This document shows, piece by piece, positions 1-64,000 of a DNA stretch of 64,000 nt. The DNA lies in the NCBI RefSeq assembly GCF_900109575.1, contig NZ_FOAF01000003.1, positions 310,001 to 374,000 of the forward strand, written 5' to 3'. The first letter of the stretch is position 1; each line of letters starts with the position of its first letter. Source of the DNA: Olivibacter domesticus (lineage in GTDB: Bacteria; Bacteroidota; Bacteroidia; Sphingobacteriales; Sphingobacteriaceae). The notes under the pieces are model-generated. The model searched no databases. It saw nothing but the letters and a program-made list of their open reading frames with translations, and had not been told where the DNA came from. The position numbers and the translations under genes were made by a program.

Positions 1-849
1 ATTAACATATTGAATATCTCCATTCTCTGTCAACTCAATTTGTAGATGAGAATGGAGGTGGATATCAGTTAAGGGCTGTAGATGAAAGGTTATTTTCTGT
101 TCAGTGGTATGTGCCTTATAAAGTTCGTTTATTTGTTTTTCCAGTGATAACAGATGAGCCTTACTGGGATCGAAATCTCGGTCGAATAAGACGTATGAAT
201 AAAAATTAAAATTACGCCAAGTATTATTAATTAGATCTTCATCCGTATGGGCAATAGCTGCCATGGGCATCAGATAATTAAACTGTAAATGAGAATTTGT
301 AGGGGTATTGGCTAAAACACCTGTAACGGTAAGCAGTTTATCGTTATCCATCTTTAAGGATTTACCTAAGGCGGGGACCTCGCCGAAATATTTTTTGGCA
401 AGGTTTTCGGTAAGCAAAATACCATCTGGACGTTGCAAAGCTGTTTTGATATCACCTGAAATAAGACGAAAAGAGAAAACATCGAAGAAAGTTGAATCAA
501 CATAAAAGCCTCTTACTTCCTCAAATTTTTTATCCCCATATTCAAAGGTCTTTTTTGAAGGATGACTCAGTCGAACGGTTTTTTTTATGGAGGGTATTTC
601 TGCCTGAAGCGCGGCAGGCATGCCCGCAGCATTTATAGCCGCCTTGAAATCATCGGTGGCAACGGCGGTAACGCGATAGATCTGATCAGCATGCTTATGA
701 AAGCGATCATAACTTTTTTCATTTTGCACCCATAAGAGAATTAAGATACTGGCAGCCATACCGACCGCTAAACCTGCGATGTTGAGTATCGAAAATGATT
801 TTTGACGAATCAGGTTTCTAAAGGCAATTTTGAAATAGTTTTTTAACAT
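1..849 (-). CDS. FtsX/MacB-type ABC transporter permease, N-terminal 283 codons (P1)
   Basis: This is the 5' part of a permease gene that runs off the left edge; the reading frame is open for all 283 codons. It begins [13 protein letters not shown], the usual start of this family. A first membrane helix lies at about residues 20-42. A periplasmic MacB_PCD-like domain follows, with the typical stretches LTENLAKKYFGE and LQPLTDIHLHS. The missing part should hold the remaining membrane helices and a second periplasmic domain. It is the third gene of an operon starting at 5867 and follows P2 after an 82-bp spacer. Known for the family: inner-membrane, mechanotransmission-type ABC permeases that need a separate ATPase. 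The substrate is unknown. Confidence 0.93.
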   Translation of the reverse strand, partial: MLKNYFKIAFRNLIRQKSFSILNIAGLAVGMAASILILLWVQNEKSYDRFHKHADQIYRVTAVATDDFKAAINAAGMPAALQAEIPSIKKTVRLSHPSKKTFEYGDKKFEEVRGFYVDSTFFDVFSFRLISGDIKTALQRPDGILLTENLAKKYFGEVPALGKSLKMDNDKLLTVTGVLANTPTNSHLQFNYLMPMAAIAHTDEDLINNTWRNFNFYSYVLFDRDFDPSKAHLLSLEKQINELYKAHTTEQKITFHLQPLTDIHLHSHLQIELTENGDIQYVN

Positions 850-931
850 CTTTTTATAGTTATGCGTTGTGAGTTATGCGTTGCGAGTTTGGTCAAGCTC
901 ACAACTGGCAACTGATAACTTGCAACTGAGG
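850..931. repeat. Intergenic inverted heptamer repeat (GAGTTAT/AACTGGC type)
   Basis: The spacer between P2 and P1 has a left arm of degenerate 7-nt units (GAGTTAT, GCGTTGC, GAGTTTG) and a right arm of roughly complementary units (AACTGGC, AACTGAT, AACTTGC, AACTGAG), so the transcript can fold into an imperfect hairpin. It differs from the spacer at 3377-3458 at only about five positions. It may limit read-through or stabilise mRNA segments; the function is inferred. Confidence 0.75.
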
Positions 932-3376
932 TTACTCATTCCTCAACGAATCCACTGGATTAGCTATCGCTGCTTTGATGGCCTGAAAACTTACTGTAAG
1001 TAAAGCAATGCATACGGTCGACAATCCTGCCACCGCAAACATCCACCATTCAATATCGACGCGGTAAATAAAATCTTCTAGCCATTTATTCATGCACCAC
1101 CAGGCAATAGGAGAGGCAATCAAAAAAGCTAAGCATATCAATTGGATAAAATCTTTTGATAACATGGTTATAATACCCGATATAGTGGCTCCGAGTACTT
1201 TGCGGATGCCAATTTCTTTGGTTCGTTGAAAGGCGGTTAATGTAGCCAAACCGAATAAGCCTAGGCAACTAATCAATATTGTAATGGCTGTAGCCAGATT
1301 GATCAGCTTAGCCAGTTGTCTTTCTTGGATGTATAGGGATTCCAATGTTTCGTCATAAAAATGATATTGAAAAGCATCGGGGGGATAAATATTGCCCCAT
1401 TGTTTTTTAATTGTTTTTAGCGTGGCCTGCCATTGGCTTGGATTCCGGGTGTTGAGCTTAATATTGAAGGTAAGTAAATTTTGTTTGTCCGACATCAGGG
1501 CTAAGGGTTCAATTGATGTATAAAAGTCTTGGCTATGGAAATCTTTTACTACGCCAACAATGGAGAACGCGCTGTTTCCCGATTGCCGCATCATTTTTCC
1601 TACGGCCTCTTGCGGTGATTTGAAACCAAAGGCCTTGGCTGCCGTTTCATTAATGATAAATTCGTTGGTAGTATCCGAATGATGTAAGTTCCTCCCTGCC
1701 AATAGTTCCATTTGGTACATCGATAGATAGGCAGTGTCAATCCATTTTTTAAAAACTTGTATTCCGGCTGGATCTTTTTTATCCGAAATCAGCTCGAAAG
1801 GGCTCGAAGAATAGCCGGAAGAAAGGGGAGCAGACCCTAAAGCTATATGCTCAATGCCGGGTAGATTTCGTAACTGATTTAAAAGGGTAAATTGTTTGTC
1901 TTTGTAGCGAGGATTATTCTGATATTTCCAAGGCACGTCCACGAGCACAATAGCCTCTTTATTAAAACCCATATCAGCTTTAAGCGTATGACGTAATTGT
2001 GTGCTCACGATGATGGTGCTCACGATAAAAATCAAAGCGATGACAAATTGAAAGACAATTAACACTTTTTGCAAGCTGAAGCGGCGCGTCGCGCTTGCGC
2101 CTGAAAAGAAATTCTTAAACACAGAAGTTGTTTTTACCCTGGTGATTAGCCAGCTCGGATAAAGACCCGCCAATAAGGTAATCAGCAGCGTCAGACTTAA
2201 AGTGAAAGTTAGAAATAAGCGCGGGCTGCTATAAGGGGTTAGGCCTTCCGGGATGATATCGCTTACGATCCAAAAACCCAATAGGATAAATGCGGAAGCC
2301 AGTATAGATGAGAAGAGCGTGGTTAGGAAGGTTTCTAACAAAAACTGACCGATCAGGTGCCAACGATTACTGCCTAGCGTTTTACGAACACCGATTTCTC
2401 GACCCCGCTGGGGAATTTGCGCTACACTCATGTTGATATAATTGATGCAGGCGAGAATCAGCAAGAAAACACCAATTCCAACCAACCCGTAGAGCACGGC
2501 TTTGCTTGTTTTGCGTACCCCATAATCGCTAACATCAGTTGCGAAATGAATATCTTTAAGGGGTAATAATTCGTAAGACTTGCCTCTTTTTATTGGACTT
2601 CCCCGTTCTTCTCCAAATGCTTTCCAATGTCTTTGATCAAGTTTATTGATTTGATCCAATATGGCAGTAACATTTGCTCCTGCTCTAAACTGCAAATACA
2701 GTTTGTCGCTACCATTGGTGTTAGTCCACATATATTTTTCGAAAGTTTTTTCGGGTAAGGTCAAAAACTCTTGCGCGGTAAATTCTGAAGGGCGATAATA
2801 ATCGGCAACAATGCCGGTCACGGTTCGTTGTACCGTGTCGCGCCCAAAGTAGGTGATGGTTTTATGTAGAATGTCTTCTGGAGGGGTCCCCGGAAAATAT
2901 TCCTGTGCCCTACTTGCTGTAAGCACGACACTTTCGGGGGTATTCAATGCGCTTGCCTTACTCCCAGCAAGCCAGGTATAGGGCAACATTTCGAAATAAG
3001 CCCGATCAGTTGCTGCTATTTGTTGTGGATCGTCTTTGATGAAATCTGTTTTGGTTTCCCGCTTGATCTCAACGGCATTGATCCATTGATAAAACAGGGG
3101 CACCACATGGTCTAACCCAGGTATTTCTTCTCGAATACCTTGATATAAGGGCGCGGATATGCCCCCCATTTTATCGCCTGAACCAAATGCGGAGACAACT
3201 TTATAGATGCTTTCCTTGTGTGGCAATTGGGCATCATAACTGAACTCATGCTGGATAATACGGTAGATGATCCAGCATGAGCTAATGCCAATAGCTAAAC
3301 CTAATATATTCAGTGCGGTGAATAAGCGTTTGCGCCATAAGTGGCGAAGACTGGTTCTTAAGTAGTTTTTTAACAT
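932..3376 (-). CDS. FtsX/MacB-type ABC transporter permease (P2, 814 aa)
   Basis: Full-length member of the family with the complete layout: TM1 at about 20-42, first MacB_PCD-like periplasmic domain at about 45-280, three helices between about 295 and 410, a fifth helix near 435-460, a second periplasmic domain at about 465-670, and three C-terminal helices. The two FtsX signatures are REIGVRKTLGS (first half) and RTKEIGIRKVLGA (second half). The protein ends in NPVDSLRNE. Its closest relative in the window is P3: both start with a LRHLWR-type segment followed by FTALNILGLAIGIS, and both have the rare TM1 sequence SCWIIYR or SASWIIYR. It is the second gene of the operon P3-P2-P1. Confidence 0.95.
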   Translation of the reverse strand: MLKNYLRTSLRHLWRKRLFTALNILGLAIGISSCWIIYRIIQHEFSYDAQLPHKESIYKVVSAFGSGDKMGGISAPLYQGIREEIPGLDHVVPLFYQWINAVEIKRETKTDFIKDDPQQIAATDRAYFEMLPYTWLAGSKASALNTPESVVLTASRAQEYFPGTPPEDILHKTITYFGRDTVQRTVTGIVADYYRPSEFTAQEFLTLPEKTFEKYMWTNTNGSDKLYLQFRAGANVTAILDQINKLDQRHWKAFGEERGSPIKRGKSYELLPLKDIHFATDVSDYGVRKTSKAVLYGLVGIGVFLLILACINYINMSVAQIPQRGREIGVRKTLGSNRWHLIGQFLLETFLTTLFSSILASAFILLGFWIVSDIIPEGLTPYSSPRLFLTFTLSLTLLITLLAGLYPSWLITRVKTTSVFKNFFSGASATRRFSLQKVLIVFQFVIALIFIVSTIIVSTQLRHTLKADMGFNKEAIVLVDVPWKYQNNPRYKDKQFTLLNQLRNLPGIEHIALGSAPLSSGYSSSPFELISDKKDPAGIQVFKKWIDTAYLSMYQMELLAGRNLHHSDTTNEFIINETAAKAFGFKSPQEAVGKMMRQSGNSAFSIVGVVKDFHSQDFYTSIEPLALMSDKQNLLTFNIKLNTRNPSQWQATLKTIKKQWGNIYPPDAFQYHFYDETLESLYIQERQLAKLINLATAITILISCLGLFGLATLTAFQRTKEIGIRKVLGATISGIITMLSKDFIQLICLAFLIASPIAWWCMNKWLEDFIYRVDIEWWMFAVAGLSTVCIALLTVSFQAIKAAIANPVDSLRNE

Positions 3377-3458
3377 CTTTTTATAGTTATGCGTTGTGAG
3401 TTATGCGTTGCGAGTTTGGTCAAGCTCATAACTGGCAACGCATAACTCGCAACTGAGA
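3377..3458. repeat. Intergenic inverted heptamer repeat, near-copy of 850-931
   Basis: Spacer between P3 and P2 with the same left arm as 850-931 and a right arm AACTGGC, AACGCAT, AACTCGC, AACTGAG. Some changes in the right arm (TGAT to GCAT, TTGC to TCGC) keep or improve pairing with GCGTTGC and GAGTTATGC in the left arm, which suggests the hairpin itself is maintained. Confidence 0.75.
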
Positions 3459-5867
3459 TTACTCGTTCCTCAACGAATCTACCGGATTAGCTATCGCTGC
3501 TTTGACTGCCTGGAAACCAACCGTTAACAAGGCAATAAAAATTGCTCCAAAACCAGCGAAAGCAAACATCCACCACTGGATTTCGATTTTATAGACGAAG
3601 TTTTCCAACCATTTATTCATGGCCCACCAAGCAATCGGTGTAGCTATAAGGAGTGCTATTAGTACAAGCTTGACAAAATCCTTCGATAATAGCGAAATGA
3701 TACCATTGACTGTAGCGCCCAATACTTTACGTATGCCGATCTCTTTTGTGCGTTGAAACGCAGTTAGGGCGGCTAAGCCATAGAGGCCTAAACAACTGAT
3801 TAGCAGGGTAACGATGGTGGCTGCGCTGATGAGTTTAGCTGTACGGCGTTCCTGCTGGTACAGGTTCCGAATGGTATCATCGTAAAATTGATATTGAAAA
3901 TCAAAGCCGGGATACACCTGTTTCCATTCCTTTTCGACAAGGGCAATGGTGCTTGCCAGAGAAGAAGACCTTTTACCCGCCAGTTTGATGTTGAAAGACG
4001 ACAAGCGTGGCTTTACAGCGGAAAAGGCAAGCGCAGGGATCTCACTTTTTAAGCTGAATTGATGAAAATCTCTAAATACGCCCACAATGAATCTCGGACT
4101 TCCCCCTTGATAGAGGATTTGCCCGATCGCATCCTGTGGTTTACGGAAACCAAAATTTTTTAGTGCTGTTTCATTAATCAGTAGCTCTTGCATGGTGTCT
4201 GTTTCCTGTAACGTTCGACCTGCGAGTAAAGGAATCTGATAAACCTTAAGGTAGTCGGCATCCACATTTTTAAATAGTAGCCCCTTTTGGACGGTGCCCG
4301 TATCGCTACGATAATCCATCCCCCAACCGTTCATCCAGTCACTCATGGGGATGTCGCCCAGAGCAACATTGCTGATTTCAGCATGTTGCTCGATCATACG
4401 TTTTAAAACAAACTGTTTCCCTTGATAACTGCTGTCTGCCTGTACTTTATATGGGATGTCTACCGTTACGATTGCTTCATGTTGAAATCCTAAATCTTTA
4501 TTTAAGGTATACCGTAACTGCTGACCGATGATAATGGCGCAGACCGCGAATAATTGCGCGATTACAAATTGAAAGACGATAAGCCCTTTGCGCAAGTTTA
4601 GCTGGTAACCGCCGACCGACTGGTTAATTTCGCCTTTCAATACGCGTACAGTCTGTACGCGTGTGGCGAGCCAACTTGGATAGATTCCGGCAATGAGCGT
4701 GATTCCCACAATTAAGGCTATAGAAAACAGCAACATCTCTGCATAATTGTTAAAGTGGTTCATTCCCTCAGGTAGGTATTCTGCAAAGATGCGCAAGCCT
4801 ATTGTAGTGATTAAGACGGATAAAAGTACCGCCAGCATACAGGTAGCGAAGGTTTCTTTGAGATAGCTCCAAATGAGAGAAGATGATTTACCGCCTAAAG
4901 TTTTTCGGATGCCGATTTCTTTGGCGCGTTGGGGCAATTGTGCTGTGGTGAGATTTACATAGTTGATACAAGCCAAGGCCAATAGGAAAGCTGCTATGCC
5001 CAATAAACCAAACAAAACCGGCTTGCTGACTGTGCGGGAACGGAGGGTTAAATGTGTGGCAAAATGTTTCTCCGCCAAGGGGAGCAACTTATAATCGATT
5101 TTGAACTTGTGCTCTTTGAAAAAATCACGATTAAGTGAGCTATTGATGCGATTCAATTGATCAAGCACACTGTTTGTGCTTACACCTTTTTTCAATTTGA
5201 CAAATAGCAATTCTTCGGATGACACACGTTGCCAGTCGGTATTGGCCAAATCCTCTTGGTTAAGGGCGAAAAACTCTTGGGCAGGGAAACTGTTCAGGTA
5301 ATCTAAATCGGCAATGACCCCGCTGACGGTTTTCTGCACCGTATCATTGTAGGTGATGGTTTGTCCGACTATGTCGTCCGGACTTTTCCCGGGGAAGTAA
5401 CGCTGTGCTCGTTTCGCTGTCAAGACTACTTTATCTGGGGCGATTGCCTGTTTTGAATTTCCTGCTAACCATTGATAACCGAGCATTTCAAAATAGTCGG
5501 GAAGGGTGGCTACTTGCTCATCAAGTTGATCTAACGTACGGCCGTCATGCGTTACAGCGCTGGAGAAATTTTGATAATATAAGGGCGCTGTTTTTTCGAC
5601 ACCGCTAATGTCATGTAACACGTGGGGAAGAATGGCCTTGGGAATGAAGATCTGATCTCTACTGCTCCCATCTCCTTTTTCTCCGTGGGTATAAAATTGA
5701 AATATCCGATCTCTATCAGGCTCGTGCTGATCATAGCTAAATTCATAGCTAACCATTCGGTAAATGATCCAGGAGGCGCTAATGCCAATGGCTAGTCCTA
5801 AAATGTTGAGGGCAGTAAACAATTTGTTTCGCCAAAGATGACGTAAGGTGAGGTGCAGTTGTTTCAT
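3459..5867 (-). CDS. FtsX/MacB-type ABC transporter permease (P3, 802 aa), first gene of operon I
   Basis: The start is MKQLHLTLRHLWRNKLF and lacks the MLKNY opening of most siblings; no in-frame upstream ATG gives a better start. The two signatures are RAKEIGIRKTLGG and RTKEIGIRKVLGA. Two PCD-like domains with the usual LLPLAEKHFATH and VGVFRDFHQFS blocks are present, and the C-terminus is NPVDSLRNE. It leads the leftward operon P3-P2-P1. A sigma54-like element (5917-5933) and a tandem palindrome (5984-6021) lie directly upstream, giving a predicted leader of about 38 nt. As with all the permeases here, no ATPase gene is nearby, so energising must be in trans. Confidence 0.94.
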   Translation of the reverse strand: MKQLHLTLRHLWRNKLFTALNILGLAIGISASWIIYRMVSYEFSYDQHEPDRDRIFQFYTHGEKGDGSSRDQIFIPKAILPHVLHDISGVEKTAPLYYQNFSSAVTHDGRTLDQLDEQVATLPDYFEMLGYQWLAGNSKQAIAPDKVVLTAKRAQRYFPGKSPDDIVGQTITYNDTVQKTVSGVIADLDYLNSFPAQEFFALNQEDLANTDWQRVSSEELLFVKLKKGVSTNSVLDQLNRINSSLNRDFFKEHKFKIDYKLLPLAEKHFATHLTLRSRTVSKPVLFGLLGIAAFLLALACINYVNLTTAQLPQRAKEIGIRKTLGGKSSSLIWSYLKETFATCMLAVLLSVLITTIGLRIFAEYLPEGMNHFNNYAEMLLFSIALIVGITLIAGIYPSWLATRVQTVRVLKGEINQSVGGYQLNLRKGLIVFQFVIAQLFAVCAIIIGQQLRYTLNKDLGFQHEAIVTVDIPYKVQADSSYQGKQFVLKRMIEQHAEISNVALGDIPMSDWMNGWGMDYRSDTGTVQKGLLFKNVDADYLKVYQIPLLAGRTLQETDTMQELLINETALKNFGFRKPQDAIGQILYQGGSPRFIVGVFRDFHQFSLKSEIPALAFSAVKPRLSSFNIKLAGKRSSSLASTIALVEKEWKQVYPGFDFQYQFYDDTIRNLYQQERRTAKLISAATIVTLLISCLGLYGLAALTAFQRTKEIGIRKVLGATVNGIISLLSKDFVKLVLIALLIATPIAWWAMNKWLENFVYKIEIQWWMFAFAGFGAIFIALLTVGFQAVKAAIANPVDSLRNE

Positions 5868-5916
5868 ATATGGTTAAGCCTTAACAATGCTTAGATAAAA
5901 TACTGTTAAACCTTTA

Positions 5917-5933
5917 TCAGGAAATGCGCCAAA
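5917..5933 (-). promoter_or_regulatory. Sigma54-like -24/-12 promoter A (operon I)
   Basis: On the minus strand the sequence is TTTGG-CGCATTTCCT-GA: GG and the -12 dinucleotide are separated by exactly 10 nt, as in sigma54 promoters (consensus TGGCAC-N5-TTGC). The -12 element is TGA instead of TGC. The GG lies about 73 bp from the centre of the palindrome pair at 5984-6021. Predicted transcription start is near 5905. Confidence 0.55.
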
Positions 5934-5983
5934 ATTATATATGTCTGATTAACAGTTGAGTAAGGGAGTATTGTTTAGGCTGG

Positions 5984-6021
5984 TGTTCGAAAGCGTACAC
6001 TTTATGGCGCAAAAGCGTACA
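5984..6021. promoter_or_regulatory. Tandem-palindrome upstream activator site A
   Basis: Two imperfect palindromes, TGTTCG-AAAG-CGTACA and TGGCGC-AAAAG-CGTACA, are separated by 5 bp (CTTTA). This is the least conserved of five such sites in the window; the second half-site is degenerate and one base longer. It probably binds two dimers of an activator on the same DNA face. Confidence 0.65.
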
Positions 6022-6129
6022 GCTTCCGTTCCTAACCTTGTATCTTACTTCTGATATTGTTTTTATTTTATGTGTGAGCTGCTAGAAATATTTTGCGAAT
6101 AACCAGCAACTAAACACCAATAACTAAAA

Positions 6130-8532
6130 TCATTCATTCCTTAACGAATCTACCGGATTGGCTAACGCGGCACGAATCGCATGAAAGCTAACCGTTATTC
6201 CAGCGATACAGATTGCCGTTATACCTGAGAAAGCAAAGATCCAGCTGTTCAATTCCATCCGGTAAGCAAAATCATTCAGCCAATCGCTACCCATCCACCA
6301 GGCTATAGGGCAGGCAATCACAAAAGCGAGAAATACCAAGAATAGAAATTGTTTTGAGATCAGCATGACGATGTTCGTTACGTCTGCACCCAGCACTTTC
6401 CGAATACCGATCTCCTTGGTCCGTTGAATGGTAGTGAAAGCCGCAAGCGCAAATAATCCCATACAGGCCAAAGCAATAGCGATACCGGAGAAAACTGAAA
6501 ACAAATGGGCAATCCGTTCTTCAGTCTTATAGAGCGATTGGAAGTCGTCATCCAAAAAATGGTAGTCGAAAGCGCGATGACCGACACGTGCTTTCCAGGC
6601 TTCTTCCAATGTACCTAATGTTGTGGCAATGTGATCGCTCTTTATTTTCACAAAAAGCTGTCTCACTAAGGAGGTATCCGGAAAAATCAATAGCGGTCCG
6701 ATAGATGCATGAAGTGATTCGAAATGGAAATCTTTTATGACACCTACTACCGGACCGGGAATCCCTCTGGATACAATTTGACCGATGGCTTTTTCGGGAG
6801 TCCATCCCAATTCTTTTACAGCCTTTTCATTCAAAATGTAAGCAGTTTGATGCTGTGAACCGGCTACGGTAGTCTTTTCGGCAGCGACGAAATCAGCGGG
6901 AACGAAATCTCTACCAGCCACTAAGTCCATACCCATGGTTTTTAAATAGTCGAGATCAACTGGCGCTGCATTGAGCGAAAGATCTTTAGGTCCTGTACCG
7001 TCCTCTGCATGAATACCATCCCCCCAGCCAACGGATGTAGGATCTTCATAAGAGCCCGTAACGCTCAATACATTTGGATTCGCTTTAAATGCATTTTTTA
7101 GCTGCTCATATACCCCGTGGGTTTTGGAATCTACAGGTAAAACTAAAACGTGAGAGCGATCATAGCCTAGATTTTTATTTTGAATATAGTTCATTTGTTT
7201 CAGCACAATGAACGTCGTAGCCAGCAGAAAAATGGCGATGGAAAACTGAAAGATAATTAACCCCTTGCGTACCGTTCCGCCTGAATTCGTTATCTGTAGG
7301 CCCGATTTTAACGTTAGTGCTAATCGTTTGCTACTCAGTATAACGGCTGGGTATAATCCAGCAAGCAAACTAATTATAAGGCTTAATGAGATAGCGGCTA
7401 ATAAAAATAAAGGCTGGAAGAATATACTAAATGAAAAGTCTTTTCCAGTTATGTTATTAAATAGCGGCAATAGAACTGTAGCAATGAGCAGGGCCATAAG
7501 CAGGGCGAAGAAAGTGATTAAGGTGGATTCACCCAAAAATTGTCTGATCAGCTGCCTTTTTTCAGCGCCCATCACTTGTCGGATACCAATTTCCACACCA
7601 CGATTAGCTGATTGTGCGATGGATAGATTCGTATAGTTGACGCAGGCAATCAGTAAAATAAGGAGTGCAACAATCGTTAACACATAAATATACACGATAT
7701 TACCATTTGCTTCCAAACCCGCCAGCTTAGAGTATAGGTGTACCGATTTTAGAGGTTCTAAGTGCACGGTCCAATAATCTGTTTTCGGAATGTCCATTTC
7801 TTCCTCGTTTACCTTTTTCATATAGTCGGTAATCGCGCTAGCCAAAGGGCGAATTTGATCGGAATTTTGAAGCAATAGGTAGGTAATATAATTAGCCGTA
7901 CTCCATATTTCGGTTTTTGCAGCATCCAAACTATTGAAAGAAATAATCAGATCATATTGAATCTGGGAGTTGAGTGGAACATCTTCACTGATGCCAGTCA
8001 CCTCATAATGCGCTTCGCCACCGTTCAATTGGATGGTTTTGCCGATGGGGTTTGCGTTTCCAAAATATTTCTTTGCTGTTGAACGGGATAACACCGCCTT
8101 CTGCGGGTCGTTAAGCACCGATGCTGCATTACCCTGTACCAGCGGAAAAGAAAACGTTTGGAAAAAGGCTGCATCCGCATAGAGTATATTCTTTTCATCA
8201 AAAGATTGTTGGTTTACCGTAATAGCACCCGCACTTTTCATGGTACGGACATACTGCAATACTTGTGGAAAAGTTCTTTTAAAAGCAGGTCCTACCTTGG
8301 TGCCCGTCTGTGCAAACTGGTGCTCAGAGCCAGACATGCGAAGATCAGACGTTACTCGAACAAGGCGGTCTGCGTTCGCATGGAAATCGTCGTACGTGAT
8401 CTCATTCCGGATGTAAATACCTATTAACATACAGGTAACCAGACCTATCGTTAAGCCAAAAAGATTTACGAAGCTATAAAGCTTGTTCTTTTTGAAATTT
8501 CTGAGAGCGATTTTGAAATAATTCTTTATCAT
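6130..8532 (-). CDS. FtsX/MacB-type ABC transporter permease (P4, 800 aa)
   Basis: Begins MIKNYFKIALRNFKKNKLYS. First signature RGVEIGIRQVMGA (Q replaces the usual K after R), second RTKEIGIRKVLGA; ends NPVDSLRNE. The first periplasmic domain has the standard STAKKYFGNANPIGKT block. The second carries an insertion around AEKTTVAGSQHQTAY compared with the siblings. It follows P5 after a 98-bp repeat spacer and is the last gene of operon II. Its stop codon is only about 110 bp from the activator site of operon I, so its transcript ends in the control region of the next operon. Confidence 0.94.
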   Translation of the reverse strand: MIKNYFKIALRNFKKNKLYSFVNLFGLTIGLVTCMLIGIYIRNEITYDDFHANADRLVRVTSDLRMSGSEHQFAQTGTKVGPAFKRTFPQVLQYVRTMKSAGAITVNQQSFDEKNILYADAAFFQTFSFPLVQGNAASVLNDPQKAVLSRSTAKKYFGNANPIGKTIQLNGGEAHYEVTGISEDVPLNSQIQYDLIISFNSLDAAKTEIWSTANYITYLLLQNSDQIRPLASAITDYMKKVNEEEMDIPKTDYWTVHLEPLKSVHLYSKLAGLEANGNIVYIYVLTIVALLILLIACVNYTNLSIAQSANRGVEIGIRQVMGAEKRQLIRQFLGESTLITFFALLMALLIATVLLPLFNNITGKDFSFSIFFQPLFLLAAISLSLIISLLAGLYPAVILSSKRLALTLKSGLQITNSGGTVRKGLIIFQFSIAIFLLATTFIVLKQMNYIQNKNLGYDRSHVLVLPVDSKTHGVYEQLKNAFKANPNVLSVTGSYEDPTSVGWGDGIHAEDGTGPKDLSLNAAPVDLDYLKTMGMDLVAGRDFVPADFVAAEKTTVAGSQHQTAYILNEKAVKELGWTPEKAIGQIVSRGIPGPVVGVIKDFHFESLHASIGPLLIFPDTSLVRQLFVKIKSDHIATTLGTLEEAWKARVGHRAFDYHFLDDDFQSLYKTEERIAHLFSVFSGIAIALACMGLFALAAFTTIQRTKEIGIRKVLGADVTNIVMLISKQFLFLVFLAFVIACPIAWWMGSDWLNDFAYRMELNSWIFAFSGITAICIAGITVSFHAIRAALANPVDSLRNE

Positions 8533-8630
8533 TTCGTTGTTTGTTGTTCAATTCATCGTTCATTGCCGGACTTCTGATTCTTGGTCGGTAGGCCTACGAA
8601 TAACCAGCAATCAAGTACTAATAACTAAAA
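8533..8630. repeat. Intergenic inverted heptamer repeat (GTTGTTN/AATAACN type)
   Basis: Spacer between P5 and P4. The left arm has GTTGTTT and GTTGTTC units and the right arm has AATAACC, AGCAATC, AATAACT-like units in the opposite orientation. It is a second sequence family of the same 7-nt architecture seen in the other spacers. A small palindrome GTAGGCCTAC lies at its centre (about 8591-8600). Confidence 0.6.
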
Positions 8631-11012
8631 TCATTCATTCCTTAAACTTTCCACCGGATTGGCTAGTGCTGCTTTGATGGCCTGCCAGCTCACGGTAAGC
8701 AAAGCAATAACTAAGGCCATCAACCCGGCCAATACAAACATCCACCATTGTAATTCAATATGATAAGCAAAATCTTCCAACCATTTGCTCATTGCCCACC
8801 AAGTAATTGGAGACGCCACCATCAATGCTATGAAAATAATCTTTATAAAATCTTTGGAAAGCAAGTTTAAAATGCTGGATAAAGATGCTCCCAATACTTT
8901 ACGGATACCGATTTCTTTGGTACGCTGTAATACGCTCAGAGAAATTAATCCTAGCAAGCCAAGACTACTTATAAAAATAGCTAAGGTTGCAGCTGTCCAA
9001 ATTAATTTTTGTTGAATGGCTTCTTTAATATATAGTTCTTCAATCTGTTCATCTAAATATTGATAATTTAATATTGTATTGGGAAACCATTTAGGCCATT
9101 CTTGTTCTAGCTGTTTGATGAAATGAGTTAAGCCCTGACTATTGATTTTTATTGCTACTGTTTGAAATAACTCTCTATCATAGCCAATAACCGTAGGATC
9201 AATAGGATCATGGAGAGATTTAGTGTTATAATTAGCAATTACTCCTACAATGATGCCTGGCTTTTCGTCATGCATACCCGCGCCCAGTAAGGATTTTCCT
9301 AAGACCTGTTGTTCGTTCTTATATCCTAGCATATGCATCATTTTTTGATTGATCAGGTATTCGGGAAGCGTTTTGTTTTCGCGTATATTTCGACCCGCAA
9401 TTAAGGGGATGTCTAGTGTAGAGATATATGCACTATCTGCGAACGTGGCTTTGGTAGCCCAAGCTTCATAATCGGCTCTTTGGTCAAACAAAAATGTACC
9501 ACCTCTTGAATCGTGCATGGCTGGCGCCCTAAAACAAAAACTATAATTAGAAATGGAGAGCTTATTATCTAAAAATGTTCTTAACGCTTTCTCCTTTTCC
9601 ATAGCCCTTTTTGGTAGTGGCACTAGAAGAACAGATTCTCTATTAAAACCAACATCCGTTGAACTGAGAAAACGCACTTGTGCAACCATTACAATTGTAG
9701 CAATGATAAGGCACAGTGATAGGATATTTTGCACCAGTACCATCGCTTTCCTACCATTTGTTGAGCCGAGTGAAAAATTGTTCTTAAGTGCGTTTACAAT
9801 AGCCAATTTACCGGTCATATATGCGGGATAAATGCCAGAAAGTAAACTTATGACGCTCCAAATAACCAAACTCAATCCGGATAATTCAAGTAGTGAAGGC
9901 TTAGCAATAGGCTCATTAATAAATAATATTTGATTGGCGATCGGAAAGACAATCTGCAATAAAGCCAATCCCAGTAGGCAAGCTAAGCCGACAACGCAAA
10001 TGGATTCTGTTATAAACTGGAAAAATAGCTGACTGCTCGATCCACCCAATACTTTTCTCGTTCCTATTTCGGCACTCCTTTTTGCATACTGTATCAAAGA
10101 TAGATTGATGTAATTCAACGTGGCAATTAGTAATATACTTAGACCAATAAATCCTAATATCCACAGGAGAGACTTCTGTACACTTCCCCCGAAATTGGTA
10201 TCGAAGTGAATATCCTTTAAGGCTTGTAGTTTAAAATGGAAGAGTTTACCTGTTTCTTCTCCAAAGTACCGGTTGGTCAATTGTTGTAATGTACTTTCAA
10301 TGGAAGCTATATTGGATGAATCATTTATTGATACATATAACTGGTTGGTCGTATTGATGTAGCCCCAGTCTGTAAAATAGTTGTTCCGAATATTAGGTAG
10401 AACGGTTTTAATGGAAGCCTCGGAAATATAGAGGTCTGATTTGAGATCTGTATTGGTCGGTTGGTCGTCAATAACTCCAATTACTTTAAGGGGGTATTTA
10501 CCATCTACGTAAATAGTTTGGCCCATTGCCTCCGTTTTGCCAAAGAAACGTTCGGCTGTCGAAGCCATTAGCGCCACGGTGTTAGGTTGATTTAACGCTG
10601 TTGCATTCCCTTGTAGCCAATGGTAATTAAATAGTTTAAACCATTCTGAAGAGGTAAATGCAGCTTTTTTGTTGGAAGAAAAGAGATTTCCGTTAACGTT
10701 CAATGTTAGATCTTGATGGGACATGGAGAAGGCTGCGTGTTCAATACCCGGAACCTTCGATTTTAAGGCATCATAAATCGCATAAGAACTGCCGCTTTCA
10801 TGTTCGATTTTTTCTAAATGGAGATCATGAACAACACGATAGATGTGCTTTGCTTGTTTATGGTAGCGATCGTAACTGAGATGAAATTGGATGTAAAAAA
10901 AGATAAATATACAGCAGGCAATGCCTATTCCAAGTCCTAAGATATGGATTAAAGTAAAATATTTATTTCTTAGAAGACTGCGCCACGCCGTTCCAAAGTA
11001 GTTTTTTATCAT
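8631..11012 (-). CDS. FtsX/MacB-type ABC transporter permease (P5, 793 aa)
   Basis: The frame is open up to 11030, but I choose the start at 11012 because MIKNYFGTAWRSLLRNKYF then aligns with the family opening; the six extra upstream residues match nothing. Signatures are RSAEIGTRKVLGG (unusual T before RK) and RTKEIGIRKVLGA; the C-terminus is NPVESLRNE. The second PCD-like domain is atypical, with the cysteine-containing stretch NYSFCFRAPAMHDSRGG. It is now the first intact gene of operon II. Between it and the promoter at 11199 lies the relic of a deleted permease (11120-11170), leaving a predicted leader of about 175 nt. Confidence 0.93.
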   Translation of the reverse strand: MIKNYFGTAWRSLLRNKYFTLIHILGLGIGIACCIFIFFYIQFHLSYDRYHKQAKHIYRVVHDLHLEKIEHESGSSYAIYDALKSKVPGIEHAAFSMSHQDLTLNVNGNLFSSNKKAAFTSSEWFKLFNYHWLQGNATALNQPNTVALMASTAERFFGKTEAMGQTIYVDGKYPLKVIGVIDDQPTNTDLKSDLYISEASIKTVLPNIRNNYFTDWGYINTTNQLYVSINDSSNIASIESTLQQLTNRYFGEETGKLFHFKLQALKDIHFDTNFGGSVQKSLLWILGFIGLSILLIATLNYINLSLIQYAKRSAEIGTRKVLGGSSSQLFFQFITESICVVGLACLLGLALLQIVFPIANQILFINEPIAKPSLLELSGLSLVIWSVISLLSGIYPAYMTGKLAIVNALKNNFSLGSTNGRKAMVLVQNILSLCLIIATIVMVAQVRFLSSTDVGFNRESVLLVPLPKRAMEKEKALRTFLDNKLSISNYSFCFRAPAMHDSRGGTFLFDQRADYEAWATKATFADSAYISTLDIPLIAGRNIRENKTLPEYLINQKMMHMLGYKNEQQVLGKSLLGAGMHDEKPGIIVGVIANYNTKSLHDPIDPTVIGYDRELFQTVAIKINSQGLTHFIKQLEQEWPKWFPNTILNYQYLDEQIEELYIKEAIQQKLIWTAATLAIFISSLGLLGLISLSVLQRTKEIGIRKVLGASLSSILNLLSKDFIKIIFIALMVASPITWWAMSKWLEDFAYHIELQWWMFVLAGLMALVIALLTVSWQAIKAALANPVESLRNE

Positions 11013-11119
11013 TATAGTATCAAGTATCAAGATATTACTAAGAGCTTTTATAGATCAAAGTCTTTATGCCTATGTCTTTATTCGGCCTAATAACCAATAA
11101 CGAACAGCTAATAACCAGA

Positions 11120-11170
11120 TCACTCATTCCTTAACGATCCACAGGATTAGCTAGCTCAGCAACGCAATTA
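11120..11170 (-). pseudogene. C-terminal relic of a permease gene
   Basis: Reading leftwards, the sequence encodes LANPVD, then a one-base deletion inside the Ser codon (GATCG instead of GATTCG), then LRNE and a stop at 11120-11122. This is the family's invariant C-terminus NPVDSLRNE. Just upstream, in another frame, AMLIALLS resembles the last membrane helix of P6 (AVLIALLTVS), after which about ten codons are missing. The rest of the gene is gone, although promoter B and activator site B remain immediately upstream. Confidence 0.75.
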
Positions 11171-11198
11171 GCATCGCCAATGCTCACCATTAACCAAT

Positions 11199-11215
11199 AC
11201 AGGAATTGCGCCAAA
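11199..11215 (-). promoter_or_regulatory. Sigma54-like -24/-12 promoter B (operon II)
   Basis: Minus-strand sequence TTTGG-CGCAATTCCT-GT, differing from promoter A by two bases. GG to the -12 pair is 10 nt. The GG lies about 73 bp from the centre of the palindrome pair at 11266-11302. The last base of the -12 element departs from TGC. Predicted start is near 11187. Confidence 0.55.
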
Positions 11216-11265
11216 ATAATAACTTATTGATAATGTGTTCGTTGTGTCGTTTTTTGATAGGAAGG

Positions 11266-11302
11266 TGTTCGTTTCCGAACACTAGCTGTTCAGATCTGAA
11301 CG
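11266..11302. promoter_or_regulatory. Tandem-palindrome upstream activator site B
   Basis: A perfect TGTTCG-TTTC-CGAACA palindrome, 5-bp spacer CTAGC, then TGTTCA-GATC-TGAACG, whose core TTCAGATCTGAA is a perfect palindrome. It lies between operon II (leftward) and the SNF2 gene (rightward, start about 230 bp away). Position and spacing match the leftward sigma54-like element. Confidence 0.8.
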
Positions 11303-11532
11303 GTATTTTGAGGCTTTGGCTGACAATTTTTGATGGCGTACGGTTTGCTTTTGAAAGCAACTCATAGCTAAAGATGTCCTTAACCAATCTGATGAGGCTA
11401 CTGTTTAATGTGTATTATTTAATATTATAAAGTTATTTTTAAAGATTTAAATATGCTTTTAAATAATATTATATATATTTGTGATGTGTCTTTGTAATTC
11501 TCAATAGATACAGCCTGAAACCAAACCTTAAA

Positions 11533-14500
11533 ATGATCAAATCTAATATGAAAACAGCCGAACAAAATTTAAACGCGAATGAAATTATTGCTAATGGGGA
11601 GGAAGAAATTCTTTCTGTAAAAAGGAAATCTTCTGATCCTTTTATTATTCCGTGGGAAGATGGGAAGCCTTTTAAGTTGAGCATAGAAAGGTTAGAGAAC
11701 CTAATTCTAGAAAGTAAAAATGAGAAATACGAGAAAAGCTATTTTCATCCACGCGATTTGTCTTTCGATCTTTGTGAAAATATCCTGTCTTTAGAGGCGT
11801 ATTGTGGAAGTGTTTTTCAGATTCATTTTTTAATAGAAAAAGATGGTGTATTTGTTCAATGCGATTGTAAGTGCAAGGGAAATGTTTGTTTGCACTTGTG
11901 GAGTTCTCTACGCTACTGCTTATGGTGGTACGGCGAGACCTTCTTTAAACAGTTTTATTTACCAGAAATAAGAGACCTTGCATTAGAGCATAGACGTTTA
12001 TTGGCGGTGGATACTACTTTTGATGGGATACAATTTAAACCTAAGGAAGGGTATGGCCGTGTATTTGGCTTTAAAAATGAAAGGGAATTACTATTCAGAT
12101 TTTCCTCCCCAGTTGTAAAAAAGAAATCCTTGCCAGATAGCCATAAGAAAATAATTTTCGGAATACCTGATGACGCTTACAATTTTCAGCAACCTATTTT
12201 AATACCATACTTAGCAACTCCAAACCCGAGGCATGGTTCAAAAAGGCCCTTCATTAAGTATGATAAAAGTTTTTTATTGCAGAATTCCAGTGAAGAGAAA
12301 CCAAAAAATTTGACTAAAAATCAACGTGCAATCAATACAATTTGTGAGGAAATGTTAATTATTGCAAACCTCTCATTGGAGAAGTTGTCGATTAATTTTG
12401 AAGATGGAGAATCTGACGAACATTTAGATGAGGATAAGCTTATTATAAGCTATAGAAATAAGCTTTTATTTGAATTGTGGCAGGAGGTAATACCGCTTCT
12501 GAGTAGCGAGTTCGTTCTTGCTTTTCACTCAGCACTTAAAGATTCTTCGTTGATTCGACCTGTTACTTTACCATCGTTTCGTGTATCCCTATGTTTACTA
12601 CATCCCATTATTTCTTTCTTATTGATTTACAATGAAGGCGTGATCAAATTTAGGATGCAAATTAAAATAGCGAATAAATTTATTGAAAATCCTTCGGTAT
12701 TTCCAAGCTCTTCTGGGTTCTTTATTTCAACAGAAGATAAAGGAAAATACACACTCGTGAACAAAGCTCATGACGCGGAGTTAATAAGTCGTTTCAGCAA
12801 AATTGATTATTGTATAACTGTGTTGCCAAATGACTATGTACAGTTTAAAGGAGAAATCTTGGATAAAGTTGCTGTGCACTATCCCATTTTCTGTGAAAAC
12901 AGAGATGCAAATGATAAATTTTTCGAAGTAAGGAACATTCTAAACTGTCTGAAAAAAAAGGTGATGTTCACTATTAAAGGAGACACACTTTTGATTGCCT
13001 TTAATTTGGTTTATGATTGCGACGTAATAATCGACGCCTTTACCGATGGAAATAGTATTTTCGGATGGCAGGGCAGTTATGAAAAAGTATTCTTGAGGAA
13101 TAAAGAGTCCGAAGATAATGAGCGAAATATCTTTTTATCCTGCAATGAAGACTTTCAACGTCAAGTCCCTTTCGGGGTGTTTAGGTTGCCTGTTGAAAAA
13201 GTAAAACATGGTTCCTGGTTGGCAGATACGGTTAAACTTTTTACAGAAGAAAATTACGAGATTGATGGATTGGAAAACTTGGTGGGCTTTCATTTTAATC
13301 CATATCCGATGAAATGGGATATGAAAATTTATAAAAAAACGAATCATGTAGAGATCGCATTGGAAATTTGTTTCGGAGATCAGCGCATAGGCCTGGATGA
13401 CATAAGAGATTGCTTGGCCTCTACGATGGAAATCATACAGTTACCCGACGGATCTGTCGGCCGAATACCACGAGAGTTTAAGCAGCGCATATTGCCACTT
13501 ATGGCTGTTGCCACGAAAACAAAAAACGGGTTGCTACAAATATCACTTCAGCACTTCACCTCCATCCAATCGTTTGCCAATAAAATTACCGATAAGCAAT
13601 TGCACGAGCAGTTGAAATTGCAGCGCAAAAAGCTCCAACAGCTAGATAAGATACAACCACTACCTAAACCTGAAAAAGTTCAGGCAGTTCTCCGCCCTTA
13701 CCAGGAAACTGGTTTTAGTTGGATGGGTTTTCTTCGAGAGTTTGGTTGGGGAGGAGTGCTCGCGGATGATATGGGACTTGGGAAAACACTTCAAATATTA
13801 ACGGTGCTAGAATACCATTATATACAGTCGCCAGATAGCCCCGCTTCTTTAATCGTAGTTCCTAACTCTTTATTGTTCAATTGGCAGGCGGAGGTTAAAA
13901 AGTTTACCCCACACCGAAAGGTGCTGGTACACCATGGTGTTAACCGATCGCTGATGGAAGTTTCTACATTTCCCGGCCAGCTCCTACTAACTACCTATGG
14001 TACATTGATCTCAGATATAGAATTACTTTCAAAGGAGAAATTCGGCTATCTTATTCTCGACGAATCGCAGTCGATCAAAAACCCGCAATCCAAACGGTTC
14101 GAGTGTGTACAGGCGGTACGGTCCGACTTTCGACTCGCGTTGACAGGCACGCCTATAGAAAACGGAATATCCGATCTGTTCGCGCAGCTCGATTTTGTGA
14201 ATCCTGGGTTTCTCGGTACATATGGCCAGTTTAAGCGAAACTTTCCCGGAATTGCGGATGGCACAGCAAGCGTAGAAACGAAGGAATCTTTGCAGCAGCT
14301 TATCGCTCCTTTCATGCTGCGGCGTACCAAAGCGCAGGTGGCCAAAGATTTGCCGGAAAAAACAGAGATGACGCTTTACTGTGAGATGCTACCCGAACAA
14401 CGTAAGGTATATGAGCAGTACCGTAGACGTTTTCGTAGTGAGCTGGAGGATAAAATGGATGAGCGCAAAGACCAGGCAACGATGTTCGTGCTGGAAGCAC

Positions 14501-15075
14501 TCATGAAACTCCGCCAGATTTGCAACTCGCCTGCGCTTATTCCTAACGAAAAGTATGAAAACCACTCTGCCAAATTGGAAGAAATCCGTGAACATATCCT
14601 CGAGAAAACGCAAGGACATAAGCTGCTCATTTTTTCTTCCTTTACCAAGATGCTTGCTTTATTGGAGGATGAGTTGAAGAGTGTTGGTATTGGCTATGCG
14701 TACCTTGACGGAAAAACAAGTGGCGATCAGCGGCAACAAGCAGTGAACCGTTTTCAGGAAGAAAGTGACTGTCGGGTGTTTTTGATCAGCTTAAAGGCCG
14801 GAGGAACGGGATTGAACTTAACAGCAGCAGATTATGTATATATTTTTGACCCCTGGTGGAACCCTGCGGCAGAAGCACAAGCCATCGATCGTTGCTACCG
14901 TATTGGTCAGGATAAGCATGTGATGGCCTACCGGATGGTATGCAAGGATAGTATCGAAGAACGGATCCTACAATTGCAGGAGGGAAAAAAAGCATTGGCA
15001 GAAACACTTGTGCAAACCGATAGCAGCGTGCTGAAATCTTTGAATAAAGAACAGCTATTGAAGCTATTTGAATAA
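11533..15075 (+). CDS. SNF2-family DEAD/DEAH helicase with SWIM zinc finger (1180 aa)
   Basis: Predicted ATP-dependent DNA translocase of the SWI2/SNF2 superfamily. A SWIM-type zinc-binding motif is visible near residues 110-121 (CDCKCKGN then VCLHL, i.e. CxC...CxH). The C-terminal half (from about 700) has the full helicase core: Walker A GGVLADDMGLGKT near 740, DESQ box (LDESQSIKN) near 842, LTGTPIEN near 870, and motif VI DRCYRIGQ near 1118. The N-terminal ~600 residues are divergent and more AT-rich than the core. It is a single gene with no methylase, nuclease or phospholipase partner, so I would not call it part of a named defence system. An in-frame ATG five codons downstream is an alternative start. 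A TATATTTG sequence resembling the Bacteroidota -7 element lies about 50 bp upstream. Confidence 0.93.
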   Translation: MIKSNMKTAEQNLNANEIIANGEEEILSVKRKSSDPFIIPWEDGKPFKLSIERLENLILESKNEKYEKSYFHPRDLSFDLCENILSLEAYCGSVFQIHFLIEKDGVFVQCDCKCKGNVCLHLWSSLRYCLWWYGETFFKQFYLPEIRDLALEHRRLLAVDTTFDGIQFKPKEGYGRVFGFKNERELLFRFSSPVVKKKSLPDSHKKIIFGIPDDAYNFQQPILIPYLATPNPRHGSKRPFIKYDKSFLLQNSSEEKPKNLTKNQRAINTICEEMLIIANLSLEKLSINFEDGESDEHLDEDKLIISYRNKLLFELWQEVIPLLSSEFVLAFHSALKDSSLIRPVTLPSFRVSLCLLHPIISFLLIYNEGVIKFRMQIKIANKFIENPSVFPSSSGFFISTEDKGKYTLVNKAHDAELISRFSKIDYCITVLPNDYVQFKGEILDKVAVHYPIFCENRDANDKFFEVRNILNCLKKKVMFTIKGDTLLIAFNLVYDCDVIIDAFTDGNSIFGWQGSYEKVFLRNKESEDNERNIFLSCNEDFQRQVPFGVFRLPVEKVKHGSWLADTVKLFTEENYEIDGLENLVGFHFNPYPMKWDMKIYKKTNHVEIALEICFGDQRIGLDDIRDCLASTMEIIQLPDGSVGRIPREFKQRILPLMAVATKTKNGLLQISLQHFTSIQSFANKITDKQLHEQLKLQRKKLQQLDKIQPLPKPEKVQAVLRPYQETGFSWMGFLREFGWGGVLADDMGLGKTLQILTVLEYHYIQSPDSPASLIVVPNSLLFNWQAEVKKFTPHRKVLVHHGVNRSLMEVSTFPGQLLLTTYGTLISDIELLSKEKFGYLILDESQSIKNPQSKRFECVQAVRSDFRLALTGTPIENGISDLFAQLDFVNPGFLGTYGQFKRNFPGIADGTASVETKESLQQLIAPFMLRRTKAQVAKDLPEKTEMTLYCEMLPEQRKVYEQYRRRFRSELEDKMDERKDQATMFVLEALMKLRQICNSPALIPNEKYENHSAKLEEIREHILEKTQGHKLLIFSSFTKMLALLEDELKSVGIGYAYLDGKTSGDQRQQAVNRFQEESDCRVFLISLKAGGTGLNLTAADYVYIFDPWWNPAAEAQAIDRCYRIGQDKHVMAYRMVCKDSIEERILQLQEGKKALAETLVQTDSSVLKSLNKEQLLKLFE

Positions 15076-15214
15076 ACGACAAACGGTCAAGTAAACCCTG
15101 CCGCACCCAGCTACCTTTTTAGGCTGGGTGCTTTAAATGTTATAAAAATAGAGTGTGGATAAGACGAACATTATTGGAGTAATTTTGCTATCTTTGATAC
15201 TTAGGAAGAATATT

Positions 15215-15430
15215 ATGGATAATCGTCTGCTATATAGTAAATTGCAGGCTCTCCCTGAACATATGAGAGCAGAAGTAGCTGACTTCATAGATTTTTTGAC
15301 GGCAAAAGCAAAAATAAGTCAGGAGATGCCTCAGCAATCAAAAGCTCCAAAATTTGGCAGTGCAAAAGGAATGTTCAAAATGCATGATGATTTTGACGAA
15401 CCATTGGAGGATTTTAAAGAGTATATGTAA
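15215..15430 (+). CDS. DUF2281-type antitoxin of a VapBC-like module (71 aa)
   Basis: Short acidic protein beginning MDNRLLYSKLQALPEHM and continuing with the DUF2281-like stretch EVADFIDFLTAKAK. The C-terminal half is unstructured and ends FDEPLEDFKEYM, the usual toxin-binding tail of such antitoxins. The frame extends upstream to 15155, but the start at 15215 matches the family and has AGGAAG six bases before it. The stop overlaps the toxin start by one base (TAATG), typical of translationally coupled toxin-antitoxin pairs. It should neutralise the PIN protein encoded next and repress their common promoter. Confidence 0.85.
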   Translation: MDNRLLYSKLQALPEHMRAEVADFIDFLTAKAKISQEMPQQSKAPKFGSAKGMFKMHDDFDEPLEDFKEYM

Positions 15431-15816
15431 TGCAGCACAATTTGCTTGACACACATACTTTTATTTGGTTTGTTAATGGTGATAATCAACTTTCGTCAAA
15501 AGCCAAGAAAAGTATCGAAAATGAAAGAACCGTAAACTACATTAGTGTTGCAAGCTTATGGGAAATTGCCATCAAAATTAGTCTTCAGAAACTCGAATTA
15601 GGTAGGCCATTTGCTCAGATTGAAAATATTATATCCTCAAACGGTTTTCAACTTTTGCCTATAAGCTTTGATGATACAATAAAAATTTCAACATTGCCTT
15701 TCCATCATCGCGACCCTTTTGATAGAATAATTCTTTGTCAATCTATGACAAAGAATCTGCAAATTATTTCGAAAGACAAAAACTTTAAATTATATAATAT
15801 CTCACTTCTCTGGTAA
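15430..15816 (+). CDS. PIN-domain ribonuclease toxin, VapC-like (128 aa)
   Basis: Predicted Mg2+-dependent RNase. The PIN acidic residues are in place: D8 in LLDTHTFIW, E45 in ASLWEIAIK, and the two aspartates of HHRDPFDRIIL near residues 93-97. The HRDPFDR motif marks the PilT/YgjK-like subgroup that usually pairs with DUF2281 antitoxins, as here. Length is normal. The gene ends only nine bases before the relic of a permease N-terminus (15825-15893, opposite strand), so the SNF2/TA segment was joined very close to the old permease sequence. Confidence 0.9.
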   Translation: MQHNLLDTHTFIWFVNGDNQLSSKAKKSIENERTVNYISVASLWEIAIKISLQKLELGRPFAQIENIISSNGFQLLPISFDDTIKISTLPFHHRDPFDRIILCQSMTKNLQIISKDKNFKLYNISLLW

Positions 15817-15824
15817 CCCCATTA

Positions 15825-15893
15825 TATTTTAATTAAGCTGAATACGTCCTTCTTTTGGAGGGTACGGAGTACCGTTTTGAAATAATTTTTTAT
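15825..15893 (-). pseudogene. N-terminal relic of a permease gene (start codon lost)
   Basis: Read leftwards from 15893 the 23 codons encode IKNYFKTVLRTLQKKDVFS-LIKI followed by TAA. This matches the opening of the permeases, especially P8 (LKTAFRTLQKNAVFSFINI). The initiation codon is ATA instead of ATG, and similarity ends at the stop codon at 15822-15824, next to the end of the PIN gene. It is therefore the 5' stub of a permease gene following P6 in the operon, truncated where the accessory segment begins. Confidence 0.8.
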
Positions 15894-15970
15894 TATAATA
15901 GTATCAACATATTCTTAAGGGCCTATTTACGAATCTAAGTCTTATGTCTTGCTACTTATGTCTATTGTCT

Positions 15971-18376
15971 TTACTCATTCCTCAACGAATCTACCGGATT
16001 CGCCCGAGCTGCTTTAATGGCCTGGAAACTCACGGTCAGTAAAGCAATAAGTACGGCGCCTATTCCTGCTCTCGCGAATATCCACCATTGGATATTGATG
16101 CGGTAAGCAAAATCTTCCAGCCAGCGATTCATTAACCACCAAGCAAGTGGTGATGCAATGATAAATGCCAGCAGAACCAACTTAATAAAATCTTTGGAAA
16201 GCATGCTCACAATTCCCGACACCGAAGCCCCGAGGACCTTTCGAATACCTATTTCTTTCGTACGTTGGTCTGCCGTAAACATGGCCAATCCGAATAACCC
16301 TAAGCAAGCCACAAAAATGGTAAGCCCTGCAAACAGGCCTAAGAGATACCCTGTTTTTGCTTCCGTTGCATAGGTATTATTAACCCTTTCATCCAAAAAG
16401 GAAAAGCTGAAAGGCAGATCGGGCTGTAGTGCTTTATAGCGCGCCTCTATTGTTTTAAGTAAAGGATCGATATCCTCTGTTTTTGCTTTTAGAAGTAGGT
16501 TGCCATAATTCTGTTGCATTACCATTACCAAAGGCGAAATTCGCTCATGCATAGATCTAAAATGGAAGTCTTTCACCACACCTACAATACGTAATGTTTT
16601 ATGATCTTTATTCGTAATGGTATGACCTAATGCCCCACCTTTCCATTTGAAGGTGGCCGCAGCTGTTTCGTTAATAATAGCGCTTAAAGAATCTGTTCCA
16701 TAAGTATTGGAGAAATTCCTGCCTTCCTTCAATTCGATACCAAGCGTTGATAGATAGTGGTCATCTACATCGTAGCGCAGTGTCTTTACCCATTCCGACG
16801 GTTTTTCTTCCGTATGAACAAAAAAATTATTGTTTCCCGATGCTCCGGCAGGGACATAAGGCGAATTGGTTACATCCGCTACACGGGGATCTTCCAATAG
16901 TTGTTGGCGAAACAACGCTTCATTTTTGCCCAATGGCCAGCTCTGTATAACCAATACTTGGTTCTTATCATAACCCAGTTTCTTATTCCTCATATAGGAA
17001 AGTTGATTGTATACTACCATCGTACAAAATATCAATACAATGGATACAAAGAATTGGAAAACGACCAAGCCACTTCTTATACCTAATCCCTTATTTTCTG
17101 GGGAAAGTTTTCCTTTAAGTACAGCAATCGGTTTGAATGACGATAGAAAAAATGCGGGATAACTTCCCGACAGCAAGCCAATAATTAGTCCAAAAGCAGG
17201 TAACACTGGCAATAACCAAAGGTTGCTAACATCATGGAAATCGAGTGCCTTTCCCGAAAGATGGTTGAAAAGTGGGAGTCCGGCAACAGTAAGGCCGACA
17301 GCGAGCAGCAAACTAATAAATACCAATAAGATAGATTCGATAAGAAACTGGTAAGTGAGTGCCTGACGGCCCGATCCAAGAACTTTACGTACACTAACTT
17401 CTCTAGCACGTTTGGATGCCCCAGCTGTAGAAAGGTTCATAAAATTGATGCTGGCAATGATAAGCATAAATACGGCAATACATCCAAATATATAAACGTA
17501 ACGGATATCGCCGGGAGAACTTAAGTCGGATGCAAAATCCGAATGGAGGTGTATATCAGTGAGCGGTTGTAAAAATAGGCCAATGGCATTGCCTGCCTTT
17601 TGGAAGGCAGCATAACTCATACCAAATGATTCCGGAAACTGCGGTCCCGCATATTTTTCAAATACCGCAGGCAGTTTACCTTCCAATCCTTTATAATCAA
17701 CCCCTTTCTTAAGTAATAAATAAGTAAAAAACTCCGATTCCATCCAAGACGTTGAGCTCGCTGGACCAAAACTCGCCATGGAGGTAAAAAGATCAAAGTG
17801 AAAATGCGAATTAGCAGGGATATTCTCCATTACTCCAGTAACCTTTAACGGCGTATTGGAGTCCTTGATGATCAAAAGTTTTCCCAAAACATTTATCCTA
17901 CCAAAATATTTCTTGGCCATATCTTGCGAAATAACCACCGTATTAGGCTCTTTTAAAGCCGATTTTGAATCTCCATGGATAAGTGGTAGGGAAAATACGT
18001 TAAAGATGTTGGCGTCGGCAAAGGCCATTTCTTCTTCATAAAAGCGATTACCATTTATAAGAAAAATCGGCTTACCGGCCCTGCGAAAACGTGTAGCGTC
18101 TTCTACTTCCGGAAATTCGGTCTTCAAAGCCTGCGCCACAGGAGGCATTACATGTGCCTCATTCAGTTTACCACCAGGAGTTGTTCCTTTAAAGACCACT
18201 CTGACAATGCGATCTGCTTTTTCATGGAATCGATCGAAACTCAGTTCATCGAATATATATAAACTAATCAATAAACAGGTAGCTAATCCTAGTGCCAAGC
18301 CTAGGATGTTAATGGACGAAAAAGTCCGCTGTCTAAGGAGATTCCTCCACGCGATTTTGAAATAGTTTTTTAACAT
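15971..18376 (-). CDS. FtsX/MacB-type ABC transporter permease (P6, 801 aa)
   Basis: Starts [20 protein letters not shown]. First-half signature RAREVSVRKVLGS, where S replaces the usual G; second-half signature RTKEIGIRKVLGA. Ends NPVDSLRNE, preceded by ARANPVD. Periplasmic domain 1 holds SQDMAKKYFGRINVLGK and LQPLTDIHLHS; domain 2 holds LGIELKEGRNFS and VGVVKDFHFRS. It is the last intact gene of operon III (P11 to P6). A gene stub (15825-15893) follows, and the spacer between stub and gene (15894-15970) has 7-nt AAGACAT/AAGTATC units. Confidence 0.95.
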   Translation of the reverse strand: MLKNYFKIAWRNLLRQRTFSSINILGLALGLATCLLISLYIFDELSFDRFHEKADRIVRVVFKGTTPGGKLNEAHVMPPVAQALKTEFPEVEDATRFRRAGKPIFLINGNRFYEEEMAFADANIFNVFSLPLIHGDSKSALKEPNTVVISQDMAKKYFGRINVLGKLLIIKDSNTPLKVTGVMENIPANSHFHFDLFTSMASFGPASSTSWMESEFFTYLLLKKGVDYKGLEGKLPAVFEKYAGPQFPESFGMSYAAFQKAGNAIGLFLQPLTDIHLHSDFASDLSSPGDIRYVYIFGCIAVFMLIIASINFMNLSTAGASKRAREVSVRKVLGSGRQALTYQFLIESILLVFISLLLAVGLTVAGLPLFNHLSGKALDFHDVSNLWLLPVLPAFGLIIGLLSGSYPAFFLSSFKPIAVLKGKLSPENKGLGIRSGLVVFQFFVSIVLIFCTMVVYNQLSYMRNKKLGYDKNQVLVIQSWPLGKNEALFRQQLLEDPRVADVTNSPYVPAGASGNNNFFVHTEEKPSEWVKTLRYDVDDHYLSTLGIELKEGRNFSNTYGTDSLSAIINETAAATFKWKGGALGHTITNKDHKTLRIVGVVKDFHFRSMHERISPLVMVMQQNYGNLLLKAKTEDIDPLLKTIEARYKALQPDLPFSFSFLDERVNNTYATEAKTGYLLGLFAGLTIFVACLGLFGLAMFTADQRTKEIGIRKVLGASVSGIVSMLSKDFIKLVLLAFIIASPLAWWLMNRWLEDFAYRINIQWWIFARAGIGAVLIALLTVSFQAIKAARANPVDSLRNE

Positions 18377-18458
18377 TTTCTTTATAGTTGTGAGTTGTGA
18401 GTTATGTGTTGCGAGTCAGGTTAAGCTTATAACCGGCAACGGGTAACGCACAACTAAT
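18377..18458. repeat. Intergenic inverted heptamer repeat, twin of 20835-20916
   Basis: Spacer between P7 and P6. Left arm GTGAGTT-type units, short AAGCTT centre, right arm AACCGGC-AACGGGT-AACGCAC-AACTAAT. It differs from 20835-20916 at only two positions in 82, far more alike than the permease genes around them, so the spacers are either recently copied or homogenised by recombination. Confidence 0.8.
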
Positions 18459-20834
18459 TTATTCATTCCTAAGTGAATCCACCGGATTGGCTAAAGCCGC
18501 TTTAACTGCTTTAATACCTACCGTTGTTAAGGCGATAATAAATGTGATTAAGGCCGCGAATAAAAATATCCACCAATGCATACTTATTCTGTACGCAAAG
18601 CTCTGCAACCAGTTATACATGACATAATAGCTGATAGGTATGGCAAGACAAGTGGCAATAAGCACTGGTTTTATGAGATCCTTAGATAGTAAGATTACGA
18701 TTTCTTGGCTGGATGATCCTAACACTTTCCGAACGCCAATTTCTTTAATACGTTTGGTAGCAGCAAAGGATGCCAAACCAAAAAGACCCAAGCAAGCAAT
18801 GAATATGGCTAATCCTGCGAATACACTCAATAGCGTTTGCTGGCGCAGATCATTTTGGTATAATTTATCAAATTGCTGGTCTAAAAAACGATATTCGAAG
18901 GGGTAGTCGGGCGCTGATTTCTCATAGGTGCGTTTTACCAAATCAATTCCAGATTTGAGGTTTCCCGCATTTAACTTGATAAGAATTACTCGCCAATCTT
19001 CATTTGGCGAAATAACCAGCGGTTGTACAATTTCTTTAAGAGAAACAAAATTAAAATCTTCAACCACACCAACTATTTTACGTCTATGATCATCCCGAAC
19101 CGTATTTCTGATCCATTTCCCTAGCGCAAGATCGGGATCCCATCCTAGTTTTGCAGCCGCTGTTCGGTTAATAAGTACAGCATCGGTAGAATCTGTAGCA
19201 TAGGCAGGCGATAGATCTCTTCCAGCAATTACCTTTAGGCCTAGCGTTTTTACGTAATCAACATCGGCAAAAACAGTGCGGCCTCGCCATTTTTCAGAAT
19301 GTTCGTCCACCTCGAATATTTGTTCATCGAAAAAACCTCCCGGCTCGCCAGACATGACCGATACCGAAGCGACGGCACTTTCCTTTTGTAGATCAATCTT
19401 GAAGCTGTGTAAATGGTCGTATATCGCTCCATTATTTACAGGTATTATCAGGGTCTGGGCTTCATCGTAGCCTAAATTCTTGTTTTTGATGTAACTCATT
19501 TGGTTCGAAATGACGATCGTTCCTATAACTAAGAAGACGGAAATACTAAATTGAACGACAACTAAGGCCTGCCTGAAGAACGCCCCTCTTCCTAGTTTTA
19601 GTTTTTCCTTTAGGGCCTGTATTGGCGAAAAAGTAGAAAGAAAGAACGCTGGATAGCTACCGGCAACAAGGCCAATAAATAGCACTAAGCAAATAAGAAA
19701 AAGCCATAAGTAAGAATTGCCCCAGGAAAAACTCAATTGATAGCCCAATAATTGGCTGTAAAGGGGCATGGATAATACCAATAACCCAAGGGATATCAGG
19801 CAAGCAAAAGACGTGAGTAGTAGGGACTCTCCTATAAACTGGCCAACGAGCTGTTTACGCAAAGCGCCCAATACCTTGCGCATGCCCACCTCTTTAGCAC
19901 GTTCGATTGCTCGTATAGTGGAAAGATTCATAAAGTTAATACAGGCAATTAATAGTATAAGCAGCGCAATTGATAGAAAAATGTAGACGACTTTTTGATC
20001 AGTATGTCTGGCTCCATCAAAAGAAGCATGATCAAAATAGACATCTTTTAATGGCATAAGCGATAGTGTAAATTTATAGCCGAACTGTCGCATATCCTCT
20101 CCCATGTATTTATTCATGAAAGAAGAGAATTGGCTTTCAATCTTTTTTGGATCTGCATCAGGATTTAATAGCACGTACGTATACAAGCTATTATTGATCC
20201 ACACTTTCATGCCTTCTTGTTGTTCATAGTTGGAAAAAGGAACGATAAGATCAAAATCAAGATGCGAATTCGATGGAACATCTTTTGCAATACCTGTTAC
20301 TTTTAAAGGGAGGTATTTGTTAAGCTCGATTACTTTGCCCATGGCATGATCTACGCTTCCAAAATATTTTTTAGCGGTGGTTTCTGTCAGGACAACACTT
20401 GCTGGATCTTTTAAAACAGTAGCGGCATTACCTCTTATCAATGGGAAAGAGAATAGTTGGAAGAAGTCGGCGTCTACGTCATAAATCTTTTCCTCACGAA
20501 ATGATCGATCTCCAATGCTCGCTAAACCATCATTCGGGCGCACACGTACAGCTCGTTTTATTTCATCTTTAAAATCGTTCAATAGTGCAGGGGCATAGGG
20601 GGCGGATAGATAAGAAACTTTCCGACCACCACCATCCTGTTCTACACCACGCATAACCCGGTATATCCGATCACCTTGCGTATGAAAGCGATCGACACTA
20701 AATTCGTGCTTCACGAACAAGAAAATCATGAGACAGGCAGTAATGCCAATAGAAAGACCCGCAATGTTGATAAAAGAGAACAACTTGCTCTTCATTAAAT
20801 TACGCCACGCGATTTTGAAATAGTTTTTTAACAT
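18459..20834 (-). CDS. FtsX/MacB-type ABC transporter permease (P7, 791 aa)
   Basis: Starts [20 protein letters not shown]. Signatures RAKEVGMRKVLGA and [13 protein letters not shown]. The helix after the second signature is unusual (SSQEIVILLSKDLIKPVLIATC), and the penultimate segment reads PISYYVMYNWLQSFAYR where most siblings have PIAWWAMNKWLEDF. Ends NPVDSLRNE. The first periplasmic domain carries charged, glycine-rich EQDGGGRKVS, suggesting a different ligand surface from its neighbours. Fifth gene of operon III, between P8 and P6, with near-identical 82-bp spacers on both sides. Confidence 0.95.
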   Translation of the reverse strand: MLKNYFKIAWRNLMKSKLFSFINIAGLSIGITACLMIFLFVKHEFSVDRFHTQGDRIYRVMRGVEQDGGGRKVSYLSAPYAPALLNDFKDEIKRAVRVRPNDGLASIGDRSFREEKIYDVDADFFQLFSFPLIRGNAATVLKDPASVVLTETTAKKYFGSVDHAMGKVIELNKYLPLKVTGIAKDVPSNSHLDFDLIVPFSNYEQQEGMKVWINNSLYTYVLLNPDADPKKIESQFSSFMNKYMGEDMRQFGYKFTLSLMPLKDVYFDHASFDGARHTDQKVVYIFLSIALLILLIACINFMNLSTIRAIERAKEVGMRKVLGALRKQLVGQFIGESLLLTSFACLISLGLLVLSMPLYSQLLGYQLSFSWGNSYLWLFLICLVLFIGLVAGSYPAFFLSTFSPIQALKEKLKLGRGAFFRQALVVVQFSISVFLVIGTIVISNQMSYIKNKNLGYDEAQTLIIPVNNGAIYDHLHSFKIDLQKESAVASVSVMSGEPGGFFDEQIFEVDEHSEKWRGRTVFADVDYVKTLGLKVIAGRDLSPAYATDSTDAVLINRTAAAKLGWDPDLALGKWIRNTVRDDHRRKIVGVVEDFNFVSLKEIVQPLVISPNEDWRVILIKLNAGNLKSGIDLVKRTYEKSAPDYPFEYRFLDQQFDKLYQNDLRQQTLLSVFAGLAIFIACLGLFGLASFAATKRIKEIGVRKVLGSSSQEIVILLSKDLIKPVLIATCLAIPISYYVMYNWLQSFAYRISMHWWIFLFAALITFIIALTTVGIKAVKAALANPVDSLRNE

Positions 20835-20916
20835 TTTCCTTATAGTTGTGAGTTGTGAGTTATGTGTTGCGAGTCAGGTTAAGCTTATAACTGGCAACGG
20901 GTAACGCACAACTAAT
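20835..20916. repeat. Intergenic inverted heptamer repeat, twin of 18377-18458
   Basis: Spacer between P8 and P7 with the same arms as 18377-18458, two substitutions apart. The adjoining last codons of P7 and P8 (the start of the next gene on the left in coordinates) are also nearly identical, so the repeated block reaches into coding sequence. Such twins are natural substrates for deletion or duplication of the gene between them. Confidence 0.8.
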
Positions 20917-23367
20917 TTATTCATTCCTAAGTGAATCCACTGGGTTTGCCAAGGCTGCTTTAATAGCATGGAAACTCACTGTCGTCAAAGCGATGAAAAT
21001 TGCAATACCTCCAGCCGTTACAAACATCCACCATTGTATATCAACCCTATACGCAAAAGCCTCCAGCCATTTACTCATACCCCACCAAGCTACAGGTATA
21101 GCTAGGAGGATGGCTAATAGCACTAATTTCACGAAATCTTTAGACAGTAATGCAACAATACTCCTAACGCTTGCTCCTAGTACTTTACGAATTCCGATTT
21201 CTTTCACTCGTTGTTCTGCTGCATGTAGTACCAGTCCAAAGACACCCAAAGAAGAAATGAAAAACATCAACCCACTAAAAATGGTGAATAGGGTTTGCTG
21301 TTTCTCTTCTTTCTTGTATTGGAGTTGCACAATATCTTCCATCCAGCTTGTAGCTAATAATTTATCTGGATAAAAAGATTTCCATATTTTATGTAGATCG
21401 GTTAATACCTGCTGTTCAGTACCAGGTACTATACGAACAAACATACTTCCAAAATCGATCTCTTCTCCCATAGTGATGATGGTAGGCATGAGCTGATGAT
21501 GCAATGATTCATAGTAGAAGTCTTTCACAATGCCCACGGCGCTATAAGAAGAACCGCTAATCGTCATATTGACTTTTTCGATTCCAAAGTCTCTCGCTGT
21601 AGCTGCTGTAATTAGTGCCGGTGAGCTACCTTCCATTTCCTCATTAATATTAAAAAGGTTGTTTTTCTTTGAAGTGGAGTCTTTTGCGGCTGAAGAATGG
21701 GTATCCGTGCCATATGCCTTGTTAAATAAGCGGCCCTTTTTTAATACTAGACCGATGGTCTGGGCCAAATCGACATCACCGAATATAATATTCATCTGAA
21801 CCTGTTCACCTTTTCGTCTGGGATGATCAATCGTCATCCCCCCTGAGCTAGTGCCATTCTCTGGCTGCCAAGTGGTGATCGATGCATTAAGTACTCCCGG
21901 TAATTGGTTTAGGCGGGTCTTTATAGCCTCACCTTTTCCCTGCCAGGAAACCATATTTATATAAAGGAGATTGTCTTTCCGAAAACCAAGATCTTTTTGA
22001 TTGATATAATGCAGCTGACTACGGACGACAATTAGTGCTAGTAGCGTAACTATAGCAATGGAAAACTGTATAACCACTAAAGTCTTTCTGAAGATGGTAG
22101 ATGAAATCATGGAAGAACTACCCAAGTGTCCTTTAAGACTATCGGAGGGATTGAATCTAGATAAAAATATTGCTGGGTAGAAACCGGTAAATAAACTTAA
22201 AACCAAGATAATCAATAAGGTTAAAATGAAAATAGGCCATTTCTCAAAGATTGTTTCCGTAAGCCCATGTTCTAAAAAGACTTCCAATGTGGGTAACGAT
22301 ACAAAGTAAAGGAGCAGCGCAAAAGCTGTAGAAAGAAAGAAGAATAACAGCGATTCGGTAAGAAATTGCCCAATTAGTTGTTTTCGTTCAGCGCCTAAAA
22401 TTTTGCGGATACCACTTTCCTTTAAGCGTTGCATAGCTCTTGCCGTACTAAGGTTAATGAAGTTGATACAGGCAATTACTAGAATAAATACGCCGATACC
22501 TCCAAAAATATATAGCGAGCGTATGTTGGACTGAACTTCTTGCCGCGCATTAAATTCTGAGTGGAGATAGATATCACGAATAGGTTGAAAAGAGAAGGTT
22601 ATTTTTCCTTTTTCAATATCCAGAAACCGGGCATACCAGTCATTCAGTTTTGATTCGAATGATTTGACATTGCTACCAGGCCTTAATAAATAATAAACAG
22701 GAGCATATGCTGCAACCCCTTCTTTTTTGAGCCGTTCTATTCTCGGCGCTTTCAATACAATAGCATCAGCCCTTAAGTGTGTGTTCTGAGGGACGTCTTG
22801 GATAACTGCTGTGATTAAAAAAGGAGTGGCATCCTCTTTCCACGATGGTACGTCAGTTATAACTTTTCCTATCGGATTTACTCCATTAAAGAAACGTTTA
22901 CTGAAACTTTCTGTTATCCATATATTTTGTTGGCCGGGAACATAGTGGTCGGTTTGTCCAGATATTCGTTTGAAATCGAACATTTTTGTCGCAGCTGAAT
23001 CCAACAGAAGCACTTGTGTTTTTATGCCATCTGTTTCTTTTTCCGTGGGTTTAAGTTGTAACACGGAGGGCGTAACCGTTGAAAAAGTTTCAACCTCAGG
23101 GAACCGCTCTTTTAGCTCAGTGCCTAAGCCCACAGGGGAGTAAGCTTCTTCGGTATAAATCCCGTCGCCCATTTTGTTGGAAACAGATACACGATAAAGA
23201 TCATCGGAGCGCTTCCAGAATTTATCATAAGACAGATCGTCCAAAACAACTGTTGAAACGAGCATGCAAGCACATAATCCCACAGTAAGACCTGTAATAT
23301 TGATGAAGCTGAATACCGCATTCTTTTGTAAGGTACGGAAAGCCGTTTTGAGATGGTTTTTTAACAT
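20917..23367 (-). CDS. FtsX/MacB-type ABC transporter permease (P8, 816 aa)
   Basis: Longest permease in the window. Starts MLKNHLKTAFRTLQKNAVFS, the sequence most like the relic at 15825-15893. First signature RLKESGIRKILGA, second RVKEIGIRKVLGA; ends NPVDSLRNE. The extra length lies in the second periplasmic domain, where a polar Ser/Lys/Asn-rich insertion (AAKDSTSKKNNLFNINEE) follows KAYGTDTHSS. The first domain carries an acidic/basic stretch KPTEKETDGIK. Fourth gene of operon III, separated from P9 by a 75-bp heptamer spacer. Confidence 0.95.
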   Translation of the reverse strand: MLKNHLKTAFRTLQKNAVFSFINITGLTVGLCACMLVSTVVLDDLSYDKFWKRSDDLYRVSVSNKMGDGIYTEEAYSPVGLGTELKERFPEVETFSTVTPSVLQLKPTEKETDGIKTQVLLLDSAATKMFDFKRISGQTDHYVPGQQNIWITESFSKRFFNGVNPIGKVITDVPSWKEDATPFLITAVIQDVPQNTHLRADAIVLKAPRIERLKKEGVAAYAPVYYLLRPGSNVKSFESKLNDWYARFLDIEKGKITFSFQPIRDIYLHSEFNARQEVQSNIRSLYIFGGIGVFILVIACINFINLSTARAMQRLKESGIRKILGAERKQLIGQFLTESLLFFFLSTAFALLLYFVSLPTLEVFLEHGLTETIFEKWPIFILTLLIILVLSLFTGFYPAIFLSRFNPSDSLKGHLGSSSMISSTIFRKTLVVIQFSIAIVTLLALIVVRSQLHYINQKDLGFRKDNLLYINMVSWQGKGEAIKTRLNQLPGVLNASITTWQPENGTSSGGMTIDHPRRKGEQVQMNIIFGDVDLAQTIGLVLKKGRLFNKAYGTDTHSSAAKDSTSKKNNLFNINEEMEGSSPALITAATARDFGIEKVNMTISGSSYSAVGIVKDFYYESLHHQLMPTIITMGEEIDFGSMFVRIVPGTEQQVLTDLHKIWKSFYPDKLLATSWMEDIVQLQYKKEEKQQTLFTIFSGLMFFISSLGVFGLVLHAAEQRVKEIGIRKVLGASVRSIVALLSKDFVKLVLLAILLAIPVAWWGMSKWLEAFAYRVDIQWWMFVTAGGIAIFIALTTVSFHAIKAALANPVDSLRNE

Positions 23368-23442
23368 CTTTTTTATAGTTATGAGTTGTGCGTTGCGAGT
23401 TAGGCCAGCTCATAACTGGCAACTGGTAACGCACAACTAAAT
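23368..23442. repeat. Intergenic inverted heptamer repeat
   Basis: Spacer between P9 and P8 with left arm GAGTTGT-GCGTTGC-GAGTTAG and right arm AACTGGC-AACTGGT-AACGCAC-AACTAAA. Same family as 850-931, and able to fold into an imperfect hairpin of about 30 bases per arm. Confidence 0.7.
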
Positions 23443-25878
23443 TTATTCATTCCTCAATGACTCCACCGGATTAGCCAATGCCGCTTTAATAGCTTGGAAA
23501 CTAACCGTTAGTATAGCAATAATGACCCCTGTCAGCGCTGCTCCCGCAAATATCCACCAGTGTATTTCCATTCGATAGGCGAAGTTATCCAACCATTTAT
23601 TCATTGCCCACCAAGCAAGGGGAGAGGCAATGAAGCCTGCAATTATTACCAGCTTCACAAAATCTGTAGATAGCAGCTTAACAATATTTCCCACCGAAGC
23701 ACCTAGTACCTTCCGCACGCCTATTTCCTTCGTCCGTTGTTGAGCCGTATAGGTAGCCAGCCCCAAAAGCCCCAGACAGGCGATAAGTATGGCGAGTGAG
23801 GCAAAAACAGAAAATAAATTTCTAAACCGCTGATCGGCTTCATATTGACGGTTAAAGCTATTATCAAGAAAACTATATAAATACGGTCTATGAGGAGCGA
23901 GCTTTGCCCATATCTCTCCCAGTTTAGTGATAGTTGCTGGCAGGTTTTCAGATTTTACATGAAGTGTAAGAAACCTGCTGGCTAAAGGAGCTAATCGCAT
24001 GGTTAAAGGTTCTACGCGTTTATGAAGCGAAAGGTAGTTAAAGTCTTTAGTCACGCCAATTACCGTTCCCTCACGGCCCCATTGCGAAAAGCGTTTCCCA
24101 ATAATATCTTGTGGATTACGGTAACCATAAAGTCGCGCTGTCGCTTCATTGATAACGAGTGATTTTACTGTATCTGCTGGGAAATCTCTTGAATAAGGCC
24201 TGCCGGCGGCCATTTCAATACCAAAGTGAGGAATGAAATCAACATCTACCTCGAATATACCAGGAGTCTCCGAAACCGATGTTCCATTTGATGTTTCGAT
24301 ATTGGTCCCTGCATTTGGAAAATAACTGCCAGGTATACTGCGTGAAGCTGAAATAGAAAGTACTTCTCTTTCGTTTAGAAAGGTTTGCTTGATAGCTTCC
24401 AATTGAGAAGTTATTGATTGGTCATAATTGAAATCTATGACAAGCATTTTATCCTGTTTAAAACCAAGATATTTATGTCGTAGGTGATCCAATTGGGAAA
24501 TAACGATTATGGTGCCTGCAATAAGTGCGATGGAAAGGCTGAATTGAAATACCACCAACCCTCTTCTTAAGGCAATTCCTTTTGTGGAAGTGCGGAACAC
24601 GCCTCTAAGGATGGTAATTGGTTTGAACCCTGATAAAACCAAAGCAGGATAACTACCTGCCATTAATCCCGTAACGAGCACTACGGGAAGGTATAACGCT
24701 AAGGTGTGCCAGTCAAACAGACGAGTAAACTCAAAATGTTTTCCCGTAAAGTTATTTGTAAGCGGCAATAATACCCAAATGAACAGGAAAGCCAAACTGG
24801 CAGCGATCAGAATCATCAGCAATGATTCCGTCATAAATTGGCGAATCAGCTCTCCTCTTTCTGCGCCTACAACCTTGCGTACGCCTACTTCTTTGGCACG
24901 TTCCATGGAGCGTGCTGTGGCCAGGTTCATAAAATTAATACAGGCGATACACAAAATAAAAATCCCGATTACACCGAAAATATAAAGGTTAGCCAAGCTA
25001 CCGGTAACACCTGGTTGTCTTTCGGCCGTAGAATGTAAATAAGCACCCATCATTGGTTCGAACGAAATGCTGTAACGGCCATCATCGTTTGCATGGTGGC
25101 GGCTTAAGAAGGCCGGTATTTTAGCGGATAAGGAGTTGATATCAAAATTTTCAGGAACCACAAAATAAGTGTAGAAATCGACATATCCCCATTGTTCAAA
25201 TGGTTCTGCCCACGACTGCTTAAAAGAGCTCATAGACATCAGTACGTCGAAGGTAAAATGAGAATTGGATGGAATATCTTCCAATACACCCGTCACAGTG
25301 TAGAGTCCCGGGTTAGCCCTTCCCCCAGTATTGCCACCTTCTAAGGTTTTGCCAATGGGGTTTTCATCACCAAAATATTTTTTTGCGGCACTTTCAGTCA
25401 GCAGTGCCGAATAGGGCGTTGTTAATGCTGTTTTTGGATTGCCGGCAAGTAATTTCCAATTAAATACATCAAGTACATTTGAGTCTGCAAAAAAAACATT
25501 GTCTTCTTGAAAGGCCTTATCGCCATAACGTAGCAGAACAGATGATTGACCAGAAAACTGGACCACTTCTTGTACTTCTGCAAAATCTGCCTTTAATGCC
25601 TTGCCTACTGGTGCATTGCCCCAAACCTGATAAGTAAAACTTCCTTTTTGATCCGTTGTTGTTGAACCGGCCGTGCTACTTTCTTTGTATCCATGTAATA
25701 CGCGATAAATTCGGTCTTTTTTTATGTGATACCGATCGTAGGACAGTTCATCCTGTATATATAAGCTAATTAATAAACAACAGGCCAGACCGATAGCCAA
25801 ACCTAATATGTTAATGGCTGCATATCCCTTGCTTTTTAGCAATGTACGCCAAGCGGTTTTAAAGTGAGTTTTTAACAT
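23443..25878 (-). CDS. FtsX/MacB-type ABC transporter permease (P9, 811 aa)
   Basis: Starts MLKTHFKTAWRTLLKSKGYA. Signatures RAKEVGVRKVVGA and [13 protein letters not shown]; ends NPVESLRNE. The first periplasmic domain is enlarged by a Ser/Thr/Gly-rich segment (SSTAGSTTTDQKGS) near residues 70-83 and by GGNTGGRANPG near 180. Third gene of operon III. Its leader carries the short hairpin at 25907-25924, shared with P10, P13 and P15. Confidence 0.95.
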   Translation of the reverse strand: MLKTHFKTAWRTLLKSKGYAAINILGLAIGLACCLLISLYIQDELSYDRYHIKKDRIYRVLHGYKESSTAGSTTTDQKGSFTYQVWGNAPVGKALKADFAEVQEVVQFSGQSSVLLRYGDKAFQEDNVFFADSNVLDVFNWKLLAGNPKTALTTPYSALLTESAAKKYFGDENPIGKTLEGGNTGGRANPGLYTVTGVLEDIPSNSHFTFDVLMSMSSFKQSWAEPFEQWGYVDFYTYFVVPENFDINSLSAKIPAFLSRHHANDDGRYSISFEPMMGAYLHSTAERQPGVTGSLANLYIFGVIGIFILCIACINFMNLATARSMERAKEVGVRKVVGAERGELIRQFMTESLLMILIAASLAFLFIWVLLPLTNNFTGKHFEFTRLFDWHTLALYLPVVLVTGLMAGSYPALVLSGFKPITILRGVFRTSTKGIALRRGLVVFQFSLSIALIAGTIIVISQLDHLRHKYLGFKQDKMLVIDFNYDQSITSQLEAIKQTFLNEREVLSISASRSIPGSYFPNAGTNIETSNGTSVSETPGIFEVDVDFIPHFGIEMAAGRPYSRDFPADTVKSLVINEATARLYGYRNPQDIIGKRFSQWGREGTVIGVTKDFNYLSLHKRVEPLTMRLAPLASRFLTLHVKSENLPATITKLGEIWAKLAPHRPYLYSFLDNSFNRQYEADQRFRNLFSVFASLAILIACLGLLGLATYTAQQRTKEIGVRKVLGASVGNIVKLLSTDFVKLVIIAGFIASPLAWWAMNKWLDNFAYRMEIHWWIFAGAALTGVIIAILTVSFQAIKAALANPVESLRNE

Positions 25879-25906
25879 CGTGTTTGTTTCTTAAAGCGAA
25901 CCAGTT

Positions 25907-25924
25907 ATCCGCTAGTTGGCGGAT
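25907..25924 (-). promoter_or_regulatory. Conserved leader hairpin upstream of P9
   Basis: ATCCGC and GCGGAT form a perfect 6-bp stem around a 6-nt loop, 28-46 nt before the P9 start codon. The same element, with compensatory changes, precedes P10, P13 and P15 at similar distances and is followed toward the gene by a similar AGC...CACGATG context. It could affect ribosome access or mRNA processing. Confidence 0.6.
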
Positions 25925-25996
25925 GGTTTCAACATACTTTTTTATGCGTTGCGAGACGGATATGCTTGCAACGGGCAACTGATAACTCATAACTTT

Positions 25997-28354
25997 CTAT
26001 TCCGTTCGTAAACTTCTAACAGGATTGGTGTTTGCCGCACGGATGGTATTCAAACTAACCACTAACAGTGTGATCAATAAAACAATAGTACCCACGGCGA
26101 GGAATACCCATATACCTATATTAATGTGATAGGTATATTGTGCCAGCCAATTATGCATGAGCCACCAAGATATAGGAGCAGCAATAACAAAAGCAATCAA
26201 AACGAGTTTCATAAACTCTTTTGATATTAACATCAGCACTTGCGCAACGGTGGATCCTAACACCTTTCTTATTCCAATCTCACGAAAACGTTTTTCAATA
26301 GTGAAAGCGGCCAGTCCACCCAAACCCATACAACAGATAAAAATGGCGAGGCCAGCAAAAATATTTGTAATGGTGCTAATCAATTCTTCGGTTAAAAATT
26401 TCTTTCCAAATTCTGCATCTGCAAACTGGTAATCAAACGGATATGCCGGATTGTGTTTTTTGAATACTGACTCGATAAATGGTAGTGCTTTTTGTGGTAA
26501 TACACCTTCTTTAAGGCGTAAACTGATTATTCCAGCTTCGTTGGAATTATAAAATACTAACATGGGATCTACGGGTTGATAAGGTAATTCCATGATCACA
26601 TTGTCGGTTACGCCGATGACATTGTATTTTTCGTCTCCAAAACGCATTTCCATGCCTAAGGGATTCTTTAGATTCATCGCTTCCACAGCGGCTTTATTTA
26701 ATAATATAGACGAAGAATCAGCAGGCATTCCTGAAAAATCATTTCCCGTCAGCATTTTTATACCCATCGTCTTAGTGAAATCAACATCCGTACGTATGCC
26801 GGAAACAATAATAGAAAGATCTGCTGGTTTGCCATTCCAATCGGGTGCTCCCGATTTCCACCACACTTCTGTAATAGGTGAGCTGGCTTTGGTAACAGAA
26901 CTTACTAAATTGCTTCCCAATAATTCCTGTTTTATTACTGTATAGTTCGTTTTTATATCAGCAGTACCAGGAATCATAATTAAATTACTGGCATCATAAC
27001 CCATATCCCTGTTTTTTATATGTTGAATTTGCTGGTAAATAATAAAGGTAGCCGAAATGAGTAGAATTGATATAGCGAATTGAAGAACTACCAAAACGTG
27101 TCTTGGTAAAACTGCTTTTCTACCGGTTTGAAAAAGCCCTTTTAAAACTTTTATCGGGTTAAATGAAGAAAGATATAAGGCAGGATAGCTACCTGCAACT
27201 GCTCCCGTAAATAATATAATGATAAGCGAACCTATCCAAAAATAGGGTTGATTAATCTCGAGTGATAGATTTTTACTTACCAATAAATTAAAAGGACCTA
27301 ACAGAAAATAAACGAGGATAATAGAGAGTATAAATGCGCTCAGCACCAGGAGCATTGACTCTAAAAAGAACTGAAGTGCTAATTGCATTTTGCCAGAACC
27401 CAGCGTTTTCCTAATGCCTACCTCTTTCGATCTTTTTTCTGATCGTGCGGTGGATAGATTCATAAAGTTAACACAGGCGATCAATAAAATAATAATAGCG
27501 ACAATGGTGAACAACTTGACATATTCAATCATACCACCTACATTTTTTCCATCTTTAAACTCACTGTACAAGCGCCATCTTTCCATGGGAAAAGTAAAAT
27601 AGGTACTGATCTTATCGCCCTGGTCATGTCGTTTTTTTATGGCATTAATAGTTTCATTCAATTGTTTCATGTTAGCGCCAGGTTGTGCCTGCACATATAC
27701 CCGCCATGAAGAACCACTCCAATTGTTCATCATCTGTTTGGTGAATTCATCGGCATAATTAAATGGTAAGATAAAATCAAACTGAAAACTTGAATTGTTG
27801 GGTGGATCGGCTACTATGGCAGAAACCTTTACATCTTTGTTATTGTCTAATCGAATTACTTTATTTACAGGGTCGGCATTGCCAAACAGGGTTTTAGCGG
27901 CTGATTCGGTAAGAACAATCGAAGAAGGATTGTTTATTGCAGTTGCTGCATTTCCTTTTATAAATTTCCAGGAAAACATATTAAAGAAATGCTCGCTAAC
28001 GGTATAACCACTTTTTTTAAGCTTAACATCCTCATAAGCAAATACCATGGATTGCGACTGCGTCGTGACAACAGTGTTTTTTACTTGCGGACTTTCTTCT
28101 TCAATGGCCTTTGCAAGTGGTAGCACCATGTTATAATCAGTAAAAACACGATTGTTAAAGTCACGATTTGCAATGACAACATGAATATCATTGTAATTGG
28201 AATGGAATTTATCATAAGTCAATTCGTCTTTGACCCATAATAAGATAAAGATGGTGCAAGTGATGCCAATCGTTAGGCCCAGCAGATTGGTGAACGCAAA
28301 ACTCTTGGTTCTCATCAAGTTTCGCCAAGCGGTTTTAAAATAGTTTTTCAGCAT
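25997..28354 (-). CDS. FtsX/MacB-type ABC transporter permease (P10, 785 aa)
   Basis: Shortest full-length permease here. Starts MLKNYFKTAWRNLMRTKSFA. Signatures RSKEVGIRKTLGS and [13 protein letters not shown]; ends NPVRSLRTE, the only member with RTE. It belongs to a subgroup with P12 and P15: all three share the block (E/D)WK-DGK-VGG-IEYV before the second helix, ARSEKR at the first signature, and a shortened second periplasmic domain with SSPITEVWW-like sequence. The last two helices (VFLAVGTIVLLITLLVVSL) differ from other siblings. Second gene of operon III. Confidence 0.95.
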   Translation of the reverse strand: MLKNYFKTAWRNLMRTKSFAFTNLLGLTIGITCTIFILLWVKDELTYDKFHSNYNDIHVVIANRDFNNRVFTDYNMVLPLAKAIEEESPQVKNTVVTTQSQSMVFAYEDVKLKKSGYTVSEHFFNMFSWKFIKGNAATAINNPSSIVLTESAAKTLFGNADPVNKVIRLDNNKDVKVSAIVADPPNNSSFQFDFILPFNYADEFTKQMMNNWSGSSWRVYVQAQPGANMKQLNETINAIKKRHDQGDKISTYFTFPMERWRLYSEFKDGKNVGGMIEYVKLFTIVAIIILLIACVNFMNLSTARSEKRSKEVGIRKTLGSGKMQLALQFFLESMLLVLSAFILSIILVYFLLGPFNLLVSKNLSLEINQPYFWIGSLIIILFTGAVAGSYPALYLSSFNPIKVLKGLFQTGRKAVLPRHVLVVLQFAISILLISATFIIYQQIQHIKNRDMGYDASNLIMIPGTADIKTNYTVIKQELLGSNLVSSVTKASSPITEVWWKSGAPDWNGKPADLSIIVSGIRTDVDFTKTMGIKMLTGNDFSGMPADSSSILLNKAAVEAMNLKNPLGMEMRFGDEKYNVIGVTDNVIMELPYQPVDPMLVFYNSNEAGIISLRLKEGVLPQKALPFIESVFKKHNPAYPFDYQFADAEFGKKFLTEELISTITNIFAGLAIFICCMGLGGLAAFTIEKRFREIGIRKVLGSTVAQVLMLISKEFMKLVLIAFVIAAPISWWLMHNWLAQYTYHINIGIWVFLAVGTIVLLITLLVVSLNTIRAANTNPVRSLRTE

Positions 28355-28381
28355 CGTGTTTATTTTTAGGGTGCTTCAGCT

Positions 28382-28398
28382 ATCCACCAGCGGTGGAT
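28382..28398 (-). promoter_or_regulatory. Conserved leader hairpin upstream of P10
   Basis: ATCCACC-AGC-GGTGGAT, a perfect 7-bp stem with a 3-nt loop located 28-44 nt before the start codon of P10. Compared with ATCCGCC-AGTC-GGCGGAT before P15, the fifth pair is A-T instead of G-C, a compensatory change that supports selection on the structure. Confidence 0.65.
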
Positions 28399-28491
28399 GG
28401 TTTTAACATTTTTTTTATAGTTATAAGTTATGAGTTATGTGTTGCGCGTTTGGTCAAGCTCATAACTGGCAACTGGTAACTCGCAACTAGC
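28399..28491. repeat. Intergenic inverted heptamer repeat
   Basis: Remainder of the spacer between P11 and P10, with left arm GAGTTAT-GTGTTGC-GCGTTTG and right arm AACTGGC-AACTGGT-AACTCGC-AACTAGC around GTCAAGCTCAT, as in the spacers at 850 and 3377. Confidence 0.7.
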
Positions 28492-30915
28492 TTATTCACT
28501 CCGCAACGAGTCCACTGGATTGGCCGATGCTGCTTTCAAGGATTGTAAGCCAACCGTTAAAACAGCTATCGCTAATGCAATTATACCCGCTATAGGAAAT
28601 ACCCACCAGGGCATTGTCATGCGATAAATAAAATCTTGCAACCATAAATTCATTGACCACCACGCTATTGGAATCGCAATAAATAAGGCAATAATAACAG
28701 GTTTTACAAAGTCTCTAATAACCCGGCTCGTTATATGGGCAACAGAAGCACCTAAAACTTTTCTTATACCAATTTCTTTTACTTTTTGACCAATAATGAT
28801 GAGCGCTAAACCAAAGAGGCCCATGCAGGATAATACAATAGCGATACTGGCTGAGATCGAAAATAAGGTTGCTAAGCGCTTTTCTTTTTTATACCAGCGG
28901 TCTATGTTTTCATCAACATATGTTCCCTTAAACTCCGCATTGGGTTCCAAGCCTGCATATGTCTTTTTTATCATCTCCATAGTGGCGGCTGGATTTTGTG
29001 TGTTCACTTTTACAAAAATATAGTCAATCGGAGCATCCCCTTCCAAAGCGATAGTAAGCGGCTTCGTCTCTTCATACATAGAATACAAATGAAAGTCTGG
29101 AATAATGCCAATGATCTGCCAACCATGCGTACCCGTTGAGTCCGTGTTAATGAGACGCCCAACGAGCGGCGACTTACCCAATTGCTTTGCCATACTTTCC
29201 GTAATGATAACCGCGTAAGTACTATCCGATGTAAAGGAAGTGGAAAAATCACGACCCTCTATGGGTTTGATGGATAGTGTTTTTAAAAAATCGTAGTCGG
29301 CCGAAATATAAGTGGTTAAAATTTGTTTTCCTTCATGGTCGAACCCCACCTGAGATTTACTGGTGCTTCCGTCTTTACCAACACCTAGGTTAACATCGCC
29401 CCCCGAAACACTTATAACAGCGGGATTGGAGACTAAACGGTTTCGTAATTGCGCACTAATATCTCTGCCGTGTATGAAATCTTTAACAGGAATGCTTATA
29501 ATGGAAGAGGTGTTATAACCTAAGGAAGCAGTGCGTAAGTATTGAAATTGCAAATAGCTGATAACAGTCGTACAGATAAGTGTTATTGCAATTACAAACT
29601 GTAAGGAGATGAGCGCATTTCTACCTAATCCTGCTTTGGCAACACCTACTTTTCCCTTAAATATGGCTGCGGGTTTTAATTTATTAAGAATAAAAAAAGG
29701 ATAACCGCTAGATACCACAGCAACGAATAGTAAAAGCCCGATTAAACAGCTAATAATGGTGGGATTGTAAAGCAAGGTGATATCCAGCTTAGCCATGCTC
29801 TGATGTGCAAGGGCTCTAATTATCAAAACAACAGCGCCTAAACTGAAAAGCAAAGAAAGGCCAACCTGTAAAAAATTTTCGCTAAAGAGCTGTCCCCATA
29901 CCTGACTTGCATGAGCGCCCATGCATTTTCTAACACCTAGTTCTCTGGTTCTAGTGAACGACAAACTTATTTGCAGATTAATGAAATTAAAGCAGGCTAT
30001 AAATAAGATGACCGCACCAACTAATAAGAGAATATAGAGATAAGTTTTACTTACCGTATCACCCCGGCCTAATTTATTATTAAAGTGTAGATCATTTAAT
30101 GATAGTAATTTCATGCCCAGATACGCTCCGTTAGCATCGGCCTTAAAGCCTTGGTTTTTCAAGCTGTTACTGTCGAGATGTAAGTATTTATTTATAAACT
30201 GCTGCAACTGAGGCTCCACTTGGGACTGTGATGCCTGCGATGCCAAGCGCACAAATACATCATGGTGTTGCTCATACCATTCTTCTTTCGTTCTACTCCA
30301 ATCGGGGTCTAGCTCAGTTCGCGCTAAAATCGGGTATTGCAAAGAAGAATTCTGCGGAGCATCTTCCATGACGGCAGACACCGTTAAAGGTTTCCATTCG
30401 CCATTTATTTTTATTTCAACGGGTTTGCCTATGGGTTCCTGATTGCCAAACAGGCTATTGGCGGTTTTCTGATCTATTACGATGTCTCCTAGATTTGCTA
30501 AAGGCGACTGGCGTTGCCCATCTACTATTTTAAATGAAAAAATATCAAAAAAGTCATTGTCTACTAAACGGATATCCAAGTCTAATGCTTTATCCTGATA
30601 GCGAATTTCTCGTCCCCTTGATTTTATCCGTGTTACTTTATCTACTCCTAAAACCTCTTTCTTTAGATGGGTGGCTACCGGGTAGCCCATGGAAGTTCCC
30701 ACTTCCGTACCCTCAACTCTATTAGAGAAATTATATAATTTAAAAACACGATCTTTATACTGATGAAAATTATCAAAGGAAAATTCCTGATATACGGTAA
30801 GCAGCAGTAATATACTGCAAATGAAGGCGATGGTCATCCCAAGGATGTTGATAACAGCATGTGTTTTATGCTTCAGCATATTTCGCCATGCAATTTTGAT
30901 GTAGTTTTTAAGCAT
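28492..30915 (-). CDS. FtsX/MacB-type ABC transporter permease (P11, 807 aa), first gene of operon III
   Basis: The most divergent sibling. It starts MLKNYIKIAWRNMLKHKTHA, but TM1 reads NILGMTIAFICSILLLL where others have GLxIGI. The first signature is RTRELGVRKCMGA, with a cysteine; the second is KVKEIGIRKVLGA. The GSYP turn before the fifth helix is SGYPFFILN. Ends NPVDSLRSE. Both PCD-like domains are recognisable (VMEDAPQNSSLQ; IIGIIPDFHLYS). It heads the six-gene leftward operon III. Promoter C and activator site C lie within 150 bp upstream, with a predicted leader of about 35 nt. Confidence 0.95.
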   Translation of the reverse strand: MLKNYIKIAWRNMLKHKTHAVINILGMTIAFICSILLLLTVYQEFSFDNFHQYKDRVFKLYNFSNRVEGTEVGTSMGYPVATHLKKEVLGVDKVTRIKSRGREIRYQDKALDLDIRLVDNDFFDIFSFKIVDGQRQSPLANLGDIVIDQKTANSLFGNQEPIGKPVEIKINGEWKPLTVSAVMEDAPQNSSLQYPILARTELDPDWSRTKEEWYEQHHDVFVRLASQASQSQVEPQLQQFINKYLHLDSNSLKNQGFKADANGAYLGMKLLSLNDLHFNNKLGRGDTVSKTYLYILLLVGAVILFIACFNFINLQISLSFTRTRELGVRKCMGAHASQVWGQLFSENFLQVGLSLLFSLGAVVLIIRALAHQSMAKLDITLLYNPTIISCLIGLLLFVAVVSSGYPFFILNKLKPAAIFKGKVGVAKAGLGRNALISLQFVIAITLICTTVISYLQFQYLRTASLGYNTSSIISIPVKDFIHGRDISAQLRNRLVSNPAVISVSGGDVNLGVGKDGSTSKSQVGFDHEGKQILTTYISADYDFLKTLSIKPIEGRDFSTSFTSDSTYAVIITESMAKQLGKSPLVGRLINTDSTGTHGWQIIGIIPDFHLYSMYEETKPLTIALEGDAPIDYIFVKVNTQNPAATMEMIKKTYAGLEPNAEFKGTYVDENIDRWYKKEKRLATLFSISASIAIVLSCMGLFGLALIIIGQKVKEIGIRKVLGASVAHITSRVIRDFVKPVIIALFIAIPIAWWSMNLWLQDFIYRMTMPWWVFPIAGIIALAIAVLTVGLQSLKAASANPVDSLRSE

Positions 30916-30960
30916 AAATTCTTAGCTCTTGTAAAGGCAAGGAAAAGCTAAGTGGGAAAC

Positions 30961-30978
30961 TGCTAAAAGTATTCCAAT
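30961..30978 (-). promoter_or_regulatory. Sigma54-like -24/-12 promoter C (operon III)
   Basis: Minus-strand sequence TTGG-AATACTTTTA-GCA has both the GG and the GC dinucleotide at the canonical 10-nt separation. It is the best sigma54 match of the five in its -12 element, but lacks the GGC of the other -24 elements. The GG is about 72 bp from the centre of the palindrome pair at 31029-31065. Confidence 0.6.
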
Positions 30979-31028
30979 ATGAAAACTATTGATTTCTAAG
31001 GTATTAATGGGGTTCTAAATGAAAATGC

Positions 31029-31065
31029 TGTTCGTTATTGAACACTGGGTGTTCGATAACGAACA
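31029..31065. promoter_or_regulatory. Tandem-palindrome upstream activator site C
   Basis: TGTTCG-TTAT-TGAACA, 5-bp spacer CTGGG, then a perfect TGTTCG-ATAA-CGAACA. The centre-to-centre distance of 21 bp equals two helical turns. It sits just beyond the stop codon of the acetyltransferase gene and upstream of operon III. Confidence 0.85.
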
Positions 31066-31075
31066 ATGAGGTCGG

Positions 31076-31546
31076 TTATATTTCTTCTTTCTTAAGCATT
31101 TCAATATGATCAATCCCGTCTTCGTCATAAACTGCTCCGTCTGGAATAAATCCAACAGATTCATAAAAAGGTATTGCATACACCTGTGCTCCAATCCGAA
31201 TATTGCCTTTCCCAAAGAGATCATAACAGGCTTGGATGGAACGTTTCATTAGTTCTTTGCCTAAGCCGGTCCCTCTGGACTGGTTGCTGGTAACGATCCG
31301 CCCAATAGACATTTCTGCATAAGAAACTTCTGGTGGAACTAACCTAGCATAAGCAGCTAATTGTTCGTCTTGATAAATTAATAAGTGATGAGAAAGCTGA
31401 TCTTTATTATCAGCATCCAAAAAAGCACATTGTTGCTCCACCACAAAAACCTCACTTCTAAGCCTTAACATTGCATATAGTTCATAAGGATTAAATGCAT
31501 CGAAAGGTCTAATGTATTGCCTGAGGGAGCTAATATCAAGTTTCAT
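31076..31546 (-). CDS. elaA: ElaA-like GNAT N-acetyltransferase (156 aa)
   Basis: Acetyl-CoA-dependent acyltransferase of the ElaA subgroup. The N-terminal segment LYAMLRLRSEVFVVEQQCAF is typical, followed by YARLVPP. The acetyl-CoA loop is IGRIVTSNQSRGTGLGKELM (Q/R-x-x-G-x-G/A type, here SRGTGLG). The C-terminus PFYESVGFIPDG is the usual GNAT beta6-alpha4 region. The substrate is not known for this family. The gene lies in the same orientation as the permeases, 146 bp after P12, so it may be cotranscribed with P12. The frame has no competing start. Confidence 0.88.
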   Translation of the reverse strand: MKLDISSLRQYIRPFDAFNPYELYAMLRLRSEVFVVEQQCAFLDADNKDQLSHHLLIYQDEQLAAYARLVPPEVSYAEMSIGRIVTSNQSRGTGLGKELMKRSIQACYDLFGKGNIRIGAQVYAIPFYESVGFIPDGAVYDEDGIDHIEMLKKEEI

Positions 31547-31569
31547 ATCAGAACAAAGATACAGGCTTT

Positions 31570-31692
31570 TTTTGTTTAAGTATCAAGTATCAAGATATTC
31601 TTAAACCCCTATTTGTAGAGTTAAGTCTTATACCTCGCTGACGACATCTTTTTTTAGCCTACTAACCAATAACGAGCAACTAATAACCCAGA
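31570..31692. repeat. Intergenic heptamer repeats (AAGTATC and AATAACC types)
   Basis: The spacer between P12 and the acetyltransferase gene begins with AAGTATC-AAGTATC-AAGATAT and ends with a run of AATAACG/AACTAAT units just before the P12 stop codon. The AAGTATC type also occurs at about 11020, 15895, 34120, 42905 and 45500, always next to a permease gene. Confidence 0.6.
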
Positions 31693-34083
31693 TCATTCGC
31701 TTCGCAAAGACTTTACAGGATTTGCCCGCACTGTTTTTATCGTTTGTAAACTAACGATTATAATGGTCAATAGTAAAGATCCGACAATTGTTATGGCAAA
31801 TATCCACCAAGAGATCGAGGTGTGATAGTTGTATTTTTGTAACCATTCGTGCAGGTAATAGTAGGCAATTGGTATGGCAATGAGACAGGATAAACCTACT
31901 AGTAAAATAAACTCTTTGGATAATAATTGCCATAGCTGAAAAAAACTGGCGCCGATGATTTTGCGTATACCGATTTCCTTCGTTCGTTGCTCGGCCACGA
32001 ACGAGGCTAATCCGAATATACCAAGCGCACTGATGATAACTGCAAGAGAAGCGAATACACTTGCAAGCTTTCCAACCCGTTCTTCTTGAGCAAATTTGTT
32101 GGCATAGTCGCTGTCGACAAATGTATAGGCAAAGGCCTCATTCGGAAGCACCTGCTTAAAAACTTTTTCGATGGTCGCTAGGCATTCCGATGTGCTTTTT
32201 TGAGAATTTAATTTTAAATTAATATAGTATACGTTTTTATAATCCAGAAAATAGAAGGTTTGCATTACAGGACTAAAAGGCGACTCTGTCACTAAGTCTT
32301 TCACCACACCAATAATCTGATAGGTTTTCTCAGCCCCTGATTTAATGCTTTTTCCGATAGGATTTTGAATTCCCATGAATTTGACTGCCGCTTCATTGAT
32401 AATAATGGCATTTGAATCGGTAGCAAAATCGCGCGAAAAATCCCGACCGTTTTTAAGCTTCCAGTCGACCATCTTCCCAAATTCATGCGTCACGCGGATC
32501 ACCGCAAAGTCGGGCGTAAGATCTGGATCCCTTCCTTCCCAATCATAACCACTGTTACGGGAATTTACTTGAGTAAGCGGACTGGAAGACTCGGAAAGTT
32601 CTTCAATAGCTCCTTGTTCTTTTAAGGCGCTGCGTAATACATCAAACTTTTCATTAAAATCCGGAGTCGACATTTCCATCGTCATAAGACGGTCCCGATT
32701 ATAGCCTACTGGGCGATTTTGGGTATATTGAATTTGTTGAAACACGATCAAGGTGCCAACAATTAAAGCAATGGAAATAGTGAATTGAGTAACCACGAGT
32801 ACCTTACGGGGAAGGGTGGCCGATTTACCCACTTTGAAGGTTCCTTTTAAAACAATTAAGGGTTTGAAGGATGACAGGTAAAAGGCTGGATAGCTGCCCG
32901 CAATAAGCCCGGTTAATAACGTGAACAGAAATCCCCCCAGCCAGAACCAACCATTATTCCACGGCATGCTCATCTGTTTATCGGCAACTTCATTAAACCA
33001 GGGCAATGCTAAAACGACGAATATAATGGAGAAGAAAAAGGCGAAGCAGGCAATAAGCATCGATTCGCTCAAAAACTGGAAGATAAGATCTTTTTTCGGT
33101 GATCCGACGGTTTTTCGTACCCCCACTTCCTTCGCCCGTTTTTCCGAACGCGCAGTACTAAGATTCATGAAATTAATACATGCCAATAACAGCACAAATA
33201 CGCCAATGATCGCAAATAGCCGGACATATTCAATTAGTCCACCCACGACTTTGCCGTCTTTCCAATCGTTGAGTAGATGCCAATCCTTCATTGGGTGTAA
33301 GATAATCTGCGGTTGAAATTTGCGTTTATCTTCATCCGACACACGATTAGATTTAGCATGTACAATATGTTTACTCACTTCCGCAAACGATAGTCCCTTT
33401 TTGATTTGGACAAATAGCTGAAAAGAATTGTTGTCCCAGCGGGAAGTCGCATTTTTTACCCATTCCTGCGAGGTTGTAAATAATTGCCAGGGCGCAATAA
33501 AGTTTGTGCCTCTAAGCTTTGTGTTATAAGGAAGGTCCTCATAGACCGCTGTAACCTTCACAGGAAGTGTTTGATCGATCTTCACTAACTCATTGATAGG
33601 GTTGTTATTTCCGAAAAGGGCTTTCGCTGTAGAAGCAGACAACATGATACTGTTTGGGTTATTTAAGCCATTAATGCTTCCCTTCAAAATGTTTAACGAA
33701 AAAAGTTTGGGTGCATCCACGTCCATAAACATACCTCCTTGTTTGATGATTTGCTTGTCGTCTGAAAGCACGTGGTTTTCCAGCCAGGAGGAAAGAACAA
33801 CATAATCAAAATTATCTTTGTAATTGGTTCGTAATTCAACGCCCAAAGGAACAGCAATGGCTTCCTGAGAGGTCGTTTCACCATTCCATTGATTGGCTTG
33901 GAAGATCTGTCCAATACGGTCATAGTTTTTATGGTACTTGTCGTACGAAAGTTCGTCCCATATCCAGAGTGCAATCAGGACAAATACCGCCATCCCCATC
34001 GCCAATCCGGCAATGTTAATAAAGGAAGATTTCTTGTTCTTGAATACGTTACGCCAAGCAATTTTGATGTAGTTTTTCAGCAT
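31693..34083 (-). CDS. FtsX/MacB-type ABC transporter permease (P12, 796 aa), operon IV
   Basis: The frame is open to 34125, but the start at 34083 gives the family opening MLKNYIKIAWRNVFKNKKSS. The 14 extra residues would lie in the predicted leader. Signatures RAKEVGVRKTVGS and RTKEIGIRKIIGA; ends NPVKSLRSE. It is very similar to P15 over its whole length: both have FINIAGLAMGMAVF, LHPMKDWHL, ESSSPLT and QLWQLLSKEF/DF. The two genes lie 25 kb apart, so this is a dispersed duplicate rather than a tandem one. It has its own control region (34146-34249) and is followed by the acetyltransferase gene. Confidence 0.94.
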   Translation of the reverse strand: MLKNYIKIAWRNVFKNKKSSFINIAGLAMGMAVFVLIALWIWDELSYDKYHKNYDRIGQIFQANQWNGETTSQEAIAVPLGVELRTNYKDNFDYVVLSSWLENHVLSDDKQIIKQGGMFMDVDAPKLFSLNILKGSINGLNNPNSIMLSASTAKALFGNNNPINELVKIDQTLPVKVTAVYEDLPYNTKLRGTNFIAPWQLFTTSQEWVKNATSRWDNNSFQLFVQIKKGLSFAEVSKHIVHAKSNRVSDEDKRKFQPQIILHPMKDWHLLNDWKDGKVVGGLIEYVRLFAIIGVFVLLLACINFMNLSTARSEKRAKEVGVRKTVGSPKKDLIFQFLSESMLIACFAFFFSIIFVVLALPWFNEVADKQMSMPWNNGWFWLGGFLFTLLTGLIAGSYPAFYLSSFKPLIVLKGTFKVGKSATLPRKVLVVTQFTISIALIVGTLIVFQQIQYTQNRPVGYNRDRLMTMEMSTPDFNEKFDVLRSALKEQGAIEELSESSSPLTQVNSRNSGYDWEGRDPDLTPDFAVIRVTHEFGKMVDWKLKNGRDFSRDFATDSNAIIINEAAVKFMGIQNPIGKSIKSGAEKTYQIIGVVKDLVTESPFSPVMQTFYFLDYKNVYYINLKLNSQKSTSECLATIEKVFKQVLPNEAFAYTFVDSDYANKFAQEERVGKLASVFASLAVIISALGIFGLASFVAEQRTKEIGIRKIIGASFFQLWQLLSKEFILLVGLSCLIAIPIAYYYLHEWLQKYNYHTSISWWIFAITIVGSLLLTIIIVSLQTIKTVRANPVKSLRSE

Positions 34084-34145
34084 AATATGTAATACAATGT
34101 ATTTAGATATGTTTTTTACTATCAAGTATCAAGATCCAAGTAGCT

Positions 34146-34162
34146 TCATATCTTACGCCAAA
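34146..34162 (-). promoter_or_regulatory. Sigma54-like -24/-12 promoter D (P12)
   Basis: Minus-strand sequence TTTGG-CGTAAGATAT-GA, with 10 nt between the dinucleotides and -12 TGA as in promoter A. The GG lies about 73 bp from the centre of the palindrome pair at 34213-34249. Predicted start is near 34134, giving a leader of about 51 nt. Confidence 0.55.
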
Positions 34163-34212
34163 ATATTAAATTGCTGATATATAGTTTGTTGTAGTTAATG
34201 TTGTTTTCCATG

Positions 34213-34249
34213 TGTTCGATATCGAACAGTTGATGTTCAGAAGTGGACA
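34213..34249. promoter_or_regulatory. Tandem-palindrome upstream activator site D
   Basis: A perfect palindrome TGTTCG-ATAT-CGAACA, 5-bp spacer GTTGA, then the weaker TGTTCA-GAAG-TGGACA. Same order, spacing and distance to the promoter as the other sites. Confidence 0.83.
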
Positions 34250-34313
34250 GCTTTATATCCCTTATATTTTCATTAATACCTTCTCGGACTGGGCGTGATG
34301 TTACAGGAAGATA

Positions 34314-34521
34314 TTAAAAGCCATATTTATCCGCGTTATCTTCGAAGTATCTCTGTGATATTTTTGGTTTAGATAAACTCTCAATAAGCTGAACGGTTCC
34401 TTTTCCGGACGGTTTGTTTACAAAAGGTTTAAAATAGTTTTCTACGAGTTCGGAAACACTACTATGCTTTTACCTGCGCCAATAGCTGTTCATCAATAGT
34501 TAAATTTAGTTTCGCTTTCAT
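34314..34521 (-). pseudogene. Frameshifted DUF6364-type antitoxin remnant
   Basis: Read leftwards from 34521 it encodes MKAKLNLTIDEQLLAQVKA, then two stop codons. Shifting frame near 34463 continues with SVSELVENYFKPF and ends ISQRYFEDNADKYGF before a stop at 34314-34316. This is the layout of small ribbon-helix-helix-like antitoxins (MKxKLxLTIDexLi...SxLVExYf) that normally precede a PIN toxin gene. No toxin follows; the sequence runs directly into activator site D. Confidence 0.7.
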
Positions 34522-34943
34522 GAGCCATTCTTGATTTAATACAAATATGCGCATAAATTTATAATATACACTTACTTTGCGTATCCTACAGGCCGTTTCC
34601 GCTACGTTTAGGCCTCTTACGACTGCCCTCAGAAACCCTCCGTTTCACTTAAATATCGCCTAGAAAATTTGCTGTACGCAGGTTGAGGCACTACTGATGA
34701 AGCAAAGTTCCACGCGATGAGTTTTTGAAGGAAAAAGTGACACGAAATTTCTTGAAAAATTGATTAAAGAAAAGGTTCCTTTGACATCGTCTTACAAGTT
34801 ATGTATTCGTCCTTAGTGCCAAGAATAGGTATTTCGCCGTTCCAAAACTTCATCTAGTGGTAGCAAGGGAGCAATCATTTGTATAGTTTAACTTGTTTTC
34901 TGTATAGAAAATCTATAAATATATTTGCTTAATTTAAATTTTA
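34522..34943. other. Non-coding stretch with decayed sequence
   Basis: No intact gene is visible. At 34721-34816 the plus strand reads VFEGKSDTKFLEKLIKEK and stops soon after. This resembles the first motif of Toprim-like proteins (EGxSDxKFL), but no continuation exists, so I treat it as a possible relic only. AT content rises toward the HEPN gene. A 15-bp direct repeat TGTATAGAAAATCTA occurs at 34901 and again at 34954. Confidence 0.4.
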
Positions 34944-34961
34944 TCTATACGTTTGTATAGA
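34944..34961. promoter_or_regulatory. Palindrome upstream of the HEPN cassette
   Basis: TCTATAC-GTTT-GTATAGA is a perfect 7-bp inverted repeat with a 4-bp spacer, 30 bp before the first start codon of the four-gene cassette. Two further GTATAG half-sites lie upstream (near 34880 and 34902). A TATATTTG, close to the Bacteroidota -7 consensus, sits at 34918-34925 between the half-sites, so a bound repressor could block transcription. The binding protein is unknown. Confidence 0.5.
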
Positions 34962-34990
34962 AAATCTAAATATTTATAAACTTTATTTAT

Positions 34991-36730
34991 ATGAAAACAT
35001 TAAATACACAATTGCTTGTCGAACGATTGACCAAGCGGATGGACTTACACCGGATTTTTCTTTTTTCCTACCCCTTTTTAGGAGAAGAGCAGCTCCATCT
35101 CTTGTTAGTCGTCAACCCGGTCAAGGGCTTATCGCCTAAAACGATGGCGCCCATCGTCTCGCTGTGCATGTCGGATACCACTGAGATCCCTTTTGATATG
35201 ATTCTTGCAGGAGAGTGGCAAAATCAATTGAAGCAGGGGAGCCTATACTACACCTATGCTTCCTTGCCTCAACATGAGCTATTCAATGCATCAAAGAAAA
35301 AAAGTCCGTTGTTATCACACAAAACCATAACAGGTTTACTAGAGCTTGCCCAGTTAAACTACGAGAAATGCAAGAAGGGTTCTGACGAATTCAGGGAGGC
35401 GGTAAATAATTTTATTGCCAAAGGCGACTATGGACAGGCAACCTTTATGTTGCATCAGTTTTTGGAGCTACGGCTCAAAGGTTTCCAGGCTACTGTAGGT
35501 ATAAATGGGGGAAAATCACACAACATAGAACACCTTATGAAATCGGTAAAAGGAATGGCTCCCCAATTGTTGTCTATCTTCCCTTATGATAGTCCATCCG
35601 TCGAGCTGCTTCGTTTGTTAGACCAAAGCTACGTCAAGGGTAAGAAGGTAGAGACCGTGGAAATTACAGAAGAGGAATTCAATGTGCTCTTGGAAAAATG
35701 TGAACTTGCATGCGCGGCAATGGATGGCATGGTGGCAATGATGGTCCAGCTGATCACAAACTATCGGGAACAACTGCCAGATTCGGTTGCCGAGGATCGG
35801 AAAGACGTACAGGCCGCTAAAACGACAGCAAATACAGCATCCCTGCAGGAAGCATGCGAGGATTTTTCTAGCTTCCCTTGGCCGGAGCGATACAAGCAGG
35901 ATGTAAACATCTTGCTAGATGGCCTGTATCAACAGCACAGGCCGGAGCAGATCATCATGCTGAACTACCATACAGAAGGATTCTCCGGTAGTAATCTGTT
36001 TCAGGAGGAGGAGGAAGAAAAAAAGCAAGGCAACAAAGTGGAGCTCTACCTAGTTCTACTAATGAAAAATATAGGACCATATCGTTTTAAAGCCAAACAA
36101 CAGGGTGTAGCTAGCGCCACGATTATTTACCTGAACGTGGATTACGTAAGACAGAAGCTCGGTGAGGGGGACCGCTTTGTGCATACGCTTTGGACAAAAG
36201 GCTGTTTACTTCGTAAAAAATCGACATTTTCACCCTCATTTACAGTCGCCGACGTAGATTGGAAGGCCGAATATGAAAGTGTAAAAAGCATTTTAGGGAA
36301 TGCAATAATTACCATGGAAAATCTGCGTGACCTAATTGAGAAAGGCGGGAAGATCGCGTGTGATATAGGCTTATTGTTGCTAAGTGATTTATTACAAATT
36401 GGTGTATATACCTATTTAAAATGTAGGGTAGGATTCATACCATCAAAATTATCGCTATTGGAGGTGTTTGGGTGGACAGGAGTTACGGGTAGGCAAATAT
36501 TTGATCGCCTCACTACTGATGTTGAGGAGAACATGCATTTGCTTCATCTTTCTCTTCATCCAAAGCAGATTTGGTGGCAGGACCAGCTTATGAACGAGGA
36601 CATGATTAGTTGGTATTTTCTTGACAAAGTGCGGGAATATTTCACGTTGTTCAATGATCTTTGTCATGATACATTGAAAGAATTGAAAAATAAGGCTGAA
36701 AAGGAGCAAATAGACGCAACAGTGATATGA
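34991..36730 (+). CDS. Double MNT-like/HEPN-domain protein (579 aa), first gene of a four-gene cassette
   Basis: Residues 130-215 form a HEPN domain of the kind that accompanies minimal nucleotidyltransferases (GDYGQATFMLHQFLELRLKG, then GGKSHNIEHLM). Residues 15-95 before it look like a degenerate nucleotidyltransferase fold (IFLFSYPF...LHLLLVVNP) without the catalytic GS...DxD. The pattern repeats: residues 315-420 (IIMLNYHT...KVELYLVLLM) and 437-510 (IEKGGKIACDIGLLLLSDLL...FIPSKLSLLEVF) align with the first unit, so the protein is an internal duplication. The second HEPN has lost the histidine. The stop overlaps the next start (ATGA). Function unknown; I infer a nucleic-acid or toxin-related role by family analogy. 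Confidence 0.75.
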   Translation: MKTLNTQLLVERLTKRMDLHRIFLFSYPFLGEEQLHLLLVVNPVKGLSPKTMAPIVSLCMSDTTEIPFDMILAGEWQNQLKQGSLYYTYASLPQHELFNASKKKSPLLSHKTITGLLELAQLNYEKCKKGSDEFREAVNNFIAKGDYGQATFMLHQFLELRLKGFQATVGINGGKSHNIEHLMKSVKGMAPQLLSIFPYDSPSVELLRLLDQSYVKGKKVETVEITEEEFNVLLEKCELACAAMDGMVAMMVQLITNYREQLPDSVAEDRKDVQAAKTTANTASLQEACEDFSSFPWPERYKQDVNILLDGLYQQHRPEQIIMLNYHTEGFSGSNLFQEEEEEKKQGNKVELYLVLLMKNIGPYRFKAKQQGVASATIIYLNVDYVRQKLGEGDRFVHTLWTKGCLLRKKSTFSPSFTVADVDWKAEYESVKSILGNAIITMENLRDLIEKGGKIACDIGLLLLSDLLQIGVYTYLKCRVGFIPSKLSLLEVFGWTGVTGRQIFDRLTTDVEENMHLLHLSLHPKQIWWQDQLMNEDMISWYFLDKVREYFTLFNDLCHDTLKELKNKAEKEQIDATVI

Positions 36731-37437
36731 AAGAATTATTTGAAGATGTAGCCGTGGAGAAATTCACGGTGGAATGTTCGCTGATGTATTCTAGTTTTAT
36801 CTATTGCCTTATGCTCAATCGGATTGTTCGTCGCTACTCTTCAATGGAGCTGTCTTTTTTACTTGGCCAAGAAGACGATTTTATTGATAACATCGAACGG
36901 TTCAAGGTAATTGACTTCAGCATTGATCTATATGGGCAATTATGTAAGGTGTTTCGACATACTTCCTTTGCCCATCATCAATACCACGGAGAGAAAGATA
37001 TTAAACATGAAATGCATGTGTGGGAAGCCGGAGGAACAATATTTTATCGGATGGAATGCTACAAAAGCGTGTATGAAAGCATTGTCCTATTTCAGTTGAC
37101 TGAGGAGGATCCAAATACAGCTGCGTATCGCTATAAAAATTCGGTTGAACTTGACCAATGCCAATCACAAGAAATTTTGAAAATCATGCTTGAAAACAAT
37201 CTTTTTAAGAATCCAATTAGTGGCCTTGAACTCCATCGACTTCTCGAGAATACGTTGGAAAGTCAAGTCTACCCAATCCATTTTAAAACCGAACTCGAAA
37301 AACTGATAGGGCGTAAAGGAAAAGCACCCCTGAAACGGACAAAACGGCGAAGTTATGGATATCGTTACGTGCTCCATCCCGGTACGGATATGACCTATGC
37401 AATGGATTTTGTTAACCAAAAATTTGATAAACTATGA
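36727..37437 (+). CDS. Unknown protein with HEPN-like R-x5/6-H motif (236 aa)
   Basis: I do not recognise this family. The protein is mostly helical. It contains LCKVFRHTSFAHHQYH at residues 72-87, where R77 and H83/H84 fit the R-x4-6-H motif (with polar residue after R and AH before the end) found in HEPN ribonucleases. A very basic stretch, GKAPLKRTKRRSYGYR, lies near residue 210 and could bind nucleic acid. The gene overlaps its upstream and downstream neighbours by four bases each (ATGA), so the proteins are probably made in fixed proportion. HEPN assignment is inference from the motif only; a match to RteC-type proteins was considered but not supported. Confidence 0.6.
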   Translation: MKELFEDVAVEKFTVECSLMYSSFIYCLMLNRIVRRYSSMELSFLLGQEDDFIDNIERFKVIDFSIDLYGQLCKVFRHTSFAHHQYHGEKDIKHEMHVWEAGGTIFYRMECYKSVYESIVLFQLTEEDPNTAAYRYKNSVELDQCQSQEILKIMLENNLFKNPISGLELHRLLENTLESQVYPIHFKTELEKLIGRKGKAPLKRTKRRSYGYRYVLHPGTDMTYAMDFVNQKFDKL

Positions 37438-38201
37438 CTAAAATTGAAACGGAATATTTGGATGTTCCTAGAGATTGTCTGGTTTCCTGCAAACTTTTCG
37501 GAATTACGGTACCTGATTTTTTACAGTGTATTATCCAACATTTTTGCTACACACATATACAACTACATGACCGTTCCGAATATGATATGGCTACAAAGGC
37601 ATTTCTGGGGGCAGAGAAACAATTAGAAGAAAAGGAAATTGTCCCAATAACGCATTTGTCAGCAACCCAACGTGATAATTTCCTGCGAATACTAAAGCAG
37701 TTGCTGAAAATGACTACAAACCGAAATTACAGTATTTCCGCGAGAAGGAATAAAGGAAAAATACTCGTAAACAAAATGTTTTCTCTTCTCTCAACAGGCC
37801 TAGTTGTGAAGGATATTGTATACTACAGCGAAGATATAAAAATCCAGTTGAACAAGGATTTTCTGCTGATGACTTTAATCAACCAACGGTCGCCAACTGA
37901 GCTGTTGAATGCGATGATGAAGAATATTTCCTACGCTACATTAGCTGCACGTCAACATCTGAAAGAAGAAATTTTCAATCCTGCCGGATCTTTTTTTGTA
38001 CGCGTAATGGATGGCTACGGCAACTTACAAGATACAAAATATTTGAATTCACGAGCGTTTAAAGAATTTTTGTGGGACGTACAGGAATTTAGGCCACGAT
38101 ATTTCTTTTATCGGAATTTGGAAGATCGTATTGAAGTGTACCGCGAGCGGTTAGAAGAAAACTTTCAACGAATTGATAAACCTTTTTTTGACTATGATTA
38201 A
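37434..38201 (+). CDS. Unknown cytoplasmic protein of the HEPN cassette (255 aa)
   Basis: No known family recognised. The N-terminus (CKLFGITVPDFLQCIIQHFC, about residues 19-38) resembles the N-terminus of the next gene's product (CDIFNLTPEEIIQDFINN). This suggests a shared small helical module, perhaps for association. The middle is basic (SARRNKGKILVNK) and the C-terminus is charged and helical (RIEVYRERLEENFQR). There is no signal peptide or membrane segment. The start overlaps the stop of the preceding gene, and the stop overlaps the start of the next gene by eight bases. Confidence 0.6.
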   Translation: MTKIETEYLDVPRDCLVSCKLFGITVPDFLQCIIQHFCYTHIQLHDRSEYDMATKAFLGAEKQLEEKEIVPITHLSATQRDNFLRILKQLLKMTTNRNYSISARRNKGKILVNKMFSLLSTGLVVKDIVYYSEDIKIQLNKDFLLMTLINQRSPTELLNAMMKNISYATLAARQHLKEEIFNPAGSFFVRVMDGYGNLQDTKYLNSRAFKEFLWDVQEFRPRYFFYRNLEDRIEVYRERLEENFQRIDKPFFDYD

Positions 38202-38571
38202 CTTACAAAAAATAAATATGGCGCATGAATTCAGACAAGTGTGTGATATATTCAATTTAACTCCCGAAGAAATAATTCAGGATTTCATAAACAATGTATC
38301 CATAGCGGAATATCTATGTGATCCATTTGCACCAAATCGTTGGGCAAATACGTTCGTACTTGAATTTGTGATTGCGCAAGTTGAGTCGGAAGAGATTATG
38401 ACGAAATATGGTGAGTTTGTTGAAAAACTAATATCATCTGTCTTGTCTAACCCTAAGGAAGCAAAGACAATAAGTCGAAAGATGGTGGACGAATGGCACA
38501 AAGCTGTTTTGGAAGATCGTATTAAAGACATGATGGATGACCAAGATGCGGAAGAAGACAATGAACTATAG
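38194..38571 (+). CDS. Small acidic protein, last gene of the HEPN cassette (125 aa)
   Basis: The frame is open from 38173. I choose the ATG at 38194 (MINLQKINMAHEF) because it overlaps the preceding stop only slightly; the ATG at 38218 (MAHEF) is also possible. The product is small and has a strongly acidic tail (DMMDDQDAEEDNEL). Its N-terminal motif CDIFNLTPEEIIQDFINNVS is shared with the preceding protein. Small size, acidic tail and last position would fit an inhibitor or adaptor, but this is speculation. The gene converges with the AraC-TPR gene, whose stop lies 48 bp away. Confidence 0.6.
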   Translation: MINLQKINMAHEFRQVCDIFNLTPEEIIQDFINNVSIAEYLCDPFAPNRWANTFVLEFVIAQVESEEIMTKYGEFVEKLISSVLSNPKEAKTISRKMVDEWHKAVLEDRIKDMMDDQDAEEDNEL

Positions 38572-38619
38572 GCTACTGAATTAATTATCAATTTTTTTAG
38601 AATATCAACACGCGTTGTG

Positions 38620-40740
38620 CTATAACAACCCTTTTTCTTCCAATGATGCCTTTAGCTCTTTATGCTTATCCCAAAATTTAGTTTTAATGGTGTGCATTAC
38701 CATCTTGAATTCAGGTAGGTTTCTAAGAGGTTTAACTAAAGGATCTCTTTCAAGTAAAAGTATCCAATATTGGTAATTATCTTCCTTGGTAAATAACTTC
38801 AAGTGATCTAGGGTTTTCTTTCTATCTTTTAGGTAAGCATAGTACATCGCTAGGTGTACATGTTTATAAATAGATTGGTCATTGTCTGCAAATTTTTTAA
38901 AACTGGTTATGAATTTATTCGATTCCTCTTTAAAACCCAATTTGGATAGAACGATTCCCATGGTGAGGTCCACGTTTTTAAAAATGTCCAATTGTTGAGC
39001 TTCACGAAGTTTGATAAATTGTTTATAGTATCGATAAGCGGCTTGATAATCGCCCGCGTAACAGTATACGTTCCCCATTTCCTGCAAAATATGGAGCTGC
39101 GTGCTATCTCTCTCCAATTCTTTTAATAACAACTGCTTTGTTTGGTCGATGGTACCGTCTTTAGCAAAAAGGATAGCAGCCTTCACCCAGATGGCATAGG
39201 AATTTTCGAGATTGTAAGCTATTGACTTATCAATGAAATGAAGCGATTCTTCTACAAATCCTGTTTGTATGAGCGCATTGCTGAGGTGTAAATAGTTGAG
39301 GCTCGTGCTTGCGGAATCTTGTAATCCGGCATTCAACTTAACCCCTAGAAGAGCATACTCAAGGTACTTGGCAGTATTGGGAATAGAATAATTATAAAAA
39401 TCTGATAAAAAGTGGATAGCCAAAATGGAATTAGGATTGTATTCCAAGGCTTTTTCAAGATAGGGAACGGCAGCCCCATAGTCTTTTTTATGTGCATAAA
39501 ATAAAGCTTTAGCGATCAGGCTTTCGGGTAAAAGAGGGTCGCATAAAAGCGCTTTATCTGCGTAAAAACCCATTTCAGCGGTATAAATTTTTCTTTCTTG
39601 AAAAAGATCCAGGTAGTAGTAGGCGATGGCAGAAACGGCATAAGCAAGGGCAAATTGAGGATCTTCTTTAATAGCCTTCTTAAAATAGCTGATGCCCTGT
39701 TCTAAGTTGGCATGACCACCTCTACGTAATAAATCGCTGCCTTTAAAAAAAAGGTCATATGCCACCAAATTCTCGGTCGGATTTTTTTCAATCCTCGATC
39801 GTTCTTCACGAGTAATGGTCGCTTGAACTTCTTTAGCAATGTCTTTTGCAATCTCCTGCTGCAATTGAAAAATATCTTTAACCTCTCTGCGATATTGTCG
39901 CGACCATAAGTGCCGGTCTTTTGGAGCTTCGATTAACTGCACATTTAATAAAATCCGGTTACCGATCTTTTGACCGCTCCCCTCCACGAAATAATTTACA
40001 TTGAGCTCTTTGGCCATCTCGGGGATGGATTTGAATAGATTCCTGTACTTTTCGGATGAAGTCCTACTTGTTACTTTCAGATCTTTTATTTTTTGAAGAT
40101 TATTGAGGGTAGATTCCATCAAGCCATTGATTAAGTAGACATTGGTCGAATCATTACTGTCATTTTTGAAGGGTAGTACGGCAATCGATTTTTCAAGCGA
40201 GCTCTTAGTAGATGAAGCGTCCATACCATACCTGAGTAAAGCAATGGCTAATACAACGATTAACCCGGCAGATAGTAAGATAAAAACAAAGCGTCGCTTA
40301 TGGCTTTTGGAGACTGCAGGAGGAGGAATATTTTCTGTTGCTTCTTTTTGGTTATTAGCTGCTCCGGGAGGGAAGCCATAATATTCGCGAAAGCACTTGA
40401 TAAAGTAGGAGGTACTGCTAAATCCCACACGGTCTGCTACTTCAGAAACGTTTAAAGAAGAGTCTCGAAGCAGATTCATCCCCTGTTCTAAGCGCACCTG
40501 CCGTATTAGTTGACTTACTGACAAATTGCTGAGCTTTCTCACTTTACGGAGTAGATTTGAGCGACTCATATTCAGCTCATTGGCGAGTTCGGAAACGCCA
40601 AACTGCTCATTCGAGAGATTTTTCTCCACGATCGTAGCAATTTGACGGATAAAATCATTAGCAAAGGGCTGATAATCAGGCATTGGTTTACATCTTATCT
40701 TTTCTATATCAAACTTAGATAAATTGCTTTTTATATGCAA
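38620..40740 (-). CDS. Membrane-anchored AraC-family regulator with TPR sensor region (706 aa)
   Basis: N-terminal AraC/XylS helix-turn-helix pair at about residues 35-125 (GVSELANELNMSRSNLLRKV and SEVADRVGFSSTSYFIKCFR). A single membrane helix lies at 150-170 (FVFILLSAGLIVVLAIALL). The periplasmic part then has a TolB/FlgO-like segment (SIAVLPFKNDS...LINGLMESTLNNL, 184-290) and TPR units to the end (e.g. FKKAIKEDPQFALAYAVSA, LEKALEYNPNSILAIHFLS). This order puts DNA binding and sensing in one transmembrane chain. The likely target is the divergent ankyrin/acyltransferase unit, where a direct repeat (40837-40871) fits AraC sites. M20 is a possible alternative start. Confidence 0.88.
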   Translation of the reverse strand: MHIKSNLSKFDIEKIRCKPMPDYQPFANDFIRQIATIVEKNLSNEQFGVSELANELNMSRSNLLRKVRKLSNLSVSQLIRQVRLEQGMNLLRDSSLNVSEVADRVGFSSTSYFIKCFREYYGFPPGAANNQKEATENIPPPAVSKSHKRRFVFILLSAGLIVVLAIALLRYGMDASSTKSSLEKSIAVLPFKNDSNDSTNVYLINGLMESTLNNLQKIKDLKVTSRTSSEKYRNLFKSIPEMAKELNVNYFVEGSGQKIGNRILLNVQLIEAPKDRHLWSRQYRREVKDIFQLQQEIAKDIAKEVQATITREERSRIEKNPTENLVAYDLFFKGSDLLRRGGHANLEQGISYFKKAIKEDPQFALAYAVSAIAYYYLDLFQERKIYTAEMGFYADKALLCDPLLPESLIAKALFYAHKKDYGAAVPYLEKALEYNPNSILAIHFLSDFYNYSIPNTAKYLEYALLGVKLNAGLQDSASTSLNYLHLSNALIQTGFVEESLHFIDKSIAYNLENSYAIWVKAAILFAKDGTIDQTKQLLLKELERDSTQLHILQEMGNVYCYAGDYQAAYRYYKQFIKLREAQQLDIFKNVDLTMGIVLSKLGFKEESNKFITSFKKFADNDQSIYKHVHLAMYYAYLKDRKKTLDHLKLFTKEDNYQYWILLLERDPLVKPLRNLPEFKMVMHTIKTKFWDKHKELKASLEEKGLL

Positions 40741-40836
40741 TATAATCGCGTGGCATATAAAAGCAGTTTATCGGTCTCTCCTCTGCCATTTGGAGCTTAT
40801 TGTTATAGAGGAAATGTACCTATTTGAATGGTTATG

Positions 40837-40871
40837 CATCATAATTTATATCGATTCATCATAATTTATAT
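40837..40871. promoter_or_regulatory. Direct repeat, candidate AraC-type operator
   Basis: CATCATAATTTATAT occurs twice, without mismatch, at 40837-40851 and 40857-40871. The 20-bp period places both copies on the same DNA face, as for tandem sites of AraC-family proteins. It lies between the divergently transcribed AraC-TPR and ankyrin genes. Confidence 0.55.
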
Positions 40872-40979
40872 TGTCATCGCTAAACTTGATGATTTTATCC
40901 GCATGGCTATTTGGAGCACCGTGTAAACGAGAACGATCTTTACAACAGGAAAAATCTAAAACAGCTAATGCTCATTATC

Positions 40980-41576
40980 ATGAAAACAAAAGAAAGAAAT
41001 CTATCAAAAGTAGCCTTCACATTATTTTTTTTAATGGCCTCATTTATTATAGCCGGATGTGCCGGACAAAGCGTTTCTAACCAAACGGAAAAGTCTGCTG
41101 ATGTTAAGGACAAGGTAGCCGCTCCAAAAATTGACATCCACACCGCAGTTGTAACGGGAAATCTGGAAGCCGTTCAGCAGCATATTGACGCGGGAACCGA
41201 TCTAAATAAGAAAGACCCTTATGGAGGATCGAGTCCTTTAATATCCGCAGCATTATTTAATAAGCCGGAAATGGTTAAGCTATTAATCGATGCAGGAGCA
41301 GATCTGGATTTTCAGAATAAAGAAGGGTCTACCGCACTCATTACTGCCGCGTTCTTTGGCCGACCGGAAATTGTTAAGATGTTATTGGATAGTGGTGCCG
41401 ATAAAACAATAAAGAACAAATATGGAGCTACGGCATATGAATCCGTTATAACCCCCTTTAGCAAGGTGAAGAGCACTTATGATATGATGGGCAAAATGCT
41501 TGAGCCATTGGGACTAAAGTTGGATTACGCATATCTTGAAAAAATTCGGCCAGAGATAGCTGCTCAATTGAAATAG
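40980..41576 (+). CDS. Ankyrin-repeat lipoprotein (198 aa)
   Basis: The start at 40980 (MKTKERNLSKVAF) gives a lipoprotein signal with lipobox IAGC after LFFLMASFI; the longer frame from 40911 would bury this signal. Ankyrin repeats follow: HTAVVTGNLEAVQQHIDAG, SPLISAALFNKPEMVKLLID, TALITAAFFGRPEIVKMLLD. Such small periplasmic or outer-membrane-anchored ankyrin proteins mediate protein contacts; no enzyme activity is expected. It lies 24 bp upstream of the acyltransferase gene and is probably cotranscribed with it. Confidence 0.88.
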   Translation: MKTKERNLSKVAFTLFFLMASFIIAGCAGQSVSNQTEKSADVKDKVAAPKIDIHTAVVTGNLEAVQQHIDAGTDLNKKDPYGGSSPLISAALFNKPEMVKLLIDAGADLDFQNKEGSTALITAAFFGRPEIVKMLLDSGADKTIKNKYGATAYESVITPFSKVKSTYDMMGKMLEPLGLKLDYAYLEKIRPEIAAQLK

Positions 41577-41600
41577 TAAACAAAGCAAAATTGAAAAAAT

Positions 41601-42647
41601 ATGCCAGCATTAGATAGGAGGTATGATATTGATTGGATGCGGGTCATTGCCATTGCCCTGCTCCTAATATATCATGTAGCCATTGGCTTTCAGCCGTGGG
41701 GAATGATGATTGGGTTTATTACAAATGAAAAGTCATGGGAGGCATTATGGGTTCCCATGAGCATGCTAAACGTATGGCGGATACCACTTTTATTTTATGT
41801 GTCAGGAATGGGCGTTTATTTCGCCATCAGAAATAGAAGCTGGAAGCAGCTGTTACAAGAAAGAGCCAGAAGAATACTACTTCCGTTCTTCTTTGGAATG
41901 CTGCTGATCGTTCCGCTCCACATTTATATATGGCAAAGGTATTATAAGTTTGATATAGATTATCTACCTGGTCCGGGTCATTTATGGTTTCTGGGGAACC
42001 TTTTTGTTTATGTAGTATTGTTAGCGCCTATCTTCTTCTATTTAAAGAAGAATGAAAAGGGGGAGCTTCTGACATGGATAAAAAGGCTATACAGCACTCC
42101 GCTAGGTATATTGTTCATGATGGGTATATTTATTGCAGAGGTTTTAGTACTTGACCCGGTACCCTTTGAGATGTATGCCATGACCTGGCATGGGTTTGTT
42201 TTAGGGTTACTAGCCTTTTTATTCGGCTTTTGTTTTGTGTTATGTGGTGCAACCTTTTGGGATATGATTCTAAAGTGGCGATGGCTATTTCTAGTGTTTG
42301 CAATTTCTTTTTTTGTGATAAGGTTGATTTATTTGCAGACTTCTACGCCAACGTACATGCTTTCTGTTGAGTCTAATTGTTGGATCATTTCTTTTTTTGC
42401 ATTTGCCTATAAATATGGCAATCATCCGGACAACTTACTTCGCTATTTAAGCAGTGCAGCGTATCCATTTTATATACTTCATATGATCTTTCTTTACCTT
42501 GGATCTTATCTTATCTTTCCATTGGATATAGAGGTACGTATTCAATTTTTGTTAGTTTTGCTTTTTACAATAACAGGTTGTTTCATTACTTATGAATTCC
42601 TTATCAGAAGAATAAGCTTTATCAGGCCACTCTTCGGATTAAAGTAA
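41601..42647 (+). CDS. Acyltransferase 3-family integral membrane protein (348 aa)
   Basis: Begins RYDIDWMRVIAIALLLIYHV, the typical first helix of the family with its conserved H (YHVAIGF). About ten membrane helices follow. The loop PFFFGMLLIVPLHIY with R residues before it (ERARRILLPF) and GHLWFLGNLFVY are characteristic. Members transfer acyl groups from the cytoplasm to periplasmic glycans or other carriers; the substrate here cannot be told. OpgC-like assignment is possible from the WMRV and GHLWFL blocks. Partner of the ankyrin lipoprotein gene. Confidence 0.88.
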   Translation: MPALDRRYDIDWMRVIAIALLLIYHVAIGFQPWGMMIGFITNEKSWEALWVPMSMLNVWRIPLLFYVSGMGVYFAIRNRSWKQLLQERARRILLPFFFGMLLIVPLHIYIWQRYYKFDIDYLPGPGHLWFLGNLFVYVVLLAPIFFYLKKNEKGELLTWIKRLYSTPLGILFMMGIFIAEVLVLDPVPFEMYAMTWHGFVLGLLAFLFGFCFVLCGATFWDMILKWRWLFLVFAISFFVIRLIYLQTSTPTYMLSVESNCWIISFFAFAYKYGNHPDNLLRYLSSAAYPFYILHMIFLYLGSYLIFPLDIEVRIQFLLVLLFTITGCFITYEFLIRRISFIRPLFGLK

Positions 42648-42708
42648 TACTAAAGGAAAATAGATGCATTCTGTTCGCACTAATACCGTATCAAATTCGC
42701 TAATCCAT

Positions 42709-42764
42709 CAGGTTTTTACCAGATCTGATCCAGGTTTCCATCAGATATATCTGGTAAAAACCTG
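42709..42764. repeat. 16-bp perfect inverted repeat with ATCTGGT units
   Basis: CAGGTTTTTACCAGAT (42709-42724) is the exact reverse complement of ATCTGGTAAAAACCTG (42749-42764), with 24 bp between them. Extra CAGATCTG and ATCTGGT copies lie inside and just downstream (to about 42789). It follows the acyltransferase stop by about 60 bp and could act as a transcription terminator or belong to a dispersed palindromic repeat family. Confidence 0.7.
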
Positions 42765-42902
42765 GTCAGATCTGGTCAATATCTGGTAACCGGACGAAGA
42801 TTGTCTGAAGTCACTACGAAGCAGGCTATGAACTTCCCGCTATTCATTCACCAAATTTACCAGCCTGTTCATGATTATATTCCTTTAAACGATTTTTATA
42901 AT

Positions 42903-43022
42903 ATGAAGTATCAAGTAATTCTTAAGAGCGTATTTTACAACGATTGTCTTATGTCTTCTTTATTCTGCCCAAAACCTAATAACGGTCAACTAATAACCAA
43001 TAACAAGTCACTAATAACCAAC
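42903..43022. repeat. Intergenic heptamer repeats before the P13 stop
   Basis: Starts with AAGTATC-AAGTAAT and continues with TCTTATG-TCTTCTT and then AATAACG-GTCAACT-AATAACC-AATAACA-like units up to the P13 stop codon. Same 7-nt periodic style as the other permease spacers. The stretch between 42790 and 42902 holds nothing recognisable. Confidence 0.6.
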
Positions 43023-45440
43023 TCACTCGCTTCGCAAAGACTTCACCGGATTCGCTAATGCTGCCTTTACGGTTTGCACACTAATAGTAATGAATGCGAT
43101 CAGTAGCGCGACGCAGGTGGCAACTACAAATACCTCCCAAGAAATGTCAATTCGATAGGCAAAATCACTCAACCAACTGCTCATCGCAAACCAAGCAATA
43201 GGAAAGGCAACTAAGGCTGCTAGTGCAACTAAAAGCAAAAAATCCTTCGACAATAAACGAACAATACTTCCAATGCTCGCGCCTAAAACTTTACGGATGC
43301 CAATCTCTTTTACACGCTGGGTAATGGTAAAAGCAGATAAGCCAAATAAGCCTAAACAGGCTATAAAAATAGCGACACCTGCAAAGACGCTAAAAATAAC
43401 TTGTTGTTGATGTTCTGCTTTGTAAAGATCAGCAAAGCGGCTATCTAGAAAAGTATAATCAAAAGGTACTTCGGGTAGATATTTTTTCCAAGTTGCTTCT
43501 ATGTGCTGCACGGCCCGCTGCACGTCGCCTGAAACCCGAATAGAAATCCGATTATAGTCATTCTCTCCGGTGGAGACTGATAAAACCAAGGGTAAGATGC
43601 GTTGGTGTAAGGATTCGAAATTAAAATCATTCATAACACCGGCAATCTGACCCATTTGATCACCATATTTAAATTGTTTACCCAAGGCCTCCTCGTTAGA
43701 CTGAATACCGAGTGCCCTAACAGCCGCTTGGTTAAGTACAAAAGAGCTTGTATCGGATCCATCTTGACCTTTGAAGTTTCTTCCCGAAAGCATTGAAATA
43801 CCATAAGTAGGAATAAAGCCTTCATCCACGCGTAGATATTTAATATCAGCTTTAGACGGGGCGAGGGAGTTACCCAAATTAATCTGCGCTCCTTGTGCAT
43901 CCAATAGCCGACCTGAAGGGATACGGCTCGATCGCGCGACATCTTGAATTGCGGTATTTGTTGTTAAAGAATTTCTAAACGATTGAAAAGACTGATCCAA
44001 ACCGTCATTGTTATTTAAAATGATAACCTGTTCTTTATTAAAACCTAGAGACTTATTCTGAATAAAACTGAGCTGCTGGAATACGATGGCTGTACTTACA
44101 ATTAAAATAATGGATATGGAGAATTGAATAACTACCAAAATCTTTCTTAAGGAGAAGGCTTTTTCACTATTCTTAAATAGGCCTTTAAGTACTTTTACCG
44201 GACGAAATGAAGAGAGAAAAATCGCAGGGTAGATGCCCGAAACAATGCCAATAAAAAAAGGTAGTAGTAGTAATGGAATTAATATTTGCGCTTTTAATAA
44301 AAGAGACATGGAGAGTGTCTGACCGGATAGGTTATTTAACAGTGGGAGCAACAACCATGTCAGCAAAAACGAAATGAAAGCGGCTACCCAGCAAATCAAA
44401 ATACTTTCACTCAAGAATTGAGCAATAAGTTCTGACTTGTTTGCCCCTACTACTTTTCGAACACCAATTTCCCTTGCGCGCAATGCAGAGCGTGCCGTTG
44501 ATAAGTTCATATAATTTATGCAGGCAATCAGTAGAATAAAAATTCCTATGATTGAAAAAATATAGACCCTTTTAATATCGCCATTTTCCTCTAGCTCTGA
44601 ATCTTTGTGCGAATACAAATGTATATCACTTAACTTTCGCAGCGATAAGGAAGTCCAGTTTGAAGCTTTATTGCTGCCATCTGGAACATGCCTATTAAGA
44701 AATGCCGGAAATTGTGCTTCGAGTTGCTTAGCATCAAAACCCTTAGGAAGCAAAAGATATAAATAAAACATATTGTTGCCCCAATTTGTCCGTAGCTGTT
44801 CTTCGCCATAAATAGCCGTGTCTTTCAATGAAGAAAAAGACAGTAAAACATCAGGATGCCAATGTGAATTTGCTGGTAAAGATTCATAAATGCCTGTTAC
44901 TTTAAATAATAACTGTTGGTTGATCTTGATCATTTTATTGATCGGATTTTCATTTCCAAAATATCTTTTAGCAACTTCTTCAGTCAATAAAATGGAGTAA
45001 GGTTCCGTCAATGCATTTTTAATGTTACCCTCTTTCAAGTTAACGTCGAATACATCAAATAAATGTTCATCTGCAAAATAAAGCTCGTTTTCTTTAAAGA
45101 TTTTATCGTTGTATTGAATGGTTCCATCACCAATAGGTAATATGGTGGTAATGGTTTTAATTTCCTTAAAATCGTTCTTCAATAAAGGAGCAAACGGAGG
45201 AGCCACTGCTCCAAGGTCTAAGGAAACGCTCTTATCCTCCTGATTTAGAAACGTGCGTTCTACCCTGTAAACATGTTCTGCCTGTTTATTATACTTATCA
45301 TAACTTAACTCGTTAACTAAATAAACACAAATAATAAAGCAGCAGGTTAGTCCAATGGTAAGACCAGATATATTAATGAATGAATACACTTTATTCTTCA
45401 TCAGATTTCGCCAGGCGATTTTTATGTAATTTTTAAACAT
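43023..45440 (-). CDS. FtsX/MacB-type ABC transporter permease (P13, 805 aa), operon V
   Basis: The frame is open from 45455, but the start at 45440 gives MFKNYIKIAWRNLMKNKVYS as in the siblings. Signatures RAREIGVRKVVGA and RVKEIGIRKVLGA; ends NPVKSLRSE. It is a single-gene unit: to its left lies only repeat sequence and the converging acyltransferase gene. The leader is long (about 140 nt from the predicted start near 45580) and contains the hairpin at 45469-45483 and AAGTATC repeats. The control region is 45592-45694. Confidence 0.94.
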   Translation of the reverse strand: MFKNYIKIAWRNLMKNKVYSFINISGLTIGLTCCFIICVYLVNELSYDKYNKQAEHVYRVERTFLNQEDKSVSLDLGAVAPPFAPLLKNDFKEIKTITTILPIGDGTIQYNDKIFKENELYFADEHLFDVFDVNLKEGNIKNALTEPYSILLTEEVAKRYFGNENPINKMIKINQQLLFKVTGIYESLPANSHWHPDVLLSFSSLKDTAIYGEEQLRTNWGNNMFYLYLLLPKGFDAKQLEAQFPAFLNRHVPDGSNKASNWTSLSLRKLSDIHLYSHKDSELEENGDIKRVYIFSIIGIFILLIACINYMNLSTARSALRAREIGVRKVVGANKSELIAQFLSESILICWVAAFISFLLTWLLLPLLNNLSGQTLSMSLLLKAQILIPLLLLPFFIGIVSGIYPAIFLSSFRPVKVLKGLFKNSEKAFSLRKILVVIQFSISIILIVSTAIVFQQLSFIQNKSLGFNKEQVIILNNNDGLDQSFQSFRNSLTTNTAIQDVARSSRIPSGRLLDAQGAQINLGNSLAPSKADIKYLRVDEGFIPTYGISMLSGRNFKGQDGSDTSSFVLNQAAVRALGIQSNEEALGKQFKYGDQMGQIAGVMNDFNFESLHQRILPLVLSVSTGENDYNRISIRVSGDVQRAVQHIEATWKKYLPEVPFDYTFLDSRFADLYKAEHQQQVIFSVFAGVAIFIACLGLFGLSAFTITQRVKEIGIRKVLGASIGSIVRLLSKDFLLLVALAALVAFPIAWFAMSSWLSDFAYRIDISWEVFVVATCVALLIAFITISVQTVKAALANPVKSLRSE

Positions 45441-45468
45441 GGTGTTAGTTTTCAATGGTGTTTAAGCT

Positions 45469-45483
45469 ATCCGCCCTGCGGAT
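45469..45483 (-). promoter_or_regulatory. Conserved leader hairpin upstream of P13
   Basis: ATCCGC-CCT-GCGGAT, a 6-bp stem with a 3-nt loop, 28-43 nt before the P13 start. Flanking sequence (AAGCT before ATCC and GGTTTTA after GGAT on the plus strand) matches the elements before P10 and P15. Confidence 0.62.
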
Positions 45484-45591
45484 GGTTTTATCATTATAGT
45501 ATCAAGTATTAAGATATTTCAAAAAGCTTTGCCTTCTAAGTGCTTCTAATCGGCAGTTTTGTGCCTTGATACTTGTGTCTTATATCTTTGT

Positions 45592-45608
45592 CCAACTTTA
45601 TTGCCACA
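45592..45608 (-). promoter_or_regulatory. Sigma54-like -24/-12 promoter E (P13)
   Basis: Minus-strand sequence TGTGG-CAATAAAGTT-GG. It has TGGCA at -24 and TTG at -12, with the final C replaced by G. Its GG lies about 72 bp from the centre of the palindrome pair at 45658-45694, the same distance as in the other four control regions. Confidence 0.5.
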
Positions 45609-45657
45609 ATCAAAAGCGCCTTTTTTCCGTCATCCAGCCTATTGTGATTCCAGTTGT

Positions 45658-45694
45658 TGTCCGAATACGGACAATGTGTGTTCGTATTCGGACA
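45658..45694. promoter_or_regulatory. Tandem-palindrome upstream activator site E
   Basis: TGTCCG-AATA-CGGACA (perfect), 5-bp spacer ATGTG, then TGTTCG-TATT-CGGACA. Where the half-site has C instead of T (TGTCCG) the opposite half changes to CGGACA, so symmetry is preserved. It lies between P13 (leftward) and the SusC gene (rightward). Confidence 0.83.
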
Positions 45695-45900
45695 GTTTAG
45701 CAAAGTCTGCTAATTTTCGGTAACGTTCTCGTTAATAGGTTGATCATTTTCATGAAAGCAATGGAGTTAACTGATATTTTTGGAATACGAGGAATATAAA
45801 CTGTTTGGTATTCCTGTAAGACAACCAATTTAACCAATATAAACTCAGGGGCGTGTTATCCGCTGCCTATTAGCAGCAGAGGCACCAACTGTTACGAATT
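45695..45900. other. Leader region of the pectin utilization locus
   Basis: Upstream of the SusC gene. A 7-bp inverted repeat GGAATAC (45782) / GTATTCC (45808) and a small GCTGC/GCAGC hairpin (45862-45877) lie within about 120 bp of the start codon. No clear -33/-7 promoter, ECF-sigma or hybrid two-component regulator gene was found. Confidence 0.4.
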
Positions 45901-48900
45901 ATGAAAAGAAAAAAGACCTATTCAACAGCTTTATTATGGCTACTCGTGGTGCTCCTTTTGCACGGTAAGGGGTACTCACAGGTACAAAACAAGCGAGATG
46001 AACCTATCCATGGAGTCGTGATGGATGCGGATTCAAAGGAGCCGCTTAAGGGGGCTACCGTACTATTTCTCCGATCGTCCGTGGTCACACAAACGGATGA
46101 AAATGGACGTTTTCAGCTATCGCCTCCGGAAGGGAATAATGTTGTATTGGTTGCCCGATCGATGGGATATTTGCAAAAGGAGGTGCATATTACCAATCAG
46201 CAAACACTTCAGATAGCGCTCAAAAAAGATCAAGTAATGCTGGACGAGGTGGTAGCCATAGGATATGCTACCGTGAGCAGGAAAGACTTAACGGGGTCGG
46301 TTTCTTCCTTAAATGATAAACAATTAAAGGATATCCCCATTAATTCAGCGGCGGAGGCACTTACAGGTAGATTGGCGGGTGTCCAAGTAACTACATCAGA
46401 AGGTTCCCCAGGGGCTAATGTTCAATTGAAAATTCGGGGAGGAGGTTCTATTACCCAAGATAACTCTCCCTTGTATATTATTGATGGTATACAGGTAGAA
46501 GATGGACTCAATAGCTTATCCCCCCAAGATATAGCGTCGATTGATGTATTGAAAGACGCCTCTTCCACGGCAATCTATGGTGCACGTGGCGCGAATGGTG
46601 TGGTCATCATCACCACGAAAGGAGGGAAGGAAATGAAACCGGAAATCGGGTATAGCAATATTTTCGGCCTAAAACAACTCGCAAATAAATTGGAGCTTAT
46701 GCATCCTTATGATTTCGTGGTCAGGCAGTATGAACGCACGAGGGGGAATACCAGCATGGAAGAGGGCTTTGCGGCGATGTATGGCCAATGGGATGAACTG
46801 GAAAAATATAAAAATGAGCCCTTTGTGGATTGGCAAAAGAAAACATTTGGCAATGACGCATTTATGCAGACGCATAATTTGAGCATTACAGGCGGTACAG
46901 AAGCCGTTCAGTACAATTTAAGCTTAACCAGCAATGATGATGAGGGTATTATGCTCAATTCTGACTTTAATCGGAAAATGCTCAATTTCCGATTCGATAA
47001 TAAGATAAGTAGTAAATTGAAAGTTGGGTTTAACGTGCGTTATAACAATCAAACAATAAATGGAGCGGGGTCGTCGGATGAAGCTGGATCGACTTATAAT
47101 ATGCTCCGCCATACCATAAAATATAGACCGCTTAATATCGGTGGTTTATCTGAAGAAGAGTTGGATGAAGCCTATTATGAAGAGACCAATACGGGAAATG
47201 CTCTTGGTATTATTAATCCAGTGCAATTAAGTGATGCACAATACAGAAATAGGCATACACGCGTAACCAACCTGAACGGGTATGCCAATTATGTGTTCAA
47301 CAACTGGCTTTCATTTCGTTCTTCAGCAGGCTTTAACTATCAAAATGACGACATTAATAGTTTTGATGATGGCATCACTTCCAAAGCCAGAACCTTAGGG
47401 GCACGTTTACCCATGGTATCGCTCTTGGGCACAGAACGCAATAGTTTTAACAATAGTAATGTGTTAACCTTCAAGATACAGCGCGAACAGCATCACATTG
47501 ATGCAATTGTGGGAAATGAATTCTATACCATTTCTTCCAAAAGAACCGAAAATCAGTTGCGCTATTTTCCAGAGGGTATTGGTGCCGAAAAAGCACTGGC
47601 GCAATTAAGCCTCGGTACGGTTATTCCCACCTATCCGCAGACCTATAACTCGGAAACGCGTACCGTTTCTTTCTTCAATCGAACAAACTACGCTTTCGCG
47701 GATAAATACTTGGCATCCTTTAGTATACGTGCTGATGCCTCTTCTAGGTTTGCTTCTGATAAGCGTTGGGGATTCTTTCCCTCCGGTTCTATCGCATGGC
47801 GACTCTCAGCGGAACCATTCCTGAAAGATGTGTCGGCCATATCAGATATGAAACTAAGAGCTAGCTATGGCTCGGCGGGAAATGATCGGATAGACGACTA
47901 TTTGTTTTTGAATATCTTCGGTATCGGTTCTAAATATGCCTTAAACGAACAGATTTTGCCGGGGCTGGCCGTTAATGACTTGGCAAATCGCGACTTGATC
48001 TGGGAAACCACCGTATCCAAAAATATCGGATTGGACCTTGCGCTATTCAATTCCCGTATTCAACTTACCGTTGATGCCTATCACAATAAAGTGAACGATT
48101 TATTGTTAAATGTGCCGATACCGACCACCTCAGGGTATAAAACACAGTTACAGAATATCGGCAATACATCTAATAAAGGGATTGAATTTCAACTCAATGC
48201 CACGGCTATTAGCAATAAGAACTTTACTTGGAATACAGCATTCAATTTATCCTTTAACCGTAATCGAATCGACAAATTATCCAATAGCCAGTCCTATTAT
48301 TATGAATATTCCGGCTTCGGTATTTCTGGTCAACCCGCAGATTATGTGGTGCAAGTTGGTCAGTCTGTAGGTACCATGTATGGCTTTGTGTCGGATGGCT
48401 TCTATTCGGTGAACGATTTTAATTATGATCCGGAGACGTCTATTTATACACTAAAAGAAGGGGTGGTGGATGTTTCCAATGCCATTGGTACCGCCCAGCC
48501 GGGATGGATGAAATTGAAAGACCTGGATGGCAATAATCGCATTGATGAAAATGATAAGACTATCATCGGTGATGCGACACCAAAGTTTGCGGGTGGCCTG
48601 TATCAGCAATTCACCTATAAGAATTTTGATATGAGTATTTTCTTGAATTTCGTGTATGGAAACAAAATTTACAATGCCAACAAGATAGAGTTTACCAATG
48701 GCTATAGCAGCAATTCAAACTCCCTAGCAATTATGAACGATCGTTGGAAGACGATCGACGGTAATGGTCAGGTCGTACAGCAGGTAGTGACTGAGGGAGG
48801 GAGTCAGGTGGTAAAAGGAATAGCGCCCGATGCCTTAGCCGCGTTGAATCAAAATGCCTCCATCTGGATGCCCATCAGCGGTGTAGGTGCTTGGTATCCC

Positions 48901-49167
48901 ACGTCCTGGGCAATGGAAGATGGGTCTTTTTTAAGGATTAACAATGTCACTTTTGGCTATAGTTTCCCCAGCGCGATGCTTCATAAAATCAGGCTAAAAA
49001 AATTAAGAATATACGGCACGGTGAATAATTTGGCTGTGTTTACCAATTATTCAGGCTATGATCCTGAGGTGAACACCCGGCGAGCGGTGCCTACAACACC
49101 AGGGGTTGATTATTCAGCCTACCCAAGAAGCAAAACATTTATTATCGGTCTTAATCTTACGCTTTAA
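45901..49167 (+). CDS. SusC-like TonB-dependent outer-membrane transporter (1088 aa)
   Basis: Predicted to import oligosaccharides, here probably pectin fragments, through the outer membrane using TonB energy. A signal peptide (TALLWLLVVLLLHGKGYSQ) is followed by a carboxypeptidase-regulatory-like domain (about 35-110: GVVMDADSKEPLKGATV), the SusC signature LDEVVAIGYATVSRKDLTGSV near 115, and a plug domain with IRGGGSIT, PLYIIDGIQV and KDASSTAIYGARGANGVV. The rest is the beta-barrel, ending in FIIGLNLTL with the usual C-terminal aromatic pattern. It is the first gene of the locus, and the SusD gene starts a few bases after its stop. Confidence 0.95.
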   Translation: MKRKKTYSTALLWLLVVLLLHGKGYSQVQNKRDEPIHGVVMDADSKEPLKGATVLFLRSSVVTQTDENGRFQLSPPEGNNVVLVARSMGYLQKEVHITNQQTLQIALKKDQVMLDEVVAIGYATVSRKDLTGSVSSLNDKQLKDIPINSAAEALTGRLAGVQVTTSEGSPGANVQLKIRGGGSITQDNSPLYIIDGIQVEDGLNSLSPQDIASIDVLKDASSTAIYGARGANGVVIITTKGGKEMKPEIGYSNIFGLKQLANKLELMHPYDFVVRQYERTRGNTSMEEGFAAMYGQWDELEKYKNEPFVDWQKKTFGNDAFMQTHNLSITGGTEAVQYNLSLTSNDDEGIMLNSDFNRKMLNFRFDNKISSKLKVGFNVRYNNQTINGAGSSDEAGSTYNMLRHTIKYRPLNIGGLSEEELDEAYYEETNTGNALGIINPVQLSDAQYRNRHTRVTNLNGYANYVFNNWLSFRSSAGFNYQNDDINSFDDGITSKARTLGARLPMVSLLGTERNSFNNSNVLTFKIQREQHHIDAIVGNEFYTISSKRTENQLRYFPEGIGAEKALAQLSLGTVIPTYPQTYNSETRTVSFFNRTNYAFADKYLASFSIRADASSRFASDKRWGFFPSGSIAWRLSAEPFLKDVSAISDMKLRASYGSAGNDRIDDYLFLNIFGIGSKYALNEQILPGLAVNDLANRDLIWETTVSKNIGLDLALFNSRIQLTVDAYHNKVNDLLLNVPIPTTSGYKTQLQNIGNTSNKGIEFQLNATAISNKNFTWNTAFNLSFNRNRIDKLSNSQSYYYEYSGFGISGQPADYVVQVGQSVGTMYGFVSDGFYSVNDFNYDPETSIYTLKEGVVDVSNAIGTAQPGWMKLKDLDGNNRIDENDKTIIGDATPKFAGGLYQQFTYKNFDMSIFLNFVYGNKIYNANKIEFTNGYSSNSNSLAIMNDRWKTIDGNGQVVQQVVTEGGSQVVKGIAPDALAALNQNASIWMPISGVGAWYPTSWAMEDGSFLRINNVTFGYSFPSAMLHKIRLKKLRIYGTVNNLAVFTNYSGYDPEVNTRRAVPTTPGVDYSAYPRSKTFIIGLNLTL

Positions 49168-49171
49168 CATC

Positions 49172-50941
49172 ATGATCATGCTATCCAAGATTCATTTAAA
49201 GGGAATGTCCCTTGTTTTTGTACTTTCCATATCGCTGTTTTCATGCAAAAAGTATTTGGATATGGAACCGCCATCCGCATTCAGTGAAAATTACGTATTT
49301 AGTAACGTGCCCAATGTGAGAAGTGCCGTTTTGGGTGTGTATGACCGTTTGTCCGGGCTACAAGCCTACGGAAGTCGGTTGAGCCTGATGTATCCTTATG
49401 ACAGTGATGAAATGGTCGGTGTTTTGAACGGCGCTGCTCCAGACAACAGTTCCCGAGATTTATCCCGCTATAATTTACAAGCCTCCAATGCACAGCTTGC
49501 TGGTCCTTTTGAACAATTATATGCAGGTGTTGAACGGGCCAATATTTGTATTAAAAATATTCCTGAAATGAATCTATACAGCAATGGAACGGCATCAGAG
49601 CAGCTGGAATTAAAAAGGTTGTACGGAGAAGTGCTTACGTTGAGGGCACAATTTTATTTTGAGCTTGTTCGCAATTGGGGCGATATTCCAGCACCTTTCG
49701 AACCAGCGGCTGATCAAGTTGAGCTTACCTTACCGAAAGTCGATCGTGATACGATCTATAACCGTTTGATTGCAGACCTGAAAACTGCACAAGAACTACT
49801 ACCCTGGCGTACCGAAGCCAGCAACGACGAGCGTATTACCAAAGGAGCGGCAAAAGCTTTACGGGCAAGGTTGGCTTTATATCGTGCTGGTTTTTCTCTT
49901 CGAAGGAGTAATCGGATGGAACGAGCAGGTGACTACCTTTCCTTTTATCAGATTGCAAGGGATGAATGTTATGAACTGATGCAACATCGGGATCAACATA
50001 CTCTTAATCCGAGCTTTCAGGCGGTATTTAAAGAAGGGATTGATGCTTATGCCCTTGATCCGCATGGCGAAGTCTTATTTGAAGTAGCAATGGGTCGCGA
50101 AACAGATAGTAATTTAGGCTATTATGATGGTCCGAGATTTTATGTTCCAGGGAATACATCGTTATTAGGTAATGGTCAGATTAGAATTATTCCCGCTTAT
50201 TTTTATGCTTTTGATTCGTTGGATACCCGACGGGATGTTACCTGTGCCCCTTATTATAATGATCCGGATTATAGTAAAAAGGTGCAGCCCTTGCTGAATA
50301 TGACCAGCGGGAAATTCCGTTCGGATTGGATCAATCCGCGCCTTTCCTCCGCTATTCAGGCAACGGGTCTAAATTGGCCCTTAATTCGATTTTCAGATGT
50401 TTTATTAATGTTTGCCGAGGCTGAAAATGAGCTGCATGATGGGCCCACAAGCGAGGCAATGACGGCGTTACAGGAAGTCAGAACGCGTGCTTATGACGGA
50501 AATGAAACTTCAGCTGGGAATATTCCAAACGAAAAAGAGGGCTTTTTTAAGACCTTAGTACAGGAACGTTACCTGGAATTTGGAGGAGAAGGTATTCGAA
50601 AATACGACCTTATTCGCTGGAATTTAATCGATCAGAAGATACAAGAGGTTCGGGATATACTTACTAAAATGAAAAATAAGGTAGCCCCTTATGATCAACT
50701 GCCACAGTATATGTATTATAAACCTGCTGAACAGCAAGTGGTATGGGGGAATTCATTTTATGAAACGAGTCCTACAGCTGGCCCCGAAGGTTTTGTGAGG
50801 GTAAATTGGATGGCGGCCTTGACAGATGTTTGGATTACAAATGTGGCGCAGCTTTTTAGGGCTAATCATAGCGAGCTATTCCCCATTCCACAGACCGCCA
50901 TAGATGCCAACCCAAACCTAACACAGGATTATGGTTATTAA
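49172..50941 (+). CDS. SusD/RagB-like surface glycan-binding lipoprotein (589 aa)
   Basis: The start at 49172 (MIMLSKIHLKGM), four bases after the SusC stop, gives a lipoprotein signal with LFSC as lipobox; the longer frame from 49106 overlaps the SusC gene and is unlikely. SusD features are present: YVFSNVPNVRSAVLGVYDRLSG, the TPR-like LYGEVLTLRAQFYFELVRNWGDIP, and the C-terminal RYLEFGGEGIRKYDLIRWN. It forms the lid of the SusC transporter at the cell surface. Ends with NPNLTQDYGY, as usual for the family. Confidence 0.94.
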   Translation: MIMLSKIHLKGMSLVFVLSISLFSCKKYLDMEPPSAFSENYVFSNVPNVRSAVLGVYDRLSGLQAYGSRLSLMYPYDSDEMVGVLNGAAPDNSSRDLSRYNLQASNAQLAGPFEQLYAGVERANICIKNIPEMNLYSNGTASEQLELKRLYGEVLTLRAQFYFELVRNWGDIPAPFEPAADQVELTLPKVDRDTIYNRLIADLKTAQELLPWRTEASNDERITKGAAKALRARLALYRAGFSLRRSNRMERAGDYLSFYQIARDECYELMQHRDQHTLNPSFQAVFKEGIDAYALDPHGEVLFEVAMGRETDSNLGYYDGPRFYVPGNTSLLGNGQIRIIPAYFYAFDSLDTRRDVTCAPYYNDPDYSKKVQPLLNMTSGKFRSDWINPRLSSAIQATGLNWPLIRFSDVLLMFAEAENELHDGPTSEAMTALQEVRTRAYDGNETSAGNIPNEKEGFFKTLVQERYLEFGGEGIRKYDLIRWNLIDQKIQEVRDILTKMKNKVAPYDQLPQYMYYKPAEQQVVWGNSFYETSPTAGPEGFVRVNWMAALTDVWITNVAQLFRANHSELFPIPQTAIDANPNLTQDYGY

Positions 50942-51273
50942 TAGATGAAAAGAATATGGCGATCGGATAAATTACCTAAAGAAGCAGTGGCAAATGATGT
51001 AAAGGGTCGAAGGAAAAAATGATCGTTCGCTTGAAATTGGCCTCAAAATATTCTGGTAGCACTATCTAAGTAATGGTAGAAACGTTGTCAGAAGATTTTT
51101 CATTGTCGTGTCTGTTTTTAATAGGCAATGAAGCTTGCTTCGCAGGTTAAGCCAGAGTTTATGAATAAGTGTTAGCTTTCAAAGGAATTCTTTTTGCGGA
51201 AAAAAGTAATACAAAATTAAATAAAAAAGAGGTTTGAGTATAATATCCGATACTCATTAAAAATTATTTACAG
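50942..51273. other. Gap between SusD and esterase genes
   Basis: No gene of convincing length or similarity. A 25-codon frame starting at 50945 has no family resemblance. The last 100 bp are AT-rich and probably hold a promoter for the esterase gene, though no clear element stands out. Confidence 0.4.
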
Positions 51274-52044
51274 ATGAAAAGTTACCATCATATGAACAAG
51301 CTGGGGCTCATACTGGGTCTTATATGCCTGTTTAGCTTTAAGCAACCAGAAGAGATACAGATTTATTCCATTGGTGATTCCACCATGGCCGATTATACGG
51401 CAAGTTATCTTAATAAATTCGGTAAGGGATATCCCATTCGTGGCTGGATGCAGCTTGCTCCTCCCTTGTTTACAAAACAGGTACATATACATAATGAGGC
51501 TATGAGCGGGCGCAGCTCAAAAAGCTTCCGTGATGAGGGCTGGTGGTCGAAGGTTATACAACAGGTGAAAGCCGGTGATTACGTCTTTATTCAGTTTGGC
51601 CATAATGATGCCAAACTAGATACGGCTAGGCATACAGATCCACACACAACATTTAAGCAAAATATAGAACGATATGTGCGAGAGGTACAGGCAAAAAATG
51701 CCTATCCCATTCTATTTACATCCATACCGCATCGGAAGTTCGATCAAGAAGGACATATCGTGGATACCCATGGCGCTTATTTAACGGTTGTAGCGGAAGT
51801 GGCTAAATCAACACATACGCCGCTTGTCGATTTACATACGCTGGTAACCGCTTTTTTAGAAAAAACGGGGCCTGAGCAGTCCAAGGATTTATTTTTACAT
51901 ATTCCGCCAGGAAAATTTGCGTCTTTACCCACTGGGAAAAAGGACGATACGCATCTATCGGAATCAGGAGCAAAGCGTGTTGCTGAACTTGCCGTCGCTA
52001 CATTGAAAGAAACCAATTTACCGCTTCGTGCATACATTAAATGA
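51274..52044 (+). CDS. SGNH/GDSL esterase, rhamnogalacturonan acetylesterase type (256 aa)
   Basis: Predicted to remove acetyl groups from pectic rhamnogalacturonan (CE12-like). All SGNH blocks are visible: IYSIGDSTMADY (nucleophile Ser, about residue 35), NEAMSGRSSKSF (block II), FIQFGHNDAKL (block III Asn), and DDTHLSESGAKR (block V Asp-x-x-His). A short N-terminal hydrophobic segment (LGLILGLICLFSF) suggests export. The ATG at 51292 (MNKLGLIL) is an equally possible start. The gene overlaps the frame of the next gene only if the latter is started too early. Confidence 0.92.
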   Translation: MKSYHHMNKLGLILGLICLFSFKQPEEIQIYSIGDSTMADYTASYLNKFGKGYPIRGWMQLAPPLFTKQVHIHNEAMSGRSSKSFRDEGWWSKVIQQVKAGDYVFIQFGHNDAKLDTARHTDPHTTFKQNIERYVREVQAKNAYPILFTSIPHRKFDQEGHIVDTHGAYLTVVAEVAKSTHTPLVDLHTLVTAFLEKTGPEQSKDLFLHIPPGKFASLPTGKKDDTHLSESGAKRVAELAVATLKETNLPLRAYIK

Positions 52045-52063
52045 CATTAACCTAAGATACGTT

Positions 52064-53278
52064 ATGAAGGAGTCTCATCATTATTCAAGAAAAGAGTTTT
52101 TAACGCGCAGTGGACTGATGTTCTCGTCGCTGGCCTTAGATAAACTACCTGTATTTTCGAGTGGAATATTAAACGATCATCTACAAATAGGTGTTATTGG
52201 AACGGGGTCGCGTGGCACGGGTTTAGCCAAATTATTGACGGAGATCAAAGGGGTAAAGATTACCGCATTATGTGATGTTTATCCGCCTCATCTTGAAAGG
52301 GCCCGTACAATGATAGGGGATAAGGTATCGACTTATACGGATTATCAAAAACTGTTGGCGAACAAGAACATTGATGCTGTCGTCATCGCCACGCCGCTCT
52401 TTTTACATTATCCCATGGCAAAGGATGCCATCCAAGCTGGAAAGCACGTCTACCTTGAAAAAGCGTTGGCATACGATATTCCACAAGCGATCGATTTAAG
52501 GAAGGTAGTGGAAGCATCTCCAAAGATATTTCAAGTAGGGTTTCAATACCGCTATTTCGCACTTTATCATAAAGTGAAGGAAGTGATCAGTCAAAATTGG
52601 TTAGGGAAAATTACACATGTTGAATGTCAGTATAATCGCAACTCCAATTGGCGCTTTCCGGTAGATGATCCGAAAAATGAACAGTTAATCAACTGGCGTA
52701 TGTATCGCGCCTATTGTGGCGGGCCGCTATCGGAGCTATGTGCACATCAGATTGATGCGGTGCATTATCTGCTGGACAAAAAACCTATAAAGGTCGTTGG
52801 TTTTGGAGGGATCAATTATTGGAAGGATGGTCGGGAGACTTATGATCATATACGAACGGTTTATGAATACCCCGAAGGCATACAGTCGAGCGTAACCTCT
52901 GTGCTATCAAATGCTTATAACGGCTATAATATACGGATTTTAGGTGATCGGGCAACCTTAGAGATTCAACGGGATACCGCATTTATCTATGCGGAGTCGA
53001 CAAAGAACCAACAGGGTACGGTTGATGGTGTTACCGGTGCCACGCTCTTGGCGAGAACACAAGGGGAAGCGGAGGAGTTGATTTTTAAGGAAAAGAATGA
53101 GCAGTTACCTGATCCTACCGTCCTTTCCTTACAACACTTTATTCATTGCATTGTGACAAATGACAAGCCCTTATCTAATGTACATACGGCATATGATAGT
53201 ACGATTGCCATACACATGGGCAATTTAGCCGCCGAAACGGAGACTGTTCAACACTGGAAACCTGAATATACGCCATGA
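52064..53278 (+). CDS. Gfo/Idh/MocA-family oxidoreductase (404 aa)
   Basis: NAD(P)-dependent sugar oxidoreductase family. The start at 52064 (MKESHHYSRKEFLTRSG) gives a Tat-like or export-type N-terminus with a single arginine (SRKEFLTRSGLMFSSLAL). It is followed by the Rossmann motif IGVIGTGSRGTGLAKLL near residue 43, VVIATPLFLHYPMAKDAIQAGKHVYLEKALAY, and the substrate-domain segment LCAHQIDAVHYLL. The EKP motif of the family is EKA here. In carbohydrate loci these proteins convert or cleave sugar derivatives; a GH109-like mechanism is possible but not shown. Confidence 0.9.
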   Translation: MKESHHYSRKEFLTRSGLMFSSLALDKLPVFSSGILNDHLQIGVIGTGSRGTGLAKLLTEIKGVKITALCDVYPPHLERARTMIGDKVSTYTDYQKLLANKNIDAVVIATPLFLHYPMAKDAIQAGKHVYLEKALAYDIPQAIDLRKVVEASPKIFQVGFQYRYFALYHKVKEVISQNWLGKITHVECQYNRNSNWRFPVDDPKNEQLINWRMYRAYCGGPLSELCAHQIDAVHYLLDKKPIKVVGFGGINYWKDGRETYDHIRTVYEYPEGIQSSVTSVLSNAYNGYNIRILGDRATLEIQRDTAFIYAESTKNQQGTVDGVTGATLLARTQGEAEELIFKEKNEQLPDPTVLSLQHFIHCIVTNDKPLSNVHTAYDSTIAIHMGNLAAETETVQHWKPEYTP

Positions 53279-53302
53279 TATATACCCTAAATAATCACTA
53301 TT

Positions 53303-54796
53303 ATGAAAAGAATTAAATGGATGTTCATTGGTCTTGTAGCACTCATTTCTTGTAGCAAGGCAACAATTGATCTGCAGTCAAAGCAGATGGCAAGTGCTGA
53401 AAAAAAACAAACCAATAGTACACTTGTGGCATTTCCGGGAGCCGATGGTTACGGAAAATCTGCTACAGGTGGACGAGGTGGAACTGTGTATTACGTTACG
53501 AACTTGAACAATTCCGGGCCTGGAAGCTTAAGAGATGCGGTCAGCCAACCCAATAGAACGGTTCTATTCAAAGTTTCGGGGACTATTTTTTTGCAGAGCA
53601 ACCTATTTATTACGCAAAATAATATTACCATTGCCGGGCAGTCGGCGCCAGGTGATGGGATCTGTATTGCTGGGTATGGAACCGCTATACGGGCAAATAA
53701 TATTATCATCAGGTATCTACGGTTTAGATTGGGCGATATTAATGGCATCACAACCGATGCACTCTATACTTCGCTCCCAACAGCGGGAGGAACCCCTTAT
53801 GCAAATATTATCATTGATCATTGTTCTTTGAGCTGGTCGGTAGATGAGATCGGTTCTTTTTATGGTATTACAGATTTTTCGCTCCAATGGTGTATACTGA
53901 GTGAGAGCTTATACAAATCTGCCCATGAAAAAGGAACACATGGCTATGGAGGAATTTGGGGTGGGAATCGGTCTTCCTTTCATCATAATCTGCTCTCCCA
54001 TAATTCAAGCCGAAATCCGCGTTTTGCGGGAACACTGGCAGCAACCGGTCCTGATGAGGAATTAGTGGATTTCCGCAATAACGTAATCTATAATTGGGGG
54101 AATATAAACTCTACTTATGGGGGTGAGAATGGCGACTATAATATGGTCAACAACTATTATAAATATGGCCCGGCTACGCCAGGAAGTACCGTAAGTAGTA
54201 TAAGCAATAAAAGAAACCGAATATTACAATATACTAGTTATAGTCTTTCTGCCGGTGATACGGTATGGGGAGGAAGGTTTTTTATCCACGGGAATTTCGT
54301 TGATGGATTTCCAGATGTAACTGCAGACAATTGGGAGAAAGGTGTGCAACGCGACAGTTATTCAGGAGCAGCAGCGCTTATTGCCGCCGCCAAACAAAAC
54401 ACACCCTTCCCAACTTTACCTATACTTGCGGGTACAGCAGAAGAGGCCTATCAAGAGGTATTAAACAGCGCAGGGGCGATACTGCCCAAGCGCGACACCG
54501 TTGATAAGCGAATTATTCAGGAGGTAAGAAATAAAACAGCAACATACGAGGGAGCTACTTATGCCTTGGTAAACACGGCGGGTATTCAGCACCCATCGGG
54601 TATTATTGATAGTCAACAAGATGTGGGGGGGTGGCCCACGCTGCAAAGTGTTACGCCACCTGATGATTCGGACGAGGATGGTATACCAGACGTTTGGGAA
54701 GTCGATCACCAACTTGATCCAAATGATCCTACTGACGCAAACCAGTTGGCCGATGATGGATACACAATGCTCGAAAAGTATTTGAATAGTTTGTAA
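53303..54796 (+). CDS. Pectate lyase, polysaccharide lyase family 1-like lipoprotein (497 aa)
   Basis: Predicted to cleave polygalacturonate by beta-elimination. A lipoprotein signal (WMFIGLVALISC) is followed by AFPGADGYGKSATGGRGG and NSGPGSLRDAV, the common opening of Bacteroidota PL1 enzymes. The beta-helix contains IIDHCSLSWSVDE (calcium/catalytic region) and SSRNPRFAG near residue 239 with the catalytic Arg. The C-terminal DSDEDGIPDVWEVDHQLD is a calcium-binding repeat common in such enzymes. It is the last gene of the locus; a strong hairpin (54824-54861) follows 28 bp after its stop. Confidence 0.93.
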   Translation: MKRIKWMFIGLVALISCSKATIDLQSKQMASAEKKQTNSTLVAFPGADGYGKSATGGRGGTVYYVTNLNNSGPGSLRDAVSQPNRTVLFKVSGTIFLQSNLFITQNNITIAGQSAPGDGICIAGYGTAIRANNIIIRYLRFRLGDINGITTDALYTSLPTAGGTPYANIIIDHCSLSWSVDEIGSFYGITDFSLQWCILSESLYKSAHEKGTHGYGGIWGGNRSSFHHNLLSHNSSRNPRFAGTLAATGPDEELVDFRNNVIYNWGNINSTYGGENGDYNMVNNYYKYGPATPGSTVSSISNKRNRILQYTSYSLSAGDTVWGGRFFIHGNFVDGFPDVTADNWEKGVQRDSYSGAAALIAAAKQNTPFPTLPILAGTAEEAYQEVLNSAGAILPKRDTVDKRIIQEVRNKTATYEGATYALVNTAGIQHPSGIIDSQQDVGGWPTLQSVTPPDDSDEDGIPDVWEVDHQLDPNDPTDANQLADDGYTMLEKYLNSL

Positions 54797-54823
54797 TAGT
54801 ATCGCTTTTATTTTATGAATTAC

Positions 54824-54861
54824 GAGTTTTGAGTTGCGCGGATTAGTCGCACTCAAAACTC
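54824..54861. terminator. Strong hairpin between the pectate lyase gene and P14
   Basis: GAGTTTTGAGT (54824-54834) is the exact complement of ACTCAAAACTC (54851-54861), and the stem continues inward with GCG/CGC after one bulge. The genes converge here, so it may terminate transcription in both directions. It is also built of the 7-nt GAGTTTT/AACTGGC-type units of the permease spacers. Confidence 0.6.
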
Positions 54862-54885
54862 ATAACTGGCAACTCACAACTAAAC

Positions 54886-57282
54886 TCACTCACTTCTCAA
54901 CGATTTAACAGGGTTTATAGTAGCAGCTCTGATCGACCGATAACTGATTGTCACAATAGCGATTAGAAAAGTGATGCCGATCGCCGCAATGAATATGTTC
55001 AATCCTATATTGGTTCGATAAGAGAAATCTTGCAAATATTTATCCATGCCCCACCATGCAACTGGAACGGCTATGATAAATGCTATGAACAGTAAACGGG
55101 TGAATTCTTTCCCAAAAATCCAAAGAATATCCTGTACTGTTGCCCCTAATACTTTTCGTACACCTATTTCCTTCGTTTTGTGAAGAGCCATGAAAGAGAT
55201 CAAACCGTATAAGCCTAAACAGCCAATCAAAATGGCTACTAGCGCAAAGCCTTGGATTAATCTCAGCATGGTATGATCCGTTTCATAGAACTGTGCAATA
55301 GCATCGTCCATAAACTGGTGGGAATAAACATAGTCGGGGTAAGTTTCATTCCAGATTTTTTCAAAAGAGGCAAGGGTAGCGCGAAGATGCTGTCCGTTTA
55401 TGCTAACAGAACAGTTAAGATAATCATTTAAATTAGAAACAAGACAAATAGCATCTTTCTCGGTATGAAAAGAGTAATTGTAAAAATCTTTTACAATACC
55501 CACAATTGTACCCTTATAAGTGATTCCACTAACCGATATGTTTTTTCCGATAGCCTCTTCAGGGGAGTGTAAATTGAGTTTCTTTATAAAGGTTTCATTT
55601 ACCAGAAATTCATTGACCGTATCTGATGGGAGCATGTTCCTACCAGCCACTAACTTCAAGTCAAAGGTTGATAGGTATTGATCGTCGGCAAATTTCAAAT
55701 TAACGCCCCAACGTTCGTTTTCTGCACGATTCTCGTATCGTATATTCGTCGTCCTATTTGACCGAGAGGCGGGCGGTTGAAAGTTCAAAGAGACCTTTTC
55801 GACACCATTGATGGTGGATAGACGATGCGCTAATGTGTTTTTCTTTTCTAGATTGCCTGCTTCCGGTATCGGTAAATTAATTATGGCGCTTTTATTAAAG
55901 CCTAAATCAGTATTCCGCATGTAATTTATCTGACTAGCAATAATGAGTGTGCCAATAATAAGTATTTGTGATATAGCGAATTGTCCAATAACTAATATCC
56001 GACGTAATCCAAAACCGCCAACCTCTTTTTGTGTTATTTTACTTTTTAAAGCAATGATTGGTTGAAATCCAGCCAATATTAGACTTGGATAGGAACCGGC
56101 GAGCACTATAACAAATAAAGTAACTCCCAGTAAGAAGGAAGGCATTTGCCAAGAAGTAAATAGTTGTAATTGAACTTCTGATTTAAACAGGGCATTCATA
56201 AGAGGAAGTGCCGAATAAGCTATTCCATAAGCCGCTATAACCGAAAATAGTGTAATAACGGTAGTTTCGGCCATAAACTGCCAAAATAACTGCTTCTTTT
56301 TGCTACCTAATACTTTTCTTATCCCAACTTCTTTTGCCCTCTTCATGGCTTGTGCCGTGGCTAAATTTGTAAAGTTTATACAAGCGGTAGCTAGTAAAAG
56401 AAACCCAATAAACAGTAATGCCCATATATATTTTTTGTTTACTTCTCCATTGTAGACAGGATTAAAATGAATATCTTCAAGTGCTTGCAGCTTAAAATTC
56501 CATATTTCGGCCTCCCGACCTTCATAATGTTTTTTGGAAGTTTCGCGTAATGCCTTCTCTACAGTAGCTACGGTCACTCCAGGTTTCAGTAGTGTGTAAC
56601 ATTGTGTACCACTATATACGCCACCCCAACTATCTTCCCGAGCTAATATTGCGTCCCTATCTTTTAGTTTGGCATAGGAGAGAAAAATCTCTTGGCTGAG
56701 ACCTGTATTAGCCGGGAAATCTTTCAGAACGCCGGTGATAACAAAATCAGTACTGTTATTAATTTTTAGAATTTCACCTAGTGGGTTCGGCTTGCCGAAG
56801 TACTTTTTTGCAATATTCTCGGTTATAACAGCTTCGTTGGGCTGTTTAAGTAAATGATTTCGGTCTCCAAAGAGTAAAGGGTAGTTGAAGATGTTAAAAA
56901 AATCACGTTCTGTATAAGCGACAATGTTTTCCTCATTAAACTTTTTCTTTTCGATAGTATGAGGAAGGGCTACCAAAACATCCCGAAAGCTAATTGACCG
57001 CGCCGTATATTCGTCAAAATCGAAATCATCATGAAGAGCCTTGCCTAAGGGAGGCGGAACCCCTGCAGAATGATCTACTGTCTCATCTTGCCACTCTGTT
57101 ACTAATCGGTAAATACGGCCCTTATGTTGATGAAAGTTATCAAAACTAAGATGATAATAGGCCAGCGCAAAGATGAGCATTGCACATCCTATCCCTAAGG
57201 ACAGGCCCAGCACATTAATAATGGTAAACGATTTATTTCGTTTAATGTTTCTCCAAGCAATTTTGAAATAGTTTTTTAACAT
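54886..57282 (-). CDS. FtsX/MacB-type ABC transporter permease (P14, 798 aa)
   Basis: Starts [20 protein letters not shown]. Signatures [13 protein letters not shown] and [13 protein letters not shown]; here the second signature is preceded by ALH in place of the usual FTT or FQ. Ends NPVKSLRSE. The first domain carries [15 protein letters not shown] near residue 80, similar to P13 and P6 in position. The C-terminal helices are distinctive ([20 protein letters not shown]). It is the last gene of operon VI, which enters the window from the right, and it converges with the pectate lyase gene. Confidence 0.95.
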
Positions 57283-57359
57283 AATAGTTGTTCGTTATCC
57301 GTTGTTAGTTCTTAGTTAAGGAATGACGAATAACCAATAACGAAGAACCAACAACTAAT
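57283..57359. repeat. Intergenic inverted heptamer repeat, near-copy of 62305-62380
   Basis: Left arm GTTATCC-GTTGTTA-GTTCTTA-GTTAAGG, right arm AATAACC-AATAACG-AAGAACC-AACAACT. The arms can pair over about 28 bases with mismatches. It is nearly the same as the spacer before P16, although the neighbouring genes differ. Confidence 0.75.
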
Positions 57360-59744
57360 TTATTCACTTCTCAATGATTTCACAGGGTTGGCTCTTGCCG
57401 CTTTAATTGTTTGAAAACTGACAATAATAATTGTTAAAACAATGGTTCCTATCGCAGCAGAGGCAAAAATCCACCAAGAGATGTCTGTCCGATATGTATA
57501 TTTTTGCAACCATTCATTTAAAAGATAATAAGAAATGGGGATTGCAACGAGACAGGATATCCCTACTAACAAGACAAAATCTTTGGATAACAATTGCCAT
57601 AATTGAAAGAGGTTGGCACCGATGATTTTGCGTATGCCAATTTCCTTTGTGCGTTGTTCTGCTGTAAAGGAGGCCAGGCCAAACACGCCTAAGGCGCTGA
57701 TGATGATGGCCAGCGAAGCAAAGAAAGTAGCCAGTTTTCCTATCCGCTCTTCTTGTGCAAATTTTGCGGCATATTCCGTATCCGCAAACTTGTAATCAAA
57801 TGGGGCATTTGGAATCACTTCTTTGAAAGTGTTTTCAATAATGGGAAGGCATTCTGCCATGCTTTTTTGTGGATTCAGCTTTAAATTGATCCAGGTTACA
57901 TTATCATAATTTAATAAATAAACAGTTTGCTTTACCGGATTAAACGGAGAATCCATAATCAAGTCGTTTACAATACCAACCACGCGAAGGTTCATGCCGC
58001 TCCACTTAACCATTTTACCTATCGGATTTTTTATACCCATGAATTTTACGGCGGCTTCATTAATGACGATAGCTGCTGAATCGGTAGCGAAAGACCTTGA
58101 AAAATCTCTTCCTTCTTTAATGCGCCAGTCGACCGTCTTACCAAATTCATGTGTCACCCAGATCGTAGCAAAGTCGGTAGAAAGATCAGGGTCTTTACCT
58201 TCCCAATCAAAACCTCCACTATTGGACCATACGCCTGTAAGCGGACTAGAGGATTCGGATAACTCTTCGATAACACCTTTTTCTTTCAGCGCAGCTCGCA
58301 ATACCTCAAACTTTCCGTAAAAATCTGGCGTCTTCATATTAATCATCATCAAACGTTCTCTGTTATAACCTACTGGTCGGTCTTTGGTATATTGAATCTG
58401 GCGAAAGACGATAATCGTTCCGATAATAAGAGCGATGGAGATGGTAAACTGTATGGTCACCAATACTCTGCGTGGTATGGCAGCCGATTTGCCTACTTTG
58501 AAGGTACCTTTTAATACCGCTAAAGGATTGAAAGAAGAGAGGTAAAAAGCGGGATAGCTTCCTGCGATTATACCGGTTAATAGGGTGAATAGCATCCCAT
58601 ACGCCCAGAACCAGCCGTTGGTCCATAAAATGGATATTTTCTTATCGGCAACCTCATTAAACCAAGGTAAAGCTAGTACAACAAGTAGAATGGAAAGAAA
58701 AAAGGCAATAAAGGCGATAAGAACAGACTCGCTTAGAAATTGAAAAACCAGATCTTTTTTTGGAGACCCCACCGTTTTTCTGACACCTACTTCTTTGGCC
58801 CTTCGTTCCGAGCGGGCTGTGCTCAGGTTCATAAAGTTAATACAGGCCAATAGTAGTACAAACACGCCTATTAAACTGAAAAGTTTAACATATTCGATGA
58901 GGCCACCAACCACTTTCCCTTCTTTCCATTCGTTTCTTAAATGCCAGTCTTTCATTGGGTGCAAAAGGATCTGGGCATGAAACTTTTTATCCTCCTCAGA
59001 AACCTTGTTCAACTTGGCATTTGCAATATTTTTATTAACTATTTCGAAAGAGCTGCCTTCTTTGATCTGGGCAAATAATTGAAACGAGTTATTGCCCCAT
59101 TGTGTTTCTGCACGTTTAATCCAAGCTTCGGACGTGACATAGAGCTCCCATGGAGCTATAAACTGAAGGTTTCTAAACGTTGTATTATAAGGGGAGTCTT
59201 CATAAACAGCTGTTACCTTCACATCAAGCTTTTGGTCAATTTTCATAAGCTCATTGATTGGATTTTTGTCTCCGAAGAACGCTTTGGCTGTCGACTGGGA
59301 AAGCATAATGCTATTCGGATCTTTCAAACCGTCGATACTCCCTTGCAATAACTTTAAGGAAAGCATTTTTGGACCGTCAACATCTATATAGATGCCACCC
59401 TGCGTCAGATTTTTATCATGATGCGAAAGGATGTGCTCTCCTTCCCATGAGGCCATAGCTATGTAGTCAAAGTTATCATTGTAATTGGCTTTTAATTCAG
59501 GTCCTAAAGGCTTAGGAATCGCTACCCCTGAGTATATTTCACCATTCCATTTTTGGGTTTGCACGATCTGCCCGATGCGCTCATAATTTTTAAAATAGTT
59601 GTTATACGATAACTCATCCCAGATCCATAACGCAATTAAGATAAATACAGCCATCCCCATAGCGAGCCCGGCAATGTTAATAAAAGAAGACTTCTTGTTT
59701 TTTAACAAGTTCCTCCAAGCAATTTTGAAATAGTTTTTCAGCAT
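57360..59744 (-). CDS. FtsX/MacB-type ABC transporter permease (P15, 794 aa)
   Basis: Starts [20 protein letters not shown]. Signatures RAKEVGVRKTVGS and RTKEIGIRKIIGA; ends NPVKSLRSE. It is the close relative of P12 (31693-34083), sharing long identical stretches in the membrane helices. The main differences lie in the first periplasmic domain (EGEHILSHHDKNLTQGGIY here, ENHVLSDDKQIIKQGGMFM in P12) and around residue 505-520. The pair therefore may recognise different ligands with the same membrane part. Leader hairpin at 59771-59788. Confidence 0.95.
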   Translation of the reverse strand: MLKNYFKIAWRNLLKNKKSSFINIAGLAMGMAVFILIALWIWDELSYNNYFKNYERIGQIVQTQKWNGEIYSGVAIPKPLGPELKANYNDNFDYIAMASWEGEHILSHHDKNLTQGGIYIDVDGPKMLSLKLLQGSIDGLKDPNSIMLSQSTAKAFFGDKNPINELMKIDQKLDVKVTAVYEDSPYNTTFRNLQFIAPWELYVTSEAWIKRAETQWGNNSFQLFAQIKEGSSFEIVNKNIANAKLNKVSEEDKKFHAQILLHPMKDWHLRNEWKEGKVVGGLIEYVKLFSLIGVFVLLLACINFMNLSTARSERRAKEVGVRKTVGSPKKDLVFQFLSESVLIAFIAFFLSILLVVLALPWFNEVADKKISILWTNGWFWAYGMLFTLLTGIIAGSYPAFYLSSFNPLAVLKGTFKVGKSAAIPRRVLVTIQFTISIALIIGTIIVFRQIQYTKDRPVGYNRERLMMINMKTPDFYGKFEVLRAALKEKGVIEELSESSSPLTGVWSNSGGFDWEGKDPDLSTDFATIWVTHEFGKTVDWRIKEGRDFSRSFATDSAAIVINEAAVKFMGIKNPIGKMVKWSGMNLRVVGIVNDLIMDSPFNPVKQTVYLLNYDNVTWINLKLNPQKSMAECLPIIENTFKEVIPNAPFDYKFADTEYAAKFAQEERIGKLATFFASLAIIISALGVFGLASFTAEQRTKEIGIRKIIGANLFQLWQLLSKDFVLLVGISCLVAIPISYYLLNEWLQKYTYRTDISWWIFASAAIGTIVLTIIIVSFQTIKAARANPVKSLRSE

Positions 59745-59770
59745 CGTGTATGTTTTATGGTGCTTCAGCT

Positions 59771-59788
59771 ATCCGCCAGTCGGCGGAT
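59771..59788 (-). promoter_or_regulatory. Conserved leader hairpin upstream of P15
   Basis: ATCCGCC-AGTC-GGCGGAT, a perfect 7-bp stem with a 4-nt loop, 27-44 nt before the P15 start. The flanks GTGCTTCAGCT and GGTTTTAAC match those of the P10 element exactly or nearly so, whereas the stem differs by one compensated pair. Confidence 0.65.
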
Positions 59789-59859
59789 GGTTTTAACCTC
59801 TTCTTATAGTTGTGAGTTCAGTCAAGCTCATAACTGGCAACTGATAACTCGTAACTGAT

Positions 59860-62304
59860 TTATTCACTTCTCAACGATTTTACCGGATTGGCCAAAGCGG
59901 CTTTAATAGCTTGGAAACTCACCGTAAATAAGGCGATTACAATCGCAACTAAACCCGCTAATGCAAATACCCACCAATCAATATTGATGTGATTTGCAAA
60001 ATCTTCTAACCATTTATTCATGGCCCACCACGCTATTGGTGAAGCGATTACAATGGCAATGAAGACAAGCAATATAAAATCCTTAGATAGCAGTTGTATA
60101 ATGCCGTTTACACTCGCCCCCAGGACCTTCCGGATGCCAATCTCCTTTGTGCGCTGTTCAGTGGTGAAGGCCGCCAAACCAAATAAACCTAAGCAAGCAA
60201 TGAATATAGCTAATACCGCGAAGCTCGTGAAAATGTTCCCCGTTCGGTTTACGTCGCTGTACATGTTGGCATACCCCTCATCTAGAAAGGTATAACGAAT
60301 AGCTTGATGCGGTGAGAAAGATTTCCAAACGGAAGAAATACGTTGAATAGTTTTATCTAGGTCGGTACCTTTTACTTTAACGGCTACCATGGTGGGGCTT
60401 TTGGCCAAGCTCATGCATAATGGAATGACATTGCCCTTTAATGATTCAAAATAGAAATCCTTCACCACGCCAACGACAGTATATGTCGTTCCGTTAGTTA
60501 TTTGAGCACCAATAGGATCCTTCAATTGGAGGGATTTAGCCATACTTTCGTTAATGATAACCGACTGAGAATCGGTGGCCATGGCTTTGGAAAAATTCCG
60601 TCCGGCAGCAAGTTGCATACCCAGCGTATTGATGTAATCCTCATCTACCTGCCAAAACTGCCCTTGAACGTTACCCACTTCCAAGCGCTTGTCAACCCGG
60701 TTAAAGCCATTACCATTACGCTTTACACCACTCATCCTGATAGGCATATAATCACCAATCGTTGCGTTTACTACATCTGGTAATTTTTTGATTTCATCTT
60801 TAAAAGTGCTTATATTACTTTCAAGTGTGTTTGTGCCATGTAGTATCACTACATGATCTTTATCGAAACCGATTTTCTTATTTAGGATATACTGCATTTG
60901 GCCATTGATAACCATTGTACATATAATAAGTAAAACGGATGCTGCAAACTGGAAGATGACAAGCCCGTTCCGAAGCATTGGATTTTTGGCGCCCTTACTG
61001 AAATTACCTTTTAGTACCTGTATGGGTCTAAAACTAGAAAGATAAAAAGCTGGATAAATACCGGCGATTAATCCAATCAATAAAGCTGTACAAATTGCCG
61101 AAGGAAGGAGCCACCAATCTGCCCATGGAAAGATCAGCGTTTTTCCTGAGATTTCGTTAAAAATGGGTAGGAATAGCCAGGCGAATAAAATGCCCACTAA
61201 AATAGACAGGAAGCTATAAAGCATCGATTCCGTAAGAAATTGATTCACTAATCCACTACGATAGGAACCTACTACTTTGCGGAAACCTACTTCTTTGGCT
61301 CGGCTGGCAGATTTTGCTGTGGATAGGTTGATAAAGTTTATACAAGCGATAAACAGAATGAATAACGCCACGCCACCGAAGAGCCAAATATAACGAATGT
61401 CGCCCCTTGGTACATGTTTATAATCATCAATATCGGCCGAATGTAGATGTATGTCTTTTACAGGTTGCAATGAAAGCCTAACTTTACTTGCTTCTTTTTC
61501 AGGGTTTTTTATTCCATTTGCAGTCATCACTGGTATGACATATTTTTGAAGGATTTGAGTAGTTAGTTTCTTTTCAAAAATTTTTGAGTCTGTGCCTTTT
61601 TTTAGTTTTAAATAACCCACGTAATTACTGGCATTCCAGTTATCCTGCTCCCCGTTATAGAAACTTATCCCCGAAAGGGTTAAAAGGAAATCATAGTTGT
61701 GTAAATGAGAAGCTGAGGGAAAATCTCTTATTACCCCGCTAATCGTATAGGGAATTTTATGGTTGTTATTTAAGTAAATAATTTTTCCGATAGGATTTTG
61801 ACCCGGGAAAAACTTTTCTGCTTTTCGTTGCGTTATGACCATCGTGTTCGGATTATCCAATGCATGGTCCCGTTTTCCATATGTCATTGGAAGCTGAAGT
61901 AGATCAAGTAGTGACTGGTCAATATATGTAAAGCCTTCTTCGTAGATACTTTCGGGATTTTCACTGGTAGTAACCTGATTACTGCCTGCCCCGTAGAACA
62001 AATCATTTGGCATTAAGCGACCAGCAAATTCAACGTCGGGGAGATCTGCTTGAATGGCCTTATTCAGTGGGGCTGGAAATGCTGTTCCTTTGGAAATCTG
62101 TCCTTGATCATTTTCTTCTCCAACCACTCTGTAGATTCTATCACTATCGGGATAGGTGTTATCGTAGTCAAGCTCATGCCGAATGTAAATTCCTATCAAA
62201 ATACAGGCAGCTATACTAAAAGCAAAACCTCCAATTTTAATGGTCGAATACATTTTATATTTTAAAAGATTCCGCCAAGCGATTTTTATATAGTTTTTCA
62301 GCAT
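59860..62304 (-). CDS. FtsX/MacB-type ABC transporter permease (P16, 814 aa)
   Basis: Starts MLKNYIKIAWRNLLKYKMYS. TM1 is unusual: IKIGGFAFSIAACILIGIYI. Signatures RAKEVGFRKVVGS and RTKEIGIRKVLGA; ends NPVKSLRSE. It is the tandem duplicate of P17: both have RNGLVIFQF, NKKIGFDKD(H/Q)VI(I/L)HGTNTL, MSGVKRNGNGF/MEGVKRNGNSF and FTSFAVLAIFIACLGLFGLA. The first periplasmic domain contains ENDQGQISKGTAFPAPLNKAI. Second of the operon VI genes visible. Confidence 0.95.
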   Translation of the reverse strand: MLKNYIKIAWRNLLKYKMYSTIKIGGFAFSIAACILIGIYIRHELDYDNTYPDSDRIYRVVGEENDQGQISKGTAFPAPLNKAIQADLPDVEFAGRLMPNDLFYGAGSNQVTTSENPESIYEEGFTYIDQSLLDLLQLPMTYGKRDHALDNPNTMVITQRKAEKFFPGQNPIGKIIYLNNNHKIPYTISGVIRDFPSASHLHNYDFLLTLSGISFYNGEQDNWNASNYVGYLKLKKGTDSKIFEKKLTTQILQKYVIPVMTANGIKNPEKEASKVRLSLQPVKDIHLHSADIDDYKHVPRGDIRYIWLFGGVALFILFIACINFINLSTAKSASRAKEVGFRKVVGSYRSGLVNQFLTESMLYSFLSILVGILFAWLFLPIFNEISGKTLIFPWADWWLLPSAICTALLIGLIAGIYPAFYLSSFRPIQVLKGNFSKGAKNPMLRNGLVIFQFAASVLLIICTMVINGQMQYILNKKIGFDKDHVVILHGTNTLESNISTFKDEIKKLPDVVNATIGDYMPIRMSGVKRNGNGFNRVDKRLEVGNVQGQFWQVDEDYINTLGMQLAAGRNFSKAMATDSQSVIINESMAKSLQLKDPIGAQITNGTTYTVVGVVKDFYFESLKGNVIPLCMSLAKSPTMVAVKVKGTDLDKTIQRISSVWKSFSPHQAIRYTFLDEGYANMYSDVNRTGNIFTSFAVLAIFIACLGLFGLAAFTTEQRTKEIGIRKVLGASVNGIIQLLSKDFILLVFIAIVIASPIAWWAMNKWLEDFANHINIDWWVFALAGLVAIVIALFTVSFQAIKAALANPVKSLRSE

Positions 62305-62380
62305 AATTTTGTACGTTATCCGTTGTTAGTTCTTAGTTAAGGAATGGCGAATAACCACTAACGAAGAACCAACAACTAAT
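62305..62380. repeat. Intergenic inverted heptamer repeat, near-copy of 57283-57359
   Basis: Same arms as 57283-57359, with only a few substitutions and a one-base length difference. It separates the duplicated genes P17 and P16. Confidence 0.75.
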
Positions 62381-64000
62381 TTATTCACTCCTCAACGATT
62401 TCGTTGGATTGGCTACCGCTGCTTTGATCGCTTGAAAACTCACTGTTATTAAAGCAATGATAATGGCAGTCATTCCTGCTATGGCGAAGACCCACCATTG
62501 AATCTCTATTTTATAGGCAAAATCTTCTAGCCATTTGTTCATCGCCCACCAGGCTATTGGTGAGGCGATGACAATGGCGACAAACACAAGTCTTATAAAG
62601 TCTTTAGATAATAATTGGACAATACCATTAATACTGGCACCTAATACCTTTCTTATTCCTATCTCTTTTGTGCGTTGTTCGGTGGTAAAAGCGGCTAAAC
62701 CGAATAGACCTAAACAGGCAATGAATATTGCTAGCACTGCAAAGCTGGTAAAGATATTACCCGTACGTTTCACATCTGCGTACATATTGGCATAGCCTTC
62801 ATCGAGGAAAGTATAGCGAATGGCTTGGTCGGGCGAAAACTTTTTCCACACAGCGGAGATTGCCTGCATAGTTGAAGTCATATCTTGGCTGTTTACTTTA
62901 ATGGATAGCATCGTTGGGCTGTTGCCGAGTGCCATGCATAACCCATTCATTTCATCCTTAAGCGATTCAAAGTTAAAATCTGCTACTACGCCAATCACTG
63001 TAAATACGTTGCCATTTGTTATTCGGGCGCCAATTGGATTTTTAAGGCCAAGATCCTTAGCCAATTTTTGATTAATAATAACGGACTGTGAATCGGTGGC
63101 TAGGTCTTTCGAGAAATTACGACCTTCAACTAACTTCATGCCTAATGTGGGGATGTAATTTTCGTCGATACCCCAAAACTGACCACTTGCTGCAGCATCC
63201 TCTTTCGTTTTACCCTCCTTCCAAAAGCTGTTTCCATTTCTTTTGACGCCTTCCATGCGTACAGGCAGATAGTCGCTCACAGAAGCACTTTTCACTTCCG
63301 GTAATTTTTGAAGTTCTTCTTTTAATGTTTTTATCTGGTCACCAAGGGTGTTTGTTCCATGTAAAATGATCACTTGATCCTTATCAAAGCCAATCTTCTT
63401 ATTTAAAATGAAATTCATTTGCCCATTGATGATAAGCGTTCCAATGATCAACATAATGGAAGTCACGAATTGAAAAATTACCAATCCATTTCTAAGAATG
63501 GGGTTTTTGGATCCACGGCTTATCTGTCCTTTTAGGACGGTGATAGGTCTGAAACCAGATAAGTAAAAGGAAGGATAGATGCCTGCAAACAGGCCTACTA
63601 TCAAGGCCGAAACGAAAAGTATGGGTAACAATTGCCACTGCATCCAAGGGAAAGTCAGGTCTTTTCCTGCCAGCATGTTAAATAAAGGAAGAAAAAGCCA
63701 AGCTAGTAGGAGTCCAACGGTAAAAGATAAAGCACTGTAGAGAATCGATTCTGTCAAAAACTGTACTATTAAGCTTTTCCTATAAGAACCAACCACTTTG
63801 CGTAAGCCTACTTCTTTCGCTCTATTGGCAGATTTAGCAGTAGAAAGATTGATAAAGTTGATGCAGGCAATTAACAAGATAAAGCCAGCAATTCCACCAA
63901 ATAGCCATACAAATTTGATGTCTCCCTGTTGAATCTGCTTGTAGTCTTCAATATCTGAGGAGTACAGATGTATTTGATTGATAGGTTGTAGAGCAAGCGT
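62381..64000 (-). CDS. FtsX/MacB-type ABC transporter permease, C-terminal 539 residues (P17)
   Basis: The frame is open through the right edge, so the start lies outside. An internal ATG at 63877 is not the start, because the upstream codons (LQPINQIHLYSSDIEDYKQI) continue the family sequence. Signatures RAKEVGLRKVVGS and RTKEIGIRKVLGA. Ends NPTKSLRSE, the only copy with T in place of V. It is very similar to P16 in the membrane regions; the second periplasmic domain carries FWKEGKTKEDAAASGQFWG, which is longer than in P16. It would be transcribed before P16. Confidence 0.94.
   Translation of the reverse strand, partial: TLALQPINQIHLYSSDIEDYKQIQQGDIKFVWLFGGIAGFILLIACINFINLSTAKSANRAKEVGLRKVVGSYRKSLIVQFLTESILYSALSFTVGLLLAWLFLPLFNMLAGKDLTFPWMQWQLLPILFVSALIVGLFAGIYPSFYLSGFRPITVLKGQISRGSKNPILRNGLVIFQFVTSIMLIIGTLIINGQMNFILNKKIGFDKDQVIILHGTNTLGDQIKTLKEELQKLPEVKSASVSDYLPVRMEGVKRNGNSFWKEGKTKEDAAASGQFWGIDENYIPTLGMKLVEGRNFSKDLATDSQSVIINQKLAKDLGLKNPIGARITNGNVFTVIGVVADFNFESLKDEMNGLCMALGNSPTMLSIKVNSQDMTSTMQAISAVWKKFSPDQAIRYTFLDEGYANMYADVKRTGNIFTSFAVLAIFIACLGLFGLAAFTTEQRTKEIGIRKVLGASINGIVQLLSKDFIRLVFVAIVIASPIAWWAMNKWLEDFAYKIEIQWWVFAIAGMTAIIIALITVSFQAIKAAVANPTKSLRSE

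Follow-up and report, generated by a model that had tools for sequence, protein, structure and literature searches.

Tandem palindromes as probable enhancers of sigma-54 promoters before MacB/FtsX permease genes in Olivibacter domesticus

Described systems and the present locus

Enhancers of the NifA/NtrC type follow the pattern TGT-N10-ACA. The tandem sites considered here, from the soil bacterium Olivibacter domesticus, share this half-site spacing and the arrangement in pairs, but differ in their arms (TGTYCG...CGRACA) and in their targets, which are exporter genes. To our knowledge, the pairing of activators with sigma-54 promoters is poorly known outside Pseudomonadota. In Vibrio, LuxO acts at the tandem enhancers of the qrr genes, with loops of about 80–120 bp and small-RNA targets, according to the available part of the source (PMC4740811). 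As far as that text goes, the two systems resemble each other in having an NtrC-like regulator, tandem sites, a single sigma-54 promoter and loop lengths in steps of about 11 bp; they differ in that the distance from the site end to the -24 element is 50–54 or 61–64 bp here, and that the targets are exporter genes (PMC4740811).

Control of FtsX-like permeases (COG0577) by sigma-54 has already been predicted in a 2025 survey, with which the present case shares gene family, phylum and sigma factor (PMC12316311). In its available text, no enhancer sequence or activator is named for these permeases, and the search terms UAS and palindrom give 0 matches. The same text terms GAFTGA invariant among sigma-54 activators and restricts its activator list to GAFTGA sequences, which would exclude the regulator family described below. 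What is new is the activator, the enhancer and the loop variant. The preferred reading, with a probability of roughly 0.85, is that the tandem sites are enhancers through which an NtrC-type response regulator (RR) would drive sigma-54 promoters of exporter genes.

Tandem sites and promoter spacing

The window analyzed is a stretch of 64,000 nt, positions 310,001–374,000 of the forward strand of NZ_FOAF01000003.1 (C3). The original prediction placed tandem pairs of 16-bp palindromes at five positions (5984, 11266, 31029, 34213 and 45658), all of which are present (Table 1). The two-palindrome structure holds at the last four, with at most 3 mismatches, but not at 5984, where the second palindrome is poor. 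In the register of the original prediction, the mismatches to the 37-bp pattern number 0 at 45658, 1 at 31029, 2 at 34213, 3 at 11266 and 9 at 5984; the last site has 1 mismatch in palindrome 1 and 8 in palindrome 2, or 5 if the spacer is taken as 6 bp. At up to 3 mismatches the pattern matches the window 4 times (5984 not among them), whereas 100 dinucleotide shuffles average 0.00 matches. The lone 16-bp palindrome, at up to 2 mismatches, is less special than the tandem (11 window matches vs. 4.45 expected). The suggestion that the two arms change together, as mirror images, does not hold: base 4 of the left arm complements its partner in just 13 of 36 palindromes (18 genome sites), and the C/C pair quoted as an example (TGTCCG/CGGACA) occurs once, at 45658.

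Table 1. Predicted regulatory features and permease genes in and next to the window (window coordinates unless C3 is given)
Feature	Position	Strand	Remarks
Two MacB_PCD/FtsX permease genes	932..5867	-	3459-5867 first, then 932-3376; four-permease unit of enhancer 5984
Sigma-54-like -24/-12 promoter TGGCGCATTTCCTGAT	5916..5931	-	52 bp past enhancer 5984
Tandem enhancer (predicted)	5984..6020	-	Second palindrome degenerate; C3:315914-316022, 53.1 bits
Two MacB_PCD/FtsX permease genes	6130..11030	-	8631-11030 first, then 6130-8532
Sigma-54-like promoter TGGCGCAATTCCTGTA	11198..11213	-	52 bp past enhancer 11266
Tandem enhancer (predicted)	11266..11302	-	Of 8631-11030 / 6130-8532 permease unit; 65.5 bits
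Six consecutive MacB_PCD/FtsX permease genes	15971..30915	-	28492-30915 first
Sigma-54-like promoter TGGAATACTTTTAGCA	30961..30976	-	52 bp past enhancer 31029
Tandem enhancer (predicted)	31029..31065	-	Of six-permease unit 15971-30915; 58.3 bits
MacB_PCD/FtsX permease gene	31693..34125	-	Listed TTG start; then GNAT gene 31076-31546
Sigma-54-like promoter TGGCGTAAGATATGAA	34145..34160	-	52 bp past enhancer 34213
Tandem enhancer (predicted)	34213..34249	-	Of permease 31693-34125; 67.8 bits, genome's best score
MacB_PCD/FtsX permease gene	43023..45455	-
Sigma-54-like promoter TGGCAATAAAGTTGGA	45591..45606	-	51 bp past enhancer 45658
Tandem enhancer (predicted), perfect	45658..45694	-	Of permease 43023-45455; 49.8 bits
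Sixth permease unit, four genes, past right edge	54886..64000	-	Site outside, ~65021-65130 (C3:375021-375130)

Across the whole genome, the pattern with at most 3 mismatches yields 18 sites compared with 0 for the reversed pattern, and the five genomes searched within the genus contain 11–18 sites each, again with 0 in the reversed control. A single regulon is well supported by these counts, and the genome scan, whose refuting outcome would have been a random scatter or a placement within unrelated genes, did not refute it. Eighteen sites of the genome (17 of the 18 pattern matches plus 5984) served to build a scoring model, and their scores are therefore not independent of it. Of its 81 listed matches 33 were kept: those scoring at least about 20 bits when read in the better orientation, and in addition C3:411741 in the orientation that faces the regulator. 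Those dropped were weaker matches or the same palindromes scored again on the reverse strand.

The sites stand at a nearly fixed distance from -24-like TGGC elements. In the genome itself, 14 TGGC matches lie 51–54 bp downstream, from 13 of the 18 sites (both flanks counted, measured from the site end). The sister genomes G197 and G200, from which 16 of 16 and 15 of 16 sites were fetched, show TGGC at 50–54 bp for 11/16 and 11/15 sites, respectively; G198 and G199 entered the site counts alone. Six other genomes of the class give nine TGGC matches for nine sites at 61–64 bp, one helical turn beyond the former spacing. At the RR loci of other genera, TGGC is found at exactly 52 bp in 7 of 8 sites, all seven from Sphingobacterium, and at 50 bp in one. 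These offsets refer to the 8 distinct sites of loci L040-L117 that match the 37-bp pattern with at most 3 mismatches, out of 32 tandem rows listed with spacers of 4, 5 or 6. The sister, class and RR-locus genomes played no part in forming the sigma-54 idea.

Among 40 promoters of the genus, the -12 element has its G in 37 and the preceding T in 33, but is weak in the C of GC, present in 6/40 and in 5/9 of the 61–64 bp group. The -24 GG stands at the expected place, but the rows had been selected for TGG[CTA]. An exact IHF-like box occurs in 11 of 59 loops, compared with 3/59 on the opposite flank and 0.3 for shuffled sequences, and is missing from 48/59 loops. The genome has one RpoN match (E 8.2e-56), containing the stretch ARRTVAKYRE, the so-called RpoN box.

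Related permeases elsewhere accompany PadR genes, and PadR control was the initial idea; it was dropped because the sole match of the PadR profile over the cut-off (C3:109572; one further match lies below it) lies some 173 kb away from the closest scored site of the contig. The broader reading, in which an ordinary dimeric regulator (TetR, MarR, PadR or similar) would use the sites as operators on sigma-70-type promoters, was set aside on finding TGGC at 50–54 or 61–64 bp, a fixed distance unexpected for an operator. It is highly improbable, even though palindrome pairs 21 bp apart suit two dimers and the HAAS domain of PadR-like systems can be fused to MacB/FtsX proteins, as stated in the available text of PMC11237479, since the gene adjoining the site encodes a sigma-54 activator in several genera. 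Of the single dimeric regulator first proposed, the single regulon is retained; operation as a simple-dimer operator does not agree with the promoter distance and the adjoining activator gene. Because of these two features, each palindrome is more likely to be half of an enhancer, taken by one dimer of an activator that forms rings.

The candidate activator and its neighborhood

The RR is encoded at C3:411886-413277, about 38 kb past the right edge of the window, next to a histidine kinase (HK) gene. Its 464 aa contain REC (PF00072), sigma-54 AAA+ (PF00158) and Fis HTH (PF02954) domains, all over the cut-off. One site sits between the RR-HK genes and a divergent adaptor-ATPase-permease operon, and the RR is likely the activator acting at the tandem sites.

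The RR has the loop GAYTDA in place of GAFTGA. Its aligned relatives carry GA[Y/F]TDA or GSFTDA in 104 of 105 cases and GAFTGA in one; 80 of these loci are a biased sample, fetched with peptides including HKKGAYTD, while 19 (L161-L179) were picked by overall similarity, and at least four genomes contribute twice. The end of the HTH, [AS]LYR[RK], is conserved in 19 of the 22 relatives shown. An Asp at the equivalent position of the GAFTGA loop is found in NorR G266D, a laboratory variant that, freed from its GAF domain, still opens sigma-54 promoters, as given in the part of the source available (PMC2941729). In NorR the Asp is a mutation, whereas the RR belongs to a receiver-domain family that carries it naturally. 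The RR is described as one that would work like an NtrC-type enhancer-binding regulator, with a variant loop. Strict pairing of GA[Y/F]TDA with a weak -12 element was also considered and is unsupported, as the C is present in 5/9 promoters of the 61–64 bp group.

With nine strong Sigma54_activat matches in the genome and Fis-type HTHs that are broadly alike, the enhancers might serve another sigma-54 activator. The chance of this is very slim, since a site adjoins the RR gene, whereas the other eight activator genes have no member of the 33 kept sites within about 30 kb, and the linkage of RR and site recurs in other genera. The closest RR relative in G159, G076, G054 and G196 has the sole site of the genome upstream of it, at a distance of 195, 494, 140 and 85 bp, respectively. 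At six of the nine sites with 61–64 bp spacing, in six genomes of the class, an adaptor-ATPase-permease operon follows the promoter.

Compared with this adjacency, which is the stronger test, the presence or absence of the motif across the class is a modest one. The motif is present in 7/43 genomes with an RR match (E<=1e-80) vs. 4/154 without (Fisher p=0.0025, own genome included), or in 6/42 vs. 4/154 if the own genome is left out (p=0.0074). It was not found, at the stringency used, in 36 of the 43 genomes with an RR match, and no site adjoins the RR matches of G107 and G039. The Mucilaginibacter RR loci contain no tandem row, but a 17-bp relative, TGTNCGGTTNTGATACA; motif-less genomes may have in part a changed site, such as this one, and in part paralogs. 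Four motif-bearing genomes lack an RR match that reaches the cut-off. Two flanks there have TGGC at 54 or 63 bp, and the motif matches in these genomes are therefore not clean chance.

Permease genes, exporter parts and a possible mechanism

All five sites in the window stand before the first gene of minus-strand permease units, as originally proposed; the restriction to such units does not extend to the genome, where 21 of the 33 scored sites directly precede MacB_PCD/FtsX permease genes, within 600 bp. Other targets are a TolC gene, the adaptor-ATPase-permease operon and the RR itself, and 7/33 sites precede genes without an export link or have no close gene. Two further genes of the unit of enhancer 5984 lie beyond the left edge of the window. 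The genome has about 45 long permease genes (at least 750 aa; 43 clusters, with two neighboring equal-length pairs merged), of which 41 belong to site-headed runs, while three, at C10:1064061, C10:1965082 and C7:274056, have no site among the scored matches. The parts of a MacAB-TolC system are found under the same sites: permease/ATPase (PF12704, PF02687, PF00005), adaptor (PF13437) and TolC (PF02321), with permease, ATPase and adaptor in one operon. Site-headed operons contain two ATPase genes of this type, and one adaptor gene and one TolC gene are among the site targets.

The reading as copies of a small mobile or repeated element without a regulatory role can practically be dismissed, for although the permease genes are duplicated and could have taken their sites along, the flanks and central 4 bp vary while arms and promoter distance stay constant, TolC, adaptor and regulator genes are also preceded by sites, and similar geometry is seen in other families.

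The sites, their distance to the promoters, the targets, RpoN, the RR and its conserved neighborhood are read directly from the DNA. In the enhancer mechanism preferred here, the two palindromes would lie on one helical face, each taking one RR dimer. The adjoining HK would be the partner of the RR, which on phosphorylation would form a ring. The DNA stretch from enhancer to promoter, where some promoters have the IHF-like box, would bend or loop, and the RR would open sigma-54 RNA polymerase held at the -24/-12 promoter 50–54 bp downstream. The expected outcome is that one exporter core (adaptor, ATPase, TolC) and most of the roughly 45 long MacB/FtsX permease genes are turned on. Binding by the RR, sigma-54 dependence, ring assembly and permease function are predictions of this scheme, and the inducing signal would perhaps be envelope stress or antimicrobial compounds. 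A tentative and rather doubtful extension is that one two-component system with a natural GA[Y/F]TDA loop commands exchangeable permeases, the core being reused with swapped permeases and the loop maybe tuned to a relaxed -12 element (TTG[A/T]) and easy firing.

The regulator, the likely enhancer code, the promoter geometry and the targets can be read together across several Bacteroidota families. This offers a candidate control circuit for large MacB/FtsX permease families and exposes an activator family missed by literal GAFTGA motif searches.

The permeases also resemble the ADOP family (TIGR03434), with full-length matches over about 800 aa, and most permease genes here are without an adjoining ATPase gene. 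They differ in score, since the six tested reach 264–328 bits, below the threshold of 622.3 bits. Finally, the listed TTG of permease gene 31693-34125 is too near the promoter, and its real start is therefore probably further in.

Tandem sites and the predicted regulon

The new part of what is here a predicted sigma-54 enhancer system is the combination of an unusual activator loop with an expanded set of exporter targets. The original prediction had described five tandem-palindrome operators upstream of permease units (window positions 5984, 11266, 31029, 34213 and 45658). All five places lie upstream of such units, and the genes behind them encode MacB_PCD/FtsX permeases of about 800 aa. The tandem structure holds at four of them, with 0 (45658), 1 (31029), 2 (34213) and 3 (11266) mismatches to the 37-bp pattern (two 16-bp palindromes TGTYCG-N4-CGRACA with a 5-bp spacer), but at 5984, with 9 mismatches, the second palindrome is poor in the register proposed. 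At up to three mismatches, the pattern occurs four times in the window versus none in 100 shuffles. The scan of the whole 6.78 Mb genome, in which the window spans C3:310001-374000, was proposed as a check and returned 18 matches at the same threshold and none for the reversed control. Each of the five genomes of the genus searched, this one included, carries 11-18 sites, with no control matches.

On this sequence evidence, the sites form a real regulon, although the description of them as operators of one dimeric regulator appears one level too simple. The claim that substitutions in one arm are mirrored in the other was not borne out: across the 18 genome sites, with 36 palindromes in all, the fourth arm base pairs with its partner in only 13 palindromes, and C stands with C at this place once.

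Promoter element and loop

Read in the direction of the gene, most sites are followed by a TGGC-type element that resembles the -24 element. Measured from the site end, TGGC stands at offsets 51-54 in 13 of the 18 genome sites, one of which has TGGC on both sides; some of the remaining sites have TGGT, TGGA or CGGC in its place. In two sister genomes that took no part in forming the promoter idea, TGGC occurs at 50-54 in 11 of 16 (G197) and 11 of 15 sites (G200). Six further genomes of the class contributed nine sites, with nine TGGC matches at 61-64, roughly one helical turn more distant. At response regulator loci of other genera, the offset is 52 in seven of eight sites (all Sphingobacterium) and 50 in one. 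TGGCAC likewise stands at 52 in two loci from Saprospiraceae whose spacer is 4 bp long and which read TGGCACACCCCTTGGC and TGGCACACCCGTTGGC. As judged from sequence, this arrangement is the layout of a sigma-54 promoter. Three genomes of the genus supplied 40 promoters, in which the -12 element has G in 37, the preceding T in 33 and the following C in only 6; as these rows were preselected by the presence of TGG[CTA] at the appropriate spacing, counts at -24 carry no meaning. RpoN is encoded once in the genome.

The loops between enhancer and promoter were also searched for WATCARNNNNTTR, which we take to be the consensus of an IHF-like box. Exact copies occur in 11 of 59 loops; the opposite flank has them in 3 of 59, and mononucleotide shuffles average 0.3. 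Allowing one mismatch raises the loops to 21 of 59, compared with 5.6. Measured to the -24 element, 11 of these 21 boxes start at 18-20 bp and 8 at 28-31 bp upstream of it. None was found in the eight loops of response regulator loci.

Candidate activator and its proposed mechanism

The sigma-54 activator domain gives nine strong matches in the genome. One of them (C3:412363-412863) adjoins a site; none of the 33 sites retained from the enhancer-plus-promoter model comes within 30 kb of the other eight. The protein concerned is a 464-aa NtrC-type response regulator that carries a receiver, an AAA+ and a Fis-type HTH domain. A histidine kinase gene comes next, and the site lies between the regulator and a divergent operon of an adaptor (HlyD_3), an ABC ATPase and permeases. 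The best relatives of the regulator are from O. jilunii (85%) and O. sitiensis (74%). Olivibacter, Mucilaginibacter, Pedobacter and Sphingobacterium, among others, share this gene arrangement, several of them together with the intervening site; in the two Sphingobacterium loci examined, a second site precedes TolC. Of the 22 relatives shown, 19 conserve the HTH end [AS]LYR[RK]; the three exceptions are an alignment that ends too early, a sequence interrupted by a stop and one with a different end.

Among 197 genomes of the class, the pattern is found in 11, a regulator match (E<=1e-80) in 43 and both in 7, this genome included (Fisher p=0.0025; 0.0074 when it is omitted). The sole site of the genome lies upstream of the regulator frame by 195 bp in G159, 494 bp in G076, 140 bp in G054 and 85 bp in G196. 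The pairing of regulator and exporter looks ancestral, given that distant genomes have their one site at this place; an extension of the sites to numerous permease units is observed in this genus. A motif match without a regulator match at E<=1e-80 occurs in G048, G133, G162 and G170. In G107 and G039, none of five sites (L211-L215) is beside the regulator, and two head adaptor-ATPase-permease operons. In all five cases, a protein of 109 aa whose N-terminus resembles a signal peptide is encoded within 130 bp after the site, ahead of the operon in those two; the one such protein scanned had no Pfam match. Many Mucilaginibacter loci (e.g. L042, L048, L066) carry a 17-bp palindrome relative, TGTNCGGTTNTGATACA, ahead of the regulator gene; three further loci (L040, L041 and L076) have two 17-bp copies at a distance of 22 bp.

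The regulator has GAYTDA in place of the GAFTGA loop of sigma-54 activators, and the other eight activators of the genome have G[AS]FT[GS]A. Asp is present in 104 of 105 aligned relatives, with a few genomes counted twice. A bias affects 80 of the loci, which came from a peptide search including HKKGAYTD; all 19 loci picked by overall similarity (L161-L179) have Asp as well. A 2025 survey did not retain sequences lacking GAFTGA (PMC12316311). According to a NorR study, a variant with Asp at the same place still opens sigma-54 promoters and is freed from its regulatory domain, and the discussion of that study cites Tyr as the tolerated replacement of the loop Phe (PMC2941729). For these reasons, the loop speaks against literal membership of the activator class, though not against the mechanism.

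In the proposed mechanism, the phosphorylated regulator would bind both palindromes, which, being 21 bp apart, would lie on the same helical face. The bound protein would form a ring and, acting over a short phased loop, open the sigma-54 polymerase. Steps of about 11 bp are described for LuxO/qrr enhancers (PMC4740811). From the exporter type, the inducing signal might be guessed to be envelope stress or antimicrobial compounds. According to the 2025 survey, FtsX-like permeases of Bacteroidia show sigma-54 enrichment, which it terms first evidence (PMC12316311). Sigma-54 promoters have been mapped in Flavobacterium psychrophilum (PMC9723704), in a paper whose main text lacks the words permease, FtsX, MacB and TolC. 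No title or abstract opening among the best literature matches, a scope mostly outside subscription journals, names the activator or enhancer.

Targets and neighbouring genes

The enhancer-plus-promoter model gave 81 genome matches at E<=10, of which 33 were retained. At 21 of these 33 sites, a MacB_PCD gene lies within 600 bp on the same strand; one such permease is split into two frames, and another site precedes an 87-aa FtsX fragment. Both are read from sequence as decaying permeases retaining their enhancer. One more of the 33 sites, a weak match, lies at the start of a 1238-aa protein, a predicted fusion of a regulator to a permease. Three sites face the adaptor operon, the response regulator and TolC, respectively; five precede esterase-like, ROK, DUF2807, nitronate monooxygenase and small lumazine-binding-like genes; two have no close gene. 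At C10:753102 (L017) the esterase-like gene is next, and the G197 equivalent (L204) has a 794-aa permease, which in the present genome was perhaps lost or replaced. A permease gene is next in line at 11 of 16 sites in G197 and 10 of 15 in G200, one of these 10 having no clear promoter.

The genome contains about 45 permease genes of at least 750 aa. Site-headed units hold 41 of them: all 28 on C3, where intergenic gaps are at most 160 bp wherever sequence was read, and 13 elsewhere, including one C10 pair counted without reading the gap before its second gene. Of the rest, the 1238-aa fusion has only a weak site and three have none; six shorter MacB-domain frames (413-459 aa) have no scored site. 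At E<=1e-40, a search with the ABC ATPase beside the regulator yields six genes including its own, and two of the six belong to site-headed operons on C3. Six window permeases score 264-328 against the ADOP family, below its cut-off of 622.3.

Other genes of the window, and atypical permease frames
Feature	Position	Strand	Remark
SNF2-type helicase	window 11533-15075	+	between permease units
PIN-domain protein	window 15430-15816	+	between permease units
HEPN-domain protein, then proteins of 236 and 255 aa	window 34991-38201	+	no Pfam matches for the latter two
AraC-type HTH joined to TPR repeats	window 38620-40740	-	no scored site ahead
TonB-dependent receptor and SusD pair	window 45901-50941	+	divergent from permease 43023-45455 across perfect site
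Split permease	L156:5641-8018 (C10:1175640-1178017)		frames of 194 and 584 aa, site still ahead
FtsX fragment	L152:5973-6236
1238-aa protein	L158:5849-9565 (C12:880848-884564)		MacB_PCD and FtsX domains preceded by an AraC-type HTH (residues 300-381)
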